DNA of 64,000 nt from an uncultured Flavobacteriaceae bacterium (GTDB lineage Bacteria; Bacteroidota; Bacteroidia; Flavobacteriales; Flavobacteriaceae). A model generated the notes under the pieces. It was given only the letters and a program-made list of their open reading frames with translations, was not told the origin of the DNA and did not search any database. The DNA is taken from the NCBI GenBank assembly GCA_937929935.1, contig CALFUL010000003.1, positions 62,001 to 126,000 on the forward strand. The letters are read 5' to 3'. How positions within the stretch are numbered: position 1 is the first letter of the stretch; every line of letters begins with the position of its first letter. Shown in pieces: positions 1-64,000 of this stretch. A program made the translations under genes and the position numbers.

Positions 1-517
1 CAGGAATTTTTTTCTGAACTAAGAAGTCTGGAAATTCATTTAAAAATAAATCAACAGTTAAAATTTTTTTTAACGAATCTATTTCTGATTTGTAAGATTT
101 TTTTTCAAGCATTATATTTCTAGTAGGAATTCCTGACCACTTGGAAAAATTAGTTTTATTCCTTTTTAATTCAAGGACATGTATATGAAAGTATGGTATT
201 AGAGTACTTAGGTTAATGCATAATGAATGACTTAAGTTATTAATATGATCATCTTTAATTATTTGCAAGTTGTAGCATATTTCCCCAAGGGCGGTTTTTG
301 AAAAGTCGTGTACGCAATTAAATTTTTTTTCCAACAATAGTTTATCTAAAAATATCATTACTTTTTTAGCACAATATTCCGCATCAAGCGTCTTACCAAA
401 ATTTTCAGTTGTTTTATTTTTTAACCATTTTTTAGGATTTCTTATTTCATAAACACCGTTTTGATTCAGGAAATAGAAATCTTTGACTTTATTAAGAAAA
501 AAAAGTTCTGTAGTCAT
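1..517 (-). CDS. Partial hypothetical protein, 3' end beyond the window
   Basis: An open frame runs from an ATG at 517 down to base 1 (172 codons) without a stop, so only the N-terminal part is visible. It starts MTTELFFLNKVKDFYFLNQN and is Lys/Asn/Phe-rich, with no signal peptide or membrane segment, so it is probably cytoplasmic. I recognise no family. The ATG lies 9 bases after the stop codon of the lipoprotein gene at 527-1897 on the same strand, so the two are probably co-transcribed. A run of eight A (497-504) falls inside the early codons; read as given, the frame is intact across it. The arrangement (secreted lipoprotein with a distinct C-terminal domain, then a small cytoplasmic protein) would suit an effector and its partner, but that is speculation. 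Confidence 0.6.
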   Translation of the reverse strand, partial: MTTELFFLNKVKDFYFLNQNGVYEIRNPKKWLKNKTTENFGKTLDAEYCAKKVMIFLDKLLLEKKFNCVHDFSKTALGEICYNLQIIKDDHINNLSHSLCINLSTLIPYFHIHVLELKRNKTNFSKWSGIPTRNIMLEKKSYKSEIDSLKKILTVDLFLNEFPDFLVQKKIP

Positions 518-526
518 GTATATCAA

Positions 527-1897
527 TTAATCACAATTTTCCTTGCCTGTTTCAAACTTATTTGGAGTAATCTGATATGGATTCCCTCGCTGTACCCTTC
601 CTCCATCAGACAATTTTCTAAATTCTTCTTTCAAATGTTTTTCGAACCATTTGGTGACATCGTATTCAGTAAAATCTGATTGTTCCCTAAAATGATGAAC
701 AGTTGCACGAGCGGTATTGTCCAAAGCCTTTGCTGATATTTCTGCCGCGAGACCAGCCGTTGTATGATTTCCGAATCTATCGGTAACCCATGTCTCAAAT
801 GTTAATAGTGGTATTTTTATCCGATACTTTTGAAAATTGTTAAGAGTGTAAACGCCAACACCCATTTCAAAATCTTTAATACAAGCAGCCTGCCATAATG
901 ATGTTACTGACTGAAATTTAAAACTTTTACAGTTAGGATAGTATTTTTTTGTCAGATTTTCAGGAATTGCTTCTTCGCTATCAGGTGGATTTTCCGAAAA
1001 AGTTGTTTCACCAGAGGTATAACCATCGGGGTTGGAGCTTCCACCTCCAGCGGTTTCAGCGTAGGTCCATGAAATTTGTGAATTATTAGATCCGCTACCT
1101 GGCACCCAAACCCATTCTGTAGTACTGCCATCGTAGGTAGTTCCATTATATGTTGAACTGTCTCCATTTTGATTATACCAGTCCGTATAGTGGTAGGTTG
1201 TTATTGGAACCCAACCAGAACCTCCCGCGGCACTTCCACCTCCACAACTACCACCGCCTTCACCATCGATATTCAAAGCACATTCTAAGGCACTATCACA
1301 TCGGCTCGTATTAGCTTTTTCTGTACAACCGGCTCTAGCAATTAGTCCAAGACTGTTTACTTCCTCTTCTTCAATTTTTATACTTTCTACACTGTTCAGA
1401 GGTTTTCCCTTTTCATAATGAAAAAGATATTCAGCTTCACCTTGCAAGTTATATAAGTAAGTCATTCCGTGATAGCTTCTTTCTTCTATGTTGAAATAAG
1501 TATAGCCCTTACCATTACTAAAAGACAACATTTTGTTTATGAAGTACTTTATTTCATTTTCCCCTTTGTGCGCTAATACCGTAAAAAACTGACCTTTTAT
1601 TCTTCCTTTATTTGAGTAAGTAACTGGCTTATTTTGTTTTACTTTAAATTCATACCACTGCTTATCATTATAGGTTTTGATTTCAAAATAATCCCAGTTT
1701 ACTTCTATGTTCCTATTGATGTGGCCAGAAATATCCTCAAAATTTTCAAGAGTAAATTCAGCTTCAAATGCTTGCGCGACAGTCAATCGTTGTTCTAAGG
1801 TTTGAGTTTGACCTAACGGTTCAGTCTCACAACCAAGAATTAAAGAAAATATTAACGTTACAATCGCTAGGTATTTAAATGGGTGTATGATTTTCAT
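527..1897 (-). CDS. Lipoprotein with Gly/Ser-rich linker and distinct C-terminal domain
   Basis: 456 aa. A hydrophobic signal segment ends in the lipobox LILGC, so Cys23 should be lipidated and the protein exported. Residues 30-185 form an acidic, beta-looking N-terminal region. Residues 191-218 hold four cysteines, and about 211-305 is a low-complexity linker rich in Gly, Ser, Trp and Tyr. A compact C-terminal domain (about 315-456) contains Cys323, Cys339, and a charged helical stretch around 385-435 ending in DGGRVQRGNP. This modular layout (anchor, linker, separate C-terminal domain) occurs in Bacteroidetes surface proteins and some delivered toxins, but I cannot assign the C-terminal domain. 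It sits just upstream of the partial gene ending at 517. The product is real; its function is unknown. Confidence 0.75.
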   Translation of the reverse strand: MKIIHPFKYLAIVTLIFSLILGCETEPLGQTQTLEQRLTVAQAFEAEFTLENFEDISGHINRNIEVNWDYFEIKTYNDKQWYEFKVKQNKPVTYSNKGRIKGQFFTVLAHKGENEIKYFINKMLSFSNGKGYTYFNIEERSYHGMTYLYNLQGEAEYLFHYEKGKPLNSVESIKIEEEEVNSLGLIARAGCTEKANTSRCDSALECALNIDGEGGGSCGGGSAAGGSGWVPITTYHYTDWYNQNGDSSTYNGTTYDGSTTEWVWVPGSGSNNSQISWTYAETAGGGSSNPDGYTSGETTFSENPPDSEEAIPENLTKKYYPNCKSFKFQSVTSLWQAACIKDFEMGVGVYTLNNFQKYRIKIPLLTFETWVTDRFGNHTTAGLAAEISAKALDNTARATVHHFREQSDFTEYDVTKWFEKHLKEEFRKLSDGGRVQRGNPYQITPNKFETGKENCD

Positions 1898-2220
1898 GAT
1901 TTATGTTTTAATTTGATTTTGAAATTCCATTTAAACTAATCTTGATTGATTTAAATTTTGGTATTTATTCGACGAATGGAACTTTTTTATGTATGTAATA
2001 CAATATTTAGATATTAATATGTAAGAATTATCATCAATAAAAAGAGTCTAAAATTATTTAATTATGATGTATTAACTTTATCTTAAGTTAAGAATATTTT
2101 ACCTTTTTATATCACTAAATTGTAGAAATAGGCACCCATAATGAACTTCTTCAAAAAGGTGGGTATTATAATAATTTATATGAGGCTCAGTTTTTGGCTG
2201 ATGAGGTGGCGTAAAAAATG
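1898..2220. other. Intergenic stretch, 323 bp
   Basis: AT-rich spacer between two minus-strand genes. It should contain the promoter of the lipoprotein gene ending at 527 and the 3' end of the folP-cdaA-DUF3667 transcript. I see no open frame of note, no strong terminator hairpin and no clear match to the Bacteroidetes TTTG / TAnnTTTG promoter. Confidence 0.5.
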
Positions 2221-3003
2221 CTATTTCGGGGCAAAGTCACTTAATGATATTTCACCAGTAACAAAAAGAATCAAATAAAAGAATAACATGGTACCAAGGT
2301 ACCCAGCACCCCACAAAAAGATATAGAGTAAAGAGCGCGTAATACGCTGCATAGGTTTCAGTTTGTTTAGTCTGTTTACTACATATATGGCAAAAGTTAC
2401 CATAAATATTAGCATAGGCCAGGTAAGTGAAAAGTAGCTTTCAGGACTAAGTAAAAGGACTAAAATACTAACGGGAAATGAAACAATACTATATTGTGCT
2501 AAGCTATACATTGCCGTTACAGCATGTTCTGATAAATTATAATTTCTTTGGTTAAAAGCAACCCAACCAGCAAATGCGAATACCGGAATGTAGAGTAAGA
2601 AAATGAAAGAACTATAATCAAAAATAGTCGACATTAATTTTTCGCCCATTTCACTATTCAAATTTTGCCCTCCTGAAAATTTCGAAAAATCAATGCCTTT
2701 CTTAAATGTTTTACGCATTACAAATAATGTAATTCCTGAAAGGGTAAGGGCAATCGCCAAATAACTAATTGGGTTAAGGTATTTTTTTCGAATACCTTCA
2801 ATATACCCTCCAATTACTACCTGAGGCTTTGTAAAGAGATGCCAAAATGTTTTTAGAAAAGTATTATCAACATTAAAATAACGTTCTGTAATATCATAAC
2901 AGAGGTTTTTAAATGTAAGACGATTTCTGATAACCTTAGCTCCACAATCAGGGCAAAAACTATGATCAGTTCTTAAAGATTTGTCACAGTTTTTACAATT
3001 CAT
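2221..3003 (-). CDS. DUF3667-type zinc-ribbon membrane protein
   Basis: 260 aa. The N-terminus is a zinc ribbon with Cys3-x2-Cys6 and Cys17-x2-Cys20, followed by the region typical of DUF3667 proteins (about 28-80, including the stretch FLKTFWHLFTKPQ). There are then about five hydrophobic segments (roughly 80-97, 133-152, 168-187, 192-208 and 225-250). It is an inner-membrane protein; the ribbon may sit on the cytoplasmic face. The biochemical role of the family is not known. It starts 6 bases after the cdaA stop, so it is probably the last gene of a folP-cdaA-DUF3667 operon. Nothing is truncated. Confidence 0.8.
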   Translation of the reverse strand: MNCKNCDKSLRTDHSFCPDCGAKVIRNRLTFKNLCYDITERYFNVDNTFLKTFWHLFTKPQVVIGGYIEGIRKKYLNPISYLAIALTLSGITLFVMRKTFKKGIDFSKFSGGQNLNSEMGEKLMSTIFDYSSFIFLLYIPVFAFAGWVAFNQRNYNLSEHAVTAMYSLAQYSIVSFPVSILVLLLSPESYFSLTWPMLIFMVTFAIYVVNRLNKLKPMQRITRSLLYIFLWGAGYLGTMLFFYLILFVTGEISLSDFAPK

Positions 3004-3009
3004 TGCGGT

Positions 3010-3795
3010 TTAGTTTAAGTCTTCTTTTATGATATTTGAAAGATCAATCATATCATCATAGTCAATAAACTTACCATTTTTAATGTAAACAAGACCACCT
3101 GTTTCTTCACTAACTACAATAGCAAGTGCATCTGTTTTTTCAGTGATGCCCACAGCTGCTCTATGTCTCAAGCCATAACTTAGCGGAATATTTCGCTCAT
3201 TTGAAACAGGTAAGATGACCCGTGTTGCTACAATATTATTATTCACTATAATCGCAGCGCCATCGTGCAACGGACTATTTTTATAAAAGATACTTTCAAT
3301 AATTGGTGCGGTAATTTCAATATGCATCTTATCGCCTGAAGACCGTACAAAATCTAAGACATTGCTGCGCTGAATAACTAAAATTGCTCCTGTCTTAGTT
3401 GAAGCCATTTTAGCGCAAGCACTTAAAACAGCATCGACATTGGTGCTTGACGCCATTGCATCTTGCCTTAAAAAACTAAAATTCTTTAATAATTTTCTCT
3501 TGGTTGCATAATTTGTAGAGCCAATCATTAAAAGAAATTTTCTAATTTCTTGTTGAAATACAATGATTAAGGCAATCAATCCTACCTGCATAAAAGCCCC
3601 AACTACACTGCTAATTAATTTCATTTCTAAATATTGGGTCAATTTCCAAAAAGCCCAAACAATAACAATTCCTATGAAAATATTAATGGCAACTGTTCTT
3701 CGAACCAGCTTATAAACGTAGTAAAGTAAGATGGCTACCAATATAATATCAATGATATTGGTAATTTTGAAGTCTGGTAAATTCAGTGAATCCAA
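3010..3795 (-). CDS. cdaA: Diadenylate cyclase, membrane-bound CdaA type
   Basis: 261 aa. It makes the second messenger cyclic di-AMP from two ATP. Three N-terminal membrane segments (about 12-30, 36-52 and 60-80) anchor it in the inner membrane. The DisA_N catalytic domain follows (about 105-235), with the signature DGA at 178-180 and RHR at 210-212, both needed for nucleotide binding and catalysis in this family. Length and order match CdaA/DacA proteins. It follows folP (52-bp gap) on the minus strand. The CdaR and GlmM partners known from Firmicutes are not in the window. The name is well supported; what c-di-AMP controls here cannot be read from sequence. Confidence 0.93.
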   Translation of the reverse strand: MDSLNLPDFKITNIIDIILVAILLYYVYKLVRRTVAINIFIGIVIVWAFWKLTQYLEMKLISSVVGAFMQVGLIALIIVFQQEIRKFLLMIGSTNYATKRKLLKNFSFLRQDAMASSTNVDAVLSACAKMASTKTGAILVIQRSNVLDFVRSSGDKMHIEITAPIIESIFYKNSPLHDGAAIIVNNNIVATRVILPVSNERNIPLSYGLRHRAAVGITEKTDALAIVVSEETGGLVYIKNGKFIDYDDMIDLSNIIKEDLN

Positions 3796-3847
3796 TTGGT
3801 AGTGTTTTTGTAAAATTAACTAAAAAGAATTGAAAAAGTGAACAGGT

Positions 3848-4669
3848 TTATATCAGCCTGTTTTCGAGTTCAACACATTCTACCACTTCTTTAACATCAT
3901 GAACTCTTAAAATATTGGCGCCCTTGGTAAGCGCAAACATGTTCAGGGCGGTGGTGCCGTTTAATGCTTCGGCAGGGGTGTTATTTAAAACTTTGTAAAT
4001 CATTGATTTTCTACTAATTCCACATAGAATAGGAAGCTTCAGGGTTTTTAAAAGGTTAAGTTGAGACAGTAATTCATAATTCTGATCTACCGTTTTTGCA
4101 AATCCGAAACCTGGATCTATAATGATGTCATGAATACCTAATTCACGGGCTTTTAAAAGCTGTTCAGAAAAATACAAGATTACTTCTTTAACTAAATGCG
4201 TATATGTTGTTTTTGACTGCATGGTTTTTGGGGTACCGCGCATGTGCATCATAATATAAGGCACTTTGTATTTCGCGATTACAGATAACATTTTTGGGTC
4301 TAATTTTCCTGCTGATATATCATTTATTAGGGATGCTCCTGTATCGATACTAGCACTAGCAACCGAACTTCTAAAGGTGTCAATAGAAAGTAGAATTTCA
4401 GGAAATGTTTTTATTACTAACTCAATGATAGGAAGCAATCTTTGTTTCTCTTCATCTTCAGTAACAAAATCTGCACCTGGTCTTGAACTGTAGGCACCAA
4501 CATCAATAAAAGTTGCACCTTCATTCAGCATTTTTTCAACCTGTGTTAAAATAATAGAGGAATCTTTAAATTTACCACCATCATAAAAAGAATCAGGAGT
4601 TAAGTTTAAAATTCCCATAACCTTAGGTTGCGTCAAATCAATTAGTTTACCCTTACAATTGATGTTCAT
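3848..4669 (-). CDS. folP: Dihydropteroate synthase
   Basis: 273 aa, the usual length. It joins p-aminobenzoate to dihydropterin pyrophosphate in folate synthesis, in the cytoplasm. The conserved TIM-barrel motifs are all visible: NLTPDSFYDGG (22-32), DVGAYSSRPGA (56-66), DTF (97-99), IND (116-118), MHMRGTP (141-147), DPGFGF (185-190), the sulfonamide-site loop GISRKS (217-222) and RVHDV (255-259). It is the first gene of the minus-strand folP-cdaA-DUF3667 group and is divergent from the DUF1599 gene, with 106 bp between starts that must contain both promoters. It looks intact. Confidence 0.96.
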   Translation of the reverse strand: MNINCKGKLIDLTQPKVMGILNLTPDSFYDGGKFKDSSIILTQVEKMLNEGATFIDVGAYSSRPGADFVTEDEEKQRLLPIIELVIKTFPEILLSIDTFRSSVASASIDTGASLINDISAGKLDPKMLSVIAKYKVPYIMMHMRGTPKTMQSKTTYTHLVKEVILYFSEQLLKARELGIHDIIIDPGFGFAKTVDQNYELLSQLNLLKTLKLPILCGISRKSMIYKVLNNTPAEALNGTTALNMFALTKGANILRVHDVKEVVECVELENRLI

Positions 4670-4775
4670 TTGTCAACAATTTTGGTGGGTATGACTTGAA
4701 AAATCGACTTTATTAGCCAATCTTTGACATTCCCAATAATTTAATCGAAATTTACGCAAATTAGTTATACTATTC

Positions 4776-5309
4776 ATGCAACAAACTTCTGAGCAATATG
4801 ATGCGGTAATCAAAGTCTGTAGAGACTTGTTTGCGAAAAAAATGAAAGATTACGGCAGTGCATGGCGAATTTTGAGACTCCCTTCTTTAACTGATCAAAT
4901 TTATATTAAAGCGCAACGCATTAGAAGTTTACAAGAGAATGATGTACGCAAGGTTGATGAGGGCGAACGCTCAGAATTTATAGGGATCATCAATTACTCA
5001 ATAATGGCTTTAATTCAATTAGAAAAAGGTATCGCTGATGAGCCTGATTTGAATGAATCGCAAGCCATAACTTTGTTTGATAAGCATGTAGCCATTACCA
5101 AAAATTTAATGGAAAATAAAAACCATGACTACGGCGAGGCTTGGCGAGAAATGAGAGTAAGTTCGCTGACTGATTTGATTCTTCAAAAATTACTTCGTGT
5201 TAAACAAATTGAAGACAATAAAGGCAAAACTTTGGTAAGTGAAGGTATTGATGCCAATTACCAAGACATGGTAAATTATGCCATTTTTGCTTTGATACAT
5301 TTGCATTAA
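4776..5309 (+). CDS. DUF1599 domain protein with internal duplication
   Basis: 177 aa. The protein holds two copies of the same helical unit: KKMKDYGSAWRILRLPSLTD (21-40) and ENKNHDYGEAWREMRVSSLTD (113-133), each followed by a K/R-rich helix and an F-G/D-x-x-NY-x-I-x-A-LI motif (about 68-81 and 162-174). This is the DUF1599 family, described in Pfam as a nucleotide-modification-associated domain and very common in Bacteroidetes. The DYGxAW motif is the hallmark. It is probably a cytoplasmic all-alpha protein; its substrate is unknown. It is the first gene of the plus-strand run DUF1599, DoxX, tpiA, prmA, clpS, with 16 bp to the next gene. Confidence 0.85.
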   Translation: MQQTSEQYDAVIKVCRDLFAKKMKDYGSAWRILRLPSLTDQIYIKAQRIRSLQENDVRKVDEGERSEFIGIINYSIMALIQLEKGIADEPDLNESQAITLFDKHVAITKNLMENKNHDYGEAWREMRVSSLTDLILQKLLRVKQIEDNKGKTLVSEGIDANYQDMVNYAIFALIHLH

Positions 5310-5325
5310 ACTAAATCTTAGTACA

Positions 5326-6993
5326 ATGAAATATTTAGTAGGCTTTTCAAGGGTTTTTGTTGGAATACTTTTTATTATCAGTGGTTTTATAAAATTGAAT
5401 GATCCTGTAGGGTTTTCATTCAAGTTAGAAGAATATTTTAGTTCAGGGGTTTTAGATTTACCTTTTTTTGAACCGCATGCCCTAACCATTTCAATTATTG
5501 TTGTCATTTTTGAAGTTTTGGTGGGGGTTATGTTACTTCTAGGGTATCGCACAAAATTAACGGTTTGGAGTCTTTTATTGATGATAATTGGTTTTACTTT
5601 TTTAACCTTTTATTCAGCTTATTTCAATAAAGTAACTGATTGCGGTTGCTTCGGAGATGCCATTAAATTAACGCCTTGGGAGTCTTTTACAAAAGACATC
5701 ATTCTCCTCGTTTTGATAGTGATACTCTTTTTAGGGCGTCAATACATTACCCCTTGGTTTAGTGATAATATCAGAAAAGTTATTACTGCCTTAGCTCTTG
5801 CAGTTTGCGGCGTGTATGTGGTTCATGTATTGCATCATTTACCTGAAATAGATTTTAGGCCTTATAAAATAGGTGCTAATATTGAAGATGGCATGAATGT
5901 GCCGCCTGACGCACCACAACCTATTATTGAATATGCTTGGAAATTCAAAACGGCTGACGGAGAAAAAGTGGTGGTAACTAACGGAGATTACCCACAAGTT
6001 GATGGCGAGTTTATTGGTGCAGATACTAAAGAAATTCAAAAAGGTTATGAACCACCGGTTCATGATTTTACCATTGAACAAGAAGGTCAAGATTTCGCTC
6101 TGGCGCTGTTGAATGAACCTAAATTAGTTATGGTAATTGCGTATGATTTACGTAAAACCAAACATAAGTACTATCAAGAGATTAAAAGAGTTACTGATGG
6201 GGCAATAAAAAAGGGTTATAAAGTAATTGGTATGTCAGCTTCAAATGAAGAACAGAGTGCCGCATTAGTTAAAAAATACCGACTCAACTTTGAGTTTTAT
6301 TTTACTGATGAAACTACCTTAAAAACAATTGTGAGGTCAAACCCCGGCGTATTGGTTTTAGAGAAAGGAACCATTATACAGAAGGTACATAGTAATGATT
6401 TAAACGAATTAAGTTTTAAAGATCCAGAAAACGGTGTTTATTTTGATTTAGAATTGAAAAAGCAACTGGATAGTATTTTGATTTTAGATCAAAAGTATCG
6501 GGCATCCGATTCACATATTGATTGGGATAAGCAGATAGAAATTGATAATTCAAACTTGGTGTTTATTGAAAAAATAATAGCTGAGAAAGGAAGTTATCCA
6601 GGTACATCAATGGTTGGAAGTAAATCAGGACAGACTGCTTGGTATGTCATTCAACATTCTGACAAAATTGACCAGCACATTGATATGATTAAAAAGGCTG
6701 CTGAAAATGGTGAATTACCATTTAGATTGTATGCGATGATGTTAGATAGACATTTAATGTCAAATGATAAACCTCAAATTTATGGAACACAGGGTTCTTC
6801 ATATTTTATAAATACCCCTGATGAAATTTCTTTTATTTGGCCAATTCAAAATGCAGATTCGGTAAATACTTTAAGAAAAGACATATTCGGAACCACCGTT
6901 GAAGAATATTCAAAACGGCTATTTGGAGAAGATTTTGAGTACAAATCGTATTCTATTGAAGAAGTAAATAAAATCAGGAATAATCAGAAATAA
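5326..6993 (+). CDS. BT_3928-type DoxX membrane protein fused to a DUF6624 domain
   Basis: 555 aa. The first 170 residues carry about five membrane segments (5-22, 52-72, 78-100, 122-138, 153-170) with the DoxX/MauE-like pattern and DCGCFGD at 105-111. A periplasm-facing thioredoxin-like region follows (about 240-360); it lacks a CxxC pair. Proteins of this BT_3928 type usually end near residue 370. Here there is an additional C-terminal domain (about 375-545) with the marks of DUF6624: YPGTSMVG (424-431), WYVIQHSD (439-446), LDRHLM (473-478) and QIYGTQG (485-490). The family may act in membrane redox or quinone-linked steps, but the reaction is not established. It lies between DUF1599 and tpiA, 14 bp before tpiA. 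Confidence 0.82.
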   Translation: MKYLVGFSRVFVGILFIISGFIKLNDPVGFSFKLEEYFSSGVLDLPFFEPHALTISIIVVIFEVLVGVMLLLGYRTKLTVWSLLLMIIGFTFLTFYSAYFNKVTDCGCFGDAIKLTPWESFTKDIILLVLIVILFLGRQYITPWFSDNIRKVITALALAVCGVYVVHVLHHLPEIDFRPYKIGANIEDGMNVPPDAPQPIIEYAWKFKTADGEKVVVTNGDYPQVDGEFIGADTKEIQKGYEPPVHDFTIEQEGQDFALALLNEPKLVMVIAYDLRKTKHKYYQEIKRVTDGAIKKGYKVIGMSASNEEQSAALVKKYRLNFEFYFTDETTLKTIVRSNPGVLVLEKGTIIQKVHSNDLNELSFKDPENGVYFDLELKKQLDSILILDQKYRASDSHIDWDKQIEIDNSNLVFIEKIIAEKGSYPGTSMVGSKSGQTAWYVIQHSDKIDQHIDMIKKAAENGELPFRLYAMMLDRHLMSNDKPQIYGTQGSSYFINTPDEISFIWPIQNADSVNTLRKDIFGTTVEEYSKRLFGEDFEYKSYSIEEVNKIRNNQK

Positions 6994-7007
6994 TTAAAAG
7001 CGCGATA

Positions 7008-7757
7008 ATGAGAAGCAAAATAGTAGCAGGAAATTGGAAAATGAACAAAAACGGAGAACAAACCAAAGAGTTATTACGTGCTCTTTCAGGGGGTTTTCCT
7101 GAAACTGAAGCTGAGGTAATGGTGGCTCCTACTTTTGTAAACCTTACTAATGCAGTCTTTCAATTAAAAAATTCGCCTATTGAAGTCATAGCACAAAATA
7201 TGCATTATGCTGAAAACGGGGCTTATACCGGAGAAATATCTGCAGATATGCTTCAAAATATTGGTGTCAATACGGTTATTTTAGGTCATTCTGAAAGACG
7301 TGCCTATTTTGGTGAAACTGATGAATTACTGGCAAAAAAAGTAACTACTGCGCTTAATCATAGTTTACGCGTTATGTTTTGTTTTGGTGAAGAATTAGAA
7401 GACCGTAAAGCTGACAATCACTTCAAGGTGGTTGAAAGTCAATTGAAGAATGCTCTTTTTTCTTTAGATGCTGCAAAATGGAGTAACATTGTCTTAGCCT
7501 ATGAACCTGTTTGGGCTATTGGTACCGGAGAAACTGCAAGCCCTGAACAAGCGCAAGAAATGCATGCTTTTATCAGAAAAACAATTACTGAGGCATATGA
7601 TGAAACTATAGCAAACAAAGTTTCTATTTTATATGGGGGTAGTGTAAAACCTGCTAATGCCAATGAAATCTTTTCTAAGCCTGATGTTGATGGCGGATTA
7701 ATTGGCGGTGCCGCATTGAAGGCAGATGATTTTAAAGCCATTATAAACGCGATTTAA
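7008..7757 (+). CDS. tpiA: Triosephosphate isomerase
   Basis: 249 aa, the standard length. It interconverts dihydroxyacetone phosphate and glyceraldehyde 3-phosphate in glycolysis and gluconeogenesis. Catalytic residues are all in place: Asn9 and Lys11 in GNWKMN, His94 in LGHSERR, and Glu166 in AYEPVWAIGTG; the phosphate-binding YGGSVKPAN motif lies near 210-218. The C-terminal GGAALK stretch is also conserved. It is the third gene of the plus-strand housekeeping run. It is functionally relevant to the glycerol-3-phosphate dehydrogenase at 59354-61027, whose product is dihydroxyacetone phosphate. Confidence 0.97.
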   Translation: MRSKIVAGNWKMNKNGEQTKELLRALSGGFPETEAEVMVAPTFVNLTNAVFQLKNSPIEVIAQNMHYAENGAYTGEISADMLQNIGVNTVILGHSERRAYFGETDELLAKKVTTALNHSLRVMFCFGEELEDRKADNHFKVVESQLKNALFSLDAAKWSNIVLAYEPVWAIGTGETASPEQAQEMHAFIRKTITEAYDETIANKVSILYGGSVKPANANEIFSKPDVDGGLIGGAALKADDFKAIINAI

Positions 7758-7799
7758 GAAAGCTGGCAACAGCGACTTTAAGCATACTTAATTGGCTAC

Positions 7800-8636
7800 A
7801 TGTCTGAAATCATCTATATAGAATATACGTTTACCGTTCAACCCTTAAAGCCCGCATCTGATATCTTAATTGCTGAATTGGGTGAAGCTGGTTTTGAAAG
7901 TTTTGTCGAAAATAATGAGGGTATTTTGGCATATATACAAAAGCAAGATTGGTCGCCCGAATTGTTAGATGCAATTGAGATACTGAAAAATGATAGTTTT
8001 AAAATCAGTTTTCAACACAAAGAAATTGAACAACAAAATTGGAACGCCACTTGGGAAGAAAATTTTGACCCCATTCGAATCGACAATCAATGCGTGGTAC
8101 GAGCCCCATTTCATGAAAAGCCAGACGTTGTTTTTGATATTGTTATTGAACCAAAAATGAGTTTTGGTACAGGGCATCATGAAACCACTCATATGATGCT
8201 TGAGCATATTTTGAATACTGATTTTAAGCAGAAAAAGGTTCTTGATATGGGAAGTGGCACAGGAGTGTTGGCTATTTTGGCTTCAATGAAGGGTGCAGTT
8301 CATGTAGATGCTATTGATATTGATCATTGGTGTTATTTGAATGCTGAAGAAAATATTACACGTAATAATTGTGAAAATATTGACGTGTATAAAGGCGATG
8401 CATCGCTATTAGAAAATAAAACGTATGATATAATTATAGCGAATATTAATCGAAATATTTTAATTGCTGATTTACCACTTTATGCAAAATGTCTTTCTGA
8501 AAACGGACAACTTTTTCTAAGTGGCTTTTACACAGAAGATATACCCATTATAACAGCAAAATGCGAGTCAATAGGGTTAAAATTTCAAAAATTCTCTAAA
8601 AAAAATAATTGGGTTGCAGTAAAATATGTATTTTAG
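7800..8636 (+). CDS. prmA: Ribosomal protein L11 methyltransferase
   Basis: 278 aa. It methylates ribosomal protein L11 using S-adenosylmethionine. The N-terminal substrate-recognition domain (1-100) is followed by the linker MSFGTGHHETT (120-130), typical of PrmA, and a class I methyltransferase fold with motif I VLDMGSGTGVLAI (147-159), acidic motif II around 170-174 (DAIDID), and ANINRNI (214-220) in place of the NPPY-type motif, as in other Bacteroidetes PrmA. It starts 42 bp after tpiA and is followed by clpS after 33 bp. Intact. Confidence 0.93.
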   Translation: MSEIIYIEYTFTVQPLKPASDILIAELGEAGFESFVENNEGILAYIQKQDWSPELLDAIEILKNDSFKISFQHKEIEQQNWNATWEENFDPIRIDNQCVVRAPFHEKPDVVFDIVIEPKMSFGTGHHETTHMMLEHILNTDFKQKKVLDMGSGTGVLAILASMKGAVHVDAIDIDHWCYLNAEENITRNNCENIDVYKGDASLLENKTYDIIIANINRNILIADLPLYAKCLSENGQLFLSGFYTEDIPIITAKCESIGLKFQKFSKKNNWVAVKYVF

Positions 8637-8669
8637 AATCACAAATAAAGTATGTAATCTTAGCGTATT

Positions 8670-8945
8670 ATGAGCATTAAAGAAAAAATTTCTGAAGAAC
8701 TACTACTTGAAGAAGAGCAAGTAGCTCAAAATGAGATCGTGCTTTTCAATGATGATGTGAATACTTTTGAGCATGTTATTGAAACTCTTATTAAAGTTTG
8801 TGAGCACTCATCAACGCAAGCAGAACAGTGTTCGCTTATAGTACATCATAATGGAAGATGCACCGTTAAAACTGGAGAATACAATGATTTAGAGCCACGG
8901 TGCAGTAAATTATTAGAAGCAGGTTTAAGTGCTGAAATTGTTTAA
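8670..8945 (+). CDS. clpS: ClpS, Clp protease adaptor for N-end rule substrates
   Basis: 91 aa. ClpS delivers proteins with destabilising N-terminal residues to ClpAP/ClpCP. The disordered, Glu-rich N-terminus (1-22) leads into the core fold with LFNDDVNTFEHVI (25-37), the HHNGRCTVKTGEYNDLE stretch (58-74) and the C-terminal AGLSAEIV. Asn and Asp at 27-28 sit where the amino-group-binding residues of ClpS lie. The following gene's best start is 31 bp downstream. The prmA-clpS neighbourhood is common in flavobacteria. Confidence 0.93.
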   Translation: MSIKEKISEELLLEEEQVAQNEIVLFNDDVNTFEHVIETLIKVCEHSSTQAEQCSLIVHHNGRCTVKTGEYNDLEPRCSKLLEAGLSAEIV

Positions 8946-8976
8946 ATTTTCTGTACTTTTTTATCTCAAAAGAGGC

Positions 8977-11784
8977 ATGGCAAGCATGCGTTTTTTCTGT
9001 TTTACTATTATTTACTTTTTGGCAAGCCATGGTTTTAGCCAAGAAATGCCACCCATTCAAAATTTCACTTCTTTTGATTATGGTGCAGAAACTCAAAATT
9101 GGAGTATAACTCAAGCGCCTAATAAATTTATTTATGTAGCCAACAATCATAGTTTATTACAATATGATGGCGAACGTTGGAAAAAATATGCTTCTCATAA
9201 CGGTACTATAATTCGAGCTGTTCATGCCCATAAGGATGCAATTTATACCGGTTCTTTTATGAATTTTGGTAAATGGGAAACTGATGCCTATGGATCACTT
9301 CAGTATAGGTCATTAACTGAAAAATTATCAAATCCAATTGGAGCTGATGAAGAAATTTGGCAGATTAAAAGCGTAGATAATACAGTACTGTTTCAATCGC
9401 AACAAAAAATTTATGTATTTGATACTTTAGAAGAGCAGTTTCAAATCTTCGAAATTGAAGAAGGAAAAGCCCAAATGTTCGCTATATCGCATAGGGTGTA
9501 TTTTCAAATTAAAGGTAAAGGATTATTTAAAATAACCGTAGAAGGCGCTGTTTTGGTTTCAGAAGATTCAAATTTTAAAGACAATGATGTTCGCGGACTT
9601 TTTGAATATCAAAACAAGGTTTTAGGACTTACCGAAAAGGGTATGTTTTATGATTTAGATGAACAAGGAAACACTTCAAAATGGGCTATCGATAATAGCA
9701 TACTTGAAGGTAAGACCGTGTATTGTAGTACTAAGTTAAAAGATGGAAGTTTTGCCGTAGGAACCATCTCAGATGGCGCTTTTATCATTTCAAAAGAGGG
9801 CAAGTTATTACATCACATAAACACCCAAAACGGAATTTTAAATAATACTGTTCTTTCAATTTTTCAAGATGATGATGAAAATTTATGGCTAGGTCTTGAT
9901 AATGGTATTAGCGTGATTAATTTGAATACTCCATTTTCTGAATTTATTGATAAAGCTGGTAAAATTGGAATGGTTTATACGGCGATTAGTTTCAATAATA
10001 TGTTGTATTTAGGAACCAATCAGGGTCTTTTTTTTAGACCGAAAAAAGAGAATATTCCCTTTAAATTAATTCCCGATACTGAAGGGCAAGTTTGGAACCT
10101 AAGCGTGGTGCATGGCAATTTATTTTGTGGTCATAATGAAGGAACGTTCATCATAAATAATGACCGAGCGAAACGTATTGCTGCTATACCAGGCACCTGG
10201 GATTTTAAAAGTATTCCAAATCATCCAAATTTGATACTTCAAGGAAATTTTTCAGGTCTATATATTCTAGAAAACAATAAGGGGCAATGGCAACTCAGAA
10301 ACAAGATTGAAGATTTTTCTGTTTCAAGTCGTTTTTTCGAATTTCTAGGCAATCAAACAGTGGTAGTAAGTCACGAATATAATGGCGTCTTTACGCTGCA
10401 GCTCGATCAAAATTTTAAAAGAGCCACCATTAAGAATAAACAAGCTAGCTATGGCTACGGCACAAGCCTAGTTAAATTTAATGATGCGGTAAAATATGCA
10501 ACCAATAATGGTCTATTTTCAATTGATTCAGATGCTACGGTTTTTCCGGTAGACTCTGTATTGACGCAAAAAATTTTTAAGGTAGGAAAGTCCAGAAGTA
10601 TTATGATTTCTGATCAGCAAAATGGTAGAATATGGTCTTTTAATGAATCAGGAATCACGTATGCTGAGAAAAATCAATTTAATGCCAATATAGGGGTCAC
10701 ACAAATTGAAACACCTCCCTTTTTCAAGAATAGTATGGGTGTTTTAGGTTTTGAAAATATTAATTTAATTGATGATAACACTTATATAATGGGTGTTAGT
10801 AATGGGTACACGAAACTAAACCTAAACGACCTATCAAAAAATGATTTTGATATTAGTATCAATGCTGTCAAACTAGATTATTTCAACAATCCTTCAAAAC
10901 CTTTAGCACAAAATGAGAAAGGCGAATTTGAAAGTGAAGAGAATAGTATAAGTTTTGAATATGCAGTACCAGATTTTCAAAAGTTCTCTAATGTTAAATA
11001 CCAATATATTCTCAATGGTGCCTATGATGATTGGAGTAGTTGGACGGATGTATCTTCAAAAAGTTTTTCTAATCTGCCCTATGGTAATTATACTTTTGAG
11101 GTTAGATCTAAAATTAACGGCGATATTTCAAAAAATATAGCATCCTATCAATTTGAAATTAAAAAGCCTTGGTATCACACATTCTGGGCATATATAGCCT
11201 ATTTACTGACCGCAATTCTAATAGGATATGTAATCCATAGAGCTAATAAATCTTATTACAAGTCGAAGCAAGAGGCTATTAATCAAGCTAATAAAGAAGA
11301 GAACAAACGAAAAAAAAACAAAGCAAAAAGAAAAATTGTTCAACTGCAAAATGAAAAATTAGCAAATGAAATAGCTTCTAAAAATAGAGAATTGGCAGTA
11401 GCTACCATGAGCATAATTAAGAAGAATGAATTTTTAAGTGCCATCAAAGATCAATTGAAAATCAGCAATGATGATCCTAAAATAAAAGCTGTTATTAAAA
11501 CCATTGACCGTAATATTAATAATTCAGATGATTGGAAATTTTTTGAAGACGCTTTTAATAATGCCGATAAAGATTTTCTAAAGAAGATCAAAAATTTGCA
11601 TCCTGAATTAACTTCAAATGATTTGAAATTAAGTGCCTACCTAAGATTGAATTTATCATCTAAAGAAATTGCACCACTACTTAATATCTCTGTAAAAAGT
11701 GTAGAGGTAAAACGGTATCGACTTCGTAAAAAGATGCAACTTCCTCATGAGAAGGGCCTTGTTGATTACGTGATGGAGTTGTAG
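8977..11784 (+). CDS. Membrane regulator with propeller repeats, Y_Y_Y domain and LuxR-type HTH
   Basis: 935 aa from the ATG at 8977, which has AAAAGAGG just upstream and opens a good signal peptide ending near SHGFSQ; a GTG at 8929 inside clpS is also in frame but would spoil the signal. The large N-terminal part (about 25-645) is a periplasmic sensor built of two-component-regulator-type propeller repeats, seen in strands such as NLWLGLDNGISVIN. A Y_Y_Y domain (about 656-712) and one membrane helix (about 732-755) follow, then a Lys-rich coiled coil and a LuxR-like helix-turn-helix (about 878-925, SSKEIAPLLNISVKSVEVKRYRLRKK). There is no histidine kinase or receiver domain, so signal and DNA binding are in one chain. 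It probably controls the beta-glucan genes that follow. Confidence 0.85.
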   Translation: MASMRFFCFTIIYFLASHGFSQEMPPIQNFTSFDYGAETQNWSITQAPNKFIYVANNHSLLQYDGERWKKYASHNGTIIRAVHAHKDAIYTGSFMNFGKWETDAYGSLQYRSLTEKLSNPIGADEEIWQIKSVDNTVLFQSQQKIYVFDTLEEQFQIFEIEEGKAQMFAISHRVYFQIKGKGLFKITVEGAVLVSEDSNFKDNDVRGLFEYQNKVLGLTEKGMFYDLDEQGNTSKWAIDNSILEGKTVYCSTKLKDGSFAVGTISDGAFIISKEGKLLHHINTQNGILNNTVLSIFQDDDENLWLGLDNGISVINLNTPFSEFIDKAGKIGMVYTAISFNNMLYLGTNQGLFFRPKKENIPFKLIPDTEGQVWNLSVVHGNLFCGHNEGTFIINNDRAKRIAAIPGTWDFKSIPNHPNLILQGNFSGLYILENNKGQWQLRNKIEDFSVSSRFFEFLGNQTVVVSHEYNGVFTLQLDQNFKRATIKNKQASYGYGTSLVKFNDAVKYATNNGLFSIDSDATVFPVDSVLTQKIFKVGKSRSIMISDQQNGRIWSFNESGITYAEKNQFNANIGVTQIETPPFFKNSMGVLGFENINLIDDNTYIMGVSNGYTKLNLNDLSKNDFDISINAVKLDYFNNPSKPLAQNEKGEFESEENSISFEYAVPDFQKFSNVKYQYILNGAYDDWSSWTDVSSKSFSNLPYGNYTFEVRSKINGDISKNIASYQFEIKKPWYHTFWAYIAYLLTAILIGYVIHRANKSYYKSKQEAINQANKEENKRKKNKAKRKIVQLQNEKLANEIASKNRELAVATMSIIKKNEFLSAIKDQLKISNDDPKIKAVIKTIDRNINNSDDWKFFEDAFNNADKDFLKKIKNLHPELTSNDLKLSAYLRLNLSSKEIAPLLNISVKSVEVKRYRLRKKMQLPHEKGLVDYVMEL

Positions 11785-12050
11785 AGCAAACTATCAATTG
11801 ATCTTTTACCACTACATTGCCTATACAAGAGGTGTTTTTATTAGTTTTTCGTGTTTTATTTCAAAATGTTCATATTGCGAACTTGCTTTGTTTATGGGGA
11901 TTAATTTGCGATATTCTTAATAGAACTATTTTTATTTTATCATGTATGTTTTTTGTATAGGTTGTTTTTATGCGTTCCTTATTTCATTATTTTAAATTGA
12001 ACTTCGAAATATTTAATGTTTATTAATTAATCATATAAATCTAGAAAACT

Positions 12051-13985
12051 ATGAAAAAATTTAAATTAGTGATGGTATTGCTCCTCACAATTGCATTTGG
12101 TTGCGAAGATGAGTTTGAAGCACCGACCATTGTCACACCTACCAACCTAACAGCAAGCGCATCAGCTTCTGTTGATGGGGTAGTTAATTTTACTGCTTCT
12201 GCAGATAACGCTAATTATTATCATTTTGATTTTGGTGATGGAACATCAGGTTTAACTTCTACTGGATCAATTTCTAAAGAATATACTGAGATAGGTGATA
12301 ATACCTATACAGTTGTTGTTACCGCAGGTAGTGGAGAATCAAAAATAATATCTGAAACCTTATCAGTTGCAGTTTCAATTGCTTTTTCAGACCCTGTTAC
12401 AGTAGCTGCTCTTACAAGTGGCAGTTCAAAAACTTGGTACTTAGCAGCTTCAGAAGCTGGTCATTTAGGTGTGGGTCCGGCAAGAGAAGGTATTGATGGT
12501 GATTGGTGGTTTCCTAAATGGTATGCCGCTACAGCTTTTGAAAAATGTAATACTGAAGATTCAGATTGCTTGTGTGATGATGAGTTGACTTTCACAACCG
12601 ATGGTAACGGCGGTTTAACATATGTACTAAATAATCAAGGTCAAACTTATTTTAATGCTGCGCACAAAGATGTTGTAGGTGGCGCTGAAGAAGGTGATTT
12701 CTGTTATGATTTTGATACAACAGGTGAGAAAACAGTTGTTTTATCAGATGTTGAAGGTAATGTTCCAGAAGAAGAAACCACAGGAATTCAAATGGATTTT
12801 TCTGATGGTGGCTTCATGGGCTACTATGTTGGATCTTCAACCTATGAAATACTTGCCTTAACTGATGATTTCTTATATGTAAGAACATATGATACAATGA
12901 ATGCTGATTTAGCATGGTATCATAAATTTGCTTCTACTCCGGCAACACCACCAGTAGTTACTGATGGTGAGCCTGCTGAAGCAGCAGCTGCACCAACTGC
13001 TGATGCTGCTAATGTAATCTCAATGTTTAGTAACGCCTACACTGATGTTGCTGTTGATACTTGGAGAACTGATTGGTCAGCTGGTAACTTAGAAGATGTA
13101 ATGATTGCTGGTGAGGATGTTAAAAAGTATAGTGCTTTAAACTTTGTAGGTATCGAGACAGTATCAAGTCAGATTGATGCAACTATGATGACTAATTTTC
13201 ATGCTGATATTTGGACAGCAGATGCTACTGAATTCAGAATCAAATTAGTTGATTTTGGTCCTGATGGTGCTTTTGACGGAGGTGATGATACTGAACATGA
13301 AATTGTTATTGACGCACCTGCTCAAAATGAATGGGTTAGTTTGAATATTCCATTAGCTGATTTTACAGGTTTAACAACAAAGGCAAATATTTCACAGTTG
13401 ATTTTATCTGGAAATCCTTCAGGAGCGTTCACGGTATTTGTTGATAATGTGTATTTTAGTATGGAAGGAACCACTGGTGGTGGCACTAATCCTACTACGG
13501 CTGCGCCAGCACCAACACTTGACGCGGCTAACGTTATTTCTTTGTTCAGTAACGCTTACACTGATGTCGCCGTTGATACGTGGAGAACAGAGTGGTCAAA
13601 CGCTACTTTTGAAGATGTTATGGTAGCTGGTGATGATGTTAAGAAATACAGTGATTTAAACTTTGTGGGTATTGAAACTGTTTCAAGTCAGATTGATGCA
13701 ACAAGTATGACGCATTTTCATACTGATATTTGGACAGCGGGTGCTACTGAATTTAGAATCAAACTAGTTGATTTTGGTCCTGATGGTTCATTTGACGGTG
13801 GTGATGATGTAGAGCATGAAGTTGTTATTGCTAATCCGAATCAATCAGAATGGGTTAGTCTTGATATTCCTTTAGCTGATTTTACAGGTTTAACCAATAC
13901 GGCGAATATTGCGCAATTGATTTACTCTGGAAATCCGTCAGGAGCGTTTACAGTTTATGTTGATAATGTTTATTTTCATAACTAG
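12051..13985 (+). CDS. PKD-domain surface lipoprotein with duplicated binding-type modules
   Basis: 644 aa. Lipobox ending in Cys18 (AFGC), so it is anchored to a membrane, probably exposed on the surface. A PKD domain spans about 30-108 (YHFDFGDGTSG). Residues 112-293 form a module shared almost line by line with the next protein (GHLGVGPAREGIDG, CDDELTFTTDGNG). Two near-identical modules of about 157 residues follow (314-470 and 485-644), rich in Asp and aromatic residues and ending in FVDNVYF / YVDNVYF, with the look of jelly-roll carbohydrate-binding domains. No catalytic motif is seen. The context of two GH16 enzymes suggests a glycan-binding partner for beta-1,3-glucan; that is inference. 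Confidence 0.8.
   Translation: MKKFKLVMVLLLTIAFGCEDEFEAPTIVTPTNLTASASASVDGVVNFTASADNANYYHFDFGDGTSGLTSTGSISKEYTEIGDNTYTVVVTAGSGESKIISETLSVAVSIAFSDPVTVAALTSGSSKTWYLAASEAGHLGVGPAREGIDGDWWFPKWYAATAFEKCNTEDSDCLCDDELTFTTDGNGGLTYVLNNQGQTYFNAAHKDVVGGAEEGDFCYDFDTTGEKTVVLSDVEGNVPEEETTGIQMDFSDGGFMGYYVGSSTYEILALTDDFLYVRTYDTMNADLAWYHKFASTPATPPVVTDGEPAEAAAAPTADAANVISMFSNAYTDVAVDTWRTDWSAGNLEDVMIAGEDVKKYSALNFVGIETVSSQIDATMMTNFHADIWTADATEFRIKLVDFGPDGAFDGGDDTEHEIVIDAPAQNEWVSLNIPLADFTGLTTKANISQLILSGNPSGAFTVFVDNVYFSMEGTTGGGTNPTTAAPAPTLDAANVISLFSNAYTDVAVDTWRTEWSNATFEDVMVAGDDVKKYSDLNFVGIETVSSQIDATSMTHFHTDIWTAGATEFRIKLVDFGPDGSFDGGDDVEHEVVIANPNQSEWVSLDIPLADFTGLTNTANIAQLIYSGNPSGAFTVYVDNVYFHN
12990..13982 (+). repeat. 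Tandem duplication of a ~157-residue module inside the PKD lipoprotein gene
   Basis: Two copies, 12990-13460 and 13503-13982, separated by a short Gly/Thr/Pro linker. They share long identical protein runs, for example FSNAYTDVAVDTWRT, FVGIETVSSQIDAT, FRIKLVDFGPDG and ADFTGLT. The DNA differs at many third positions, so the duplication is not very recent or has been under codon-level drift. Tandem binding modules usually raise avidity. Confidence 0.9.
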
Positions 13986-14013
13986 GCACTAGTGCTTGAA
14001 AAGAAATTTGTTT

Positions 14014-14042
14014 AAGAGGGTTTGTTTAAGCCCTCTTATTCA
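14014..14042 (+). terminator. Probable intrinsic terminator or attenuator
   Basis: AAGAGGG (14014-14020) pairs with CCCTCTT (14031-14037), followed by a T-rich stretch. It lies 28 bp after the PKD lipoprotein stop and 38 bp before the GH16 start, so it may lower expression of the enzyme relative to the binding protein. Confidence 0.55.
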
Positions 14043-14079
14043 TTTTGATATGATTAAAGAAAGTTAAAAAAGAAAAATT

Positions 14080-16185
14080 ATGAAAAGCATAAAATTATTA
14101 ATCATTGCAATACTTACACTTGTGGTTAGTTGTGATGATAAAGAAGTTGAGGCACCAACATTGGTAGCACCTTCTAATCTTAATGTATCTGTTCAAAATC
14201 AAGGAGATGGTATTGTAAATTTCACAGCTTCAGCTGACAATGCTAATTCTTATCATTATGATTTTGGCGATGGTACTTCAGGTTTATCATCAACGGGGAC
14301 CATTTCAAAGACTTATGATATGATTGGCGACAATACGTACGCTGTTGTAGTTACAGCAGGAAACGGTTCAGCTGGTTCAATCTCAGAAACGGTTCAAGTT
14401 TCTGTTTCTTTAGGGTTTTCTGACCCAGAAACGGTAGCACTTTTAACAGGTGGCACTTCTAAAACTTGGTTTGTAGCTACAGCTCAACAAGGTCACTTAG
14501 GTGTTGGCCCTGCTCGTGAAGGAATTGACGGTGAGTGGTGGTTTCCAAAATGGTTTTCAGCTCAGGCTTTTGAAAAATGTAATGAAGAAATTTCAGACTG
14601 CTTTTGTGATGATGAATTGACATTCACAACTGATGGTAATGGTTCCATTTCATATGTTTTAAACAATAATGGTTCTACTTTTTTCAACGCATCGCATTTA
14701 GCCGCTGCTGGTGGTACAGGAGATGAAGATGCTTGTTTTGAGTTTGATACTACAGGTAGTAAAGCAGTTGTATTATCAATGGTATCTGGTAATGTGCCTG
14801 ATGGTGAAACAACCGGAATTCAGATGGATATCGCAGATGACGGCTTTATGACGTATTATGTAGGGTCATCTACTTATGAAATATTATCGCTTTCAGATAA
14901 CTTACTCTACGTAAGAACATATGATTCAGAAAATGCTGATTTAGCTTGGTATTTAAAATTTTCGGCTGAATCAAATTCAGGAGGAGGTGATGAAAGTTTA
15001 GTGACTCAATTTGATAATTTAATTTGGTCAGATGAATTTGATGTTGATGGTGCTCCTAACCCTGCAAACTGGACCTATGACCTAGGTGCTGGTGGCTGGG
15101 GTAATGGTGAAGCTCAAGAGTACACCAACAACCCAGAGAATGTTAAAGTTGAAGATGGCTTGTTAAAAATTACTGCCATAGGTAACGGTAATTCTGGTAA
15201 TGTTCTTCATTATTATGATGACGTAACCTTAATTGATGCTGCTGGTTCAGTTTCTATTCAAGATTTTGAGGCTACGCCACCTACATTTGTTGGTTTTGGT
15301 GGTACTGATACCTCAGTAATAGATAACCCTGATGCTTCAGGTGAAAATACTTCAACTAAAGTAGCGAAGTCTGTGAAACCAGTAGGTGCAGAAGTCTGGG
15401 CAGGTTCATTTTTTGATTTAACTGCGCCACTTGATTTGGCAAATTCTTCAAGTATCAGTATTAAAACCTGGTCTCCAGAAGTTGGAGCGGTAGTTCGACT
15501 AAAGATTGAAGATCAAGCTGACAATACTAAATTCATTGAGATTGATGCCAATACAACGGTAGCACAAGCGTGGGAAACATTAACGTTTGACCTTAGTGCT
15601 GCAGCTCCGGCTGTAGAAGCAACCTTTACTTATAATAGATTAGTTCTATTCTTTGATTTCGGAGTAAGTCCGGCTGGAGATTCAGCCTATACTTCAGCAC
15701 GAATCAAGTCTGAAAATTTATTTGAGTTTACGTATGGTCGTGTTGAAATAAGAGCAAAACTGCCAACTGCAGGGGGTACATGGCCAGCATTATGGACATT
15801 GGGTGCAAACTTTGATGAAGTAGGATGGCCAACATCTGGTGAAATGGATATTATGGAACACGTAGGTAATAACCCTAATGTTATTTCAAGCGCATTACAT
15901 TATCCTAATAATTTTGGTGGCACAGCCGTTACAAATTCAACCGCTGTACCTACGGCTACAACTGAATTTCATAATTATACAATTGAATGGTCAGCTGATA
16001 GTATTAAATTTGTTGTTGATGATGAACTGATTCATACCAACTTTACCAATGGTTCAGAAACACCATTTAACGCTGATTTCTTTTTTATCATGAATATTGC
16101 CATGGGTGGTACATTAGGTGGTTCAATTGATGAAGCATTTACTCAAGATACAATGGAAGTTGATTATATCAGAGTATATCAATAA
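14080..16185 (+). CDS. GH16 beta-glucanase lipoprotein with PKD domain and an inserted module
   Basis: 701 aa. Lipobox at Cys18 (VVSC). PKD domain (about 28-108), then a module shared with the upstream lipoprotein (114-296), then a GH16 laminarinase-type domain from about 308 to the end. Catalytic motif GEMDIMEHVG gives nucleophile Glu588, assisting Asp590 and acid/base Glu593. Between the first strands (ending near 368, GLLKITAIG) and the usual next strand (YTSARI, 537-542) lies an extra segment of about 165 residues with the character of a carbohydrate-binding jelly roll (for example IKTWSPEVGAVVRLKIEDQ). In ordinary GH16 enzymes these strands are nearly adjacent. Likely role: surface endo-hydrolysis of beta-1,3-glucan (laminarin). 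Confidence 0.9.
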   Translation: MKSIKLLIIAILTLVVSCDDKEVEAPTLVAPSNLNVSVQNQGDGIVNFTASADNANSYHYDFGDGTSGLSSTGTISKTYDMIGDNTYAVVVTAGNGSAGSISETVQVSVSLGFSDPETVALLTGGTSKTWFVATAQQGHLGVGPAREGIDGEWWFPKWFSAQAFEKCNEEISDCFCDDELTFTTDGNGSISYVLNNNGSTFFNASHLAAAGGTGDEDACFEFDTTGSKAVVLSMVSGNVPDGETTGIQMDIADDGFMTYYVGSSTYEILSLSDNLLYVRTYDSENADLAWYLKFSAESNSGGGDESLVTQFDNLIWSDEFDVDGAPNPANWTYDLGAGGWGNGEAQEYTNNPENVKVEDGLLKITAIGNGNSGNVLHYYDDVTLIDAAGSVSIQDFEATPPTFVGFGGTDTSVIDNPDASGENTSTKVAKSVKPVGAEVWAGSFFDLTAPLDLANSSSISIKTWSPEVGAVVRLKIEDQADNTKFIEIDANTTVAQAWETLTFDLSAAAPAVEATFTYNRLVLFFDFGVSPAGDSAYTSARIKSENLFEFTYGRVEIRAKLPTAGGTWPALWTLGANFDEVGWPTSGEMDIMEHVGNNPNVISSALHYPNNFGGTAVTNSTAVPTATTEFHNYTIEWSADSIKFVVDDELIHTNFTNGSETPFNADFFFIMNIAMGGTLGGSIDEAFTQDTMEVDYIRVYQ

Positions 16186-16198
16186 ACAGTATTAACAC

Positions 16199-16241
16199 TA
16201 AAAGGGTCAATGAAGATAACTCTTTATTGACCTTTTTTTTA
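16199..16241 (+). terminator. Intrinsic terminator after the large GH16 gene
   Basis: AAAAGGGTCAAT (about 16199-16211) pairs with ATTGACCTTTT (about 16226-16236) with one bulge, and is followed by a run of T. It is the best classical Rho-independent terminator in this block. Confidence 0.75.
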
Positions 16242-16292
16242 TACCATATTTAAAATAAGAAATACTGATTAATTTAGTGTTCATAACTAACT

Positions 16293-17051
16293 ATGAAAGT
16301 GATAACCTTTCTTTTATTGGCTTTAAGTTTTTTGTCTTGCTCAAATGAAGAGACTTTAATTTGGTCTGATGAATTTGACCAGAAGGAGCTAAATGGCGAA
16401 TTCTGGAATTATGAATTAGGTGATGGGTGTCCTGATTTATGCGGATGGGGTAATAATGAACCACAAATTTATACTAAGAAAAACCATACATTTAAAGACG
16501 GCTTTCTTCATATTGCTATAAAAAAAGAAGATAGCAGCTATACTTCAACACGTATTACAACTGAAAAAAAGTTTGAGTTTCAGTACGGCATGGTTGAAGC
16601 GAGAGCGAAACTACCTGTATGCAAAGGAATATGGCCTGCCATTTGGATGCTCGGTTCAAACCATCGAGAGGTTGGTTGGCCCTTATGTGGCGAGATTGAT
16701 ATTTTAGAATACGTAGGTCGCGAACCACATAAAATATTTAATTCATTACATACTCAAGATAGTCATGGTAATACAATCAATACCAAGAAGACCTTTGTTG
16801 AAAATATAGAAGAAGGCTTTCATACGTATGTGGTTGATTGGTCGCCAAAAAAGATTGATTTTTTGGTAGATGATAAACTGCTATATTCTTTTAACCCTGA
16901 GGAAAGAACGGAAGAAGTTTGGCCATTTGACCAGCCTTTTTATCTGATTTTAAACAGTGCTATAGGCGGAAATTTTGGCGGTCACGAAATCGACGATTCC
17001 GTGTTACCTCAAGAATTTATTATTGATTATATACGGGTGTATAAAAATTAA
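16293..17051 (+). CDS. GH16 beta-glucanase lipoprotein, compact form
   Basis: 252 aa. Lipobox at Cys16 (LSC). The rest is a single GH16 domain with GEIDILEYVG giving nucleophile Glu134, Asp136 and acid/base Glu139; WSDEF (24-28), GWGNNE (51-56) and the C-terminal FIIDYIRVYKN strand are standard. An extra Cys46/Cys50 pair near the glycone side could form a disulfide. It is a lipidated laminarinase-type enzyme, probably acting on the oligosaccharides made by the larger GH16 upstream. It has its own leader after the terminator at 16199-16241. Its 3' end overlaps the end of the convergent YeeE-type gene by 4 bp. Confidence 0.92.
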   Translation: MKVITFLLLALSFLSCSNEETLIWSDEFDQKELNGEFWNYELGDGCPDLCGWGNNEPQIYTKKNHTFKDGFLHIAIKKEDSSYTSTRITTEKKFEFQYGMVEARAKLPVCKGIWPAIWMLGSNHREVGWPLCGEIDILEYVGREPHKIFNSLHTQDSHGNTINTKKTFVENIEEGFHTYVVDWSPKKIDFLVDDKLLYSFNPEERTEEVWPFDQPFYLILNSAIGGNFGGHEIDDSVLPQEFIIDYIRVYKN

Positions 17052-17461
17052 TGGGGTAACTTATCTCTAAGTAATCCGTATACGAAGGTTCCTAGAATAG
17101 CGAAGGCAATAACAATGATAATGCTATACGCTCCTGTACCTAGCAGTATATACATGGGTCCGGGGCATGCGCCAGCTAAAGCCCAACCGAGGCCAAAAAT
17201 TGTACCTCCTAAAATATATCTAGTAAAACTTTTTTCTTTAGCAGCCAAAGTAATTTGGCTTCCTTCAATGTTCTTTACCTTGAATTTTTTAAATATCCAT
17301 ATAAATAAAACACCTAAACCAACTGCGGATCCAATGATGCCATACATGTGAAAAGATTGAAACTTGAACATTTCAAAAATACGATACCAAGAAACCGCCT
17401 CAGATTTAACCAAAACTATTCCGAAGAAAATACCAACCAAAAGAAACTTTAAGAACTTCAT
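17048..17461 (-). CDS. YeeE/YedE-type membrane protein, DUF6691 half
   Basis: 137 aa with four hydrophobic segments (about 3-20, 38-57, 85-108 and 112-132) and the signature GACPGPMYILLG (about 102-113). Such short proteins pair with the 187-aa partner upstream; together they make the eight-plus helices of one YeeE/YedE unit. Members of this superfamily transport sulfur compounds such as thiosulfate, using conserved cysteines in the membrane; the substrate here is not proven. It starts 4 bp after its partner's stop, so they are one operon. Confidence 0.82.
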   Translation of the reverse strand: MKFLKFLLVGIFFGIVLVKSEAVSWYRIFEMFKFQSFHMYGIIGSAVGLGVLFIWIFKKFKVKNIEGSQITLAAKEKSFTRYILGGTIFGLGWALAGACPGPMYILLGTGAYSIIIVIAFAILGTFVYGLLRDKLPH

Positions 17462-17465
17462 ATTT

Positions 17466-18029
17466 TTAAAATAAGATTGGAAAAATTAAATGTGTCATTA
17501 TTAGGCCGCCTATAAAAAATCCGACAACCGCAATAAGTGAGGGTAGTTGTAAATTACTTAAACCCGTAATGGCATGACCTGAGGTGCATCCGCCAGCATA
17601 GCGAGTGCCAAAACCAACTAAAAAGCCTGCGATGGCTAGCAATGACATTCCTTTTAAACTTAAAACCGCATCCCAATTATAAATTTCTGCTGGCAACAGT
17701 GCTTCACCCACATTTTGAAATCCATATGCATTTAAATCAGAAATAGTTTCTGGGCTGAGCGCAATGGCAGATCCATTTGATAAAAATTGAACGGCAATAA
17801 AGCCTCCTAGTATCGCCCCTAAAACAACAGTAAGGTTCCACTTTTGGGCTTTCCAATCAAACCTAAAGAAATTAGCGTATTTTCCGGCACCACCTATAGA
17901 GCAAAGGGTTCTGAGGTTTGATGACATGCCAAAGGTTTTTCCAAAGAAAACCAAAGTTGCCATAATGATAGCAATTAAAGGGCCTGAAACATACCAAGGC
18001 CAAGGTTGTAAGATAATATCCATGTACAC
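17466..18029 (-). CDS. YeeE/YedE family membrane protein
   Basis: 187 aa, with about five membrane helices. The motif GGCTSGHAITGLSNLQLPSL (about 146-165) contains the conserved cysteine and the SGH turn that define this family. It is the first gene of a two-gene unit with the DUF6691 protein downstream. Likely role: inner-membrane uptake of a reduced sulfur species. No rhodanese or beta-lactamase-like sulfur dioxygenase lies next to it, so the pathway cannot be completed from this window. Confidence 0.83.
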   Translation of the reverse strand: MYMDIILQPWPWYVSGPLIAIIMATLVFFGKTFGMSSNLRTLCSIGGAGKYANFFRFDWKAQKWNLTVVLGAILGGFIAVQFLSNGSAIALSPETISDLNAYGFQNVGEALLPAEIYNWDAVLSLKGMSLLAIAGFLVGFGTRYAGGCTSGHAITGLSNLQLPSLIAVVGFFIGGLIMTHLIFPILF

Positions 18030-18071
18030 CTATTATTAGCTAGTGCAAAGCTATTTAAAAAAAACTTACAA

Positions 18072-18551
18072 CTATTGTTTTTGATACACCACATTTTGAA
18101 GATTGGGCAAATCTTCGCCAGTAGCTCGCGTTAACATATTGTCAGCCAGTACGTAAGGTGTTGTGGTTACGTTGCCAAAGAGCGTAATTTGACCCGCGTT
18201 AATAGTCCAGTTGCTATTGCTTACCGTTCGTGGCGAACAGCTAATAAAAAATAAGTCTCCGGTAATGCTTGTCACTTCAACACCGGTTAATGTCAAAACA
18301 TAGGTGCCGTCATCTTTTAAAACCAAATTGCCTGAAATACAGGGCATTTCATTTAAAAGATTCGTTGATGCTATACCGTCTTCATTGACATCTTGCGCCG
18401 GATTCACATTGAGCTCTGTTAAAATATATATGCCTGAAGCGGCTTCAATGTCGCTCGGGCCATTATTTTCTGAATCATCAGAACAAGCACTTAAAAAAAT
18501 AAATGAAGTTAAAATGAATATAAGTAGCGTTAGTTTAGTTTCATTTTTCAT
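18072..18551 (-). CDS. Lipocalin-like lipoprotein
   Basis: 159 aa. Signal segment with lipobox ending at Cys23 (LSAC). The remaining 135 residues look like a small beta-barrel of the lipocalin-like type common in Bacteroidetes (GIYILTELNVNPAQD near the start and a C-terminal strand near LQNVVYQK). Cys70 and Cys105 could form a disulfide. It probably sits in the outer membrane facing the periplasm or the outside; ligand unknown. It is 42 bp upstream of the YeeE pair on the same strand, and may or may not be co-transcribed. Confidence 0.65.
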   Translation of the reverse strand: MKNETKLTLLIFILTSFIFLSACSDDSENNGPSDIEAASGIYILTELNVNPAQDVNEDGIASTNLLNEMPCISGNLVLKDDGTYVLTLTGVEVTSITGDLFFISCSPRTVSNSNWTINAGQITLFGNVTTTPYVLADNMLTRATGEDLPNLQNVVYQKQ

Positions 18552-18847
18552 GGGTAAAGTAATGTGTTTCTTGAAAATAAGTTCAAGACTATTGTTGATT
18601 ATTTTTTAATAATCTATTGTAATTTACTGATTAATTTTTAAGCATAATTTGATAGCGCATGTTAAGAAAATATTTTTTTGATTTTATAGTGAATTAAATT
18701 TTTTTAGAATGCAATGCCCCATTTAAACGAGTGCATTTACAGAAGAAAATAGGGCAACGGCATAAGATCATTAGAATCAGTTAAAAATAGTATTCTAGTT
18801 TCAATATGGTCTTCTTATCTTTAGCATGAGGCTAATATAAACGTACA
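18552..18847. other. Divergent intergenic region
   Basis: 296 bp between a minus-strand lipoprotein gene and the plus-strand dehydrogenase gene. It must hold both promoters. A weak TAnnTTT-like element (TATCTTTAG) is seen about 25 bp before the 18848 start, but no convincing -33 partner. No ORF or repeat noticed. Confidence 0.4.
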
Positions 18848-21076
18848 ATGAGGTATCTTCTTTTTAGTGCTTTTTTCATTTTTATTATTTCATGTTCACG
18901 TACTTATGATGAAACCTATGTTTCATTAGAGGGGTATCAAATTGAAGAAGGTTTTGATCTTGAAGTCATTGCAGCTGAACCTTTATTAAAGGCCCCTGTT
19001 GCAATTGATTTCGATAGTCAAGGCAGAATTTGGGTAGTTCAAATGCCTGGCTATATGAATGATATTGAAGGCTCTGATGAAGACGCCCCCAATGGCAGTA
19101 TTAAAATATTAGAAGATTTAGATAATGATGGCGTTGCAGATCATGCCAAAACCTTTCTTGATAGTTTGGTTATGCCCAGAGCATTGGCCCATGTTTACGG
19201 CGGTCTTTTGTACTCAGAACCTCCTTTTTTATATTTTGTAGACATTGAAAATGACCAGCCTAAAAATCGCACTGTGGTTGATTCAATTTATGCGGCTGAT
19301 GGAAACCCCGAACATCAACCCAACGGGCTTTTATTAAACATTGATAACTGGATCTATAATGCCAAATCAAACTTCAGATACCAACGTAAAAACGGAGTTT
19401 GGCTTAAAGAACCTACTACCTTTCGTGGCCAATGGGGCATTTCACATGATAACTTTGGTAGGCTGTATTACAACAATAATTCACAACAATTATTAGGCGA
19501 TCATGTATTGCCTAACCGAATGGTACGTAATAAACATTTCACACCTAAAAAGAGTGTGAGTCAAATGTTGACCAAGGATCAACGCGTATATCCGTTACAA
19601 GAAGTTGCCGTAAATAGGGGGTATGCCAAGGGCGTTCTTGATGCTGATAGCCTGCTCATCAATACTACGGCAGCTGCGGGTTTGGTGGTGTATAATGGGG
19701 GTGTTTTTTCTGAGGATTATAACCAGAATGTTTTTGTGAGCATACCTGAAGTGAATTTGATTAAAAGGAATATTTTAAATTTTAAAGGGACGAAAACCGA
19801 AGCCAAACAAGCCTATGAAGACAAAGAGTTCATTGCATCATTAGATGAAGGTTTTAGGCCCGTTAGTTTAAATAATGGCCCCGACGGAAGCATGTATATT
19901 GTAGATATGCATCGTGGTGTTATTGGGCATCATGCTTATTTGAGTCCGTATTTTCGAACAAAAACCCTTGAGAATCGATTAGATACCGTAACAGATTACG
20001 GTCGTATTTTAAAAGTAAATAAGACTGGGGTACTGCGCGAAAAGGCACCTAATTTTGATGATATGTCGGCTACTGCATTAGTAAGTTTGCTCAACCATAA
20101 AAACGGGTGGATCCGCAATCGAGCGCAACATCATTTGATTTATAAAAAGAAAACCGAAGTGATTTCTGAATTGAAAACTTTGATTTTGAATCAAGAGAAT
20201 GAATTAGCCCAACTACATGCACTTTATGTGTTAGCTGGGCTAGATGCTTTAGATTTTGATTTCTTAGCTGAGGTTGCTGTTTTAGCCTCATCAAAAGTTA
20301 ATGCGCATGCCATTGTGTTGCTAGAAGCTTTCGCATCTGAAGAACATGCAGAAAAGGCTAAAGCTATTTTCAAAAGCTTAATGAACCGTACTAATGCAGA
20401 AATTGATTTGTATTTGGCAAGTACATTGGGTGTATGGAATCAAAAGACGAATGGCAAATTTTTGCCTGAATTGAAAAAGTTAAGTCGTGATCATTTTGGA
20501 GACCATGTGCTGAGAGAAGCTTTGATAAGCGGACTCACTGATGACCAGCTAATTTTAGAATACCTTTCAGAAGATGTTTCTATGAAAGATTTAAAATTAA
20601 AAATGGATCTTGAAAAAGTTGCTTCTGACAAAGAAAAAGGCATAACCAATATCATTTATTCTAGAAAATTTTTAAACGAAGACAACCGTACGGCAGGCGG
20701 AAAAATGTTCTTTCAAATATGTGCTTCTTGTCATGGTACCAATGGTGCCGGTATTGAAGGTCTTGCACCACCTTTGCAAGGTTCAGCTTATGTAGCTGAT
20801 GGCGAAAAATTAGGGTTGATTATTTTACATGGCCTTCAAGGCCCCATTACCGTAAAAGGCAAAACCTATGATTTAAATCTTGCTATGCCTGGTTTAATAA
20901 GAAATGAGCATATCACTGATAAAGATATTGCTGATTTAATCGCCTATGTATCAAACGCATTTTCAGATGAACCCGATTGGTTTAAGAAAGAACGGGTGAC
21001 TGAATTAAGAGCGTTGATACCAAAAAGTGGCGCTGAATATACTGAAGAAGAATTACTGCAGCATTCAAAAAAATAA
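18848..21076 (+). CDS. Lipoprotein with dehydrogenase-type propeller, HEAT-like region and cytochrome c domain
   Basis: 742 aa. Lipobox at Cys16 (IISC). Residues 30-385 resemble the soluble-glucose-dehydrogenase/membrane-bound dehydrogenase propeller (FDSQGRIWVVQMPGY, NNGPDGSMYIVDMHRGVIGHH). A helical HEAT-like part follows (about 395-600), then a C-terminal class I cytochrome c with haem motif CASCH (625-629) and a probable axial Met in LAMPGL near 680. Proteins of this layout are widespread in Planctomycetes and Bacteroidetes; substrates are mostly unknown, and sugar or alcohol oxidation with electrons passed to haem is the usual guess. A Crp/Fnr regulator begins 52 bp downstream. Confidence 0.82.
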   Translation: MRYLLFSAFFIFIISCSRTYDETYVSLEGYQIEEGFDLEVIAAEPLLKAPVAIDFDSQGRIWVVQMPGYMNDIEGSDEDAPNGSIKILEDLDNDGVADHAKTFLDSLVMPRALAHVYGGLLYSEPPFLYFVDIENDQPKNRTVVDSIYAADGNPEHQPNGLLLNIDNWIYNAKSNFRYQRKNGVWLKEPTTFRGQWGISHDNFGRLYYNNNSQQLLGDHVLPNRMVRNKHFTPKKSVSQMLTKDQRVYPLQEVAVNRGYAKGVLDADSLLINTTAAAGLVVYNGGVFSEDYNQNVFVSIPEVNLIKRNILNFKGTKTEAKQAYEDKEFIASLDEGFRPVSLNNGPDGSMYIVDMHRGVIGHHAYLSPYFRTKTLENRLDTVTDYGRILKVNKTGVLREKAPNFDDMSATALVSLLNHKNGWIRNRAQHHLIYKKKTEVISELKTLILNQENELAQLHALYVLAGLDALDFDFLAEVAVLASSKVNAHAIVLLEAFASEEHAEKAKAIFKSLMNRTNAEIDLYLASTLGVWNQKTNGKFLPELKKLSRDHFGDHVLREALISGLTDDQLILEYLSEDVSMKDLKLKMDLEKVASDKEKGITNIIYSRKFLNEDNRTAGGKMFFQICASCHGTNGAGIEGLAPPLQGSAYVADGEKLGLIILHGLQGPITVKGKTYDLNLAMPGLIRNEHITDKDIADLIAYVSNAFSDEPDWFKKERVTELRALIPKSGAEYTEEELLQHSKK

Positions 21077-21128
21077 ACCTTTAAAAAAGGGTACATTTAG
21101 AATAACCTTTAAGCACGAACCTCAATTT

Positions 21129-21728
21129 ATGCAAACCGCATCAACCTTAGCACATTTAGAAAATTTGAAGCGTAAAGTAGCCTCTTATACTGAAGTAGCC
21201 ACTGATGTTTTAGAAAATCAAATGCAATTCTACCATAGGCTTGACCTAAAAAAAGGCGAAATTTTAGTGAGTCAGGGGCAGTATGTGAAACACTTTTATT
21301 ACGTTGCTGAGGGCTGTATTTATTATTTTAAGCTTGAAGATGGCGAAGAAAAAGTACTAGAATTTTATACTGAAGATGTTTTTTTTACTGATTTACCGGC
21401 CTATGTAAAAGAAGCCCCTTCTAACTATTATTTAAAAGCTGCTGAAGCCTCAACCATTTATGCGGTAGCTAAAACTGATGCTGAAAATTCTTTTAAGGTT
21501 TCGCACCAATTAGAACGTTTTGGTAGGCTTTCAATGCAAGAAGCATTTATGAAAATATTTACAAGAGTAGAGCGCTTAAGTAGCCGTTCGAATGAAGAGC
21601 GTTACTTGCGATTACTTGAAAAAAGACCAGATTTATTTCAACGCGTACCACAATATCTCATTGCGTCTTATTTGGGTTTAACAGCCGTGGGACTCTCAAA
21701 AATAAGAAAGCGTTTAGGTAAAGGATAG
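21129..21728 (+). CDS. Crp/Fnr family transcription regulator
   Basis: 199 aa from ATG 21129; an upstream in-frame start at 21027 would lie inside the previous gene and adds a non-family extension. Residues about 25-125 form a cyclic-nucleotide-binding-type barrel (LKKGEILVSQGQYVKHFYYVAEGCIYYFK spans its first strands). The C-terminal 50 residues form the winged helix, ending in YLGLTAVGLSKIRKRLG, which fits the recognition helix. There is no Fnr-type cysteine cluster, so an iron-sulfur sensor is unlikely. It probably belongs with the cytochrome-dehydrogenase gene before it, but its targets are unknown. Confidence 0.85.
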   Translation: MQTASTLAHLENLKRKVASYTEVATDVLENQMQFYHRLDLKKGEILVSQGQYVKHFYYVAEGCIYYFKLEDGEEKVLEFYTEDVFFTDLPAYVKEAPSNYYLKAAEASTIYAVAKTDAENSFKVSHQLERFGRLSMQEAFMKIFTRVERLSSRSNEERYLRLLEKRPDLFQRVPQYLIASYLGLTAVGLSKIRKRLGKG

Positions 21729-21746
21729 GTAGTTTTTCTTAGAAAA

Positions 21747-22076
21747 TTAGTCTACTTGCCGTCCTATTTCATCAATCATATTGATTGGATTAGGGTTTTG
21801 TCGCTTCCAAGTTTTTTCAAAATACTGATACGCTAAATAGCAAGTTAAAATTCCGAAAGGAAGCATAAATATGCCTAAAACGGTATCATTGATATCGTCA
21901 AAAAAACCGGGAGAAGCAAATTCAGCAATTAATCCTATAATCAGCCCAAAAAATAGAATACCACCATAATAAATAATAATGCCTAGAATGGCATAACCCC
22001 ATTTATTCTTTTCGAACTCCTCTGCTAATTTGTAGAAATATTTTCCGATCCAGTACAGTAAAATTAATCCTAACAT
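21747..22076 (-). CDS. Small membrane protein of unknown function
   Basis: 109 aa with three hydrophobic segments (about 1-18, 25-50 and 65-86) and a polar, Lys/Asn-rich C-terminus (KTWKRQNPNPINMIDEIGRQ). It is an inner-membrane protein; I do not recognise a named family beyond similar short proteins in flavobacteria. It is convergent with the Crp/Fnr gene, with 18 bp between them, and has no obvious partner. Confidence 0.6.
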   Translation of the reverse strand: MLGLILLYWIGKYFYKLAEEFEKNKWGYAILGIIIYYGGILFFGLIIGLIAEFASPGFFDDINDTVLGIFMLPFGILTCYLAYQYFEKTWKRQNPNPINMIDEIGRQVD

Positions 22077-22214
22077 AGGTTTGGTTTTTGGTTGAAGGTA
22101 TTATCAAACGTTTTGAAAGCGTATTTCATTGTGTTTGAAAATCAGAAATTTATACAAAATAGCTCAAAAGGATCAGAATTGAGGGTCTTCATAAGTATGT
22201 TTAGTAGATTGATT

Positions 22215-23645
22215 TTAAGGGGTGTTGGTGGGTTTTGTTATTTTATTAATCATCCCTTTAAAAATGATTCCGTGAAAGGGTAATACTGAATACCAGTATA
22301 GTCTACCTAAGAGTCCGTGGGGTCTAAAAGTGGCTGTTTGAAAGAGTTGATCATTTTTGAATTTAAATTCAAGCCATGCCTCTCCAGGTAGTTTCATTTC
22401 AGCAAATAATAACAATCTTCCCTCTGCTTTATTAGCATACATAACACGCCAAAAATCTAAGGCATCGCCAGATTCTAATGAACTAGTATTTGTTCTTCCT
22501 CTTCTTAAACCTACACCGCCGAATAATTTATCGATATACCCTCTTATTTTCCAAAGAAAGTTAGCATAATACCATCCATTAGTGCCGCCAATACGCCATA
22601 CTCTATCAATTGCTTCTTTTTTTGAAACAAGGGTTCTTTGGCGCACGTCTTTAAAACATCCAAAAGTAGGCACGTCAATAAAGTCACTTATATTAAATTG
22701 CTTCACACCGCTTACTTGAGAATCTTTCCAACTTGAAACAATCTGATTGCCATCAATTTTAGTAAAAGCTCGCGATAAGGCTACGGTATATTCTTCAGGA
22801 TGATGATTCAATATTTCATTGATTTCAGAATTTCTACAAACCACTTCAATTTTCATGCTTTCAACCAACGAAGTTGCTAAATTATAGGAAGTAGAAGTAA
22901 CAAAATATAACCAATATGATGATATTTTAGGTGTCATTACCGGAATGGTATAAATACTCCGTTTTAATTTTCGAAATTTCGCAAACTGAAGTAACATTTC
23001 TTTATAGGTCAATATATTGGGGCCGCCAATGTCAAAATTTTGACCATACACCTTTTCATTGAAAAGTGATTTTTCTAAAAAAGTGAGTACATCGCGTATA
23101 CCAATAGGCTGACATTTTGTATTAAGCCATTTTGGGGTAACCATGAGGGGTAATTTTTCAACTAAATCTCTGATGATTTCAAAAGATGCACTACCAGAGC
23201 CAATGATTATTCCAGCCCTTAAAGTGGTTAGTTCAAAAGAGTTGTCAGCTAAAATGTTCTCAACATTTAAGCGCGAATTAAGGTGTTTTGATAGGTTGTC
23301 TTCATTGACAATACCGCTGAGGTAAATGACCTGCTTAAGACTTGTTTTTGATATTGCTTTTTTAAAGTTTGTAGCGGTTATTTCTTCAAGTTTTTCATAT
23401 TCATTAGAAGTTGACATTGAATGAATAAGATAATAGGCCGCATCTATATTCTTAGGTATATTGCTAAGCGTTTCATTTTCAAGAAAGTCTACTTCAATAA
23501 TTTCAATAAACGGAATAACTGATTCTGGCGGACTAAAGCGCTTACGATCACGAACACAACATAAAACATGATGTCCGTTTTTGACCAAAACGGGTAATAG
23601 TCTTTTGCCTATGTACCCGGTGGCTCCGGTTAATAATATCCGCAT
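22215..23645 (-). CDS. SDR oxidoreductase fused to a DUF2867 domain
   Basis: 476 aa from the ATG at 23645, which starts directly at the Rossmann strand MRILLTGATGYIGKRLLP; an in-frame ATG 39 bases earlier only adds an unusual tail. The first 300 residues are an atypical/extended SDR (NmrA-like, with YLIHSM and IYLSGI strands) that should bind NAD(P). The last about 150 residues are the DUF2867 domain (from VSKKEAIDRVWRIGG to HGIIFKGMI), seen fused to SDRs in many bacteria. Substrate unknown; DUF2867 is related to lipid-binding START-like folds. Likely cytoplasmic or membrane-associated. Confidence 0.85.
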   Translation of the reverse strand: MRILLTGATGYIGKRLLPVLVKNGHHVLCCVRDRKRFSPPESVIPFIEIIEVDFLENETLSNIPKNIDAAYYLIHSMSTSNEYEKLEEITATNFKKAISKTSLKQVIYLSGIVNEDNLSKHLNSRLNVENILADNSFELTTLRAGIIIGSGSASFEIIRDLVEKLPLMVTPKWLNTKCQPIGIRDVLTFLEKSLFNEKVYGQNFDIGGPNILTYKEMLLQFAKFRKLKRSIYTIPVMTPKISSYWLYFVTSTSYNLATSLVESMKIEVVCRNSEINEILNHHPEEYTVALSRAFTKIDGNQIVSSWKDSQVSGVKQFNISDFIDVPTFGCFKDVRQRTLVSKKEAIDRVWRIGGTNGWYYANFLWKIRGYIDKLFGGVGLRRGRTNTSSLESGDALDFWRVMYANKAEGRLLLFAEMKLPGEAWLEFKFKNDQLFQTATFRPHGLLGRLYWYSVLPFHGIIFKGMINKITKPTNTP

Positions 23646-23727
23646 TTTATTTTGATTAAAAGTTGTCCAAAAATCGAATTTCAATTCTTATAGTTGGCAC
23701 TAATAAGATTGCTTTTTGGTGTAAGTT

Positions 23728-24162
23728 TTATTGTATTCCAATTTCAGACAGTACATTTCTCAATGCTAAAATTTCTGATTTATTTTTCACATTTGGTAAT
23801 TCTCTTTGTTTACCGTTGGTCAATTGTAAGCTAAATTTCTTTTTACCTAAAAATGTTCGTTCTTTTAAATTTTGAACTAATTCAATAGGTATTTTCGATG
23901 ACGATGATTTTTTGGTAAATAAGTATATTAAGATAATACACGAGATAATTCCTAATAAAACCCAGATAACTTGAAAAAAATGAAAATTCTTTTTAATGGG
24001 ATAAAACCAATTTAAAACAGCATTAATAATGTTTAAAACATTTATGAAAATTAGAATATAATATTTCGTTTCTAAGCTGTCATTAATTTCTATGCTTCCT
24101 TCTTTCTCGTTAATTCTAAGTTTCACTTTTTCTTCTTTTTTCGAGGTTTGTATTCCAACCAA
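23728..24162 (-). CDS. Hypothetical protein with two membrane helices
   Basis: 144 aa. Polar N-terminus with a beta-like stretch (LRINEKEGSIEIND), two membrane helices (about 33-52 and 64-85), then a basic cytoplasmic tail with FLGKKKFSLQLTNGKQRELP. The layout resembles small PH-like membrane proteins, but I cannot place it in a family. It begins 8 bp after the stop of the BNR propeller gene on the same strand, so it is probably co-transcribed with it. Confidence 0.6.
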   Translation of the reverse strand: MVGIQTSKKEEKVKLRINEKEGSIEINDSLETKYYILIFINVLNIINAVLNWFYPIKKNFHFFQVIWVLLGIISCIILIYLFTKKSSSSKIPIELVQNLKERTFLGKKKFSLQLTNGKQRELPNVKNKSEILALRNVLSEIGIQ

Positions 24163-24170
24163 AATTTTAC

Positions 24171-27100
24171 TTAGTTTTCAATCAATCCCTGACCTTCAAT
24201 CCATGGTGCACCAGCATTCTTTAATTCACTTTCAAGAGCCGGAAGCGTTGTATTTATAATTGGCGCTAGTTTTGTTTTAACACTCTTCAATTGACTTTGA
24301 ACGCGGCGTAATAAACCTTGATGCTCATCAGTTGGGCCATAGGTGTTGGCTAAAGCAAACCAACCAAGTGAGTTGCCGTCACTAGCCGTTGGGTTTGAGC
24401 GTTCGCCAATTTCATCTTTTATGGCATTACCATGTAATTCTTTGTCAATATCTAACAACGTAATTTTAGCGGCATTTAAACGCGTATACATCTCATCTGA
24501 AGGCGCGCTTGCCTTATCTAAAGCGCGAAGCATAGCATCAACCGTTTTTTGACTCGTAGCTAATGCAATATTGGTTGCCGTAAGATCTTGTTGAAACGCA
24601 AAAGCTGCATCTCTAAACGTAGCTATTTCTTCATTAGATTTTCTTGGTAATACGCCCTCAAATAAAGGTTCAACTTTAAATGATTCTGGATCTTGTAATA
24701 CCGTATTTACTCCGTTTACTCTTTTTACCAAGGTAACCGTATAATCTCCGGGAGTTGCCATGACGCCGCCTCTTCTAAAACCACGGCGACCCTTAGGGGC
24801 TTGCAAACGTTCTCCGCCTTTATTCGGGTAGGTTAGTCCCCAGTTCACTCTATTAAATCCTTTTTTATTGGTGCCTTTTACAGTATTAACTACCTGCCCT
24901 TTGGCATCTTTTATAATCAATAATAGTGAAGGCCCGTCTTGTCTTTTTTCTTCCTCAAGAGCATCCCAACCCGGAAATTGTGCTGTGCCTTTTTTCTCTC
25001 TTTCTTTTCTTTGGTCCTTTTTAGATTTTATTTTATCTCCTAAATAATAGGTAAAGTTTGCACCGAAAGGTGGATTCTTCGCAATCCATTCTGCATCGCC
25101 CTGACTACCCACACGACTATGTTGACGGTACCAATGCGCCGTTTTCACAGGAAACAAGGTGGCTTCTTTTGAAGTCATACTCGAATTAAAATTACGTAAC
25201 GGAGTGATATCATCTAAAATGAAAATACCACGACCAAATGAGCCTGCCACCAAATCATTTTCACGTCTTTGAATGGTAATATCCCGAATAGGAATTGTTG
25301 GCATTCCGTCTGCTAATTCAACCCAATTGACACCCCCATTATTCGTGAAATACACCCCAAATTCTGTGGCCGCAAACAAAAGGTTCTTTTTAACGTGATC
25401 TTGTACCAATCGCCAAATCAAAAGTTTATTGGGTAGGTTTCCGTTAATTAATTTCCATGTTTTGCCCTTATCACTACTTTTAATAATGTACGGTTTGTAA
25501 TCGCCATATTTATGATTGTCGAGTGCAGCGTACACCACATTCGCATCAAAAAGATCGGCACGAACATCATTCACAAACGGAGTGCTCGGTAGCCCTTTAA
25601 CAGAATTCAAAGAAAATTTTCTCCAATTCGCACCGCCATCTTCAGTAATTTGAATTAATCCGTCATCAGTTCCGGCATACAATAATCCTTCTTGTTTTGG
25701 CGATTCTGACAATGAAGTGATGGTATTATAATTTGACATAGCACCTACATCCCAAGCATTATCCCAGCTTTGTGATTTTCCATAATACTGAAAAGTCATC
25801 CGATCTTGATTCAAAGTTAAATCGCCTGAAATGGGTTGCCAACCGTCGCCTCTATTTTCAGATTTCCAAACACGTTGCGAGGCAAAATATAAGCGTTTCG
25901 GGTTATGTGAACTAACCACAATTGGTGCATCCCAATTAAAACGTTCATAAGGATCGCCTTCTCTTGCTTGCGGTTGAATAAAAACCGTTTCTCTTGTTTT
26001 GTGATCAATACGCCATAAAGCTCCTTGTTGAAACTCGCCATAACTGAGGTCAGGGTTTCCGGGCTCAGTTGCTGTTTGTGCGCCATCAGCACCTAACGTT
26101 TTCCACCAATCAGCACTGGCAATACCGTCAGAACTAATAGTTCGAGACGGCCCAGCATGTGAGCCATTATCTTGCGTGCCACCATATACATTATAAAAAG
26201 GTTCAGCATCATCAACGGCAATTTTGAAGTATTGCGTAATGGGCAGGTTGCGAACATATTTCCAACTCTCAGTGTGATCAAAACTTTCATATAAACCCCC
26301 ATCTGTTCCAATTAATAAATAATTTGGATCTGATTTTTTAAACACCAAAGCATGGCTATCACTGTGTTGATTTGACCTTTTCATATTGGTAAAGGTTTTA
26401 CCGTGATCGGTTGAAATCAAAGCACTATTATTCATGAAATACAGCGTGCCTTCATGATGTGGTGAGGCAATGAGTTCTTGATAGTAATGCGGACCTGTAC
26501 CACCCGAAACAGCATCAGATTGTTTTACCCAAGACTCGCCGCCATTGGTGGTCATATAAACGCCACCTTTGGTACGATCTAATTCAAGTGCTGCATAAAT
26601 AACCTTGGGGTTAAAAGGCGACATTGCCAAACCTGTTTTACCCAAATTTGATTTCGGAATACCGTTTTTAAGCGCTTGCCATGTTTCGCCGCCATCAGTA
26701 CTTTTATGAAGTCCTGATCCAGGGCCGCCACCTAAATAGCCCGCTACCGTTCTATGACGTTGCCATGTTGCCGCGTATAAAATATCAGGATTCGTAGGAT
26801 CGATAAGCATATCAGTAGCACCCACCCATTCGCTATCGCCTAAGGTGCGTTTCCAGGTTTTTCCACCATCAACAGTTTTATACACGCCGCGATCGCCCCC
26901 TTTGCTCCATAACGGACCTTGAGATGCTGCCCAAACGATATTTGAGTTTTCAGGATGTACAATGATTTTGGATAAATGTTCAGAATTTTTCAATCCCATA
27001 TTTTTCCAAGATTTACCGCTGTTATGGCTGACGTAAATTCCGTCGCCAAAACCTGCATGACGCCCACCTACATTTTCGCCAGTACCCAACCAAATGGTGC

Positions 27101-27407
27101 TAGGTTTATTGGGGTCGATAGTAATACAACCCGTAGAATACACTTTTTCGTTTTCAAAAATGGCTTTCCAAGTAGTTCCTGCATTCATGGTTTTAAATAC
27201 ACCACCAGAACCTACGGCCACATACCACACACTTTCGTTTTCAGGATGTATCGCAATATCTGCAATTCTACCAGAGGTCATTGCCGGACCAATATTTCTG
27301 AATTTTAATCCGCTATACGGATTCTTATCTTTTTTCTGAGCGTTGATAGTTGTGGTAAAGCATACTGTGAACATACAGAGTAGCAAGAGGTGGATGATTT
27401 TTTTCAT
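24171..27407 (-). CDS. Large secreted BNR/VPS10-type beta-propeller protein
   Basis: 1078 aa with an N-terminal signal peptide cleaved near INAQ (residue 24). Residues about 30-740 are made of repeated propeller blades with Asp-box motifs such as SHNSGKSW, TVDGGKTW, STDGGETW, TEDGGANW and SDKGKTW. This is the sortilin/VPS10-like glycosyl hydrolase/photosystem HCF136-like propeller family common in Bacteroidetes. A proline-rich and basic linker plus a Lys/Glu helical C-terminal part (about 790-1078) follow. No sialidase catalytic arginine triad is evident, so enzymatic activity is doubtful; binding or scaffold function is possible. It is periplasmic or secreted; no T9SS sorting domain is obvious at the end. 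Confidence 0.8.
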   Translation of the reverse strand: MKKIIHLLLLCMFTVCFTTTINAQKKDKNPYSGLKFRNIGPAMTSGRIADIAIHPENESVWYVAVGSGGVFKTMNAGTTWKAIFENEKVYSTGCITIDPNKPSTIWLGTGENVGGRHAGFGDGIYVSHNSGKSWKNMGLKNSEHLSKIIVHPENSNIVWAASQGPLWSKGGDRGVYKTVDGGKTWKRTLGDSEWVGATDMLIDPTNPDILYAATWQRHRTVAGYLGGGPGSGLHKSTDGGETWQALKNGIPKSNLGKTGLAMSPFNPKVIYAALELDRTKGGVYMTTNGGESWVKQSDAVSGGTGPHYYQELIASPHHEGTLYFMNNSALISTDHGKTFTNMKRSNQHSDSHALVFKKSDPNYLLIGTDGGLYESFDHTESWKYVRNLPITQYFKIAVDDAEPFYNVYGGTQDNGSHAGPSRTISSDGIASADWWKTLGADGAQTATEPGNPDLSYGEFQQGALWRIDHKTRETVFIQPQAREGDPYERFNWDAPIVVSSHNPKRLYFASQRVWKSENRGDGWQPISGDLTLNQDRMTFQYYGKSQSWDNAWDVGAMSNYNTITSLSESPKQEGLLYAGTDDGLIQITEDGGANWRKFSLNSVKGLPSTPFVNDVRADLFDANVVYAALDNHKYGDYKPYIIKSSDKGKTWKLINGNLPNKLLIWRLVQDHVKKNLLFAATEFGVYFTNNGGVNWVELADGMPTIPIRDITIQRRENDLVAGSFGRGIFILDDITPLRNFNSSMTSKEATLFPVKTAHWYRQHSRVGSQGDAEWIAKNPPFGANFTYYLGDKIKSKKDQRKEREKKGTAQFPGWDALEEEKRQDGPSLLLIIKDAKGQVVNTVKGTNKKGFNRVNWGLTYPNKGGERLQAPKGRRGFRRGGVMATPGDYTVTLVKRVNGVNTVLQDPESFKVEPLFEGVLPRKSNEEIATFRDAAFAFQQDLTATNIALATSQKTVDAMLRALDKASAPSDEMYTRLNAAKITLLDIDKELHGNAIKDEIGERSNPTASDGNSLGWFALANTYGPTDEHQGLLRRVQSQLKSVKTKLAPIINTTLPALESELKNAGAPWIEGQGLIEN

Positions 27408-28209
27408 TTTCAGGTTGGTTTTAGGTGTTGCTTTCTTTAAAAAAAGGGTAACCCTTAAAAATACAAAATAAATGGGAGTGGGGATAGACGATTTTTTTTC
27501 ATTTGTCTTTCCGAATAGAATGAAGAAACTAACGTGTGAGTGAAGAAAATGCTTGGTTATTGAAAAGTCTTCAATTTACTTTAACTACCTATCTTCTTTA
27601 AACCATTAAATTAACTTCATTATTTTCAGGATTCCTCGTACCTCGGAATGACAAAAGGACGCTGCTTTTTCATTTGTCCTTGCGAACCTAGTGAGGAAAC
27701 TATCGCGTGAGTTTGGAAAATGTGTGGGTTATTGAAAAGGCTTCAAATTACTTTAACTACTTATAGTGTTTAATCCACTGAATTAGTTTAATTATTCTTA
27801 AGATTCCTCGTACCTCGGAATGACAAAAAAAGAAGGTGGAATGACAAAAGGATGCAACTTTTTCATTTGTCCTTCCGAATGGAATGAGGAAACTAACGGT
27901 AGTGCAGAAAATGCATGGTTTATTGAGAAGGCTTCAATTTACTTTAACTGCCGATATTGTTTAAACCACTGAACTTGCTTCATTATTCTTAAGATTCCTC
28001 GTACCTCGGAATGACAAAAAAAGAAGGTGGAATGGCAAAAGGATGCAACTTTTTCATTTGTCCTTCCGAACCTAGTGAGGAAACTATCGCGTGAGTTTGG
28101 AAAATGTGTGGGTTATTGAAAAGGCTTCAAATTACTTTTCTCCATATTTCATAGATTTTCTTAGCAACCAATTGCTAAAAAAGATATCTTATATATGTAA
28201 AAAGTCGTT
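27408..28209. other. 802-bp intergenic region largely filled by repeats
   Basis: Divergent spacer between the BNR propeller gene (minus) and a small lipoprotein gene (plus). 27496-28137 is occupied by the repeat array described separately. The first 88 bp hold the leader of the propeller gene, including a small AAGGGT/ACCCTT hairpin near 27445-27457. The last about 70 bp precede the lipoprotein gene. Confidence 0.7.
27496..28137. repeat. Array of four ~160-170-bp repeats bounded by inverted arms
   Basis: Copies begin at about 27496, 27666, 27859 and 28050 (the last truncated). Each full copy opens with TTCATTTGTCCTTCCGAA, then ATGAGGAAACT, continues with a conserved centre (GGTTATTGAAAAGGCTTCAA and TTACTTTAACTAC), and closes with ATTCCTCGTACCTCGG then AATGACAAAA. 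The closing arm is the approximate reverse complement of the opening arm, so each unit can fold as one long hairpin or acts as an inverted-repeat element. Between copies 2/3 and 3/4 the linkers AGAAGGTGGAATG and GGATGCAACTTT are also repeated. A fifth, truncated copy lies at 28722-28803. No ORF is encoded. Confidence 0.85.
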
Positions 28210-28656
28210 ATGCGTATTCCACTATTTTTTTTCTTAATTTTTATAGCCTTTTCCTGCAACAAAGAGAATGATTCAGAAGTATTGAAAAAGTTTTCAATTG
28301 ATGATTTGCCTCAAACTTGGGAATTGCTATCTATTAATACAGGATTGTCTGGCGAAATAGTAATGGCGGAAGAAGTTTCGGTTTCTGAAATTTATGTTTT
28401 CAACCCTGAGGGAAAATTTTCCAAAACCTTTAAGGATGATTTTACAGAAGGTAATTTAAGCGGAACCTATGAACTTCTTACAATTGAAAATAGCGAATAT
28501 CTAGTGTTGACATATGAAGCAGAAATAGGGGGTCTAAGTTATTGTGCGAAAGACTCTAAAGAACACATGCGTATTTCAGCTGATGCGGTATCCCTTTTCA
28601 ACGGAAGGTGTCAAGCTTTCGATGGCCCTGGAATGTCTTACCAAAGAACGAAATAA
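28210..28656 (+). CDS. Small lipocalin-like lipoprotein
   Basis: 148 aa. Lipobox at Cys16 (FSC). The body starts with LPQTWELLSINTGLSGE and has the alternating beta pattern of lipocalin-like Bacteroidetes lipoproteins, with Cys117 and Cys138 able to form a disulfide. Ligand unknown. It is flanked on both sides by copies of the inverted-arm repeat (27496-28137 and 28722-28803), so it sits as a one-gene island between repeats. The start is the ATG at 28210. Confidence 0.65.
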   Translation: MRIPLFFFLIFIAFSCNKENDSEVLKKFSIDDLPQTWELLSINTGLSGEIVMAEEVSVSEIYVFNPEGKFSKTFKDDFTEGNLSGTYELLTIENSEYLVLTYEAEIGGLSYCAKDSKEHMRISADAVSLFNGRCQAFDGPGMSYQRTK

Positions 28657-28721
28657 GTATAAAATGTTCCTTGTCCGCCCTCTTGGCGGAGACGAACACT
28701 AGCGAGGAATTGTTTTATTCT

Positions 28722-28803
28722 TTTTCTTTGTCCTTCCGAATGTAGTGAGGAAACTATCGCGTGAGTTTGGAAAATGTGTGGGTTATTGAAAAGGCTTCAA
28801 TTT
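28722..28803. repeat. Truncated fifth copy of the inverted-arm repeat
   Basis: It reads CTTTGTCCTTCCGAATG, then TAGTGAGGAAACTATCGCG, then GTGTGGGTTATTGAAAAGGC, and stops at TTCAATTTA just before the end of the symporter gene. It matches copies 2 and 4 of the array at 27496-28137 almost base for base, but lacks the closing arm. Just upstream, CCGCCCTCTTGGCGG (about 28676-28690) forms a small hairpin. Confidence 0.85.
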
Positions 28804-28806
28804 AAG

Positions 28807-29673
28807 CTACTTGGTTTGTTTGGCGAGCTGACGGTTACTCCAATATATAAATATTCCAGCGGTTAAAAACATGAGCGTTCCATAGACTGCTGGTGCAATC
28901 GCATAGGCGGTATTGTTTAGTAAAAGCGTTGCAATGCTAATGCCTAAAGTACCATTTTGAATACCACCTTCTATCGAAACCGAAATGCGTTGTTTTAATG
29001 GAAGCTTAAAAATAGAAGCTAAACCGTAGCCTATAGACATGGTCAGAATGTTTAGCGTAAAGGTAACGAAGCCAGCTTCTTGAATGTGCGTAACAAGCAG
29101 CGCTCTTTCTTTGATAAGAATCGCCACTAAGACTACAACAAAGAAAATTCCGGAAGCTCTTTTTACTGGTTTTTCCATTTTTAGCGCGAAGTCTGGTTTT
29201 TTATGATTTAAGAGCATTCCTAGCCCTACAGGTAATATGACAATGATGAAAACCTGTGCAATTGTTTGAAAAATATCTAATTGAATAGTAGTCCCTTGTC
29301 CTAATACTTCTTGTAAACCCAAGTTGATGATAAATGGTATTGATACCAATGTGATGAGACTGCTTATTGCGGTTAAGGATACTGATAAAGCGGTATCTCC
29401 ATTTGCTAAATGCGTGATGAGGTTTGAAGTTGGGCCACCGGGGCAAGCAGAAATGATGATGATACCAATGGCTATTTCTGGAGATAAGGTAAAAACCCGA
29501 ATCAATAAAAACCCGACAATAGGAAGGATAATTATTTGGCATAAAAGCCCAATCAAGATAGCTTTAGGACGAATAAATACTTCAATAAAATCTTTCAGCT
29601 TTAAAGATAGCCCCATACCAAACATGATAATGATTAAGGACAGGGCAAGAATCGCGTTCGAGATATTATCCAT
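28807..29673 (-). CDS. Bile acid:sodium symporter (BASS) family transporter
   Basis: 288 aa, about nine to ten membrane helices, the usual size of bacterial ASBT/BASS transporters. The motif ISACPGGPTSNLITHLANGD (about 78-97) and the glutamate-bearing helix VSIEGGIQNGTLGISIATLL (about 232-251) form the sodium-binding core of the family. It imports an organic anion with sodium; bacterial members carry pantoate, bile acids or other acids, and the substrate here is unknown. It has no operon partner. Confidence 0.88.
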   Translation of the reverse strand: MDNISNAILALSLIIIMFGMGLSLKLKDFIEVFIRPKAILIGLLCQIIILPIVGFLLIRVFTLSPEIAIGIIIISACPGGPTSNLITHLANGDTALSVSLTAISSLITLVSIPFIINLGLQEVLGQGTTIQLDIFQTIAQVFIIVILPVGLGMLLNHKKPDFALKMEKPVKRASGIFFVVVLVAILIKERALLVTHIQEAGFVTFTLNILTMSIGYGLASIFKLPLKQRISVSIEGGIQNGTLGISIATLLLNNTAYAIAPAVYGTLMFLTAGIFIYWSNRQLAKQTK

Positions 29674-29811
29674 GAATGATGGTGGTTACAGGTTTCTGAA
29701 TTATATGGAACTAAAGCTAAGGAAATTGATTGTTATGTTCTGAATTATTTTAGAAAACTATGATTCTGAAGTGGTACGCCACTAGTCACAGACTAGCGGT
29801 AGCGGGGGTAG

Positions 29812-30411
29812 TTATTTTTCAATACATTCTAAAAGCGATTCATAATTGCCTCTATCTGCTTCTTTTAGCGCAGCAATATATTTTGTCCGGAATTCATTAA
29901 TATTAACAAAATCATCTCCTGTCCAATTTATTGGTGCCGAGTTAAATACTTTTTCAAGTATTAAGTCAGCCATAATTCGAGTATGTCTTCCATTCCCGTT
30001 TGGATAGCAATGAATTTGAACAAGCCTATGATGAAAACGAATTGCAATTTCAATTGGCTCAAAAGTTTTATTCTTATACCAGAACATTAAATCATCAATC
30101 AATTGTTTTCTTAAAAATTGAATTTTAATTGGGTTCACTCCAATATTTGCTTCTCTGCTCCGTATTTTACCTGCCCATTTCCAAACTTTACCTAACATTT
30201 TTTTATGCAATTCATCCTGAAATTCTGGTGAAATTAACTGTTCGATTGTATCCACTTTCTTTGAAAGTAACCATTGGAACGCATCTTCAATATTATTTTG
30301 TTCGACTTCATCGAGTTGTTGCCTATTTGTTATATATTTTGGAATTAATTCATCAAGTTCTTCAGGGGATAGTAATGTGTCGCCCTCTTTTGGTTCTAAT
30401 TTTAATCCCAT
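29812..30411 (-). CDS. Mobile mystery protein B, Fic domain protein
   Basis: 199 aa. Fic domains usually transfer AMP or another phosphate-containing group from a nucleotide to a protein hydroxyl. The active-site loop is H134-CYPN-GNGRHTR145 in the context RLVQIHCYPNGNGRHTRIM; the common HPFx(D/E)GNGRxxR pattern is altered to Cys-Tyr after His and Asn before the GNGR. Upstream WKWAGKIRSREANIG (78-92) matches the Fic flap region. It overlaps the stop of the HTH gene upstream by 10 bp, the standard arrangement of mobile mystery proteins A and B, named for their patchy distribution and mobility. Confidence 0.88.
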   Translation of the reverse strand: MGLKLEPKEGDTLLSPEELDELIPKYITNRQQLDEVEQNNIEDAFQWLLSKKVDTIEQLISPEFQDELHKKMLGKVWKWAGKIRSREANIGVNPIKIQFLRKQLIDDLMFWYKNKTFEPIEIAIRFHHRLVQIHCYPNGNGRHTRIMADLILEKVFNSAPINWTGDDFVNINEFRTKYIAALKEADRGNYESLLECIEK

Positions 30412-30860
30412 AAATATTTCGGCATTTTAGACTCAATTTCTTTTGCTCTTTTTTCAATTGACTTCATTATTTTTTTATCATTTACCTTCTGGTCTTCAAT
30501 TGTCATTTGCTTATTTGTCTTCAAAACAATTGACTTTGCTATTTCTCTTGATTGAGTTTTTACTAATTGTTCCAGAGATTCTTTAGGAACAAATGAATAA
30601 ACTAGTTTTAAATCTAGTTTTTCCCCGACTTCCCTTAATTTTGCAAGAGTTATTGATTCTTCTACTTCTCTTTTTTCAAGTGCATCAAGTGCCTGCTGGG
30701 AGATTTTTAGTCGTTTAGCAAGTTGTCTAGCCGACATTCCGATTGCTAATCGGATTGCATTTATCCATCCTGATTGCGGTACTCTTATATCGACGCGCTT
30801 TAATTTAAATAGCTGTTCATCTATTTGTTCTAATTGTAATTTTTTATTTGTGTATGACAT
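30402..30860 (-). CDS. Mobile mystery protein A, HTH regulator
   Basis: 152 aa from the ATG at 30860. The frame remains open upstream through a tandem repeat, but that part is only low-complexity Tyr/Val codons and the family begins at MSYTNKKLQLEQIDEQL. A Xre-like helix-turn-helix spans about 40-80 (SARQLAKRLKISQQALDALEKRE). The C-terminus is a Lys/Glu-rich helical tail ending KMPKYLWD. It is the antitoxin- or regulator-like partner of the Fic protein it overlaps. It probably represses its own promoter, which must lie in or next to the minisatellite. Confidence 0.88.
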   Translation of the reverse strand: MSYTNKKLQLEQIDEQLFKLKRVDIRVPQSGWINAIRLAIGMSARQLAKRLKISQQALDALEKREVEESITLAKLREVGEKLDLKLVYSFVPKESLEQLVKTQSREIAKSIVLKTNKQMTIEDQKVNDKKIMKSIEKRAKEIESKMPKYLWD

Positions 30861-30895
30861 ATTTGATATAATATAATATAAATATACAACATATA

Positions 30896-31076
30896 CATAG
30901 TATATACATAACACATATACATAGTATATACATAACACATATACATAGTATATACATAACACATATACAACATATACATAGTATATACATAACACATATA
31001 CAACATATACATAGTATATACATAACACATATACAACATATACATAGTATTTACACGATACATAGCATGTACACAA
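30896..31076. repeat. Minisatellite of 24- and 33-bp units upstream of mobile mystery protein A
   Basis: Unit starts (CATAG) fall at 30896, 30920, 30944, 30977, 31010 and 31043, giving spacings of 24, 24, 33, 33 and 33, with a decayed end to about 31076. The 24-bp unit reads CATAGTATATACATAACACA then TATA; the 33-bp unit adds CAACATATA. All spacings are multiples of three, so two minus-strand frames stay open through the array. It is only 35 bp from the start codon of the HTH gene. Confidence 0.9.
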
Positions 31077-31307
31077 TACTTAAATACAGGCTAAATTAAT
31101 AGAAGAATGAAGGCAGAAGCTCTGTTTGTTTGAAGAATTACTGCCAACGCCTGTATATAGTTAATCCAGTGCGTTTTTATTCGGCAATAAATCAAATTCT
31201 TTCTTACTGTTGACGGCACAAGCATGATACTGTAACAAGTTCAGCACCCGTTGCTCGTGCTAGCGTTTCCTTTTTATGCCTTTTGCTCGCGCCAGCAGGG
31301 GAATTTA
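31077..31307. other. Rest of the spacer between the HTH and HEPN genes
   Basis: 231 bp with no convincing ORF; the full stretch without a gene is 30861-31307. The middle is less AT-rich than its flanks (around GCCAACGCCTGTATA at 31142 and the stretch GCACCCGTTGCTCGTGCTAG near 31244). I see no terminator. It could hold a remnant or an attachment site of the mobile pair, but I cannot show one. Confidence 0.4.
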
Positions 31308-31805
31308 TTAAGTGTTTTGAACCGCAAATGAATACATTTTTCTTATTATGGCATAAATAATTTTAAGCTGATTTATTGTTATTGAAGGGGCTTGATAAGT
31401 CGTCATAGCACCAGCAGTAGTAGTATGCGCAGCTCTATTTCTTTCAATCAATAAATTTTCTAGAGTTGAATTTAATAATAACTTTTCTCCAGATAGAATT
31501 AGTTTTCTCTCTAACAGTTCCATTTTACTTATCCCAATAGTTTGTAACATCATTCTTCTAAAATTAGCGTTGTATTTAAAGCCGTAAGTTTTATCGATGA
31601 TATTGTCCATTATTGACCTGTATGCATGCGTTTTGATTTTTCCTTTAACACATCTCTCGGCTATTTTATCAAATGATTCTTCTATCCAACCACATAGTTC
31701 CATTACTGCAAGTTTTGCATAATGAGTTGATCTAGGATGACCAGTTGTATCGTGATAACTCTCTAATTCCTCTAGCAAACTTAAAATGTCCTTTTTCAAG
31801 ATCAT
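31308..31805 (-). CDS. HEPN-domain protein, putative RNase partner of DUF262
   Basis: 165 aa, all-alpha. The R-N-x3-H signature of HEPN nucleases is present as RNRAAH (122-127), inside a helix-rich C-terminal half, with a conserved-looking ELCGWIEESFDKIAE helix (36-50). HEPN proteins are usually RNA-cutting toxins or effectors. Similar proteins, named MAE_28990/MAE_18760-type HEPN-like nucleases, are found beside DUF262 genes. It begins 2 bp after the DUF262 stop, so the two are one operon. Its role in defence or toxin-antitoxin function is inferred from the pairing. Confidence 0.75.
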   Translation of the reverse strand: MILKKDILSLLEELESYHDTTGHPRSTHYAKLAVMELCGWIEESFDKIAERCVKGKIKTHAYRSIMDNIIDKTYGFKYNANFRRMMLQTIGISKMELLERKLILSGEKLLLNSTLENLLIERNRAAHTTTAGAMTTYQAPSITINQLKIIYAIIRKMYSFAVQNT

Positions 31806-31807
31806 AT

Positions 31808-32899
31808 TTAAGAAAATATTTCAACAGCTCTGTTGAGACGATTAATTACCTTACTCTTTTGCGCCACACCTTCTTTTAATGCGTCAGTTGAAAAGAGAGG
31901 GTCTCCAATTAAAGAGGCGTATTGTGTTTTTAAACTTGTATCTGTTGCTTTAAGGCTATCTAAATTTCTAGATATACCGACATATATAGCCTCAATAATA
32001 GACTTGCTTGGTTTACCAACAGAATTTGAGTCGAATATTCTTTTGTAAATTATATCAATAACAGATTCAATTTCAGTCCTTAAAACTTCCAAATCTTGAT
32101 TTTGGATTTCACGTCTTTCGAACATGAAATCATTTAACCATTTACTTAACTTTCCTGAATAGTTTTCATAATCCGCCGAAAAAGCTAGAAACCTAAGATT
32201 TAACTCCTCAAAAGCAAAACGATAAGTTTTATCACTTTTAATATCAAAAGCTGCTGTATATGTAGGGTGTTTCACGGTTGACTTTAGAAATTGGTTAAAA
32301 CTGCCGCTATAAATACAGTTTCTAATTTCCTGATTGTTTAGCTTTGAGCCACCAGAATTTAAACGATGGAATATTGTAAATAAATACTCTAAATGGCTTT
32401 TTTTCTTGTGATTACATCGAATTACAGTTATTGGAATAGATAGGTTTTGTACTCTAGAAAAATAGTTGGGATTATTCTTTTTAATTGATTTTACAGATTT
32501 TCCAGATATTTTTTTGTCAATATCGTCTAGTGATGAGAGTTCCCATTCATCCTTAGATAGGAAATTTATTATTGTCTGAATTCGTTGTAAACCATCAATT
32601 ACGTATCTTTCATCGTGTTCAAAATCAAAACTGAAGCACATACTTGGAATTGGTAATTGCTTAACTAAAGAATCTACAAATCTAGTTTGCGATGGTTTTG
32701 GCCACACTACATCTCTTTGAAAATATGGTTGAATTTCAATCTGTTTTGATTGATACATTCGCAATATATCAGCACAAGATCGGAGTTCGTTAAATGCTAT
32801 AATATCCTTTGGAGGTAATTCATCAAAATCATCTTCAACGCTCTGTTTTATTTCATCTTCAATTGATTCATCAAAAGGATATATTTCTTTTTTGCTCAT
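31808..32899 (-). CDS. DUF262 (ParB/GmrS-like) protein
   Basis: 363 aa. The N-terminal domain shows the DUF262 pattern: IQPYFQRDVVWP (57-68), VIDGLQRIQTI (100-110, replacing the common DGQQRLTT) and FHRLNSGGSKLN (about 177-188). In GmrSD and related systems this fold binds or hydrolyses nucleotides and acts with a nuclease domain; here no DUF1524 nuclease follows, and a helical C-terminal part (about 230-363) takes its place. Translationally close to the HEPN gene downstream (2 bp). Together they form a candidate two-gene defence or abortive-infection module. Confidence 0.8.
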   Translation of the reverse strand: MSKKEIYPFDESIEDEIKQSVEDDFDELPPKDIIAFNELRSCADILRMYQSKQIEIQPYFQRDVVWPKPSQTRFVDSLVKQLPIPSMCFSFDFEHDERYVIDGLQRIQTIINFLSKDEWELSSLDDIDKKISGKSVKSIKKNNPNYFSRVQNLSIPITVIRCNHKKKSHLEYLFTIFHRLNSGGSKLNNQEIRNCIYSGSFNQFLKSTVKHPTYTAAFDIKSDKTYRFAFEELNLRFLAFSADYENYSGKLSKWLNDFMFERREIQNQDLEVLRTEIESVIDIIYKRIFDSNSVGKPSKSIIEAIYVGISRNLDSLKATDTSLKTQYASLIGDPLFSTDALKEGVAQKSKVINRLNRAVEIFS

Positions 32900-33031
32900 A
32901 TGTTATATTTATTTATATCAATCCAGTGTTTGAACATATTACTCAAAAATCAATTAAATTTAACAATAAAGCAATATAATTCACCAAATACTTCGATGTA
33001 ATAACCTAATAAATAAAACAAATTTATAATT

Positions 33032-33052
33032 CCCCTTTTCAAGGGGTTTATT
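33032..33052. terminator. Small GC hairpin before the acyl-CoA gene cluster
   Basis: CCCCTT (33032-33037), loop TTC, AAGGGG (33041-33046), followed on the plus strand by TTTATT. It lies 65 bp before the first acyl-CoA dehydrogenase start and downstream of the DUF262 start. It could stop readthrough into the cluster; it may also be a relic of the CCCC/GGGG palindromes found in later spacers. Confidence 0.4.
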
Positions 33053-33116
33053 AAACTAGTTTAATGAAATTGGTCAATTTTTCGGCTACCTTGAAACACC
33101 TTAAAAAAGTAAAATT

Positions 33117-34931
33117 ATGGCAAATCAGTATGTAGATTTAGAAACGCTTAAATACCTTTTGTATAAGGTTCACAAGGTGCAAGATGTGTTAGCGCAAGAG
33201 CGCTATGCAGACTATGATACCGAGTCAATTGATATGTTATTAGATTCAGTCAAAGACTTTTCTGATAAAGAGTTGTTTCCGTATTTCAGAGAGATGGATG
33301 AAAACCCAGCCCATTTTAAAGATGGCGAAATTCATGTGCATCCGCAAGTTAATAAGTATATGAAGGCAGGTGGCGAAATGGGCTTGATTTCAGGGGGTTT
33401 TCCGTATGAAGATGGCGGCATGCAATTGCCATCAATGGTGGTTAATGCAACGGCTTTTATTCAAGATGCAGCCAACAATCATTTGCCAGGCTATATTGGT
33501 TTGACGGTAGGTGCAGCAGAACTCATTACACATTTTGCTAATAAGGAATTGAATGCCACTTATGTGCCAAAAATGTTAGCCGGTACTTGGGGCGGCACCA
33601 TGTGTTTGACTGAGCCACAGGCAGGTAGTTCATTATCTGATATTGTCACATCAGCAACGCCTGACGGAGATAGCTATAAAATTCACGGACAAAAAATATT
33701 CATTTCGGGTGGCGATTATACCGGCGCAGAAAATATAGTGCATCTTGTTTTGGCACGTGTTAAAGGTGCGCCAGCTGGCACTAAAGGCATCTCACTTTTT
33801 GTGGTTCCTAAAAAACGACCTAATGCTGATGGAAGTCTCACTACAAATGATGTGCAAACCGTAACCGATTTTCAAAAAATGGGACAGCGGGGCTATTGTA
33901 CTACCCACTTGTTCTTTGGTGATAAAGAAGATTGTCAAGGTTGGTTGGTTGGCGAAGAGAACAAAGGTTTAAAGTATATGTTTTTGATGATGAATGGTGC
34001 TAGAATCGCTGTGGGTAGAGGTGCTGCGGCTATTGCCTCTGCGGCTTATCAAGCTTCATTGAACTATGCCAATGAAAGAGCACAAGGGCGTAAATTAACC
34101 AGTACGGGTAAGAAAGATGCCAATCAAGAACAGACGCTAATTATCAATCATCCTGATGTACGCAGAATGTTGTTGTTGCAAAAAGCAGTGACTGAGGGGT
34201 CTCAAAGTTTGGTGTTATTGGCAGCAAAATATCATGACCTTTCGTTGTCAAGTGCTGATGCTGATGTACGAGAAAAGTATAATTTATTGCTTGAAATACT
34301 AACGCCGGTTGTGAAAACCTATCCTTCAGAAATGGGAAAAACTGCGGTTGATAATGGCTTGCAGGTTTTAGGCGGATATGGTTTCTGTTCAGATTATGTA
34401 TTGCAGCAGTATTTAAGAGACATACGTATTTCGGCATTGTATGAAGGTACTACGGGTATTCAGTCTCAAGATTTATTGGGTAGAAAAATTACCATGAATG
34501 ACGGGAAGGCTTTGGAGTTACTTTCCGAAGAAATTCAGAAGTCCATCAAAGTGGCTATGACGCATGATTCATTAGCGCCCTATGCAAAGAAATTAGGTAA
34601 AAAATTAGTCCTGACACAAGAAGTATTACAGTCGTTAATGGTATTTGCTATGAAAGGCGATTACCAACGTTTTCTTGCAGATGCCACTCCCTTTATGGAA
34701 TTTTTTAGTACTATTATTCTAGGGTGGTTGTGGCTTGATATTGCACGTGAATCACAAAATGCGCTAGTTACCGGAAGTAAAGAACACAGTACTGGTTTTT
34801 ATGAAAGTAAAATTCATACGATGGAGTTCTATTTCAAATACGAACTTCCAAAAACAACAGGACTCGCAGAAATTTTGATGGATACTGAGAAAGCACTGAC
34901 GATTGGAGCGGACAAAAAGGTTTTTGGGTAG
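33117..34931 (+). CDS. Acyl-CoA dehydrogenase, 600-aa class
   Basis: 604 aa. FAD enzyme forming an enoyl-CoA. N-terminal helical domain (40-150), middle beta domain with MCLTEPQAGSSLSD (about 162-175) and KIFISGGDY (about 193-201), and C-terminal helical domain where YEGTTGIQSQDLLG carries the catalytic glutamate (about residue 442). The additional last about 130 residues are the C-terminal extension seen in the long acyl-CoA dehydrogenases, which include the DmdC (methylthiopropionyl-CoA) group. I cannot say from motifs whether this is DmdC-like in substrate. It is the first gene of a twelve-gene plus-strand cluster. Confidence 0.9.
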   Translation: MANQYVDLETLKYLLYKVHKVQDVLAQERYADYDTESIDMLLDSVKDFSDKELFPYFREMDENPAHFKDGEIHVHPQVNKYMKAGGEMGLISGGFPYEDGGMQLPSMVVNATAFIQDAANNHLPGYIGLTVGAAELITHFANKELNATYVPKMLAGTWGGTMCLTEPQAGSSLSDIVTSATPDGDSYKIHGQKIFISGGDYTGAENIVHLVLARVKGAPAGTKGISLFVVPKKRPNADGSLTTNDVQTVTDFQKMGQRGYCTTHLFFGDKEDCQGWLVGEENKGLKYMFLMMNGARIAVGRGAAAIASAAYQASLNYANERAQGRKLTSTGKKDANQEQTLIINHPDVRRMLLLQKAVTEGSQSLVLLAAKYHDLSLSSADADVREKYNLLLEILTPVVKTYPSEMGKTAVDNGLQVLGGYGFCSDYVLQQYLRDIRISALYEGTTGIQSQDLLGRKITMNDGKALELLSEEIQKSIKVAMTHDSLAPYAKKLGKKLVLTQEVLQSLMVFAMKGDYQRFLADATPFMEFFSTIILGWLWLDIARESQNALVTGSKEHSTGFYESKIHTMEFYFKYELPKTTGLAEILMDTEKALTIGADKKVFG

Positions 34932-35205
34932 GATTGGTTGATGGTTGACAGTTGCTGGTTGTCGGTTTAAAGAAGTATTAAGTACAAAGTAAAAAGTTAA
35001 AAAGTCCTCCCCTGAAAAGGGTAGGTGCCCGCAGGGCGGAGGGGTAATTGAATAAAATATTAGAAAAGGAAATTACCACCCCTTTCACGCCAACGCTACA
35101 GCTCGCCCACAGCTGTCGCTGTGTCGCCTTGAAAAAAGAGGGGAGCTAAAACAAGATTTAAAATAGCGTCTGGCGTAAAGCGTTCAGCGCATAGCGAAGA
35201 AAAAC
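34932..35205. repeat. Repeat-rich spacer 1 of the acyl-CoA cluster
   Basis: It contains the phrase AAGTATTAAGTACAAAGTAAAAAGT (34973-34997 region), followed by a GC-rich element CCTCCCCTGAAAAGGGTAGG then GCGGAGGGGTAATT (about 35003-35050), and its rough inverse ATTACCACCCCTTTC to GAAAAAAGAGGGGAG (about 35079-35148). The two halves form a large imperfect inverted repeat. No ORF. Confidence 0.7.
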
Positions 35206-35979
35206 ATGAGCATAAAACAAAGATTCGATCTCACAGGAAAAGTAGCCATCATCACAGGATCTAGTAAAGGTATTGGATTATCAATTGCGAGAGGTTTGGC
35301 AGAAAACGGAGCTAAAGTGGTTATCAGTAGCCGAAAGCAAGATGCCGTTGATGCGGTCGCTGCTGAATTTATTAAAGAAGGATTTGAAGCAGTGGGTATT
35401 GCGTGTCATATTGGCGATGCAGAGCAGCGTGAAGCCTTGGTTAAAAAGACCATAGCGCATTTCGGAAGGATTGATATTTTGGTAAACAACGCTGCTATTA
35501 ATCCGTTTTACGGACCCTTAGAAGCGGCTGAAGAAGAAGTGTTTGATAAGATTATGAATATCAATGTCAAAGCACCTTGGATGCTTACAAATTTGGTGCA
35601 ACCACATATGAAAGAGCAGGGTAGCGGTAGTGTCATTAATATTTCTTCTGTTGAAGGCATACACCCTGGTTTTAGATTAGGATTGTATAGCATGACTAAA
35701 TCGGCCTTAATTATGCTCACAAAAAATCAGGCTAAAGAATGGGGTAAATACGGTATTCGTTCAAATGTAGTCTGCCCGGGGCTCATCAAAACAAAGTTCA
35801 GTGAGAGTCTTTGGTCTAATGAAAAATTGGTGGGTATGTACAATCAAACCGTACCTTTAAAAAGAATGGCTGAACCTGATGAGATGGCAGGTTTAGTAAT
35901 GCTTTTGGCCTCTGATGCAGGTTCGTATATGACTGGTGGCGTTTATGCCGCTGATGGTGGGTATTTGATTTCGGGGTAG
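35206..35979 (+). CDS. SDR family NAD(P)-dependent oxidoreductase (DHRS4-like)
   Basis: 257 aa classical SDR. Nucleotide-binding TGSSKGIG (17-24), NNAA (94-97), catalytic Ser147/148, Tyr161 and Lys165 (YSMTK). The basic residues SSRK (41-44) after strand 2 favour NADP(H). Length and C-terminal YAADGGYLISG are standard. In the context of the ACAD10/11-like dehydrogenase and kinase that follow, it occupies the place of LvaD, which reduces a keto-acyl-CoA to a hydroxyacyl-CoA; substrate is inferred. Confidence 0.88.
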   Translation: MSIKQRFDLTGKVAIITGSSKGIGLSIARGLAENGAKVVISSRKQDAVDAVAAEFIKEGFEAVGIACHIGDAEQREALVKKTIAHFGRIDILVNNAAINPFYGPLEAAEEEVFDKIMNINVKAPWMLTNLVQPHMKEQGSGSVINISSVEGIHPGFRLGLYSMTKSALIMLTKNQAKEWGKYGIRSNVVCPGLIKTKFSESLWSNEKLVGMYNQTVPLKRMAEPDEMAGLVMLLASDAGSYMTGGVYAADGGYLISG

Positions 35980-36186
35980 ATTGGTTGATGGGTTGAAAAA
36001 TAATAAGTACAAAGTAAAAAGTATTAAGTAATTAGTATTAAGTATAAGGTTACTCATTGAAAAAAGTTAGATTTTAAGAGCCAAGAGCCAAGAGCCAAGA
36101 GCCAAGAGCCAAGAGCCAAGAGCCAAGAGCCAAAAGCGATCAGCTATAAACGGACAACCAACAACCAACAACGAACAACAAAATAT
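35980..36186. repeat. Composite repeat spacer 2 with eight GAGCCAA units
   Basis: In order: phrases ATAAGTACAAAGT and GTATTAAGT (about 36002-36050), a leader TTGAAAAAAGTTAGATTTTAA (36057-36077), eight perfect GAGCCAA heptamers (36078-36133), AGCGATCAGCTATAAAC, then an A/C-rich tail ACAACCAACAACCAACAACG up to ACAACAAAATAT and the ATG of the next gene. The same order recurs in the spacers at 37405-37791 and 39245-39374. Confidence 0.9.
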
Positions 36187-37404
36187 ATGAACTTTCATTA
36201 CACAGAAAAATCACTAACGCTTCAAGAAAAGCTCAAGCAGTTTATTGCAGAACATGTGAGCCCGCATGAAGAGGCGGTAGAAGCCTTTCATCGCGACCCA
36301 GCCAATGCTTGGAAAAGATGGCCCGGATTAGAAGGTTTGAAAGCCAAAGCAAAAGAAGCAGGATTATGGAATCTCTTTCTTCCGAAAGCGTACGGCGATT
36401 TGAGTCCCGGATTGACCAATCTAGAATATGCACCCTTGGCAGAAATCATGGGGCGAATGATTTGGTCATCAGAAATATTCAATTGCAGTGCGCCCGATAC
36501 AGGTAATATGGAGGTTTTATCAAAATACGGCACACCTAATCAACAAGAAAAATGGTTAACCCCATTGATGAACGGAGAAATACGATCTGCTTTTTTAATG
36601 ACTGAACCTGAAGTAGCTTCTTCAGACGCTACCAATATTGAGACCTCTATAAAACTTGATGGCGATGACTATGTCATCAATGGTAGAAAATGGTGGTCAT
36701 CAGGGGCGATGGATCCCAATTGTAAGGTTGCCATTGTCATGGGAAAAACCGATTTTGATGCTCCGCGTCATGTGCAACAAAGTATGATTTTAGTGCCAAT
36801 GAATACTGATGGATTAAAGATTGTGCGTCCGCTTTCTGTATTTGGTTATACTGATTCTCCTGAAGGGCATGCAGAAATTATTTTAGATAATGTTCGTGTT
36901 CCTAAAGAAAATTTATTGGTAGGCGAGGGGCAAGGTTTTGCCATTGCACAAGGACGACTAGGTCCCGGAAGAATACATCATTGTATGCGATTAATAGGTA
37001 TGGCGCAGCGTTCACTAGAGATTATGGCCAAACGCACAACACAGCGTACTCCCTTCGGAAGAAGCTTAGATACCTATAGTAGTGTTCGTCAAGATATTGC
37101 CAACTCGGCATGTGACATAGAACAAACCCGATTATTAGTATTATCAGCAGCTGATAAAATGGATAGGCTGGGCAATAAAGAAGCCAAAGATTTAATTGCC
37201 ATGATAAAAATTGTCACTCCCAATATGACCTTGCGTGTGGTTGATAGAGCCATGCAAATTTTAGGAGGAAAAGGAGTCAGCAGCGATACACCATTAGCGC
37301 ACTTTTTTGCTGCGGCAAGAATGTTACGCTTGGCTGATGGTCCTGATGAAGTGCACATGAGTCAGTTGGGTAAGAATGTGATTAAGAGGTTTTCGGGGAA
37401 GTAA
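36187..37404 (+). CDS. Acyl-CoA dehydrogenase of the ACAD10/11 type
   Basis: 405 aa. Three-domain acyl-CoA dehydrogenase fold: [17 protein letters not shown] (138-154) and [14 protein letters not shown] (164-177) are the ACAD10/11 forms of the family motifs. Near the C-terminus the usual YEGT catalytic segment is replaced by ADGPDEVH, so Asp stands where most members have Glu. This substitution is typical of ACAD10/11 and LvaC, which act on 4-phospho-acyl-CoA. The APH-like kinase that is fused to this domain in animals is a separate neighbour here (37792-38859). Confidence 0.88.
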
Positions 37405-37791
37405 TAAGTACTAAGTAATTAGTACAAAGTAGAAAACAACTATACTGTCAGTTCGAGCGGAGTCGAGAACGAGTTTACAGCTAAAAAAGCATCTCGACTC
37501 CGCTCGATGTGACAGAAACACGAATAAAAGTATGTAGTAGGCAGGTGCAGTAAGCAGTATTAAGTACAAAGTTGAAAAATAGAAAGTCCCCTCCTGGGAG
37601 GGGTGTCCGCCAGTCGGCGGGCGGGGTGGGTTGAAAAGTAATAAGTACAAAGTAATAAGTACAAAGCACAAAGTTGAAAAAAAGTTAGATTTTAAAAGCC
37701 AAAAGCCAAAAGCCAAAAGCCAAAAGCCAAAAGCCAAGAGCGATTCAGCTATCAACCAACAACTGACAACGAACAACGAACAACCAATTTA
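37405..37791. repeat. Composite repeat spacer 3 (387 bp)
   Basis: Order: AAGTACTAAGTAATTAGTACAAAG phrases; a 24-bp inverted repeat with two mismatches (37445-37468 and 37492-37515, CTGTCAGTTCGAGCGGAGTC and GACTCCGCTCGATGTGACAG); more AAGTACAAAGT phrases; a GC-rich palindromic piece TCCCCTCCTGGGAGGGGTG (about 37588-37606) running into GGCGGGCGGGGTGGG; leader GTTGAAAAAAAGTTAGATTTTAA; six AAAAGCC heptamers (37694-37735); AGCGATTCAGCTATCAAC; and an A/C-rich tail of AACAACGAACAAC units to the start codon. No ORF of note. Confidence 0.88.
37445..37515. repeat. 24-bp inverted repeat (GTTCGAGCGGAGTCGAGA type)
   Basis: Arms 37445-37468 and 37492-37515 match at 22 of 24 positions and enclose 23 bp. 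The arm is much richer in GC than its surroundings. Such TTCGAGCGGAGTCGAGA hairpins resemble dispersed intergenic palindromes of Bacteroidetes. On RNA it would be a strong hairpin between two co-directional genes. Confidence 0.85.
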
Positions 37792-38859
37792 ATGAACACA
37801 AAACCAGTAAGACAAGGTGAAGAATTAAATGAGGAACACCTCAAGAAATTCATGCTTAAACATCAATTGATAGTTGATGCTGGCAGTGCCTTGACAGTAA
37901 ATCAATTCGCTAACGGATTTTCAAACCTTACGTATTTGCTGTCTATTGAAAATAAAGAGTATGTCTTGCGTCGCCCCCCATTTGCAGCACCTAAGCGTGG
38001 GCATGATATGGGTCGTGAATATAAAGTGATTTCAAAATTGAATTCCGTTTTCGATAAAACGCCAAAAGCTTTTGCTTACACTGAAGACAAAGCGATTATT
38101 GGCGCTCCTTTTTACCTGATGAGTAAAGTTGAGGGCGAGATTTTAACCGCAAAAGAGGTCCATAAAAAACGGGTTTCGCCTGAGGAATTTAAAACCATTT
38201 CAAATACGTGGCTTGATACTTTTGTGGACTTTCATGCCATTGATTACAAAGCTGCAGGTTTAGAGGATTTAGGACGCCCTGAAGGTTATGTTGAACGTCA
38301 GGTAACCAATTGGGGTAAGCAGTATTTGGCGGCGGCTACAGATGATGTGCCGGCGGCTGAGAAAGTAATGACTTGGATGCAAGAAAACCAACCCAAGCAG
38401 TATGATCATACCTTAATTCACAATGATTTTAAATACGATAATGTTGTTTTTAAAGACGATTCTTGGCAAAAAATTACAGCCATTTTAGATTGGGAAATGT
38501 GCACTTTAGGCGACCCTTTAATGGATCTAGGAACATCACTTGGGTATTGGACCACCCATGCCGATCATGATATGATGAAGCAAGGTTTGCCCTCGCCAAC
38601 GGTACTGCCCGGTAATCCGTCACGAACAGAAATTGTACAACAATATGCGCTAAAAAGTGGTCGAAATATTGATAATCTTACGTTTTACTACGCCTACGGA
38701 TTATTCAAAATAGCAGTCATTACCCAGCAAATTTATTTCAGGTATAAACACGGCCATACCACTGATCCAAAATTCGCTTATTTGAATAAGGCATCAGAAT
38801 TATGCATCAATACGGCATGGCAAGCGATTCAAAAAAATCAAATTGATAATTTATTTTAA
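37792..38859 (+). CDS. APH-like phosphotransferase (ACAD10/11 kinase domain, LvaA-like)
   Basis: 355 aa. Aminoglycoside-phosphotransferase fold: nucleotide-binding N-lobe (GFSNLTYLL 42-50, VLRRPPF 58-64), catalytic loop HNDFKYDN (210-217) with Asp212 as base, and metal-binding ILDWEMCTLGDPLMDLG (231-247) with Asp233. This subfamily is the kinase half of ACAD10/11 and of LvaA, which phosphorylates the 4-hydroxyl of 4-hydroxyacyl-CoA. It is not an antibiotic-resistance enzyme by context. It is adjacent to the matching ACAD (36187-37404), and one base before the DUF1330 gene. Confidence 0.87.
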   Translation: MNTKPVRQGEELNEEHLKKFMLKHQLIVDAGSALTVNQFANGFSNLTYLLSIENKEYVLRRPPFAAPKRGHDMGREYKVISKLNSVFDKTPKAFAYTEDKAIIGAPFYLMSKVEGEILTAKEVHKKRVSPEEFKTISNTWLDTFVDFHAIDYKAAGLEDLGRPEGYVERQVTNWGKQYLAAATDDVPAAEKVMTWMQENQPKQYDHTLIHNDFKYDNVVFKDDSWQKITAILDWEMCTLGDPLMDLGTSLGYWTTHADHDMMKQGLPSPTVLPGNPSRTEIVQQYALKSGRNIDNLTFYYAYGLFKIAVITQQIYFRYKHGHTTDPKFAYLNKASELCINTAWQAIQKNQIDNLF

Positions 38860-38860
38860 G

Positions 38861-39244
38861 ATGGATAAACAAGGATATATAGCTATGAATCAATCTGAAT
38901 TTCAAAACTTCATAAAGTTGCCAGCAGATACTGCCGTAGTGATGATGAATTTAATGAAGTTTAAAGATTTGGTACCCGAAACAGGATTGTCAGGGGCAGA
39001 AACATACAAGAGATATTTGAAAGAAGCGATGCCATTTTTTGCCAAAGCAAATGCAGAAGTGGTGTATATGGGAAAACCCAAATCGATACTCATTGGCCCT
39101 GAAGATGAAACCTTATGGGATAAACTTTTATTGATTAAATACAATTCAATCACTGATTTTTTAACCATGGTTCAGGCGGAAGGATACCCTGCTCATTTAA
39201 GAACACAGGCTTTAGAAGATTCGAGGTTGATTCATTGTGAGTAG
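38861..39244 (+). CDS. DUF1330 family protein
   Basis: 127 aa from the ATG at 38861, one base after the kinase stop; an earlier in-frame start at 38843 lies inside the kinase gene. The fold is ferredoxin-like (dimeric alpha/beta barrel), with VMMNLMKFKD, a GAETYKRYL helix, GKPKSILIG, and WDKLLLIKYNSITDFLTMVQ followed by ALEDSRLI, the DUF1330 pattern. Function of the family is unknown. Its tight coupling to the kinase gives it the same position as the small accessory protein LvaB next to LvaA, though I see no sequence likeness to rely on. Confidence 0.8.
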   Translation: MDKQGYIAMNQSEFQNFIKLPADTAVVMMNLMKFKDLVPETGLSGAETYKRYLKEAMPFFAKANAEVVYMGKPKSILIGPEDETLWDKLLLIKYNSITDFLTMVQAEGYPAHLRTQALEDSRLIHCE

Positions 39245-39374
39245 GTTGGTAAGCAGTACAAAGTAAGTAGTATTATGTTAGAAATTTAATATTGAAAAAA
39301 AGTTAGACTTTAAGAGCCAAGAGCCAAGAGCCAAGAGCCAACAACGAACAACGTAAAACGATCAACGAACATAT
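39245..39374. repeat. Composite repeat spacer 4 with four GAGCCAA units
   Basis: Same order as spacers 2 and 3 but shorter: AGTACAAAGTAAGTAGTATTA, leader TTGAAAAAAAGTTAGACTTTAA, four GAGCCAA heptamers (39314-39341), then AACAACGAACAACG and ATCAACGAACATATATGA. The leader differs from spacer 2 by one extra A and one T-to-C change. Confidence 0.9.
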
Positions 39375-40130
39375 ATGAACTTAGAAAACAAAATAGTAAT
39401 CATCACAGGAGCCGGAAGCGGCATTGGTGCAGCGACAGCCAAACTCTTTGGGCATCACGGCGCTAAGGTTATTGCATCAGATATTAATCTAAAAAATGCC
39501 CAGAATACGGCAGATGCGATTAATGCTTCAGGTGGTAAAGCCTCAGCAATTAAAACTGATGTGACCCAATTTGAGGAAGTTGAAAGCCTTATAGCAAATA
39601 CCGTAAAAGAATATGGCAGACTTGACGTCATGGTCAATAATGCGGGTATTGGTGGCAAACACCAATTAAAAACTGCTGACCATACTCATGATGATTGGCA
39701 TAATGTGATTGCCGTAAATCAAACAGGCGTTTTCTATTGTATGAAAGTGGCCATAAAACAAATGCTAGTACAAGGTGGTGGTAGTATGGTTAATGTAGCT
39801 TCTCTTGCCGGACTAAAAGCATCGGGAAACAATTTGTCATACAGCGCCAGTAAATTTGCGGTAGTGGGTATGACTAAATCAGCAGCCTTAGAATACGGCC
39901 GAAAAAACATCCGTATTAATGCGGTTTGTCCTGGGTTTACGCACTCTGCATTGTTAGATCAATTACTTTCTGTTAGTCCGGATATGGCGAATAAATTAAA
40001 GCGATTTATCCCCATGGGAAGATTTGGTGAAGCAGATGAAATTGCTGAAGCTATTTGCTGGCTAGCATCTGAAAATTCGAAATTTATTACGGGTCAAACA
40101 TTAACTTTAGACGGGGGTACATCCTTATAA
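39375..40130 (+). CDS. SDR family oxidoreductase
   Basis: 251 aa. Cofactor motif TGAGSGIG (11-18), acidic SD (35-36) after strand 2 which favours NAD(H), NNAG (88-91), catalytic Ser143, Tyr156 and Lys160 (YSASK). The C-terminal TGQTLTLDGGTSL is standard. It may act as a 3-hydroxyacyl-CoA or similar alcohol dehydrogenase in this cluster. It is 6 bp before the enoyl-CoA isomerase/hydratase gene, so they are translationally close. Confidence 0.87.
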   Translation: MNLENKIVIITGAGSGIGAATAKLFGHHGAKVIASDINLKNAQNTADAINASGGKASAIKTDVTQFEEVESLIANTVKEYGRLDVMVNNAGIGGKHQLKTADHTHDDWHNVIAVNQTGVFYCMKVAIKQMLVQGGGSMVNVASLAGLKASGNNLSYSASKFAVVGMTKSAALEYGRKNIRINAVCPGFTHSALLDQLLSVSPDMANKLKRFIPMGRFGEADEIAEAICWLASENSKFITGQTLTLDGGTSL

Positions 40131-40136
40131 AAATAT

Positions 40137-40907
40137 ATGAGCAATTTAATTATTACAAAAAAGGAAGGCTACACGATCGTTCAAATGAACCGTGGTAAAG
40201 TAAATGCAATCAATCGCGAAATGGTTCGTGAATTGAAAGAGGCTTTTGAAATTCTTGAAGCCGATGAAGCTGTGAAAGGAGTGATTTTATCAGGCCAGCC
40301 ACATTACTTTTCTGCAGGTTTAGATTTGATTGAATTATTTCAATATGACAAAGATCAAATTCGTGAATTCTTTTCTGCATTCGGAGCTTTGTATTTACAA
40401 TTGGTGCAATTTAAAAAGCCTTTCATATCAGCAATAACAGGCCATTCTCCTGCTGGCGGAACAGTATTAGCAGTTACAAGTGATAACCGCTTTATGGCTG
40501 ATGGAGAAAAGTATGTGATCGGTTTAAATGAGGTGGCGGTTAATATTCAAATCAGCCAAAACCTAACTGAAGTCTATGCTTTTTGGATGGGTGACGGATT
40601 AGCAAGTAGATATATATTGCAAGGAAAACTATTATCAGGAACAGAAGCCGTATCTGCCGGATTGGTAGATAAATTAGTTGCACTAGAAAGTGTTGTTGAA
40701 ACCGCTGAAAAGCAGATGAAAAGATACTTGCAAGCAGATCAAGAGATTTTAGTAAACACAAAAGCAAAAATCAGAAAGCATCTCTTAGATAAATTAGATT
40801 TGACTGCCCAAAACTCTTTAAAAGAAGCTTCTGAATTATGGTGGAAACCAGAAATCAGAGCAAAGATGAAAGGGTATGTAGAGAGTTTTACGAGTAAGAA
40901 GAAGTAG
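40137..40907 (+). CDS. Enoyl-CoA hydratase/isomerase family protein (ECI-like)
   Basis: 256 aa crotonase fold. Oxyanion-hole motifs FSAGLDL (58-64) and GHSPAGG (102-108). The later stretch YVIGLNEVAV (126-135), with Glu132 as the single likely acid/base, resembles delta3-delta2-enoyl-CoA isomerase (ECI1) more than two-glutamate hydratases. An isomerase would suit a pathway where dephosphorylation leaves the double bond away from the 2-position. Follows the SDR by 6 bp. Confidence 0.85.
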   Translation: MSNLIITKKEGYTIVQMNRGKVNAINREMVRELKEAFEILEADEAVKGVILSGQPHYFSAGLDLIELFQYDKDQIREFFSAFGALYLQLVQFKKPFISAITGHSPAGGTVLAVTSDNRFMADGEKYVIGLNEVAVNIQISQNLTEVYAFWMGDGLASRYILQGKLLSGTEAVSAGLVDKLVALESVVETAEKQMKRYLQADQEILVNTKAKIRKHLLDKLDLTAQNSLKEASELWWKPEIRAKMKGYVESFTSKKK

Positions 40908-41154
40908 GGAAGTAATAAGTAAAGAGTATTAAGTAAGAAAGGCAAAAGTTGGACGTACGAGGTACGAAATACGAAGTTGAAAGTTAAAAAGTAAAAGTCC
41001 TCCCATTTTTTCAAGGGTAGGTGCCGAAGGCAGAGGGGTTAAAGCCTAAGCCATCAAATTATAGACAAACAAAAATATAAACAGATTCCTGCCTATACTG
41101 AAACCCCGGAAGCGTCGGGGCAGCACAAGCGCCGGAATAAAAATAAAGAGCACT
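40908..41154. repeat. Repeat-bearing spacer 6 of the acyl-CoA cluster
   Basis: GTAATAAGTAAAGAGTATTAAGTA opens the spacer, followed by ACGTACGAGGTACGAAATACG (about 40950-40970), a degenerate CCTCCCATTTTTTCAAGGGT copy of the GC-rich element with GCAGAGGGGTT (about 41000-41038), and a small hairpin CCCCGGAAGCGTCGGGG (41104-41120). No heptamer array in this spacer. Confidence 0.7.
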
Positions 41155-42156
41155 ATGATGAACAAACAATTATTATTTGTAAAAAGACCAGTAGGAGAAG
41201 CTACGGCTGATACATGGTCATTAGTAACAAACCCAATACCTGAAATTAGTGAAGGGCAAATTTTGATAAAGCAACACTACGTTTCGCTAGACCCTGCAAT
41301 GCGTGGCTGGATGAACGAGGGCAAATCATATATCGCTCCTGTAGAAATTGGAGCCGTTATGCGTGCGGGTTCTGTAGGCGAAGTGATTGCTTCAAAAAAT
41401 GATAAATTTCAAGTTGGGCAATATGTCGCCGGTACTGGTGGCGTGCAACAATATGCGGTTTCTGATGGTAATGGCTTCTACCCGGTTGATCCAAACCTAG
41501 CCCCACTACCAATGTATATAGGTACCCTAGGTATGCCCGGAATGACGGCATATTTTGGAATTACTGAAGTTGGTAAAGTTAAAGAAGGCGACACGGTTCT
41601 GGTTTCCGGAGCAGCAGGTGCCGTAGGAAGTATTGTTGGGCAAATAGCTAAAATAAAAGGGTGCAAGGTAGTTGGTATCGCTGGGGGTGCTGATAAATGT
41701 AAATATGTGGTTGATGAATTAGGTTTTGATGCGTGTATCGATTACAAAAATGAAAATATAGCATCACGTTTTAAAGAAGAATGCCCCAAAGGCATTGATA
41801 TTTATTTTGATAATGTGGGAGGCGAAATCTTAGATATCGCTTTAACTCGATTACGTTTGAATGCACGTGTAGTTATTTGCGGTGCAATTTCACAATACAA
41901 TAATAAAACAGCTATCAAAGGGCCAAGCAACTATCTGTCATTGTTGGTGAACAGAGCAAGTATGACCGGTATGGTTGTTTTAGATTATGCAAATAGATAT
42001 AAAGAGGGTGCTCAAATTTTAGGAGGATTGATGGCACAAGGAAAACTAAAAAGCCGTGAAGATGTGTATGAAGGCATTGAGAATTTTACAGAAACCTATA
42101 GCCGTCTTTTTTCAGGTGATAAAATGGGAAAATTGGTATTGAAAGTGATTGAATAA
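41155..42156 (+). CDS. NADP-dependent MDR oxidoreductase (prostaglandin reductase/CurA-like)
   Basis: 333 aa, zinc-free medium-chain dehydrogenase/reductase. N-terminal substrate domain with RPVGEATADTW and the conserved LDPAMRGWMNEG (46-57); Rossmann motif SGAAGAVGSIVGQIAK (about 150-165); FDNVGGEILD (about 217-226) typical of the leukotriene-B4 dehydrogenase/2-alkenal reductase group. It reduces activated double bonds with NADPH. In this cluster it may saturate an enone or enal intermediate, or detoxify one. Has its own leader after a repeat spacer. Confidence 0.88.
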   Translation: MMNKQLLFVKRPVGEATADTWSLVTNPIPEISEGQILIKQHYVSLDPAMRGWMNEGKSYIAPVEIGAVMRAGSVGEVIASKNDKFQVGQYVAGTGGVQQYAVSDGNGFYPVDPNLAPLPMYIGTLGMPGMTAYFGITEVGKVKEGDTVLVSGAAGAVGSIVGQIAKIKGCKVVGIAGGADKCKYVVDELGFDACIDYKNENIASRFKEECPKGIDIYFDNVGGEILDIALTRLRLNARVVICGAISQYNNKTAIKGPSNYLSLLVNRASMTGMVVLDYANRYKEGAQILGGLMAQGKLKSREDVYEGIENFTETYSRLFSGDKMGKLVLKVIE

Positions 42157-42245
42157 AAAAGCTATACGCTAAAAGCCTTACGCCATTCGCAAAATATTTA
42201 AAGTGAAATACCAAAAGCCAAAAGCCAACAGCGAAAAACAAAAAA
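42157..42245. repeat. Short spacer 7 with two AAAAGCC heptamers
   Basis: The spacer ends CCAAAAGCCAAAAGCCAACAGCG then AAAAACAAAAA before the ATG, i.e. two heptamer units and a reduced A-rich tail. It is a degenerate form of the element in spacers 2-4. Confidence 0.75.
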
Positions 42246-43220
42246 ATGAAAGCAATTCGATGTAATGCATACGGACCACCATCTTCTTTGGTGTTAGAAG
42301 AAGTAGCGAGTTTAAAGCCAAAAGCAAAAGAAGTTTTGGTAGCGGTAAAAGCCTGCGGACTTAATTTTCCTGACACACTTATTATTCAAGGCTTATATCA
42401 GTTTAAACCTGAATTGCCATTTACTCCCGGTAGCGATGTTGCCGGAATTGTAAAAGAAGTAGGTGAAGGGGTTAAACATTTAAAAGTAGGTCAAGAAGTT
42501 TTTGGTTTTGTTGCTCATGGGGGGTTGGCTGAAGAGGTTTTGGTGCCAGCAAATGCATGTTTTCCTAAACCCCCTCAAATGGATTTTCCGACAGCGGCTT
42601 CTTTCTTAATGGCGTATGGTACCTCGTATCACGCACTAAAAGACAGAGCGGTATTAGCTAAAGGAGAAACCCTTTTAGTATTAGGAGCTTCGGGTGGCGT
42701 TGGGCTCGCAGCCGTAGAATTAGGAAAACTAATGGGTGCCAAAGTAATTGCAGCGGCTTCGACTGATGATAAGCTAGCGCTTTGCACAGCATATGGTGCT
42801 GATGAAACGATAAATTATTCGACTCAAGACTTAAAAGCTACCATCAAAGAATTGACAGAGGGTAAGGGAGTTGATGTGGTGTATGATCCTGTTGGAGGTG
42901 CGTATTCAGAAGCTGCTTTAAGAGGAGTTGCCAGAAACGGCCGCTTTTTAGTGGTTGGATTTGCTGCAGGTGATATTCCTAAAATTCCGTTGAATCTTCC
43001 TTTATTGAAAGAAGCTGCTATAGTCGGAGTCTTTTGGGGAGCGTTTGCCATGAAAGACCCAAAAGCAAATATGCAAAACTCCATGCAACTCATGCAATGG
43101 CATGCAGAAGGAAAATTAAAACCACATATTCATGCCGTTTACGATTTGGCTGATACGTCAAAGGCATTAGAAGAAATGACGAACAGAAAAGTAAAAGGGA
43201 AATTGATTGTTCAAATTTGA
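42246..43220 (+). CDS. NADPH:quinone oxidoreductase family MDR protein
   Basis: 324 aa. QOR-type MDR without zinc ligands: FPDTLIIQGLYQFKPELPFTPG (about 40-61) in the substrate domain, GASGGVGLAAVELGK (about 149-163) as the nucleotide motif, VVYDPVGG (about 216-223) and a GxPKIPLNL stretch. It transfers hydride from NADPH to quinones or acyl-CoA double bonds; many homologues annotated as quinone reductases act as enoyl reductases. Its placement with the acyl-CoA genes favours a role on a CoA ester, but this is inference. Confidence 0.87.
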   Translation: MKAIRCNAYGPPSSLVLEEVASLKPKAKEVLVAVKACGLNFPDTLIIQGLYQFKPELPFTPGSDVAGIVKEVGEGVKHLKVGQEVFGFVAHGGLAEEVLVPANACFPKPPQMDFPTAASFLMAYGTSYHALKDRAVLAKGETLLVLGASGGVGLAAVELGKLMGAKVIAAASTDDKLALCTAYGADETINYSTQDLKATIKELTEGKGVDVVYDPVGGAYSEAALRGVARNGRFLVVGFAAGDIPKIPLNLPLLKEAAIVGVFWGAFAMKDPKANMQNSMQLMQWHAEGKLKPHIHAVYDLADTSKALEEMTNRKVKGKLIVQI

Positions 43221-43407
43221 TCGAAAATAGTAAGAGGTACAAAGTAAAAAGTTTAAAAAAATTGCATCGCAATAGTTTTCCTCCTAAAAAGGAGGGATTA
43301 AGGGAGGTGTAGAGCGCAAATCCGAATCAATTACTCTGAACCAATAATAGAAAAGATAACTAACTTAAAACAGATTCCTGCATAAGTGGGAATGACAACT
43401 AAATAAC
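43221..43407. repeat. Repeat-bearing spacer 8 of the acyl-CoA cluster
   Basis: AGTAAGAGGTACAAAGTAAAAAGT phrase (about 43231-43254), TTGCATCGCAATA, a hairpin CCTCCTAAAAAGGAGG (43281-43296) followed by GATTAAGGGAGGTG, and AACAGATTCCTGCATAAGTGGGAATGACAA close to the next start. The last phrase is also present in degenerate form in spacer 6 (ACAGATTCCTGCCTATACTG). Confidence 0.7.
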
Positions 43408-44145
43408 ATGAGACTAAAAGATAAAATAGCAATCGTAACTGGCGGTTCACGAGGAATTGGTCAGGCTGTTAGCGAATTGTTCGCGAAAGAAGGAGCAACC
43501 GTAATTATTCTAGATTTACTTGTTCAAGGGCAACAAGTAGCCGAGAGTATTAATGCTAATGGTGGTAAGGCTGAATTTCATTCGGTTTCTGTAACTGATA
43601 AATCTGCGATAGAAACACTCTTTGCTGCGGTAAACGATAAGTACGGTAGCTTAGATATTTTGATCAATAACGCAGGAATTACTCGCGATCGAACACTCGA
43701 AAAAATGAGCGAAGATGAGTTTGATGCTGTTGTTGAAGTAAATCTAAAAGGTGTGTTTTTATGTACACAAGCAGCTGCACCTTATATGAAAGCCAATAAA
43801 TACGGTCGTATTGTTAGTGCAGCCTCTAATGTAGGTTTGCGTGGTAACTTCGGACAAACAAATTATGCAGCCACCAAAGCTGGTGTCATCGCCATGTCAA
43901 AAACATGGACAGTAGAACTAGGTAAACACGGAATAACAGCCAACGCAATCGCACCAGGTTTTACAATGACTGATATGGTTGATAAGATTCCTGAAGAACA
44001 TTTTGCAGCAATTAAGGCGAGTATACCTTTAAGAACCGTAGCCCAACCTATTGATATCGCTTATGGGTATTTATATTTAGCTTCTGATGAAGCACGTTTC
44101 GTTTCAGGAATATGTTTAACCATCGATGGCGGAACCTCAAGATAA
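43408..44145 (+). CDS. FabG-like 3-oxoacyl reductase/3-hydroxyacyl-CoA dehydrogenase
   Basis: 245 aa SDR. TGGSRGIG (11-18), NNAG (87-90), catalytic tetrad with YAATK (about 152-156), and C-terminal CLTIDGGTSR. The fold and length match FabG, but the cluster is catabolic and the canonical fabG is normally next to acpP/fabF, so oxidation of a 3-hydroxyacyl-CoA is more likely. Its stop is 4 bp before the MaoC start, and MaoC would supply its substrate by hydrating the enoyl-CoA. Confidence 0.86.
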   Translation: MRLKDKIAIVTGGSRGIGQAVSELFAKEGATVIILDLLVQGQQVAESINANGGKAEFHSVSVTDKSAIETLFAAVNDKYGSLDILINNAGITRDRTLEKMSEDEFDAVVEVNLKGVFLCTQAAAPYMKANKYGRIVSAASNVGLRGNFGQTNYAATKAGVIAMSKTWTVELGKHGITANAIAPGFTMTDMVDKIPEEHFAAIKASIPLRTVAQPIDIAYGYLYLASDEARFVSGICLTIDGGTSR

Positions 44146-44149
44146 AAGT

Positions 44150-44614
44150 ATGACAAAACTAGTAGTAGATGATTTTAGTGCTTTTAGAGCCTTGGAAGGT
44201 AAAAACCTTCCAGAAGGTAATTGGACAACGGTCACTCAAGAAATGATAAACGATTTCGCAAAGGCAACAGGAGACTTTCAATGGATTCATGTTGATGTTG
44301 AAAAAGCAAAGAAACATTCTCCCTTTAAAAAACCTGTTGCACATGGGTTTATGTCTGTTTCCTTGCTTTCTAAAATGCTTGAAGATTTAATTCAAGTGAA
44401 AACTGCTCAAATGGGCGTGAACTACGGCTTGGATAAAGTCCGTTTTCCAAGTCCTGTTTTAGTTGATAGTCGTCTTCGTTTAGTGGGTAGTATCTCAAAG
44501 ATTGAAAATTATGGCGATACCGGACTTAAAATCACTTGGCACTGCATCGTTGAAATCGAAGGCTCTGAAAAACCGGCTTGCGTAGCTGAATTTTTAAGCT
44601 TGATGTTTGAGTGA
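44150..44614 (+). CDS. MaoC family dehydratase (R-specific enoyl-CoA hydratase-like)
   Basis: 154 aa from ATG 44150; an in-frame start at 44126 lies in the FabG-like gene. Hot-dog fold with the hydratase-2 motif: FAKATGDFQWIHVDVEKAKK (about 39-58), with the catalytic Asp45 and His50, then KPVAHGFMSVSLLSKM (about 63-78). It hydrates trans-2-enoyl-CoA to (R)-3-hydroxyacyl-CoA. Paired closely with the preceding FabG-like gene. Confidence 0.87.
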   Translation: MTKLVVDDFSAFRALEGKNLPEGNWTTVTQEMINDFAKATGDFQWIHVDVEKAKKHSPFKKPVAHGFMSVSLLSKMLEDLIQVKTAQMGVNYGLDKVRFPSPVLVDSRLRLVGSISKIENYGDTGLKITWHCIVEIEGSEKPACVAEFLSLMFE

Positions 44615-44692
44615 GCCTGAATATACTTAACATGTATTAATGTGCTTCTTTTATTTTTTGTATCTTAAAATCCGAATTAAAAAAGTATACCC

Positions 44693-46513
44693 ATGACTCG
44701 CCTTTTTGACCTTTTATACTACCAATTAGAAAATAATGCTCTTGATAAATCAATAAGTGGAAGAGATGCTTCAGGTAATTGGAAAAGTTATAGTTCACAA
44801 GAAGTAAAAGATACTTCAGAAAAGCTTGCTTCAGGCCTTTTAAGTATAGGTTTAAAACCAGGCGATAAAGTTGCCATGGTGGTCTATAAAAATCGTCCGG
44901 AATGGATGATTTTAGATTTTGCAATGCAAATGGCGGGTTTGATTAGTATTCCTTTATATCCTACCATAAGCGTTGGTGAATATGAATACATCTTAAATGA
45001 GGCTGAGGTTAAAGCCGCCTTTTGTGGTAGTGGCGATTTATTTGCAAAATTGAATGATGCGAAGGTGAATGTTTCATCCTTAGAAAAAATATTTACCCTA
45101 GATAAAACTGAAGGAAAACCTTTTTGGGAAAATCTTTTTAATGATACCCATGCAACTGAGGTAGAAAAAATTAAAAGCGGCGTTAGTAGCGATGATTTAG
45201 CAACTATTATTTATACTTCAGGTACAACTGGAAACCCTAAAGGGGTCATGCTTACCCACGGTAATGTGATGCATGTAGTACTACAAACTTCAAAACATTT
45301 GGCAGCAAAGGCTGGCGAGAATGTCATCAGTTTTTTACCCCTCTGTCATATTTTTGAGCGGGCTGTTTCTCTAGTTTATTATTATAAAAGTGCAAAGGTT
45401 CATTTTGCAGGTACCGATAATCTTAGCGGACCAGATGGCGATTTAGCTTATGTAAAACCAGTAACTTTTTCTACCGTTCCACGTTTGCTTGAAAAAATAT
45501 ATGAAGCTATTTATAACAAAGGTTTAGCATTAGATGGAGCGAAAAAGAAATTGTTTTTCTGGGCGCTTGAACTGACTGATGAATATGAGTTAGACATGAA
45601 ATTGTCTTTTGGTAAAAAATTAAAATGGAAGCTAGCAGATAGGTTGATTTTTAGTAAATGGAGAGCAGCTTTAGGAGGTAATGTTAGAGCCATTGTAACT
45701 GGTGCGGCGCCGTGCCCCGTAAAAATTATGCGCGTTTTCTGTGCAGCAGGTATTCCTATTCGTGAAGGCTACGGCTTAACAGAAACCTCACCTACTTTAA
45801 GTATTAATACGATGGAGCATGATGGTGCGATGTTGGGTACTACAGGCCCCGTTATTGACGGAGTTGAAATAAAAATAGATGCTTCAGATGGAAATTATCA
45901 AGAAGATGAAGGCGAGATTTTAGCTTTTGGACCAAATGTGATGCAAGGGTATTATAAAAAACCAGAGGTTAACGCTGAAGTATTTCGTGAAATTGATGGT
46001 AAAAAATGGTTTTGTACAGGCGATATTGGAAAATTAGTGAAAGGGCCTACGGGTAGATCTTATTTAAAAATTACAGACCGTAAAAAAGAACTTTTGAAAA
46101 CTTCTGGAGGTAAATATGTTGCCCCGGCACCAATAGAAAATAGAATAAAAGAAGAGTTTTTGGTTGAACAGATGATGGTCATTGGCGATAAGCAAAAATT
46201 TGTGTCGGCATTGATATTACCCGCCGAAGAAGCCTTGAAAAATTACTGCAAGAAAAAAGACATTCAATGGACTAGTTTGCCCGAAATTATTTCCCACAAG
46301 AAAGTATTGAAAAGGTATCAAAAAATAATTGCTAAATACAATCCTGAATTTAGTCATGTAGAACAGATTAAGAAATTTAAGTTAGTTTCAAACCCGTGGT
46401 TACCTTTTCATGAGGATGGCTCTGATGCAGAATTGACACCAACATTGAAATTAAAGAGACGCGTGATTCGTGAAAAATATAAAAAGGAAATCAGCGAAAT
46501 TTATAGCGAGTAA
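44693..46513 (+). CDS. Long-chain acyl-CoA synthetase (AMP-forming)
   Basis: 606 aa. ANL-superfamily ligase that activates a carboxylic acid to acyl-CoA through an acyl-AMP. P-loop TIIYTSGTTGNPKGVMLTHG is at about 172-191, GYGLTETSP at about 359-367, and the C-terminal hinge TGDIGKL ... ITDRKKELLKTSGGKYVAP at about 442-485. The length and the PAPIENRIKEE stretch match the long/medium-chain FadD15-like group in Bacteroidetes. It is the last gene of the cluster and can feed acids into it (the LvaE position in the analogy). It may have its own promoter in the 78-bp gap. Confidence 0.9.
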   Translation: MTRLFDLLYYQLENNALDKSISGRDASGNWKSYSSQEVKDTSEKLASGLLSIGLKPGDKVAMVVYKNRPEWMILDFAMQMAGLISIPLYPTISVGEYEYILNEAEVKAAFCGSGDLFAKLNDAKVNVSSLEKIFTLDKTEGKPFWENLFNDTHATEVEKIKSGVSSDDLATIIYTSGTTGNPKGVMLTHGNVMHVVLQTSKHLAAKAGENVISFLPLCHIFERAVSLVYYYKSAKVHFAGTDNLSGPDGDLAYVKPVTFSTVPRLLEKIYEAIYNKGLALDGAKKKLFFWALELTDEYELDMKLSFGKKLKWKLADRLIFSKWRAALGGNVRAIVTGAAPCPVKIMRVFCAAGIPIREGYGLTETSPTLSINTMEHDGAMLGTTGPVIDGVEIKIDASDGNYQEDEGEILAFGPNVMQGYYKKPEVNAEVFREIDGKKWFCTGDIGKLVKGPTGRSYLKITDRKKELLKTSGGKYVAPAPIENRIKEEFLVEQMMVIGDKQKFVSALILPAEEALKNYCKKKDIQWTSLPEIISHKKVLKRYQKIIAKYNPEFSHVEQIKKFKLVSNPWLPFHEDGSDAELTPTLKLKRRVIREKYKKEISEIYSE

Positions 46514-46666
46514 GGCTTTATTTTTTCGACACCGAAATAGATAGATTAAAACCATTATTGATTCATTTAATAATAAAAAGTACTAATTTTATATAATAAC
46601 AACTTTTCCTTGTTAGTCTTATTGAACAACAACTTTCGATTCTTTTTTCTATCTTCCACTTTCTTT

Positions 46667-46680
46667 ATAGACTAGCATAG
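46667..46680. promoter_or_regulatory. Partial operator copy in front of the GntR-type regulator gene
   Basis: ATAGACTAG (46667-46675) followed by CATAG, ending 3 bp before the ATG. It matches 8 of 9 bases of the palindrome repeated three times before susC, and the following CATAG matches the start of a next unit. Consistent with autoregulation. Confidence 0.5.
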
Positions 46681-46683
46681 CAT

Positions 46684-47697
46684 ATGACATTGGTAGATTT
46701 GATTATTGGACTAAGAGGTGTAAATACACTCTCTAAGCATGAACAGTTGGTTCATGGGGTTATTCAAGCTATTGATGATAATATTTTAAACGTCGGTGAT
46801 CAATTACCTTCAATCAATCAAATGGTTGCTGAATTAGGGTATGCCCGAAAAACCATAGTAAAGGCCTATGAGGAGCTAAAAGAACGTGGTTTAATAGAAT
46901 CTAAAAAATTAAAAGGTTATTTTGTAATTAGTCAAGAAACCAAAGTAGTTTTAAAGGTTGCCTTGGTATTGTTTTCCTTTCAACGTTTTCAAGAAGATTT
47001 TTATAATAGTTTTAGAAAAGAGTTGGGTAAAAAATATCAAATCGATGTCTTTTTTCATCACAACAATATAGAAGTTTTTACTAGTGTTTTGAATACTATT
47101 CATGGTAAATACGGTATGTATGTGATTGCACCAATTCCTGACCAAAGCCTAAGACCTCTCATTGAAACAATTCCTGCTTCTAAGTTATTGATAATTGATA
47201 GGTTTATTGAACTTGAAAAATCTTACTCCTATATTTCGCAAGAATTTGAACAATCTACTTACAGTAAATTAACTGAGTTACTTCCTAAAATAAAGAAATA
47301 TAAAAAATTCAATTTGTTTTTTAGAAAAGATGCAGATTATCCCGTGGGCATTTTAAAAGCCTTCAATAGAATTTGTGAAGATTTCAATATAGAAGGAAAA
47401 ATACTAAAGAAGTACAAGTCAAAATCCATCAAAAAAAATAACCTCTACTTTTTTGTTAGTGATACCTATCTATGGGATGTCTTAAGAGATGCAAGAAAAA
47501 ATAATTTTGAGGTAGGCCAGGAAATAGGAATTTTATCACACAATGACCACGTGGTAAAAGAAATTGTCTTCAACGGTATAACCACCATTTCAACTGACTT
47601 CGAGGAAATGGCTGTAAGAGCAGCGAATCACATTAAAAAGAAGGGTAAAACCCATTTGTTCATGCCTTCTGAATTAATACTTAGAAATTCACTCTAA
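46684..47697 (+). CDS. GntR-type regulator with LacI-like sugar-sensing domain
   Basis: 337 aa. Residues about 14-80 are a GntR winged helix (LSKHEQLVHGVIQAI, GDQLPSINQMVAELGYARKTIVKAYEELKERG). Residues about 88-335 have the periplasmic-binding-protein/LacI fold (LKVALVLFSFQRFQEDFYNS, IAPIPDQ, IGILSHNDHVVKEIVFNGITTIST). Such hybrids respond to a small sugar and control the genes beside them. It lies divergent-free, directly upstream of susC with 194 bp between, and the palindromes at 47811-47839 are its likely operator. Ligand unknown; galactose, a galactoside or glycerol derivative is plausible from the operon content. Confidence 0.88.
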   Translation: MTLVDLIIGLRGVNTLSKHEQLVHGVIQAIDDNILNVGDQLPSINQMVAELGYARKTIVKAYEELKERGLIESKKLKGYFVISQETKVVLKVALVLFSFQRFQEDFYNSFRKELGKKYQIDVFFHHNNIEVFTSVLNTIHGKYGMYVIAPIPDQSLRPLIETIPASKLLIIDRFIELEKSYSYISQEFEQSTYSKLTELLPKIKKYKKFNLFFRKDADYPVGILKAFNRICEDFNIEGKILKKYKSKSIKKNNLYFFVSDTYLWDVLRDARKNNFEVGQEIGILSHNDHVVKEIVFNGITTISTDFEEMAVRAANHIKKKGKTHLFMPSELILRNSL

Positions 47698-47770
47698 ATA
47701 CACTAACCAAGAATTTTAACGCCAAGCTTTGTTTAATTTTAAGAAATTCATAAAATAAAGGGCGCCAAAT

Positions 47771-47800
47771 TTTGATATTCACAAAATAGATTTATATTTG
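47771..47800 (+). promoter_or_regulatory. Bacteroidetes sigma-A type promoter for the susC operon
   Basis: TTTG at 47771-47774, an 18-bp spacer, and TATATTTG (TAnnTTTG) at 47793-47800. The expected transcript start, about 7 bp on, falls at roughly 47807, leaving an 85-base leader before the susC ATG at 47892. The spacer is one base shorter than the usual 19-21. Confidence 0.7.
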
Positions 47801-47809
47801 TAGTAGTAG

Positions 47810-47839
47810 CATAGACTATCATAGACTATCATAGACTAT
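47810..47839. promoter_or_regulatory. Three phased 9-bp palindromes, probable operator array
   Basis: CATAGACTAT occurs three times in direct succession (47810-47819, 47820-47829, 47830-47839). The 9-mer ATAGACTAT is a perfect palindrome around its central base. The 10-bp spacing places each copy on the same face of the helix. The array starts about 3 bp after the expected transcription start, where a bound repressor would block initiation or early elongation. Confidence 0.75.
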
Positions 47840-47891
47840 TGTACTAAGTTGACTAACTACTTATTTAAACAATTAATTAATAACAACTCTT

Positions 47892-50800
47892 ATGATTAAA
47901 AAAACGCTCAAACAATTTATGGGTTTGATTTTGACACTGTTCAGCGGTGTTGTTTTTGCTCAAGCCACACAGGTTGCGGGAACTGTCTCTGACGGAGACG
48001 GGCCACTACCGGGGGTAAACATTGTAGTGAAAGGAACTACCAATGGTGTTACCACAGATTTTGATGGAAATTATTCCATCGCGAATGTAGAAGCTGAAGA
48101 TGTACTTATTTTTAGTTACATCGGATATGCCTCTCAAGAAATTTCCGTGAACGGAAGATCAACCATCAATGTAACTTTATTACCAGATGCTCAGGCACTG
48201 AATGAAGTGGTCATTGTGGGTTATGGTACTAGTAACAAAAGAGAACTTACGGGCTCTGTTGCTACTATCAAGAAAGATGCAATCGTAAACGTGGTTGCGA
48301 GTAACCCTTCTGCAGCACTTCAAGGTAAGTTAGCTGGTGTGCAGATTGAAACACCAGGTGGTCGCCCCGGTGGACGTTCTAACTTCTTTATCAGAGGTGT
48401 GAACTCGTTGAGTAATGCGGATCCATTATTTATTGTTGACGGTTTATTTGTTGATGATATGGAGAATATTCATGCGCGTGACATTGAAAATATTTCTGTT
48501 TTAAAAGATGCTTCTGCAGCTGCTATTTATGGTGCAAGAGCTGCGAATGGCGTAGTTATCGTGAAAACAAACCACGGTAGAAAAAACGGAGATGTTGAAG
48601 TTACTTTTGATGCTCGTTTAGGGTTTGATTCTGCAAGTAAAAAGTTAGATTATATAAACGGACAACAATACGCAGACTACTTAAACCAAAGATTTACCAA
48701 TGACGGTGAAGCAACTACCGTTGCCTTTAATGGGGTAAATACGGACTGGCAAGAAGAAAACCTTCAAAACGGTATGGTTGAAGACTATGGCTTTTCTGTT
48801 GCCGGTGGAGGAGAAAAAACCTCATACTTTGCTTCAGGTAATTATTTCAACCAAGATGGTATTTTAGTAGGGTCAGGCTTTAAAAGAATTAACTTCAGAA
48901 TCAACACCAGATCTGAATTTGGAAAATTTACGCTAACGCAATCTTTGGGTATTACAGAGCGTAAAATTCAAGAAAACAACTGGTTTGGTTGGGATGGTGT
49001 TTCAGTGCCAACCCTTGCTACTAGCAATAGTACCAATGAAGGTGGTTTTGAAGCGCCTAACCAAGACATTCATGGCCCAGGTGGTGTGAATCAATTCGGA
49101 TTGGCTTCTTTAGAAGATAACTTGATTACCTCAAGAACAGTATACGGTAGTGCTAAACTTGATTATGAATTGGCTGATGGTTTGAAAGCCGCCGTTAATT
49201 TTGGTTTAGATTACACCAATACTAGATTTTTTCAATTCACGCCTACTTACTTTATGAGTGCTACCGATGCAGTGTTCAATGTGAATAATGAAAATGATTT
49301 AACTGATGTTACTCAAAATGATGTGAATGTATTGGTTGAGCCAACACTTTCTTATGATAAAGAATTTGATCAACATAAAATTGGCGTAGTTGGTGGATAT
49401 ACCTTTTTTAAAGAGAATCAGCAAATAGGAGGGCTTTATGGTCAAGGTACGCCGTCAAATTTGATTAGAAATGTGGGTGCTTTACCATCGTCTGAGAATA
49501 ATATTTTAATAGGTGCTGATAACGTTGCAGGTCTCGAGTCTTTCTTCGGTAGAGTAAATTATGGTTACGATGGTAAATATTTATTTTCTGCTACCTTAAG
49601 ACGCGATGCATCTTCAAGATTTGCTGAAGACAACAGAGTAGGGTACTTCCCTTCTTTCTCTGCTGGTTGGAATATTAGTGATGAAGATTTCTGGAATTCA
49701 GAAACAGTAAATTACTTCAAACTTAGAGCTTCTTACGGTGAATTAGGTTCTTACCCTGATGTATTCTACCCAACCTCTGCAGTATTCTTAGCAAACCAAT
49801 CTAACACTTCTTTCGGAGGTGGTTTGGCCAATGGTTTGGCACAAACAACACTTGCTGATCCTGATTTAGTTTGGGAAACCACAAAAACTTTTGACATCGG
49901 ATTTGATATGGCTTTTCTTGACAACAAGATGAATCTTACAGTAGATTATTTCTCAAAAGACATTGAAGATGTTTTAGTAGCAATTAATGTACCTTCAACT
50001 ACAGGTGTTAGTTTACCTGTTACACGTAATGCAGGTACCTTGATTAATCAAGGTTTAGAATTTGAATATGGCTATCGCAAAACTCAGGGCGACTTTACCT
50101 TTAATGCGAACGCTAACTTAGCGTTTACTTTAAAGAGTGAGGCAGGTGATATTCCAAATCCAATCTTAGGTCCTGCAATTGATGAAGATTTAAGAGTCGT
50201 GAATCGTACTTCAACAGGTGAAGCTATTGGCGCATACTACGGTTATGTAGTGGAAGATAAAGTAGATGCTGCAACAGGTGATTTCATTCGTGTTGACCAA
50301 AATGGTGATGGCGTAATTAATGGTGATGATATTGTCAACATTGGTGATCCAGTTCCAGATTTCATATATGGTATTAACTTGAATGGTGCGTATCAGAATT
50401 TTGATTTTGGTTTATCATTTAACGGAGTACAGGGCAATGAAATCTACAATGTAGGTCGTTATTATGCTATTCTTTGGCAAGATGGTGGTAAGTTGACAGA
50501 TGTTTTAAATTCTTGGACGCCGTCAAATACGGATACCAACATACCAAGAGCTTCAATTGCGGATCCAGCGGGTAACAAAGCACCTTCATCATTCTTTGTT
50601 GAAGATGGTTCTTATTTTAGATTACGTAATTTAGACGTAGGGTATAACTTTAAAGATGGAGTTGCTGGTTTAGATTGGTTCAAATCATTACGTCTTTCAT
50701 TAAATATTCAAAATGTATTTACCATTTCTGGGTATAGCGGATACGATCCTGATGTTGCTTCAACTGACGGTGGTAGAGCCAACAGAAATACGGGCGTTGC

Positions 50801-50903
50801 AGGTTTTAGAACTCCTGTAAATCCTTTGTTAAGTAGAGGTGTTGATGCACGTGCTTATCCTAACGCGAGAACAATAATGTTCGGCATTCAAGCTAAATTT
50901 TAA
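47892..50903 (+). CDS. SusC-like TonB-dependent outer-membrane transporter
   Basis: 1003 aa. Signal peptide to about residue 24 (VVFAQ); CarboxypepD_reg-like domain (about 27-110, VAGTVSDGDGPLPGVNIVVKG); plug domain with LQGKLAGVQIETPGGRPGG (about 144-162), FFIRGVNSLSNADPLFIVDG and the AAIYGARAANGVVIVKT stretch; then a large beta-barrel ending in MFGIQAKF with terminal Phe. It imports an oligosaccharide or glycoside across the outer membrane using TonB energy, with the SusD-like protein as lid. First gene of the operon, behind the promoter and operators at 47771-47839. Confidence 0.95.
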   Translation: MIKKTLKQFMGLILTLFSGVVFAQATQVAGTVSDGDGPLPGVNIVVKGTTNGVTTDFDGNYSIANVEAEDVLIFSYIGYASQEISVNGRSTINVTLLPDAQALNEVVIVGYGTSNKRELTGSVATIKKDAIVNVVASNPSAALQGKLAGVQIETPGGRPGGRSNFFIRGVNSLSNADPLFIVDGLFVDDMENIHARDIENISVLKDASAAAIYGARAANGVVIVKTNHGRKNGDVEVTFDARLGFDSASKKLDYINGQQYADYLNQRFTNDGEATTVAFNGVNTDWQEENLQNGMVEDYGFSVAGGGEKTSYFASGNYFNQDGILVGSGFKRINFRINTRSEFGKFTLTQSLGITERKIQENNWFGWDGVSVPTLATSNSTNEGGFEAPNQDIHGPGGVNQFGLASLEDNLITSRTVYGSAKLDYELADGLKAAVNFGLDYTNTRFFQFTPTYFMSATDAVFNVNNENDLTDVTQNDVNVLVEPTLSYDKEFDQHKIGVVGGYTFFKENQQIGGLYGQGTPSNLIRNVGALPSSENNILIGADNVAGLESFFGRVNYGYDGKYLFSATLRRDASSRFAEDNRVGYFPSFSAGWNISDEDFWNSETVNYFKLRASYGELGSYPDVFYPTSAVFLANQSNTSFGGGLANGLAQTTLADPDLVWETTKTFDIGFDMAFLDNKMNLTVDYFSKDIEDVLVAINVPSTTGVSLPVTRNAGTLINQGLEFEYGYRKTQGDFTFNANANLAFTLKSEAGDIPNPILGPAIDEDLRVVNRTSTGEAIGAYYGYVVEDKVDAATGDFIRVDQNGDGVINGDDIVNIGDPVPDFIYGINLNGAYQNFDFGLSFNGVQGNEIYNVGRYYAILWQDGGKLTDVLNSWTPSNTDTNIPRASIADPAGNKAPSSFFVEDGSYFRLRNLDVGYNFKDGVAGLDWFKSLRLSLNIQNVFTISGYSGYDPDVASTDGGRANRNTGVAGFRTPVNPLLSRGVDARAYPNARTIMFGIQAKF

Positions 50904-50920
50904 AAATAATAACATAAAAA

Positions 50921-52480
50921 ATGAAAAAGATGTTGAAATCAATAACAAGGTTGATGCTGTTCTCTGCCCTAGTACTTTTCTCAGGGTGTTCAGATGAACT
51001 ATTAGATCAACAAAACAATAATGCGACCTCCACTGCGAATTTTGGTTCTTCAGTGGCAGAAGTTGAGGCTGCCGTTAACGGTGCTTTCCACCCCATTACA
51101 GATACCTTCTTTTGGGGAAGAATCATACACACTGGTGCGATATTACGTTCAGATGAATTTAATGTATTTCCGTTTGGTGGTAATACAGCGATGTCAACTT
51201 TTCAAGGAGAACCTGGTTCTGCTCGATGGGCAACTGAACCATGGCAACAAGCGTATAAGTCTATCGCAAGATGTAACAATATTATCATCAACGTGAATGA
51301 AGAAGGAATTCCTGATACTGCTGCACGCAACAGTTTAGTGGGTCAAGCATATTTCTTGAGAGCTTTTGATTATTGGTACTTGGTTAACCTTTACGGTAAT
51401 GTGCCTTTGATTGTAGATTTACCTGATTTAGATAATGTTTTGGTCAATCAAGCAGAACCATCTGCAGTTTGGAGCCAAATTATTTCAGATCTTGAAATGG
51501 CCGAAACACTGTTGCCTGATAGTTGGGATGGTGACAATGCAGGTAGACCAACTTCAGGTGCTGCTACAGCTCTTAAAGGTAAAAGCTACTTGTATACTAA
51601 GCAATACAGTGAAGCGATTACTGCTTTTCAAAGTTTGGTAGGTAGATATAGCTTATTGCCAGCTGAGAATTATGCTGATAATTTTACCACAACAAATGAA
51701 AATAACATGGAGTCTGTTTTTGAACTTCAGTTCTTAGGTCAGTCTAGTTTTGCTTGGGGTACTGATATACCAGGTACAGGTACAATGGGTAATTTTCATA
51801 TTGATTATGCGCCACCTTCAAAGTCTCCAGATAGAAGTCACTTAGTTAACCCATGGTTAAAAGATTTGTATGAATCTAATGGTGATGAGGTAAGAAGAAA
51901 TGAAACCTTAGCTTATGATTACCCTGGGTCTCTAGGTTATGGCGGTACAGATTTTTTAACTGATTTTGATGATGATATTACGGTAGCTAATGATGCTGGT
52001 TTAGAACCAATTTTTTCTAAAAAATATGCAGGTTTAGATGTAGGTACTAGAGAGCAAGTTGATTTCTTAGGTACCAATGTGGGTAACAACTGGCGAGTGA
52101 TTAGATACGCTGATGTACTATTAATGTTAGCTGAGGCCTTGAATGAAAGCGGTCAAACTGCACAAGCAGGACCTTTTGTTGATGAGGTTCGTGAAAGAGT
52201 TGGTCTATCAACAATTACTGATTTAAATTTAGACCAAGCGGCTATGCGTCAAGCGATTATTGATGAGCGTGCTATGGAGTTAGCTGGTGAAGGTCACAGA
52301 TTTTTTGACCTAGTTAGATGGGGTCTCGCAGAGGCATATTTAGGTGCTAATTCATTACACGGTACCAGCCCAAAATCATTGAGTGGTGGTGTTTTTCAGA
52401 GCAGCAAGCACGAATTGGTTTGGATTCCTGGTTCTGAAATTGATGCAAACCCCAACTTAACTCAAAATCAGGGGTATTAA
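50921..52480 (+). CDS. SusD/RagB-like surface lipoprotein
   Basis: 519 aa. Lipobox at Cys23 (LFSGC). SusD fold: TPR helices with YFLRAFDYWYLVNLYGNVPLI (about 144-164), ALKGKSYLYTKQYSEAI, and the C-terminal RYADVLLMLAEALNESG ... IIDERAMELAGEGHRFFDLVRWG (about 393-460) that defines the family. Binds the glycan or glycoside and closes over the SusC barrel. Starts 17 bp after susC and is followed by a strong hairpin at 52509-52538. Confidence 0.95.
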   Translation: MKKMLKSITRLMLFSALVLFSGCSDELLDQQNNNATSTANFGSSVAEVEAAVNGAFHPITDTFFWGRIIHTGAILRSDEFNVFPFGGNTAMSTFQGEPGSARWATEPWQQAYKSIARCNNIIINVNEEGIPDTAARNSLVGQAYFLRAFDYWYLVNLYGNVPLIVDLPDLDNVLVNQAEPSAVWSQIISDLEMAETLLPDSWDGDNAGRPTSGAATALKGKSYLYTKQYSEAITAFQSLVGRYSLLPAENYADNFTTTNENNMESVFELQFLGQSSFAWGTDIPGTGTMGNFHIDYAPPSKSPDRSHLVNPWLKDLYESNGDEVRRNETLAYDYPGSLGYGGTDFLTDFDDDITVANDAGLEPIFSKKYAGLDVGTREQVDFLGTNVGNNWRVIRYADVLLMLAEALNESGQTAQAGPFVDEVRERVGLSTITDLNLDQAAMRQAIIDERAMELAGEGHRFFDLVRWGLAEAYLGANSLHGTSPKSLSGGVFQSSKHELVWIPGSEIDANPNLTQNQGY

Positions 52481-52508
52481 AATTTTGTTGAGTTAGTTTG
52501 TTAGTTTT

Positions 52509-52539
52509 AAGCCAAGTATTTATTAAAATACTTGGCTTT
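52509..52539 (+). terminator. Strong hairpin between susD and the next gene
   Basis: AAGCCAAGTATTT (52509-52521) and AAATACTTGGCTT (52526-52538) are perfect 13-base complements around a 4-base loop, followed by TCATT. It is 28 bp after the susD stop and 27 bp before the VCBS gene. It probably acts as a partial terminator or RNA-stability element that keeps susCD mRNA high relative to downstream genes. Confidence 0.7.
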
Positions 52540-52565
52540 CATTATAAAGTGTTTCATCTGAACGT

Positions 52566-55500
52566 ATGATTAGATTAAGTTCTCTTTTCTTGCTCTTTAC
52601 TTTAATTAGTTGTGACTCTGATTCTGAGAATCATTTATTTGTTCAGCGTTCAGCTGATAGCACCCATATCAATTTCGCCAATACCATTACAGAGTCTGAT
52701 GTAATTAACGTACTCGATTTTCAATACTGTTATAATGGCGGTGGAGTAGGTATAGCTGATTTCAATAATGACCAATTACCTGATTTGGTTTTTACAGGAA
52801 ATCAAGTATCCTCAAAAATTTATTTGAATGAGGGCGAGTTGGTTTTTACAGATATTTCAGAGAAAGCTAATTTTTTTACTCAGTCTTGGGTTACAGGTGT
52901 TTCGATAGTTGATATCAATACAGATGGGTGGGATGATATTTATTTGAATGTGGGCGGAAGTGATTGTAACAATGATTGTCCTAATTTATTATTTGTTCAT
53001 CAAGGTTTAGATGAAAATGGTATTCCTGAGTTCAAAGAGATGGCGAAAGATTATGGTTTAGATGATGCCAATTATGCGCAACAGGCGGTATTTTTTGATT
53101 ATGATTTAGATGGCGATTTAGATGTGTATATCGCGCACAATGGTAATGTTAAGTTTGACAAGAATACCCCGATGCCAAAAAGGTATTATCCGGATCATTT
53201 ATCAGATTATGTATTGAGAAATGATACAATCGAAGGAAAAAACCATCCTGTTTTTACCAATGTTTCAGATAGTATAAATATAAATCAAAAAGGTTTTGGT
53301 TTAGGTGTCGGAATCAATGATTTCAATGACGATAATCGTCCTGATGTGTATGTGTCTAATGATTTTATTACCGATGATTTAATGTATATCAACACGGTTT
53401 CATCCGATGGTAAAACTCCCAATTTCATTGAATCAAGCAAAGAATATTTGAGTCATGAAACCTATAATGCCATGGGGGTTGACATTGCTGATATTAACAA
53501 TGATGCAATACCTGATATTTTGGTGCTTGATATGTTACCAAAACAATATAAAAGACAAAAACTGATGCTCGGTAGCATGAATTATGATAAATACCTGTTG
53601 TCACAACAAAATGATTATGCAACACAATATATGCACAATACCTTACAATTGGGGAATGGTTTTATTGGCGATCAACCCATTAAAGCCAGTGAGGTGGCCT
53701 TTCAAAAGGGAATTTCAAGTACTGATTGGAGCTGGGCGCCGCTGATGGTTGATTTTGATAATGATGGTCTAAAAGATATTTATATAACCAACGGATATGT
53801 AAAAGATATTACCGATTTAGATTTCATCAATTATTCTAATGAAAATAGACTTTTTGGCACCCCAGAAGCTAAAACCAAGAGACTGAAAGAAAGTATAGCA
53901 AAAATGCCAGGCATTTATCTAACCAATTTCTTTTACAAACAAACTGCCGATGAAAATTTTGAAGATTTTTCAAATATTTGGACATCCGAAAATGCATCCT
54001 TTTCAAATGGTGCAGCCTATACAGATTTAGATTTAGATGGTGATCTTGATTTAGTGGTCAATAATATAAACGATAAGGCCTTTGTACTCGAGAATCGTAC
54101 ATCCCTAAAAAACAACAATAATTATTTGAGAATAAAATTACTGGGTGGTAAAAAGAACGCTAAAGCAATTGGTGCTAAAATTAGTGTCTATACTTCGGGC
54201 GAAGTACAAACGCACTATCAATCAGTAATAAGAGGGTATTTATCTTCAGTAGAACCTGTGGTGCATTTTGGTCTTGCTCAAGATACCCTCATTGATTCGT
54301 TAAAAGTAGTGTGGCCCAATGAAAAAATTACCACAAAATATAAGGTCAAAACCAATCAGCTATTGAACCTTTCTCAATCAGACGCATTTGATAAGAAGAA
54401 CTCAAAACTCTTGCATAAAACTACATTTTCTGAGGCTGATGATGTGGTCAACTTTACTCAAAATGATAAGTTTATCAATGAATATACTTCTCAAAGTTTG
54501 TTGTCAAGGCAATTTACCTCAAAGAGTACATGTATTGCTGCAGCCAATATTGATGGTATTGTAGGCGATGAATTGTTTGTGGGTGGCGCAGCCGGAACCG
54601 CCAGTAGTATTTGGTTTCAAAACCAAAGCGGAAATTATGAGCCCAAACAATATCTTGATGCTAACTATGATGATACGCAGGCTGTTTTTGTTGATTTGGA
54701 TGCAGATGAAGATTTAGATCTTGTGGTTGCCAGCGGTGGCAATAGATTTGATAATGACTCTGAACTCTATCAAAATAGGATCTACCTCAATAACGGTAAA
54801 GGTCATTTTGAAAAAAACAGGAGTATGTTACCTTCAGTTTTGCAAAGCACCAAAAGTATCGCTGCTGCTGATTTTGACAAAGACGGCGACATAGATTTAT
54901 TTGCAGGATCGAGAATCATACCGAAAAATTATCCGTTACAACCGAATAGTACTTTTTTGATTAACAATTCAGGTACATTTGAACCAGCGTTTGAAGCCTT
55001 GTTTTCTAAATTAGGAATGGTTAACCATGCCGTTTGGGCAGATATTGATAATGATGATTGGAAAGATTTAATTGTGGTAGGCGAATTTATGCAAATCACA
55101 TCCTTTAAAAATAATAAGGGTCGTTTAGAACCCTTGTCTTTAAATTGGGTTGATGAAAATAATCAAACAATCAATACCTCAGGTTGGTGGAATCATATAG
55201 TACCTGCCGATTTTGATAATGATGGTGATCTAGATTTTATCATAGCCAATCAAGGCACAAATGGTTTTATGAAGCCCACACAAGATAAACCTATTTATGT
55301 GTATCAAAAGGACTATGATGAGAACGGAAGTGTTGACCCTGTATTGGCCAAATATTTTGAAACTGAAAAGGGTACTGAACTTTTACCCGTGCAAACACGC
55401 GATGATATTATGAAGCAGCTGCCAAGTTTAAAAAATAAATACACGACCTATGAGTCATTTGCAGTAACAGATTTTGACAAACTTTTGCAAATAGAAGATT

Positions 55501-55901
55501 GGTCACAAGAAACTTTAAAGGCTACCACATTTGAAAGCTGCTATGCCGAGAATTTAGGTAATGGTACTTTTAAATTAATTCCTTTACCAAAAGAATGTCA
55601 GGTAGCACCCATTAATGCTGTGCTCTTAGACGATTTTAATGAAGATGGTCTTTTAGACTTTTTAGCCGTTGGTAATGATTTTACGGCGGAGACAAATTAT
55701 GGTAGACATGACGCCTTAAACGGACTCATGGTATTACAAAAAGATGGCTTTTTTGAAGCAGTGCCAACTAGTAATTCAGGCTTTTATGTGCCAGGGCAAT
55801 CGAACCATTTGATTGACTTTACTGATGCTAAAGGACAAACTTATATAATGGCAACTCAGCTCAATGATGAAGCTCAAGTATTTTTAAAAAAACAGAATTA
55901 G
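52566..55901 (+). CDS. Lipoprotein with VCBS/FG-GAP repeats and ASPIC/UnbV domain
   Basis: 1111 aa. Lipobox at Cys16 (LISC). At least ten FG-GAP/VCBS-type calcium-binding blades are visible as D-x-[DN]-x-D-G or D-[FIL]-[ND]-N-D motifs (ADFNNDQLPDLVF, DINTDGWDDIYLN, FDYDLDGDLDVYI, DFDKDGDIDLFAG, DFDNDGDLDFIIA, DFNEDGLLDFLAV). A central ASPIC/UnbV segment (about 520-610, NNYLRIKLLGGKKNAKAIGAKI) splits two propellers. The protein is probably a surface-exposed, calcium-rich propeller that assists SusCD; no catalytic residues are known for this group. Comparable genes follow susD in many marine Bacteroidetes loci. Confidence 0.87.
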   Translation: MIRLSSLFLLFTLISCDSDSENHLFVQRSADSTHINFANTITESDVINVLDFQYCYNGGGVGIADFNNDQLPDLVFTGNQVSSKIYLNEGELVFTDISEKANFFTQSWVTGVSIVDINTDGWDDIYLNVGGSDCNNDCPNLLFVHQGLDENGIPEFKEMAKDYGLDDANYAQQAVFFDYDLDGDLDVYIAHNGNVKFDKNTPMPKRYYPDHLSDYVLRNDTIEGKNHPVFTNVSDSININQKGFGLGVGINDFNDDNRPDVYVSNDFITDDLMYINTVSSDGKTPNFIESSKEYLSHETYNAMGVDIADINNDAIPDILVLDMLPKQYKRQKLMLGSMNYDKYLLSQQNDYATQYMHNTLQLGNGFIGDQPIKASEVAFQKGISSTDWSWAPLMVDFDNDGLKDIYITNGYVKDITDLDFINYSNENRLFGTPEAKTKRLKESIAKMPGIYLTNFFYKQTADENFEDFSNIWTSENASFSNGAAYTDLDLDGDLDLVVNNINDKAFVLENRTSLKNNNNYLRIKLLGGKKNAKAIGAKISVYTSGEVQTHYQSVIRGYLSSVEPVVHFGLAQDTLIDSLKVVWPNEKITTKYKVKTNQLLNLSQSDAFDKKNSKLLHKTTFSEADDVVNFTQNDKFINEYTSQSLLSRQFTSKSTCIAAANIDGIVGDELFVGGAAGTASSIWFQNQSGNYEPKQYLDANYDDTQAVFVDLDADEDLDLVVASGGNRFDNDSELYQNRIYLNNGKGHFEKNRSMLPSVLQSTKSIAAADFDKDGDIDLFAGSRIIPKNYPLQPNSTFLINNSGTFEPAFEALFSKLGMVNHAVWADIDNDDWKDLIVVGEFMQITSFKNNKGRLEPLSLNWVDENNQTINTSGWWNHIVPADFDNDGDLDFIIANQGTNGFMKPTQDKPIYVYQKDYDENGSVDPVLAKYFETEKGTELLPVQTRDDIMKQLPSLKNKYTTYESFAVTDFDKLLQIEDWSQETLKATTFESCYAENLGNGTFKLIPLPKECQVAPINAVLLDDFNEDGLLDFLAVGNDFTAETNYGRHDALNGLMVLQKDGFFEAVPTSNSGFYVPGQSNHLIDFTDAKGQTYIMATQLNDEAQVFLKKQN

Positions 55902-55906
55902 AACTA

Positions 55907-57682
55907 ATGATAAATGTCGATTTAGCTCAAGCTACGATAGAAGCGATGGAAATAATTGGAGATGATACAAAGGTAATTTCATCCATAGAAAAAAGTCATG
56001 CAGAAGCAGGCCTAGAAATATATGATTTCAAAGTTGAATGTAAAGAAAAGCATTTTCCGAAGCCCATTACCATTAAGTGGAAAGTACCATGCTTAAATGT
56101 AAAAGGCGTTTGGAAGCCTACAACTGACTTTTCAAAACGCATTCAAGCTGATTGGGAATTAGAACATATGGAGTCAAGAATTTCAATTGATTCGCCGGTA
56201 ATTAGCCTATTTGGTAACAATGACGAAAACGTCATCACATTTGCTTGCTCAAATGCAATCAACAAATTGCAGATGAATGCATTGATAAGAGAAGAAGATA
56301 ATTATTTCTACTGCCATATTACTTTCTTTTCTGAAGAGGAACAACCTCTTGAAAAATTTGAGGCACAAATTAGAATAGATACCCGAAAGATTCGTTTTTC
56401 ATTGGCTTTAAATGGGGTGTCTGATTGGTGGGCATCAATGCCAAATCTTACACCTGCTAAGGTTCCTGAAATTGCGAAAGCACCTTTGTATTCTACTTGG
56501 TACCAATTTCATCAAGACCTTGATTTAGACTTGCTTTTACAAGAATGTAAATTGGCTCAAGAATTGGGTTATAAAGCCATTATTATTGATGATGGTTGGC
56601 AAACTTTTGACACCAACAGAGGTTATGACTATACAGGCGATTGGCAACCTGACCGTATACCTGATATGTTAGGTTATATCGAAAAAATTCAAAAAATTGG
56701 TTTAAAAGCAGCCCTTTGGTATTCTGTTCCGTTTTGCGGAAAAAAGTCAAAGGCATACAACAATTTTAAAGGTAAATTTTTGACCGAAAATCATAGATGG
56801 GCACCTGTTTTTGACCCTAGGTATCCTGACGTGCGTGAGTATTTGATTTCTATTTACACCAAAGCAGTAAAAGAATGGAATCTTGACGGTTTGAAATTAG
56901 ATTTTATTGATGATTTTAAAATTTATGAAGACACGCCCTTAGGTATTGCAAATGGTCGTGATTACGCCTCTGTGAATGATGCGGTAGATCGTTTGATGAC
57001 AGATGTTATGACATCATTACATGCAATCAACCCTGATATTTTTATTGAATTCAGACAAAAATATGTGGGTCCGGCGATGCGTAAATATGGTAACATGTTA
57101 AGAGCATTCGATTGTCCGGGCGATGCTACAATGAATAGAATTCGCATCGCAGATATCAGAATGCTTGCGGGTCATACGGCGGTTCATGCTGATATGATTA
57201 CGTGGCATGACACTGAAACGGTTGAGGTGGCCGCTTTGCAATTGATCAATACTTTATTTGGTGTGCCTCAGATTTCAGTTTTTTTAACTCAAATTCCTGA
57301 AGATCACCTAGAAATGGTTAAATTCTACACCTGCTATTGGAATAAGAATAAGACTTTAATTACTGAGGGAGATTTCACGGCCTTCAATCCGCTAGCAAAT
57401 TATCCAATTCAAAAAGTCAGCAATCATGAGAAATTATTGGTGGGCTTGCATGATAATCAAGTAGTTCAACTTGATAAAACTTTTGAGAGTATTGATATCA
57501 TCAATGCTAAAATCAGTGATAATATCGCCGTTAGAACAACTTCAAATGTAGGTAATTATAACTTCACAGTTTTTAATTGTCAAGGAAAAACAGTTGATAC
57601 CGGACAACTGAATTTGAAAAAAGGAATTCACGAAATAATTGTTCCGCCAAGTGGCCTAGTACAATTGACCTTAAATACATAA
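55907..57682 (+). CDS. GH36-type alpha-galactosidase, cytoplasmic
   Basis: 591 aa, no signal peptide, so it acts in the cytoplasm. N-terminal beta-sandwich (1-180), then a GH-D clan TIM barrel: YKAIIIDDGWQTF (222-234), WNLDGLKLDFIDDF (324-337) with the nucleophile Asp332 in the KLD motif, and RAFDCPGDATMNRIR (399-413), where Asp402 aligns with the SDxTD acid/base of GH36. A C-terminal beta domain follows from about 500. Shorter than lactobacillal GH36 (about 730 aa), nearer to the raffinose-synthase/Sip1-like branch. It releases galactose from alpha-galactosides. It starts 5 bp after the VCBS gene and ends 4 bp before the symporter. Confidence 0.87.
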   Translation: MINVDLAQATIEAMEIIGDDTKVISSIEKSHAEAGLEIYDFKVECKEKHFPKPITIKWKVPCLNVKGVWKPTTDFSKRIQADWELEHMESRISIDSPVISLFGNNDENVITFACSNAINKLQMNALIREEDNYFYCHITFFSEEEQPLEKFEAQIRIDTRKIRFSLALNGVSDWWASMPNLTPAKVPEIAKAPLYSTWYQFHQDLDLDLLLQECKLAQELGYKAIIIDDGWQTFDTNRGYDYTGDWQPDRIPDMLGYIEKIQKIGLKAALWYSVPFCGKKSKAYNNFKGKFLTENHRWAPVFDPRYPDVREYLISIYTKAVKEWNLDGLKLDFIDDFKIYEDTPLGIANGRDYASVNDAVDRLMTDVMTSLHAINPDIFIEFRQKYVGPAMRKYGNMLRAFDCPGDATMNRIRIADIRMLAGHTAVHADMITWHDTETVEVAALQLINTLFGVPQISVFLTQIPEDHLEMVKFYTCYWNKNKTLITEGDFTAFNPLANYPIQKVSNHEKLLVGLHDNQVVQLDKTFESIDIINAKISDNIAVRTTSNVGNYNFTVFNCQGKTVDTGQLNLKKGIHEIIVPPSGLVQLTLNT

Positions 57683-57686
57683 TATT

Positions 57687-59342
57687 ATGGATACACTATC
57701 AATTTTATCTTTTCTCGGCTTCACCTTATTGGTGGGTTTTATTGCCTGGTACGCCACTAGAAAAACAGATGAAAAATCTGCTGATGGCTATTACTTAGGC
57801 GGTAGAAGTTTAGGCGCAATTACCGTTGGGGGTTCGCTATTGTTGACCAACCTTTCGGCGGAGCAGATTGTTGGCTTAAATGGCCAGTCTTTTGCGCAAG
57901 GTGTTTTGGTTATGGCTTGGGAGACTCTCGCAGCCGTCGCATTAGTATTTACAGCCATTTATCTCTTGCCAAAATATATGCGTTCGGGTATTACAACAAT
58001 TCCTGAATTTATTGAAGAACGATTTGATGCCACTACAAAATCTATTTTATCTATCTTATTTTTAGTAGCTTTTGGTGTTGTACTATTACCTACTATTCTA
58101 TATTCAGGTTCCTTGGCATTTAGCACCATGTTTGACTTACCTAAAGTCTTGGATATGCCCCAATCAAGTGTTATTTGGATTTGTGTTTGGTCAATCGGAA
58201 TCATTGGTTCTATTTATGCCATTTTTGGGGGATTAAAAGCGGTAGCGGTATCTGATTTAGTTAATGCAATAGGACTCTTGATAGGAGGTTTAATGATTCC
58301 GTTTTTTGGATTATTGTTGATCGGAGACGGAAGTATATCAAATGGTTTAGATGTACTTTGGACGGATAACCCTGAGAAATTTAATGTCAAAGGAGAGATT
58401 GATTCGTACTTACCATTCAGCACTATTTTTACGGGAATGATGATTGCACAAATGTATTATTGGGGAACCAACCAATCTATTTTGCAACGTGTATTTGGTG
58501 CCAAAAGTTTGGCTGAGGGTCAAAAGGGAATGATTCTAGCAGGCTTTGTAAAGTTCTTAATTCCTATTGTGGTGGTACTTCCGGGTATTATTGCGTGGCA
58601 TGTTTTTGGTGCTGATTTAGAATCTCAAGATAGCGCTTACCCTGCACTGGTAAAAAAAGTATTGCCAGGTGCATTTTTAGGTTTCTTTGCTGCAGCCTTA
58701 TTTGGTGCGGTTTTGAGTTCTTTCAATAGTTTACTCAATAGTAGTTCTACCCTTTTTGGAGTTGATTTATTTAGACAATTTTTCAACAAACAAGCTTCAG
58801 AGCAAAAAATGGTAAAAGCAGGTAAAATTTTTGGTTTGTTCTTGGCAGTGATTTCTATGTCAATAGCACCCTTTATTGCAAATGCGCCCGATGGTGTCTT
58901 CAACTATATTCAAGAATCTTTAGGTAGTTTAAGTGTTCCTATCTTAGCGGTAGTCACTGTGGGTATGTTGACAAAAAATGTACCCGCAGTTGCCGCTAAA
59001 TTGGTTTTAGTGGTAGGGGTTTTGATGTATTTGGTTAGTCAGTTTGTGATGAGTCCGTATTTTGTTGATACCGCCCTTGCGGAGGCAGCAGCCAACGGAA
59101 TTACCAATGCAAAAGAATTGGGTATTATTAAAGCAAAAGCCTACCCTCATTTTCTTCATGTTATGGGTATTTTGTTTGTCATTAACGTTGGATTTATGCT
59201 GATTATGGGTAAGGTAACTCCGAACAAAAATGAGTACAATCCTAAGGTTACTGAAGAAATAGATGTTACCCCTTGGAAGCATGCCAAATTAGTTGGTCTG
59301 GTTATTACCATCTTGGTGTTGAGCACCTATTTAATTTTTTAG
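57687..59342 (+). CDS. Sodium:solute symporter (SSS family)
   Basis: 551 aa with about 14 membrane helices. SSS signature: ADGYYLGGRSLGAITVGGSLLLTNLSAEQIVGLNG (about 32-66) and YAIFGGLKAVAVSDLVNAIGLLIGG (about 177-201), the SGLT-like sugar-cotransporter region; YYWGTNQSILQRVFGAKSL (about 259-277) is also SGLT-like. It brings a sugar or sugar-glycoside into the cytoplasm with sodium. Since the alpha-galactosidase next to it lacks a signal peptide, the transported molecule may be the intact galactoside. Tightly packed between GH36 and glpD. Confidence 0.92.
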   Translation: MDTLSILSFLGFTLLVGFIAWYATRKTDEKSADGYYLGGRSLGAITVGGSLLLTNLSAEQIVGLNGQSFAQGVLVMAWETLAAVALVFTAIYLLPKYMRSGITTIPEFIEERFDATTKSILSILFLVAFGVVLLPTILYSGSLAFSTMFDLPKVLDMPQSSVIWICVWSIGIIGSIYAIFGGLKAVAVSDLVNAIGLLIGGLMIPFFGLLLIGDGSISNGLDVLWTDNPEKFNVKGEIDSYLPFSTIFTGMMIAQMYYWGTNQSILQRVFGAKSLAEGQKGMILAGFVKFLIPIVVVLPGIIAWHVFGADLESQDSAYPALVKKVLPGAFLGFFAAALFGAVLSSFNSLLNSSSTLFGVDLFRQFFNKQASEQKMVKAGKIFGLFLAVISMSIAPFIANAPDGVFNYIQESLGSLSVPILAVVTVGMLTKNVPAVAAKLVLVVGVLMYLVSQFVMSPYFVDTALAEAAANGITNAKELGIIKAKAYPHFLHVMGILFVINVGFMLIMGKVTPNKNEYNPKVTEEIDVTPWKHAKLVGLVITILVLSTYLIF

Positions 59343-59353
59343 GTAAAGTATTA

Positions 59354-61027
59354 ATGAAAGAGAACGTAAATTTTACCATTTTAGAACGAGATAAACATCT
59401 CAATACCCTTCAAACTGAAAAGTTTGATTTGGCGGTTATTGGGGGTGGCGTTACTGGTGCCGGAATAGCATTAGATGCAGCAGCCCGTGGATTACATGTT
59501 TGTTTGATTGAAAAAAATGATTTCGCTTCAGGTACCAGTAATAAATCAACCAAACTTATTCATGGGGGGTTACGATACCTCAAGCAATTTGAAATAGGCT
59601 TGGTTCGAGAGTCAGGTTCTGAGCGAGCTATAGTACATAAATTGGCACCGCATTTGGTTATACCTGAAAAAATGTTGCTTCCATTAGTAGAAGGCGGTAC
59701 CTATGGTAAAATGATGACGTCTATCGGACTCAAAGTCTATGATTTTTTGGCCGATGTAAAAGGAGAAGATCAACGTAAAATGTTAGATAAAGCTGAGACC
59801 CTTGAAAAAGAGCCTTTACTTGATGAAGACACTGTTCTTGGCGGTGGTTATTACGCAGAGTACAGAACAGATGATGCGCGACTAACCATTGAAATCTTGA
59901 AAAAAGCAGCATCCTACGGGGCAACAATAGTCAATTATTGTGAAATGCAATCTTTTGATTACAATGAGAAGTCCAAAATCAAAAACCTTAATTGTATAGA
60001 CCACAATACAGGTACATCCTTTAAAATAAAAGCTAGGTCTTACGTTTCAGCTGCAGGCCCGTGGGTAGATACTTTACGGACGAAAGACAGCTCAATGAAT
60101 CATAAATACTTACACTTAACCAAGGGTGTTCATATTGTTTTTCCCTTAGAAAAATTACCTGTAAAACAACCCATTTATTTTGATGTAGCTGATGGTAGAA
60201 TGATTTTTGCAATTCCGAGAGGTAGAGCTACCTATGTGGGTACTACTGATACCAATTATTCTGGTAATTTAGATCGGGTGGTGGCTACCAAAGAAGACGC
60301 TACTTATATTTTGAATGCCATTAATGCCACTTTTCCAGAGGTCAACCTTAAAATTGATGATATTGAATCAAATTGGGCAGGTTTACGGCCTTTGATTCAC
60401 GAAGAAGATAAAGACCCTTCAGAATTGTCTAGAAAAGATGAGATTTTCATTTCTGAAAGCGGCCTCATTTCTATTGCAGGGGGTAAGCTAACTGGGTATC
60501 GTAGAATGGCGATTCGCGTCATTGAGGCGGTTTTAGATAAATTAAAAAAGAAGCATAAGCTAAATTTAAAAAAGTCTGAAACCGAAAAAATTCCTTTAGT
60601 TACGCCGCCTTTAAATGATTTTAAAAGTGTAAAAGCCTATCAAAATAAACTGCGCAAAATACTTCAAGAATTAGGTATTTCAGATGCATATCACGCTTGG
60701 TATTTGTGTACAAACTATGGTAAACAAGCCGAGTCAATTATTGAAAAGTCAAAATCTTTTGATAATATTGATATTGTAGAAAGACTAATTCGAGCAGAAC
60801 TTTGGCATAGCGTTCATTATGAAATGACCAATAATATGGCCGACTTTTTCGTGCGTCGTACGGGTCGTTTATATTTTGACGTGCCAAGTGTTTTAAAATA
60901 TAAAAACATCATTCTTGATGATTGCATTGACTATTTTAAATGGGATGAAGAAAGAATAAATGATGAAAAGAGCACTATGAATATGCTCATTGAAGATGCT
61001 ACTAATTTCTACGATAAAGAACTTTAA
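59354..61027 (+). CDS. glpD: FAD-dependent glycerol-3-phosphate dehydrogenase
   Basis: 557 aa from ATG 59354, 11 bp after the symporter stop; an in-frame ATG at 59273 is inside the symporter gene. FAD-binding GGGVTGAG (30-37) and GTSNKSTKLIHGGLRYLKQF (about 61-80), then ADGRMIFAIPRGRATYVGTTD (about 278-298), WAGLRPL and ISIAGGKLTGYRRMA, all GlpD/DAO family motifs; a DAO_C helical domain closes the chain. It oxidises sn-glycerol 3-phosphate to dihydroxyacetone phosphate and passes electrons to quinone at the inner membrane. Its place in a galactoside operon suggests the aglycone is glycerol. A glycerol kinase is not in this window. Confidence 0.93.
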   Translation: MKENVNFTILERDKHLNTLQTEKFDLAVIGGGVTGAGIALDAAARGLHVCLIEKNDFASGTSNKSTKLIHGGLRYLKQFEIGLVRESGSERAIVHKLAPHLVIPEKMLLPLVEGGTYGKMMTSIGLKVYDFLADVKGEDQRKMLDKAETLEKEPLLDEDTVLGGGYYAEYRTDDARLTIEILKKAASYGATIVNYCEMQSFDYNEKSKIKNLNCIDHNTGTSFKIKARSYVSAAGPWVDTLRTKDSSMNHKYLHLTKGVHIVFPLEKLPVKQPIYFDVADGRMIFAIPRGRATYVGTTDTNYSGNLDRVVATKEDATYILNAINATFPEVNLKIDDIESNWAGLRPLIHEEDKDPSELSRKDEIFISESGLISIAGGKLTGYRRMAIRVIEAVLDKLKKKHKLNLKKSETEKIPLVTPPLNDFKSVKAYQNKLRKILQELGISDAYHAWYLCTNYGKQAESIIEKSKSFDNIDIVERLIRAELWHSVHYEMTNNMADFFVRRTGRLYFDVPSVLKYKNIILDDCIDYFKWDEERINDEKSTMNMLIEDATNFYDKEL

Positions 61028-61105
61028 TAATAACGACTCTTTTATTCATCAAGTTGAAACGCTAATTTTCGTCTTGAAGTAAGCGAACATATTAATTTTA
61101 TACTA

Positions 61106-62230
61106 TTGGAACATCAAAATTTAGAATATGAGGTGATTATTGACTCGCCCGGCAGAATTAATCTTATTGGCGAGCATATTGATTACAATGGCGGTTATGT
61201 GCTACCCGCAGCAATTGACAAAAAAATTACGTTAAAGTTTAAAAAGAACAACAGTAATTTCTGTAAAATTCATTCAAGCACTTTTAAAAGTAGTTTTGAA
61301 ATTGACCTTGATAATCTTGAAAGAAGTGAGACCGAGTGGCAAAATTATATTCTTGGGGTAGTTTATCATATTGATATAATTAAACCAGGTGTAATCAAAG
61401 GTTTTGATTGTACCATCGAGACCAAATTACCTTTAGGCTCTGGCGTTAGTTCTTCCGCAGCACTTGAATGTGGTATTGCAAAAGGTGTGAATGAACTGTT
61501 TGAAATAGGTTTGTCTGACTTACAATTAATTACATTATCTAGAGATGCTGAGCATACTTTTGTGGGTACTAAGTGTGGTATTATGGATCAATTTGCAGTG
61601 GTCAAAGGTAAAAAAGACCATTTGCTATTGCTCAATTGTGATACCTTATCGCATGACTTGATAAAAGCAGAATTTTCTCCGTATATAATTCTTTTACTCA
61701 ACACCAATGTTTCTCATAATTTGGCAAGTAGTGAATATAATGTGAGAAGAGATGAGTGTCAAACGGCTCTAGAAGCGATACAATTGAAGTATCCTGAGGT
61801 TAAGAATTTGACTGATGTAAAACCAAAAGTGATTAAGGAATTTAAAAAAGTCCTACCCAAAAAAATCTATAACCGTGCTTTATTTGTATCCAAAGAAAAT
61901 CGAAGAACACTGAAAGCGGTAAAATTCTTAAAAAATAAGAATTTAAAGAAATTTGGTAAATGCATGTATGGCTCACATAAAGGGCTAAAAAATCAATATG
62001 AAGTTAGTTGTAAAGAGTTAGACTTTTTAGTAAATATCACTAAAGATTTACCCTATGTTTTAGGTTCAAGAATGATGGGTGGTGGCTTTGGGGGTTGTAC
62101 CATTAATATTGTTCATCAAGACCATGTTGAAGATTTGATTCAAAGTAGTTCTTGGGCTTACAAGAAAGAGTTTGATATTGACTTAACGCCAATAGTAACC
62201 ACCATTAGCGATGGGGTTTCAAGAATATAA
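61106..62230 (+). CDS. galK: Galactokinase
   Basis: 374 aa. GHMP kinase: SPGRINLIGEHIDYNGG (14-30) with Arg17, ATP-binding PLGSGVSSSAALECG (109-123), GTKCGIMDQFA (154-164) with catalytic Asp161, and GSRMMGGGFGGCTI near 334-347. It phosphorylates galactose at C1 as entry to the Leloir pathway. The only plausible start is TTG at 61106: no in-frame ATG or GTG lies before the first motif, and the upstream frame closes at 61055. The N-terminus is thus short compared with many GalK. 78 bp after glpD. galT and galE are not in the window. Confidence 0.9.
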   Translation: MEHQNLEYEVIIDSPGRINLIGEHIDYNGGYVLPAAIDKKITLKFKKNNSNFCKIHSSTFKSSFEIDLDNLERSETEWQNYILGVVYHIDIIKPGVIKGFDCTIETKLPLGSGVSSSAALECGIAKGVNELFEIGLSDLQLITLSRDAEHTFVGTKCGIMDQFAVVKGKKDHLLLLNCDTLSHDLIKAEFSPYIILLLNTNVSHNLASSEYNVRRDECQTALEAIQLKYPEVKNLTDVKPKVIKEFKKVLPKKIYNRALFVSKENRRTLKAVKFLKNKNLKKFGKCMYGSHKGLKNQYEVSCKELDFLVNITKDLPYVLGSRMMGGGFGGCTINIVHQDHVEDLIQSSSWAYKKEFDIDLTPIVTTISDGVSRI

Positions 62231-62244
62231 ACAGTTTGAACAGA

Positions 62245-63900
62245 ATGTGTAGAACGTGGTGGAAAGAAAGTGTAATCTATCAGATTTATCCGAGGTCTTT
62301 TTTTGATACTACCGGCAATGGTATGGGCGACCTTATGGGCATTCAAAAAAAGGTAGCATACATCAAAAATTTAGGGGTTGATATGGTGTGGCTTTGTCCT
62401 GTATATGAATCTCCTAATGATGATAATGGTTATGATATTAGTGATTATACCAAAATCATGGATGAGTTTGGCGGAGATGCCGCTTTTGACGAATTACTCC
62501 GAGAACTTCATGCTAACGGATTAAAATTAATGATGGATGTGGTGTTCAATCATTCTTCAGATGAACATCATTGGTTTCAAGAATCGCGAAAATCAAAAGA
62601 TAATAAGTACCGTGATTATTACTTCTGGAAAGAGGGAAAAGAAGGTGGTCCACCGAATAACTGGACTTCCTTTTTTGGCGGAAATGTTTGGAAGTATGAC
62701 GATTTGACCAAAGAGTATTACTTGCATTTATTCACTGAAAAACAACCCGACCTCAATTGGGAGAACCCGAAGGTGCGAGAAGAATTAAAAAATGTGCTTG
62801 AATTTTGGTTAAAGAAAGGGGTGGATGGTTTTCGAATGGATGTAATTTCATTGATTTCAAAACAACTGCATTTTCCTGATGCTGAGTCTCAAGATTTTAA
62901 AGAAATCATTACAAGTTATTATAGCAACGGCCCTAGAATTCATGAGTTTTTAAAGGAGCTAAATCATGATGTACTCAGTAAGTACGATATTGTAACAGTA
63001 GGCGAGGGGCCAGGTATTGATATCAAAAACGGACCTTTATATGTGGAAGAAGATCGAGATGAGCTGAACATGGTTTTTCATTTTGATCATATGTTCATTG
63101 ATGCCGGACCGGGCGGAAAGTATGACCCCTTAGATTTTGATTTTGTGCGCTTTAAGCAAGTATTCAATGACTGGGATGAAAAACTACATCAAAAAGGTTG
63201 GGGCAGTATCTTTTTAGGCAACCATGATTTTTCAAGAATGGTATCTCGTTTTGGTAATGATACCATTTACAGAACAGAGTCCGCCAAACTTTTGGCAATG
63301 CTTTTATTGACCCTACGTGGTACGGTTTACATATATCAAGGCGATGAAATAGGTATGACCAATGTAGCCTTTCCAACTATTGAAGATTATAATGATGTTG
63401 AGACTTTAAATAACTGGAAAGAAGCTAAGGCAAAGGGCGAAGACATGACTGAATTCTTGAAAATTGTTCATAGGCAAAGTAGAGACAACGCCCGAACACC
63501 TATGCAATGGAATAATACGCTAAATGCAGGTTTTTCTATAGGTACACCTTGGTTGAAATTGAATAAGAATTATGAAGAAATTAATGTTGAAAATGCTTTA
63601 AACGATGAAACCTCAATTCTAAATTTTTATAAAGAAATGATTGCGTTCAGAAAACATAATTTATGTTTGGTATATGGCGATTATGAGTGTCTTGATGTTG
63701 AAAACAAACAAGTTTTTGCCTACCGTAGGTATGATGCAAATGATGCGTTTTTAATCCTTTTAAACTTTAGTGATAATTCTATTTCTTGGCATCATGAATT
63801 TGTTGTGAAAGACTATACACTTGTAAAATCAAATCTCAAAAATTCAGCATCGAATTTTGATTTAAAACCTTGGCAGGCTAAATTATTTAGAAAGATTTAA
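62245..63900 (+). CDS. GH13 alpha-glucosidase, oligo-1,6-glucosidase type, cytoplasmic
   Basis: 551 aa from ATG 62245 (a TTG at 62236 is also in frame). No signal peptide, so cytoplasmic. Complete GH13 motif set: DVVFNH (98-103), GFRMDVIS (195-202) with nucleophile Asp199, TVGEG (251-255) with acid/base Glu254, FLGNHD (323-328) with Asp328, and region V QPDLN (167-171), typical of oligo-1,6-glucosidase/dextran glucosidase. Val200 directly after the nucleophile is the residue linked in characterised enzymes to alpha-1,6 preference. It would release glucose from short alpha-glucosides such as isomaltose, or from other small alpha-glucosides. Last gene of the operon in view. Confidence 0.92.
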   Translation: MCRTWWKESVIYQIYPRSFFDTTGNGMGDLMGIQKKVAYIKNLGVDMVWLCPVYESPNDDNGYDISDYTKIMDEFGGDAAFDELLRELHANGLKLMMDVVFNHSSDEHHWFQESRKSKDNKYRDYYFWKEGKEGGPPNNWTSFFGGNVWKYDDLTKEYYLHLFTEKQPDLNWENPKVREELKNVLEFWLKKGVDGFRMDVISLISKQLHFPDAESQDFKEIITSYYSNGPRIHEFLKELNHDVLSKYDIVTVGEGPGIDIKNGPLYVEEDRDELNMVFHFDHMFIDAGPGGKYDPLDFDFVRFKQVFNDWDEKLHQKGWGSIFLGNHDFSRMVSRFGNDTIYRTESAKLLAMLLLTLRGTVYIYQGDEIGMTNVAFPTIEDYNDVETLNNWKEAKAKGEDMTEFLKIVHRQSRDNARTPMQWNNTLNAGFSIGTPWLKLNKNYEEINVENALNDETSILNFYKEMIAFRKHNLCLVYGDYECLDVENKQVFAYRRYDANDAFLILLNFSDNSISWHHEFVVKDYTLVKSNLKNSASNFDLKPWQAKLFRKI

Positions 63901-63909
63901 GGTATTCGA

Positions 63910-63945
63910 TTTTTTTAGCTCTCGTCTTAGACGAGAGCTAAAAAA
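63910..63945. terminator. Palindromic hairpin downstream of the GH13 gene
   Basis: AGCTCTCGTC (63917-63926), loop TTA, GACGAGAGCT (63930-63939): a perfect 10-base stem, extended by T7 before and A6 after to about 16 bp. On either strand the RNA has U before and A after the core, so it is a symmetric hairpin rather than a classical stem with a U tail. It probably ends or protects the operon transcript. Confidence 0.6.
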
Positions 63946-64000
63946 CTTCCACAGGTTAATTTTACTCAAAATTGACTTTAAAAGCACCGTTTGTTATTGT

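Follow-up and report, generated by a model that had tools for sequence, protein, structure and literature searches.

Floridoside, a red-algal osmolyte, and isofloridoside are galactosylglycerols that have been described as what red algae chiefly make by photosynthesis (PMC8509150). For floridoside metabolism in these algae PMC8703398 names an alpha-galactosidase, GALT, GALE and glycerol kinase; as set out there it is the alga's own pathway and includes no uptake locus, unlike the locus analysed here. Among Bacteroidota, Parabacteroides goldsteinii is reported to grow better with floridoside (PMC13377823); the ten GH families listed in section 24 of that paper do not include GH36, and no locus is set out there. 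The open literature searched yielded no described bacterial locus for floridoside or galactosylglycerols. The SusCD polysaccharide utilisation loci of Bacteroidota combine adjacent susC and susD genes, a surface lipoprotein, glycoside hydrolases and a local regulator, all of which recur in the present locus, which differs from them in its GntR/LacI-type regulator and in that no secreted hydrolase was seen.

The 64,000-nucleotide stretch of DNA analysed (the window) comes from a marine flavobacterium; many related clusters have glycerol genes, galactose genes or both. Positions 46684-63900 hold nine ORFs, all on the plus strand, each terminated by a stop codon and free of inner stops (Table 1), which bears out the co-oriented nine-gene run of the first-pass annotation, with families that agree with the profile matches. 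The regulator and susC are separated by 194 nt, and from susC to the last gene the intergenic distances are 17, 85, 5, 4, 11, 78 and 14 nt, given a GH13 start corrected to ATG 62245 and a GlpD start most likely at ATG 59354 instead of 59273. The susC gene adjoins susD, as in a SusCD-type locus, and genes for galactose use (GalK) and glycerol use (GlpD) are both present. On sequence evidence we read this as a locus under repressor control that serves the catabolism of small alpha-galactosylglycerols, probably floridoside and/or isofloridoside, a reading to which we assign a probability of about three in four.

Table 1. Features of the locus, in window coordinates.
Feature	Position	Strand	Evidence
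GntR-type regulator (predicted repressor); LacI-like sensor domain, weak match	46684..47697	+	Pfam GntR 3.7e-10 (helix-turn-helix, 39.7 bits); Peripla_BP_3 2.4e-05 (24.9 bits, below cut-off 26.5)
TATATTTG, candidate -7 promoter element of Bacteroidota type, shortly before operator-like site	47793..47800	+	read from sequence
Operator-like site GTAGCATAGACTATCATAG, 19 bp	47806..47824	+	score 33.1
SusC/RagA TonB-dependent outer-membrane transporter	47892..50903	+	TIGR04056 786 bits
SusD-like surface lipoprotein (SusD_RagB)	50921..52480	+	PF07980 6.9e-39; lipobox-like SGC by eye
FG-GAP/UnbV_ASPIC protein, probably a lipoprotein (SC seen by eye)	52566..55901	+	PF13517 1.6e-54, PF07593 8.1e-20
GH36-like alpha-galactosidase, predicted cytoplasmic	55907..57682	+	Melibiase 28.6 bits (cut-off 27); 591 aa
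Sodium/solute symporter, vSGLT type (SSF)	57687..59342	+	PF00474 8.8e-50; 2xq2 6.5e-61
GlpD, FAD glycerol-3-phosphate dehydrogenase (DAO + DAO_C)	59354..61027	+	GH36-linked lineage
Galactokinase, TTG start	61106..62230	+	TIGR00131, 320 bits, above cut-off
GH13 alpha-glucosidase, oligo-1,6-glucosidase/sucrose type	62245..63900	+	9u7v 682 bits, 1uok 649 bits

From these components we infer what the substrate is, how it is taken up, how the locus is regulated and what each enzyme does. The heteroside would pass the outer membrane via SusCD and the inner membrane via the sodium symporter, and would be split by a cytoplasmic GH36 enzyme into galactose and glycerol. Galactose would then be phosphorylated by GalK, and glycerol by a housekeeping GlpK, whose product the GlpD of the locus would oxidise to dihydroxyacetone phosphate. 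Inspection of N-termini by eye found no signal sequence on GH36, GlpD, GalK or GH13, in keeping with the GH36 and GH13 enzymes having been called signal-less, and on the same inspection of the GH36 and GH13 N-termini no secreted polysaccharide-degrading enzyme was seen at the locus. Galactolipid head groups, which had been offered as an alternative substrate, are not favoured, since the locus shows no recognisable beta-galactosidase.

The GH36-like enzyme, by its score a divergent GH36, aligns with GH36 alpha-galactosidases (Melibiase) at the DDGW motif, the KxD nucleophile region and the acid/base Asp region. D332 aligns with the KxD Asp and D402 with the SDxTD region, template positions that we take to be nucleophile and acid/base, and both are invariant in the 25 rows of alignment A1 (the window plus 24 of 37 loci, hand-picked; L052, L066 with a stop codon and the short L068 left out), all 25 members of which match the Melibiase domain (E <= 0.001). 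The best GH36 found with the profile in the PDB was 3mi6 (1.5e-11). A difference from GH36 alpha-galactosidases is that the model of their N-terminal domain (PF16875) matched neither the window protein nor anything else in its genome, in a search whose control matched 1 of 14 genomes. The symporter's best solved relative is the sodium/galactose symporter vSGLT (2xq2), alike in family; of nine residues that we take to be the galactose contacts of vSGLT, six are kept by a hand count of positions and three differ (S91A, N142L, N260Q). The symporter type also occurs with the window-type GH13 and without GH36 (L148, L149 and L152), so it is not specific.

The first-pass annotation had proposed floridoside-type galactosylglycerol use and named as a refutation the case in which every syntenic locus lacks glpD; comparison of related loci shows otherwise and supports the proposal. 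Among 46 loci with a GH36-like enzyme at least 50% identical, which share kinship and so do not give independent counts, glpD lies near the GH36 gene in 19, glpK in 17 (in each case together with glpD), galK in 10 and galT in 5. At least one of glpD, glpK, galK, galT and galE is nearby in 27; the remaining 19 have none, a point against the galactosylglycerol reading. (Eight of 70 fetched loci were removed as duplicates; the short pieces L002-L031 were not taken into the synteny comparison; the window itself is one of the 37 matches, no flanks were retrieved for G326, G066 and G169, and L066, with no usable ORF, stands outside the GH36 tree; L189-L192, added after the main locus table, are reported separately.) Cleavage of an alpha-galactosylglycerol would yield galactose and glycerol, which fits glp and gal genes at related loci. 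Four relatives, L047, L049, L054 and L086, combine glpD with galK or galE, galK lying 7.1 kb away in L086 and galE more than 5 kb away in L047 and L049, distances that count against the galactosylglycerol reading; in L054, a Saprospiraceae record, GH36, SSF, GlpD and GalK stand in the window's order, and the proteins are distant. Maribacter vaceletii (L034) is an example of a cultured relative whose locus is of the glp type. On the GH36 tree glpD and galK need at least six changes each, so both have been repeatedly gained or lost. No glp or gal gene was found in 16 more distant loci; in three distant loci fetched later, gal genes occur in two and glp genes in none.

The lineages of the catabolic genes, like gene content, its conservation and the common site, were established by computation. 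The window GlpD groups within 15 GH36-linked GlpDs, apart from 18 housekeeping GlpDs, and is the sole DAO_C match found in its genome; two same-genus genomes have a housekeeping glpD beside glpK, which the window genome does not. In 10 of 29 genomes with any DAO_C match the sole match adjoins a GH36 gene, and six related loci have GlpK and GlpD fused into one ORF. Likewise, no TIGR00131 match other than the galactokinase was found in the genome. As sole copies found, GlpD and GalK would also serve general metabolism, which is consistent with a view in which these genes handle free glycerol and free galactose as nutrients in their own right, with GH36 acting on another alpha-galactoside such as galactinol or oligosaccharides derived from galactolipids. 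The 19 loci without glp or gal genes favour this view as well, but the repeated linkage of these genes to one GH36 type and site, and the fusion of GlpK to GlpD within the same cassette, make it decidedly improbable. The galactosylglycerol reading calls for further enzymes, which the first-pass annotation had suggested seeking downstream and elsewhere: glpK is present elsewhere in the genome (G000:C11), while galT was found neither by protein search nor by TIGR00209 search of the 85% complete genome, which counts against the reading. No glpK, galT or galE was recognised by eye among ORFs of at least 100 aa in the next 20 kb past the window. A UDPGP search for a GalT substitute matched nothing anywhere, controls included, and is uninformative. 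Nucleotidyltransferases reported to be induced on arabinogalactan in Maribacter (PMC11036162) would be candidates for an enzyme in place of GalT.

A regulator orthologue was found in 30 of the 46 related loci; 38 of the 46, and none of 21 control loci, have the operator-like site, either at susC or at the GH36 gene. The site occurs alike whether a locus has glycerol genes or galactose genes (galK, in some cases with galT). Outside the matrix-building set it occurs in 9 of 17 loci, plus L189, as against 1 of 85 Markov sequences. Of the eight relatives lacking it, L046, L051 and L054 have less than 3.5 kb upstream; these absences, and its presence in 2 of 16 distant loci, count against the galactosylglycerol reading. 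In the window, overlapping partial copies extend to 47844, and TATATTTG, a possible fit to the Bacteroidota -7 consensus, precedes the site. The regulator would occupy this site, immediately downstream of the susC promoter, and be released by ligand binding. The window site is the sole exact genomic match to the 18-bp operator pattern; with up to three mismatches the pattern occurs 41 times in the genome and its reversal 29 times, near chance, and a two-mismatch site, C3:154490, was rejected as a further operator, its flanking genes having no evident link to the locus.

A galactosylglycerol substrate leaves the window's GH13 gene unexplained. Its product looks like a sucrose/alpha-1,6-glucosidase, the closest proteins (9u7v and 1uok) being oligo-1,6-glucosidases, and in the motif DGFRMDVIS a Val follows the nucleophile, as expected of this type. 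This enzyme type would suit a raffinose/melibiose-type locus in which GH36 takes galactose off raffinose and GH13 hydrolyses the remaining sucrose, and in L148 a relative of the GH13 shares its locus with a GH32 enzyme, a symporter and a sugar kinase of the PfkB type. Such a locus is improbable here: the GH13 gene occurs in none of the 62 other GH36 loci compared, glpD would be without a role, and inspection of the window locus by eye revealed no fructokinase. An extension of the galactosylglycerol reading, in which GH13 would act on alpha-glucosylglycerol as GH36 does on alpha-galactosylglycerol, both freeing glycerol, is unlikely. It accords with GH13 being the last gene of a glycerol-linked locus and with L148 and L152, where the GH13 relative and a symporter 70-73% identical to the window's lie tail to tail with a glpK-like gene; however, glpK is near only 2 of 16 GH13 loci, on the opposite strand and only in part on the L148 contig, and GH32 and PfkB genes, present in L148 and assigned to L155 by sequence clustering, are indicative of sucrose or fructans. 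We suggest, tentatively, that marine Flavobacteriaceae may possess a dedicated algal alpha-galactosylglycerol regulon that several times took over glycerol catabolism, with GH13 in the window's strain adding alpha-glucosylglycerol. If so, in some species the only GlpD found in the genome, sometimes fused to the kinase, would be under a heteroside operator, and these species may draw most of their glycerol from the algal osmolyte.

A galactosylglycerol locus with a named gene set and operator-like site would make it testable which bacteria take red-algal galactosylglycerol carbon. Unlike SusCD polysaccharide loci, the window locus has a symporter and kinase and dehydrogenase genes suited to a small substrate, and would be a case of SusCD proteins serving a compound much smaller than any polysaccharide. 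The E. coli lac operon was reportedly viewed by Egel in 1979 as a galactosylglycerol system. It resembles loci of the present type in its galactoside importer and galactosidase, and a maltose/galactoside O-acetyltransferase-type gene is found in 11 of the 46 relatives, whereas the linkage is beta in the lac system and alpha here, the proteins are unrelated, and the window locus uses SusCD uptake.

The locus is predicted, with good support from comparison of its gene content and regulatory sites, to serve utilisation of α-galactosylglycerols. Both its composition and the family names given in the first-pass annotation were borne out by ORF reading and family matches, all nine genes being intact and in the same orientation. 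We compared it with 62 distinct loci (37 + 33 fetched, minus 8 duplicates), divided by identity of the GH36 protein to the window's into 46 related loci (at least 50%) and 16 distant loci (below 50%). Among the related loci SusC is present in 35, the symporter orthologue in 36 and the regulator in 30, while GH13 occurs in none of the 46. The first-pass annotation had taken GlpD as pointing to a glycerol aglycone, and glpD does recur in 19 of these syntenic loci, with glpK in 17, galK in 10, galT in 5 and galE in 2; 27 of the 46 carry at least one of the five genes, all of which are absent from the 16 distant loci. For loci with at least 8 kb on each side the figures are 24/37 related and 0/10 distant. 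Three distant loci fetched later soften this contrast: L190 has GalT-GalE-GalK next to GH36 and the symporter, L192 has GalK and GalT, L191 has neither, and glp genes are absent from all three. The further locus L189 (GH36 61% identical) has no glp or gal genes, an exact operator-like site, and upstream of its regulator a gene that looks like gpsA on visual inspection. GlpK, GalT, GalE, acetyltransferase and GpsA assignments were checked on one example each, the acetyltransferase example scoring below the cut-offs of its models.

A 19-bp reference, GTAGCATAGACTATCATAG, was derived from 30 regions that follow the regulator gene, one of them from the window, and a site within five mismatches of it occurs in 29 of those same 30. 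Whole-locus scans place a site at or before the start of the susC or GH36 gene in 38 of 46 related loci, with a site also in 2 of 16 distant loci and in none of 21 control loci. The site matrix was built from 29 of the sites; outside that set the site is present in 9 of 17 loci, and additionally in L189. With the threshold unchanged, one Markov sequence among 85 has such a site. An 18-bp operator pattern has one exact match in the genome assembly. In the window the site follows TATATTTG, which resembles a promoter -7 element, a placement of the candidate operator that suits repression. That glycerol-gene and galactose-gene loci share the candidate site is the best sign that they would answer to one inducer. 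In distant loci L093 and L095 the same site precedes a different susC and the GH36 is only 46-47% identical; they are possibly a second branch of the predicted regulon. Self-regulation through the three-mismatch site at the regulator gene start is possible, but such matches are near chance level in this genome.

Features and their coordinates (window positions, G000:C3:62001-126000, unless a fetched locus is named)
Feature	Position	Strand	Remark
Nine-gene locus	46684-63900	+	
Operator-like site	47806-47824		19 bp, between regulator gene and susC
Three-mismatch operator pattern	46673-46690		overlaps regulator gene start
ORF with long run of YVYVVYVLCI-like units	30402-31076	-	
Two GH16 glucanase-like proteins	14080-17051		by eye
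Second SusC/SusD/VCBS cluster with Kelch-like protein	L001:3482-14470		just downstream of window; by eye
Maltose/galactoside O-acetyltransferase-type gene	L032:11783-12343		at most 430 nt from GH36 gene; likewise in 10 other loci
G050 GalK region	L111:9660-13563		GalK adjoins sulfatase-modifying (FGE) domain protein and sulfatase

The first-pass annotation had pointed past position 64000 and elsewhere for glpK, galT and galE. By eye, none was recognised among ORFs of at least 100 aa in the next 20 kb, where a few minus-strand genes are followed by the apparent second SusC/SusD cluster; glpK was located on another contig, C11 (734 bits). The assembly (3.10 Mb, 40 contigs, 85% complete by estimate) has a single match to the GlpD domain DAO_C and a single GalK, both inside the locus, though for GalK missing sequence could also be the cause. 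In same-genus genomes G050 and G270 the order is glpK-glpD-gpsA, and in G000 glpK directly adjoins gpsA (17 nt between; gpsA confirmed by family check). Because glpD is missing from this pair, and the two loci most closely related to this one (L032, L058) each have glpK and glpD, G000 seems to keep one gene per source, glpK from the housekeeping set and glpD from the locus. Across this genome and its relatives GalK is present in 35 of 36 and GalT without a match in 14, nine of which were tested with TIGR00209, again with no match; some other enzyme may handle galactose 1-phosphate there. GalKs of several further genomes have, by eye, neighbours similar to those of the G050 GalK. The repeat in the minus-strand ORF is probably low-complexity DNA.

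Trees of GH36, GlpD and GalK were quick searches supported by SH-aLRT alone. GH36 proteins of loci at least 50% identical form a single group (support 99), and the GH36 tree calls for a minimum of six changes for glpD and likewise for galK. The window's GlpD falls inside a group of 15 GH36-linked GlpDs (95), separate from 18 housekeeping GlpDs (99); those of L034, L036, L039 and L045 lie closer to the housekeeping set and that of L054 is a long branch. The window's GalK is sister to the L050 locus GalK (99) and not partnered by those of its own genus (L111, L112), and locus GalKs of L043, L085 and L087 lie among or beside housekeeping GalKs. Six loci (L041, L044, L047, L049, L059, L086) encode a GlpK-GlpD fusion, GlpK first, as a single reading frame of 1055-1061 codons.

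The window's GH36 is a divergent member of its family; its 25-member profile best matches GH36 α-galactosidases (3mi6, 1.5e-11), D332 and D402 aligning with the catalytic residues, and matches GH31 α-galactosidases, of the same wider kin, more weakly (top match 8j53, 1.1e-9). Aligned with vSGLT, at what we take to be its contact residues and with positions counted by hand, the symporter keeps N64, Q69, E88, Y263, K294 and Q428, and S91, N142 and N260 are changed; the template carries Ala at 294, presumably the K294A mutant. The GH13 sub-group (58-68% identity) occurs in 16 other genomes among 396. Three of these loci place GH13 next to a symporter sharing 70-74% identity with that of the window, and six have a more distant symporter (31-32%); L148 has GH32 and a PfkB-type kinase, and L149 a protein marginally below the cut-off of a sucrose phosphorylase model. 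These neighbours favour sucrose or a similar small α-glucoside as the predicted GH13 substrate.

A GH36 enzyme is described as joining galactose to glycerol through reverse hydrolysis, with isofloridoside as the product (PMC8509150), so the linkage is within the family's reach. In the main text of a paper on North Sea flavobacterial loci, GH36 and floridoside are unmentioned (PMC6298971). The open literature, seen chiefly as titles and abstract openings, gave no recognised account of a bacterial floridoside locus, and an earlier report is possible. The acetyltransferase-type gene near GH36 in 11 of the 46 related loci calls to mind lacA. The locus itself is a variant of the SusCD kind.
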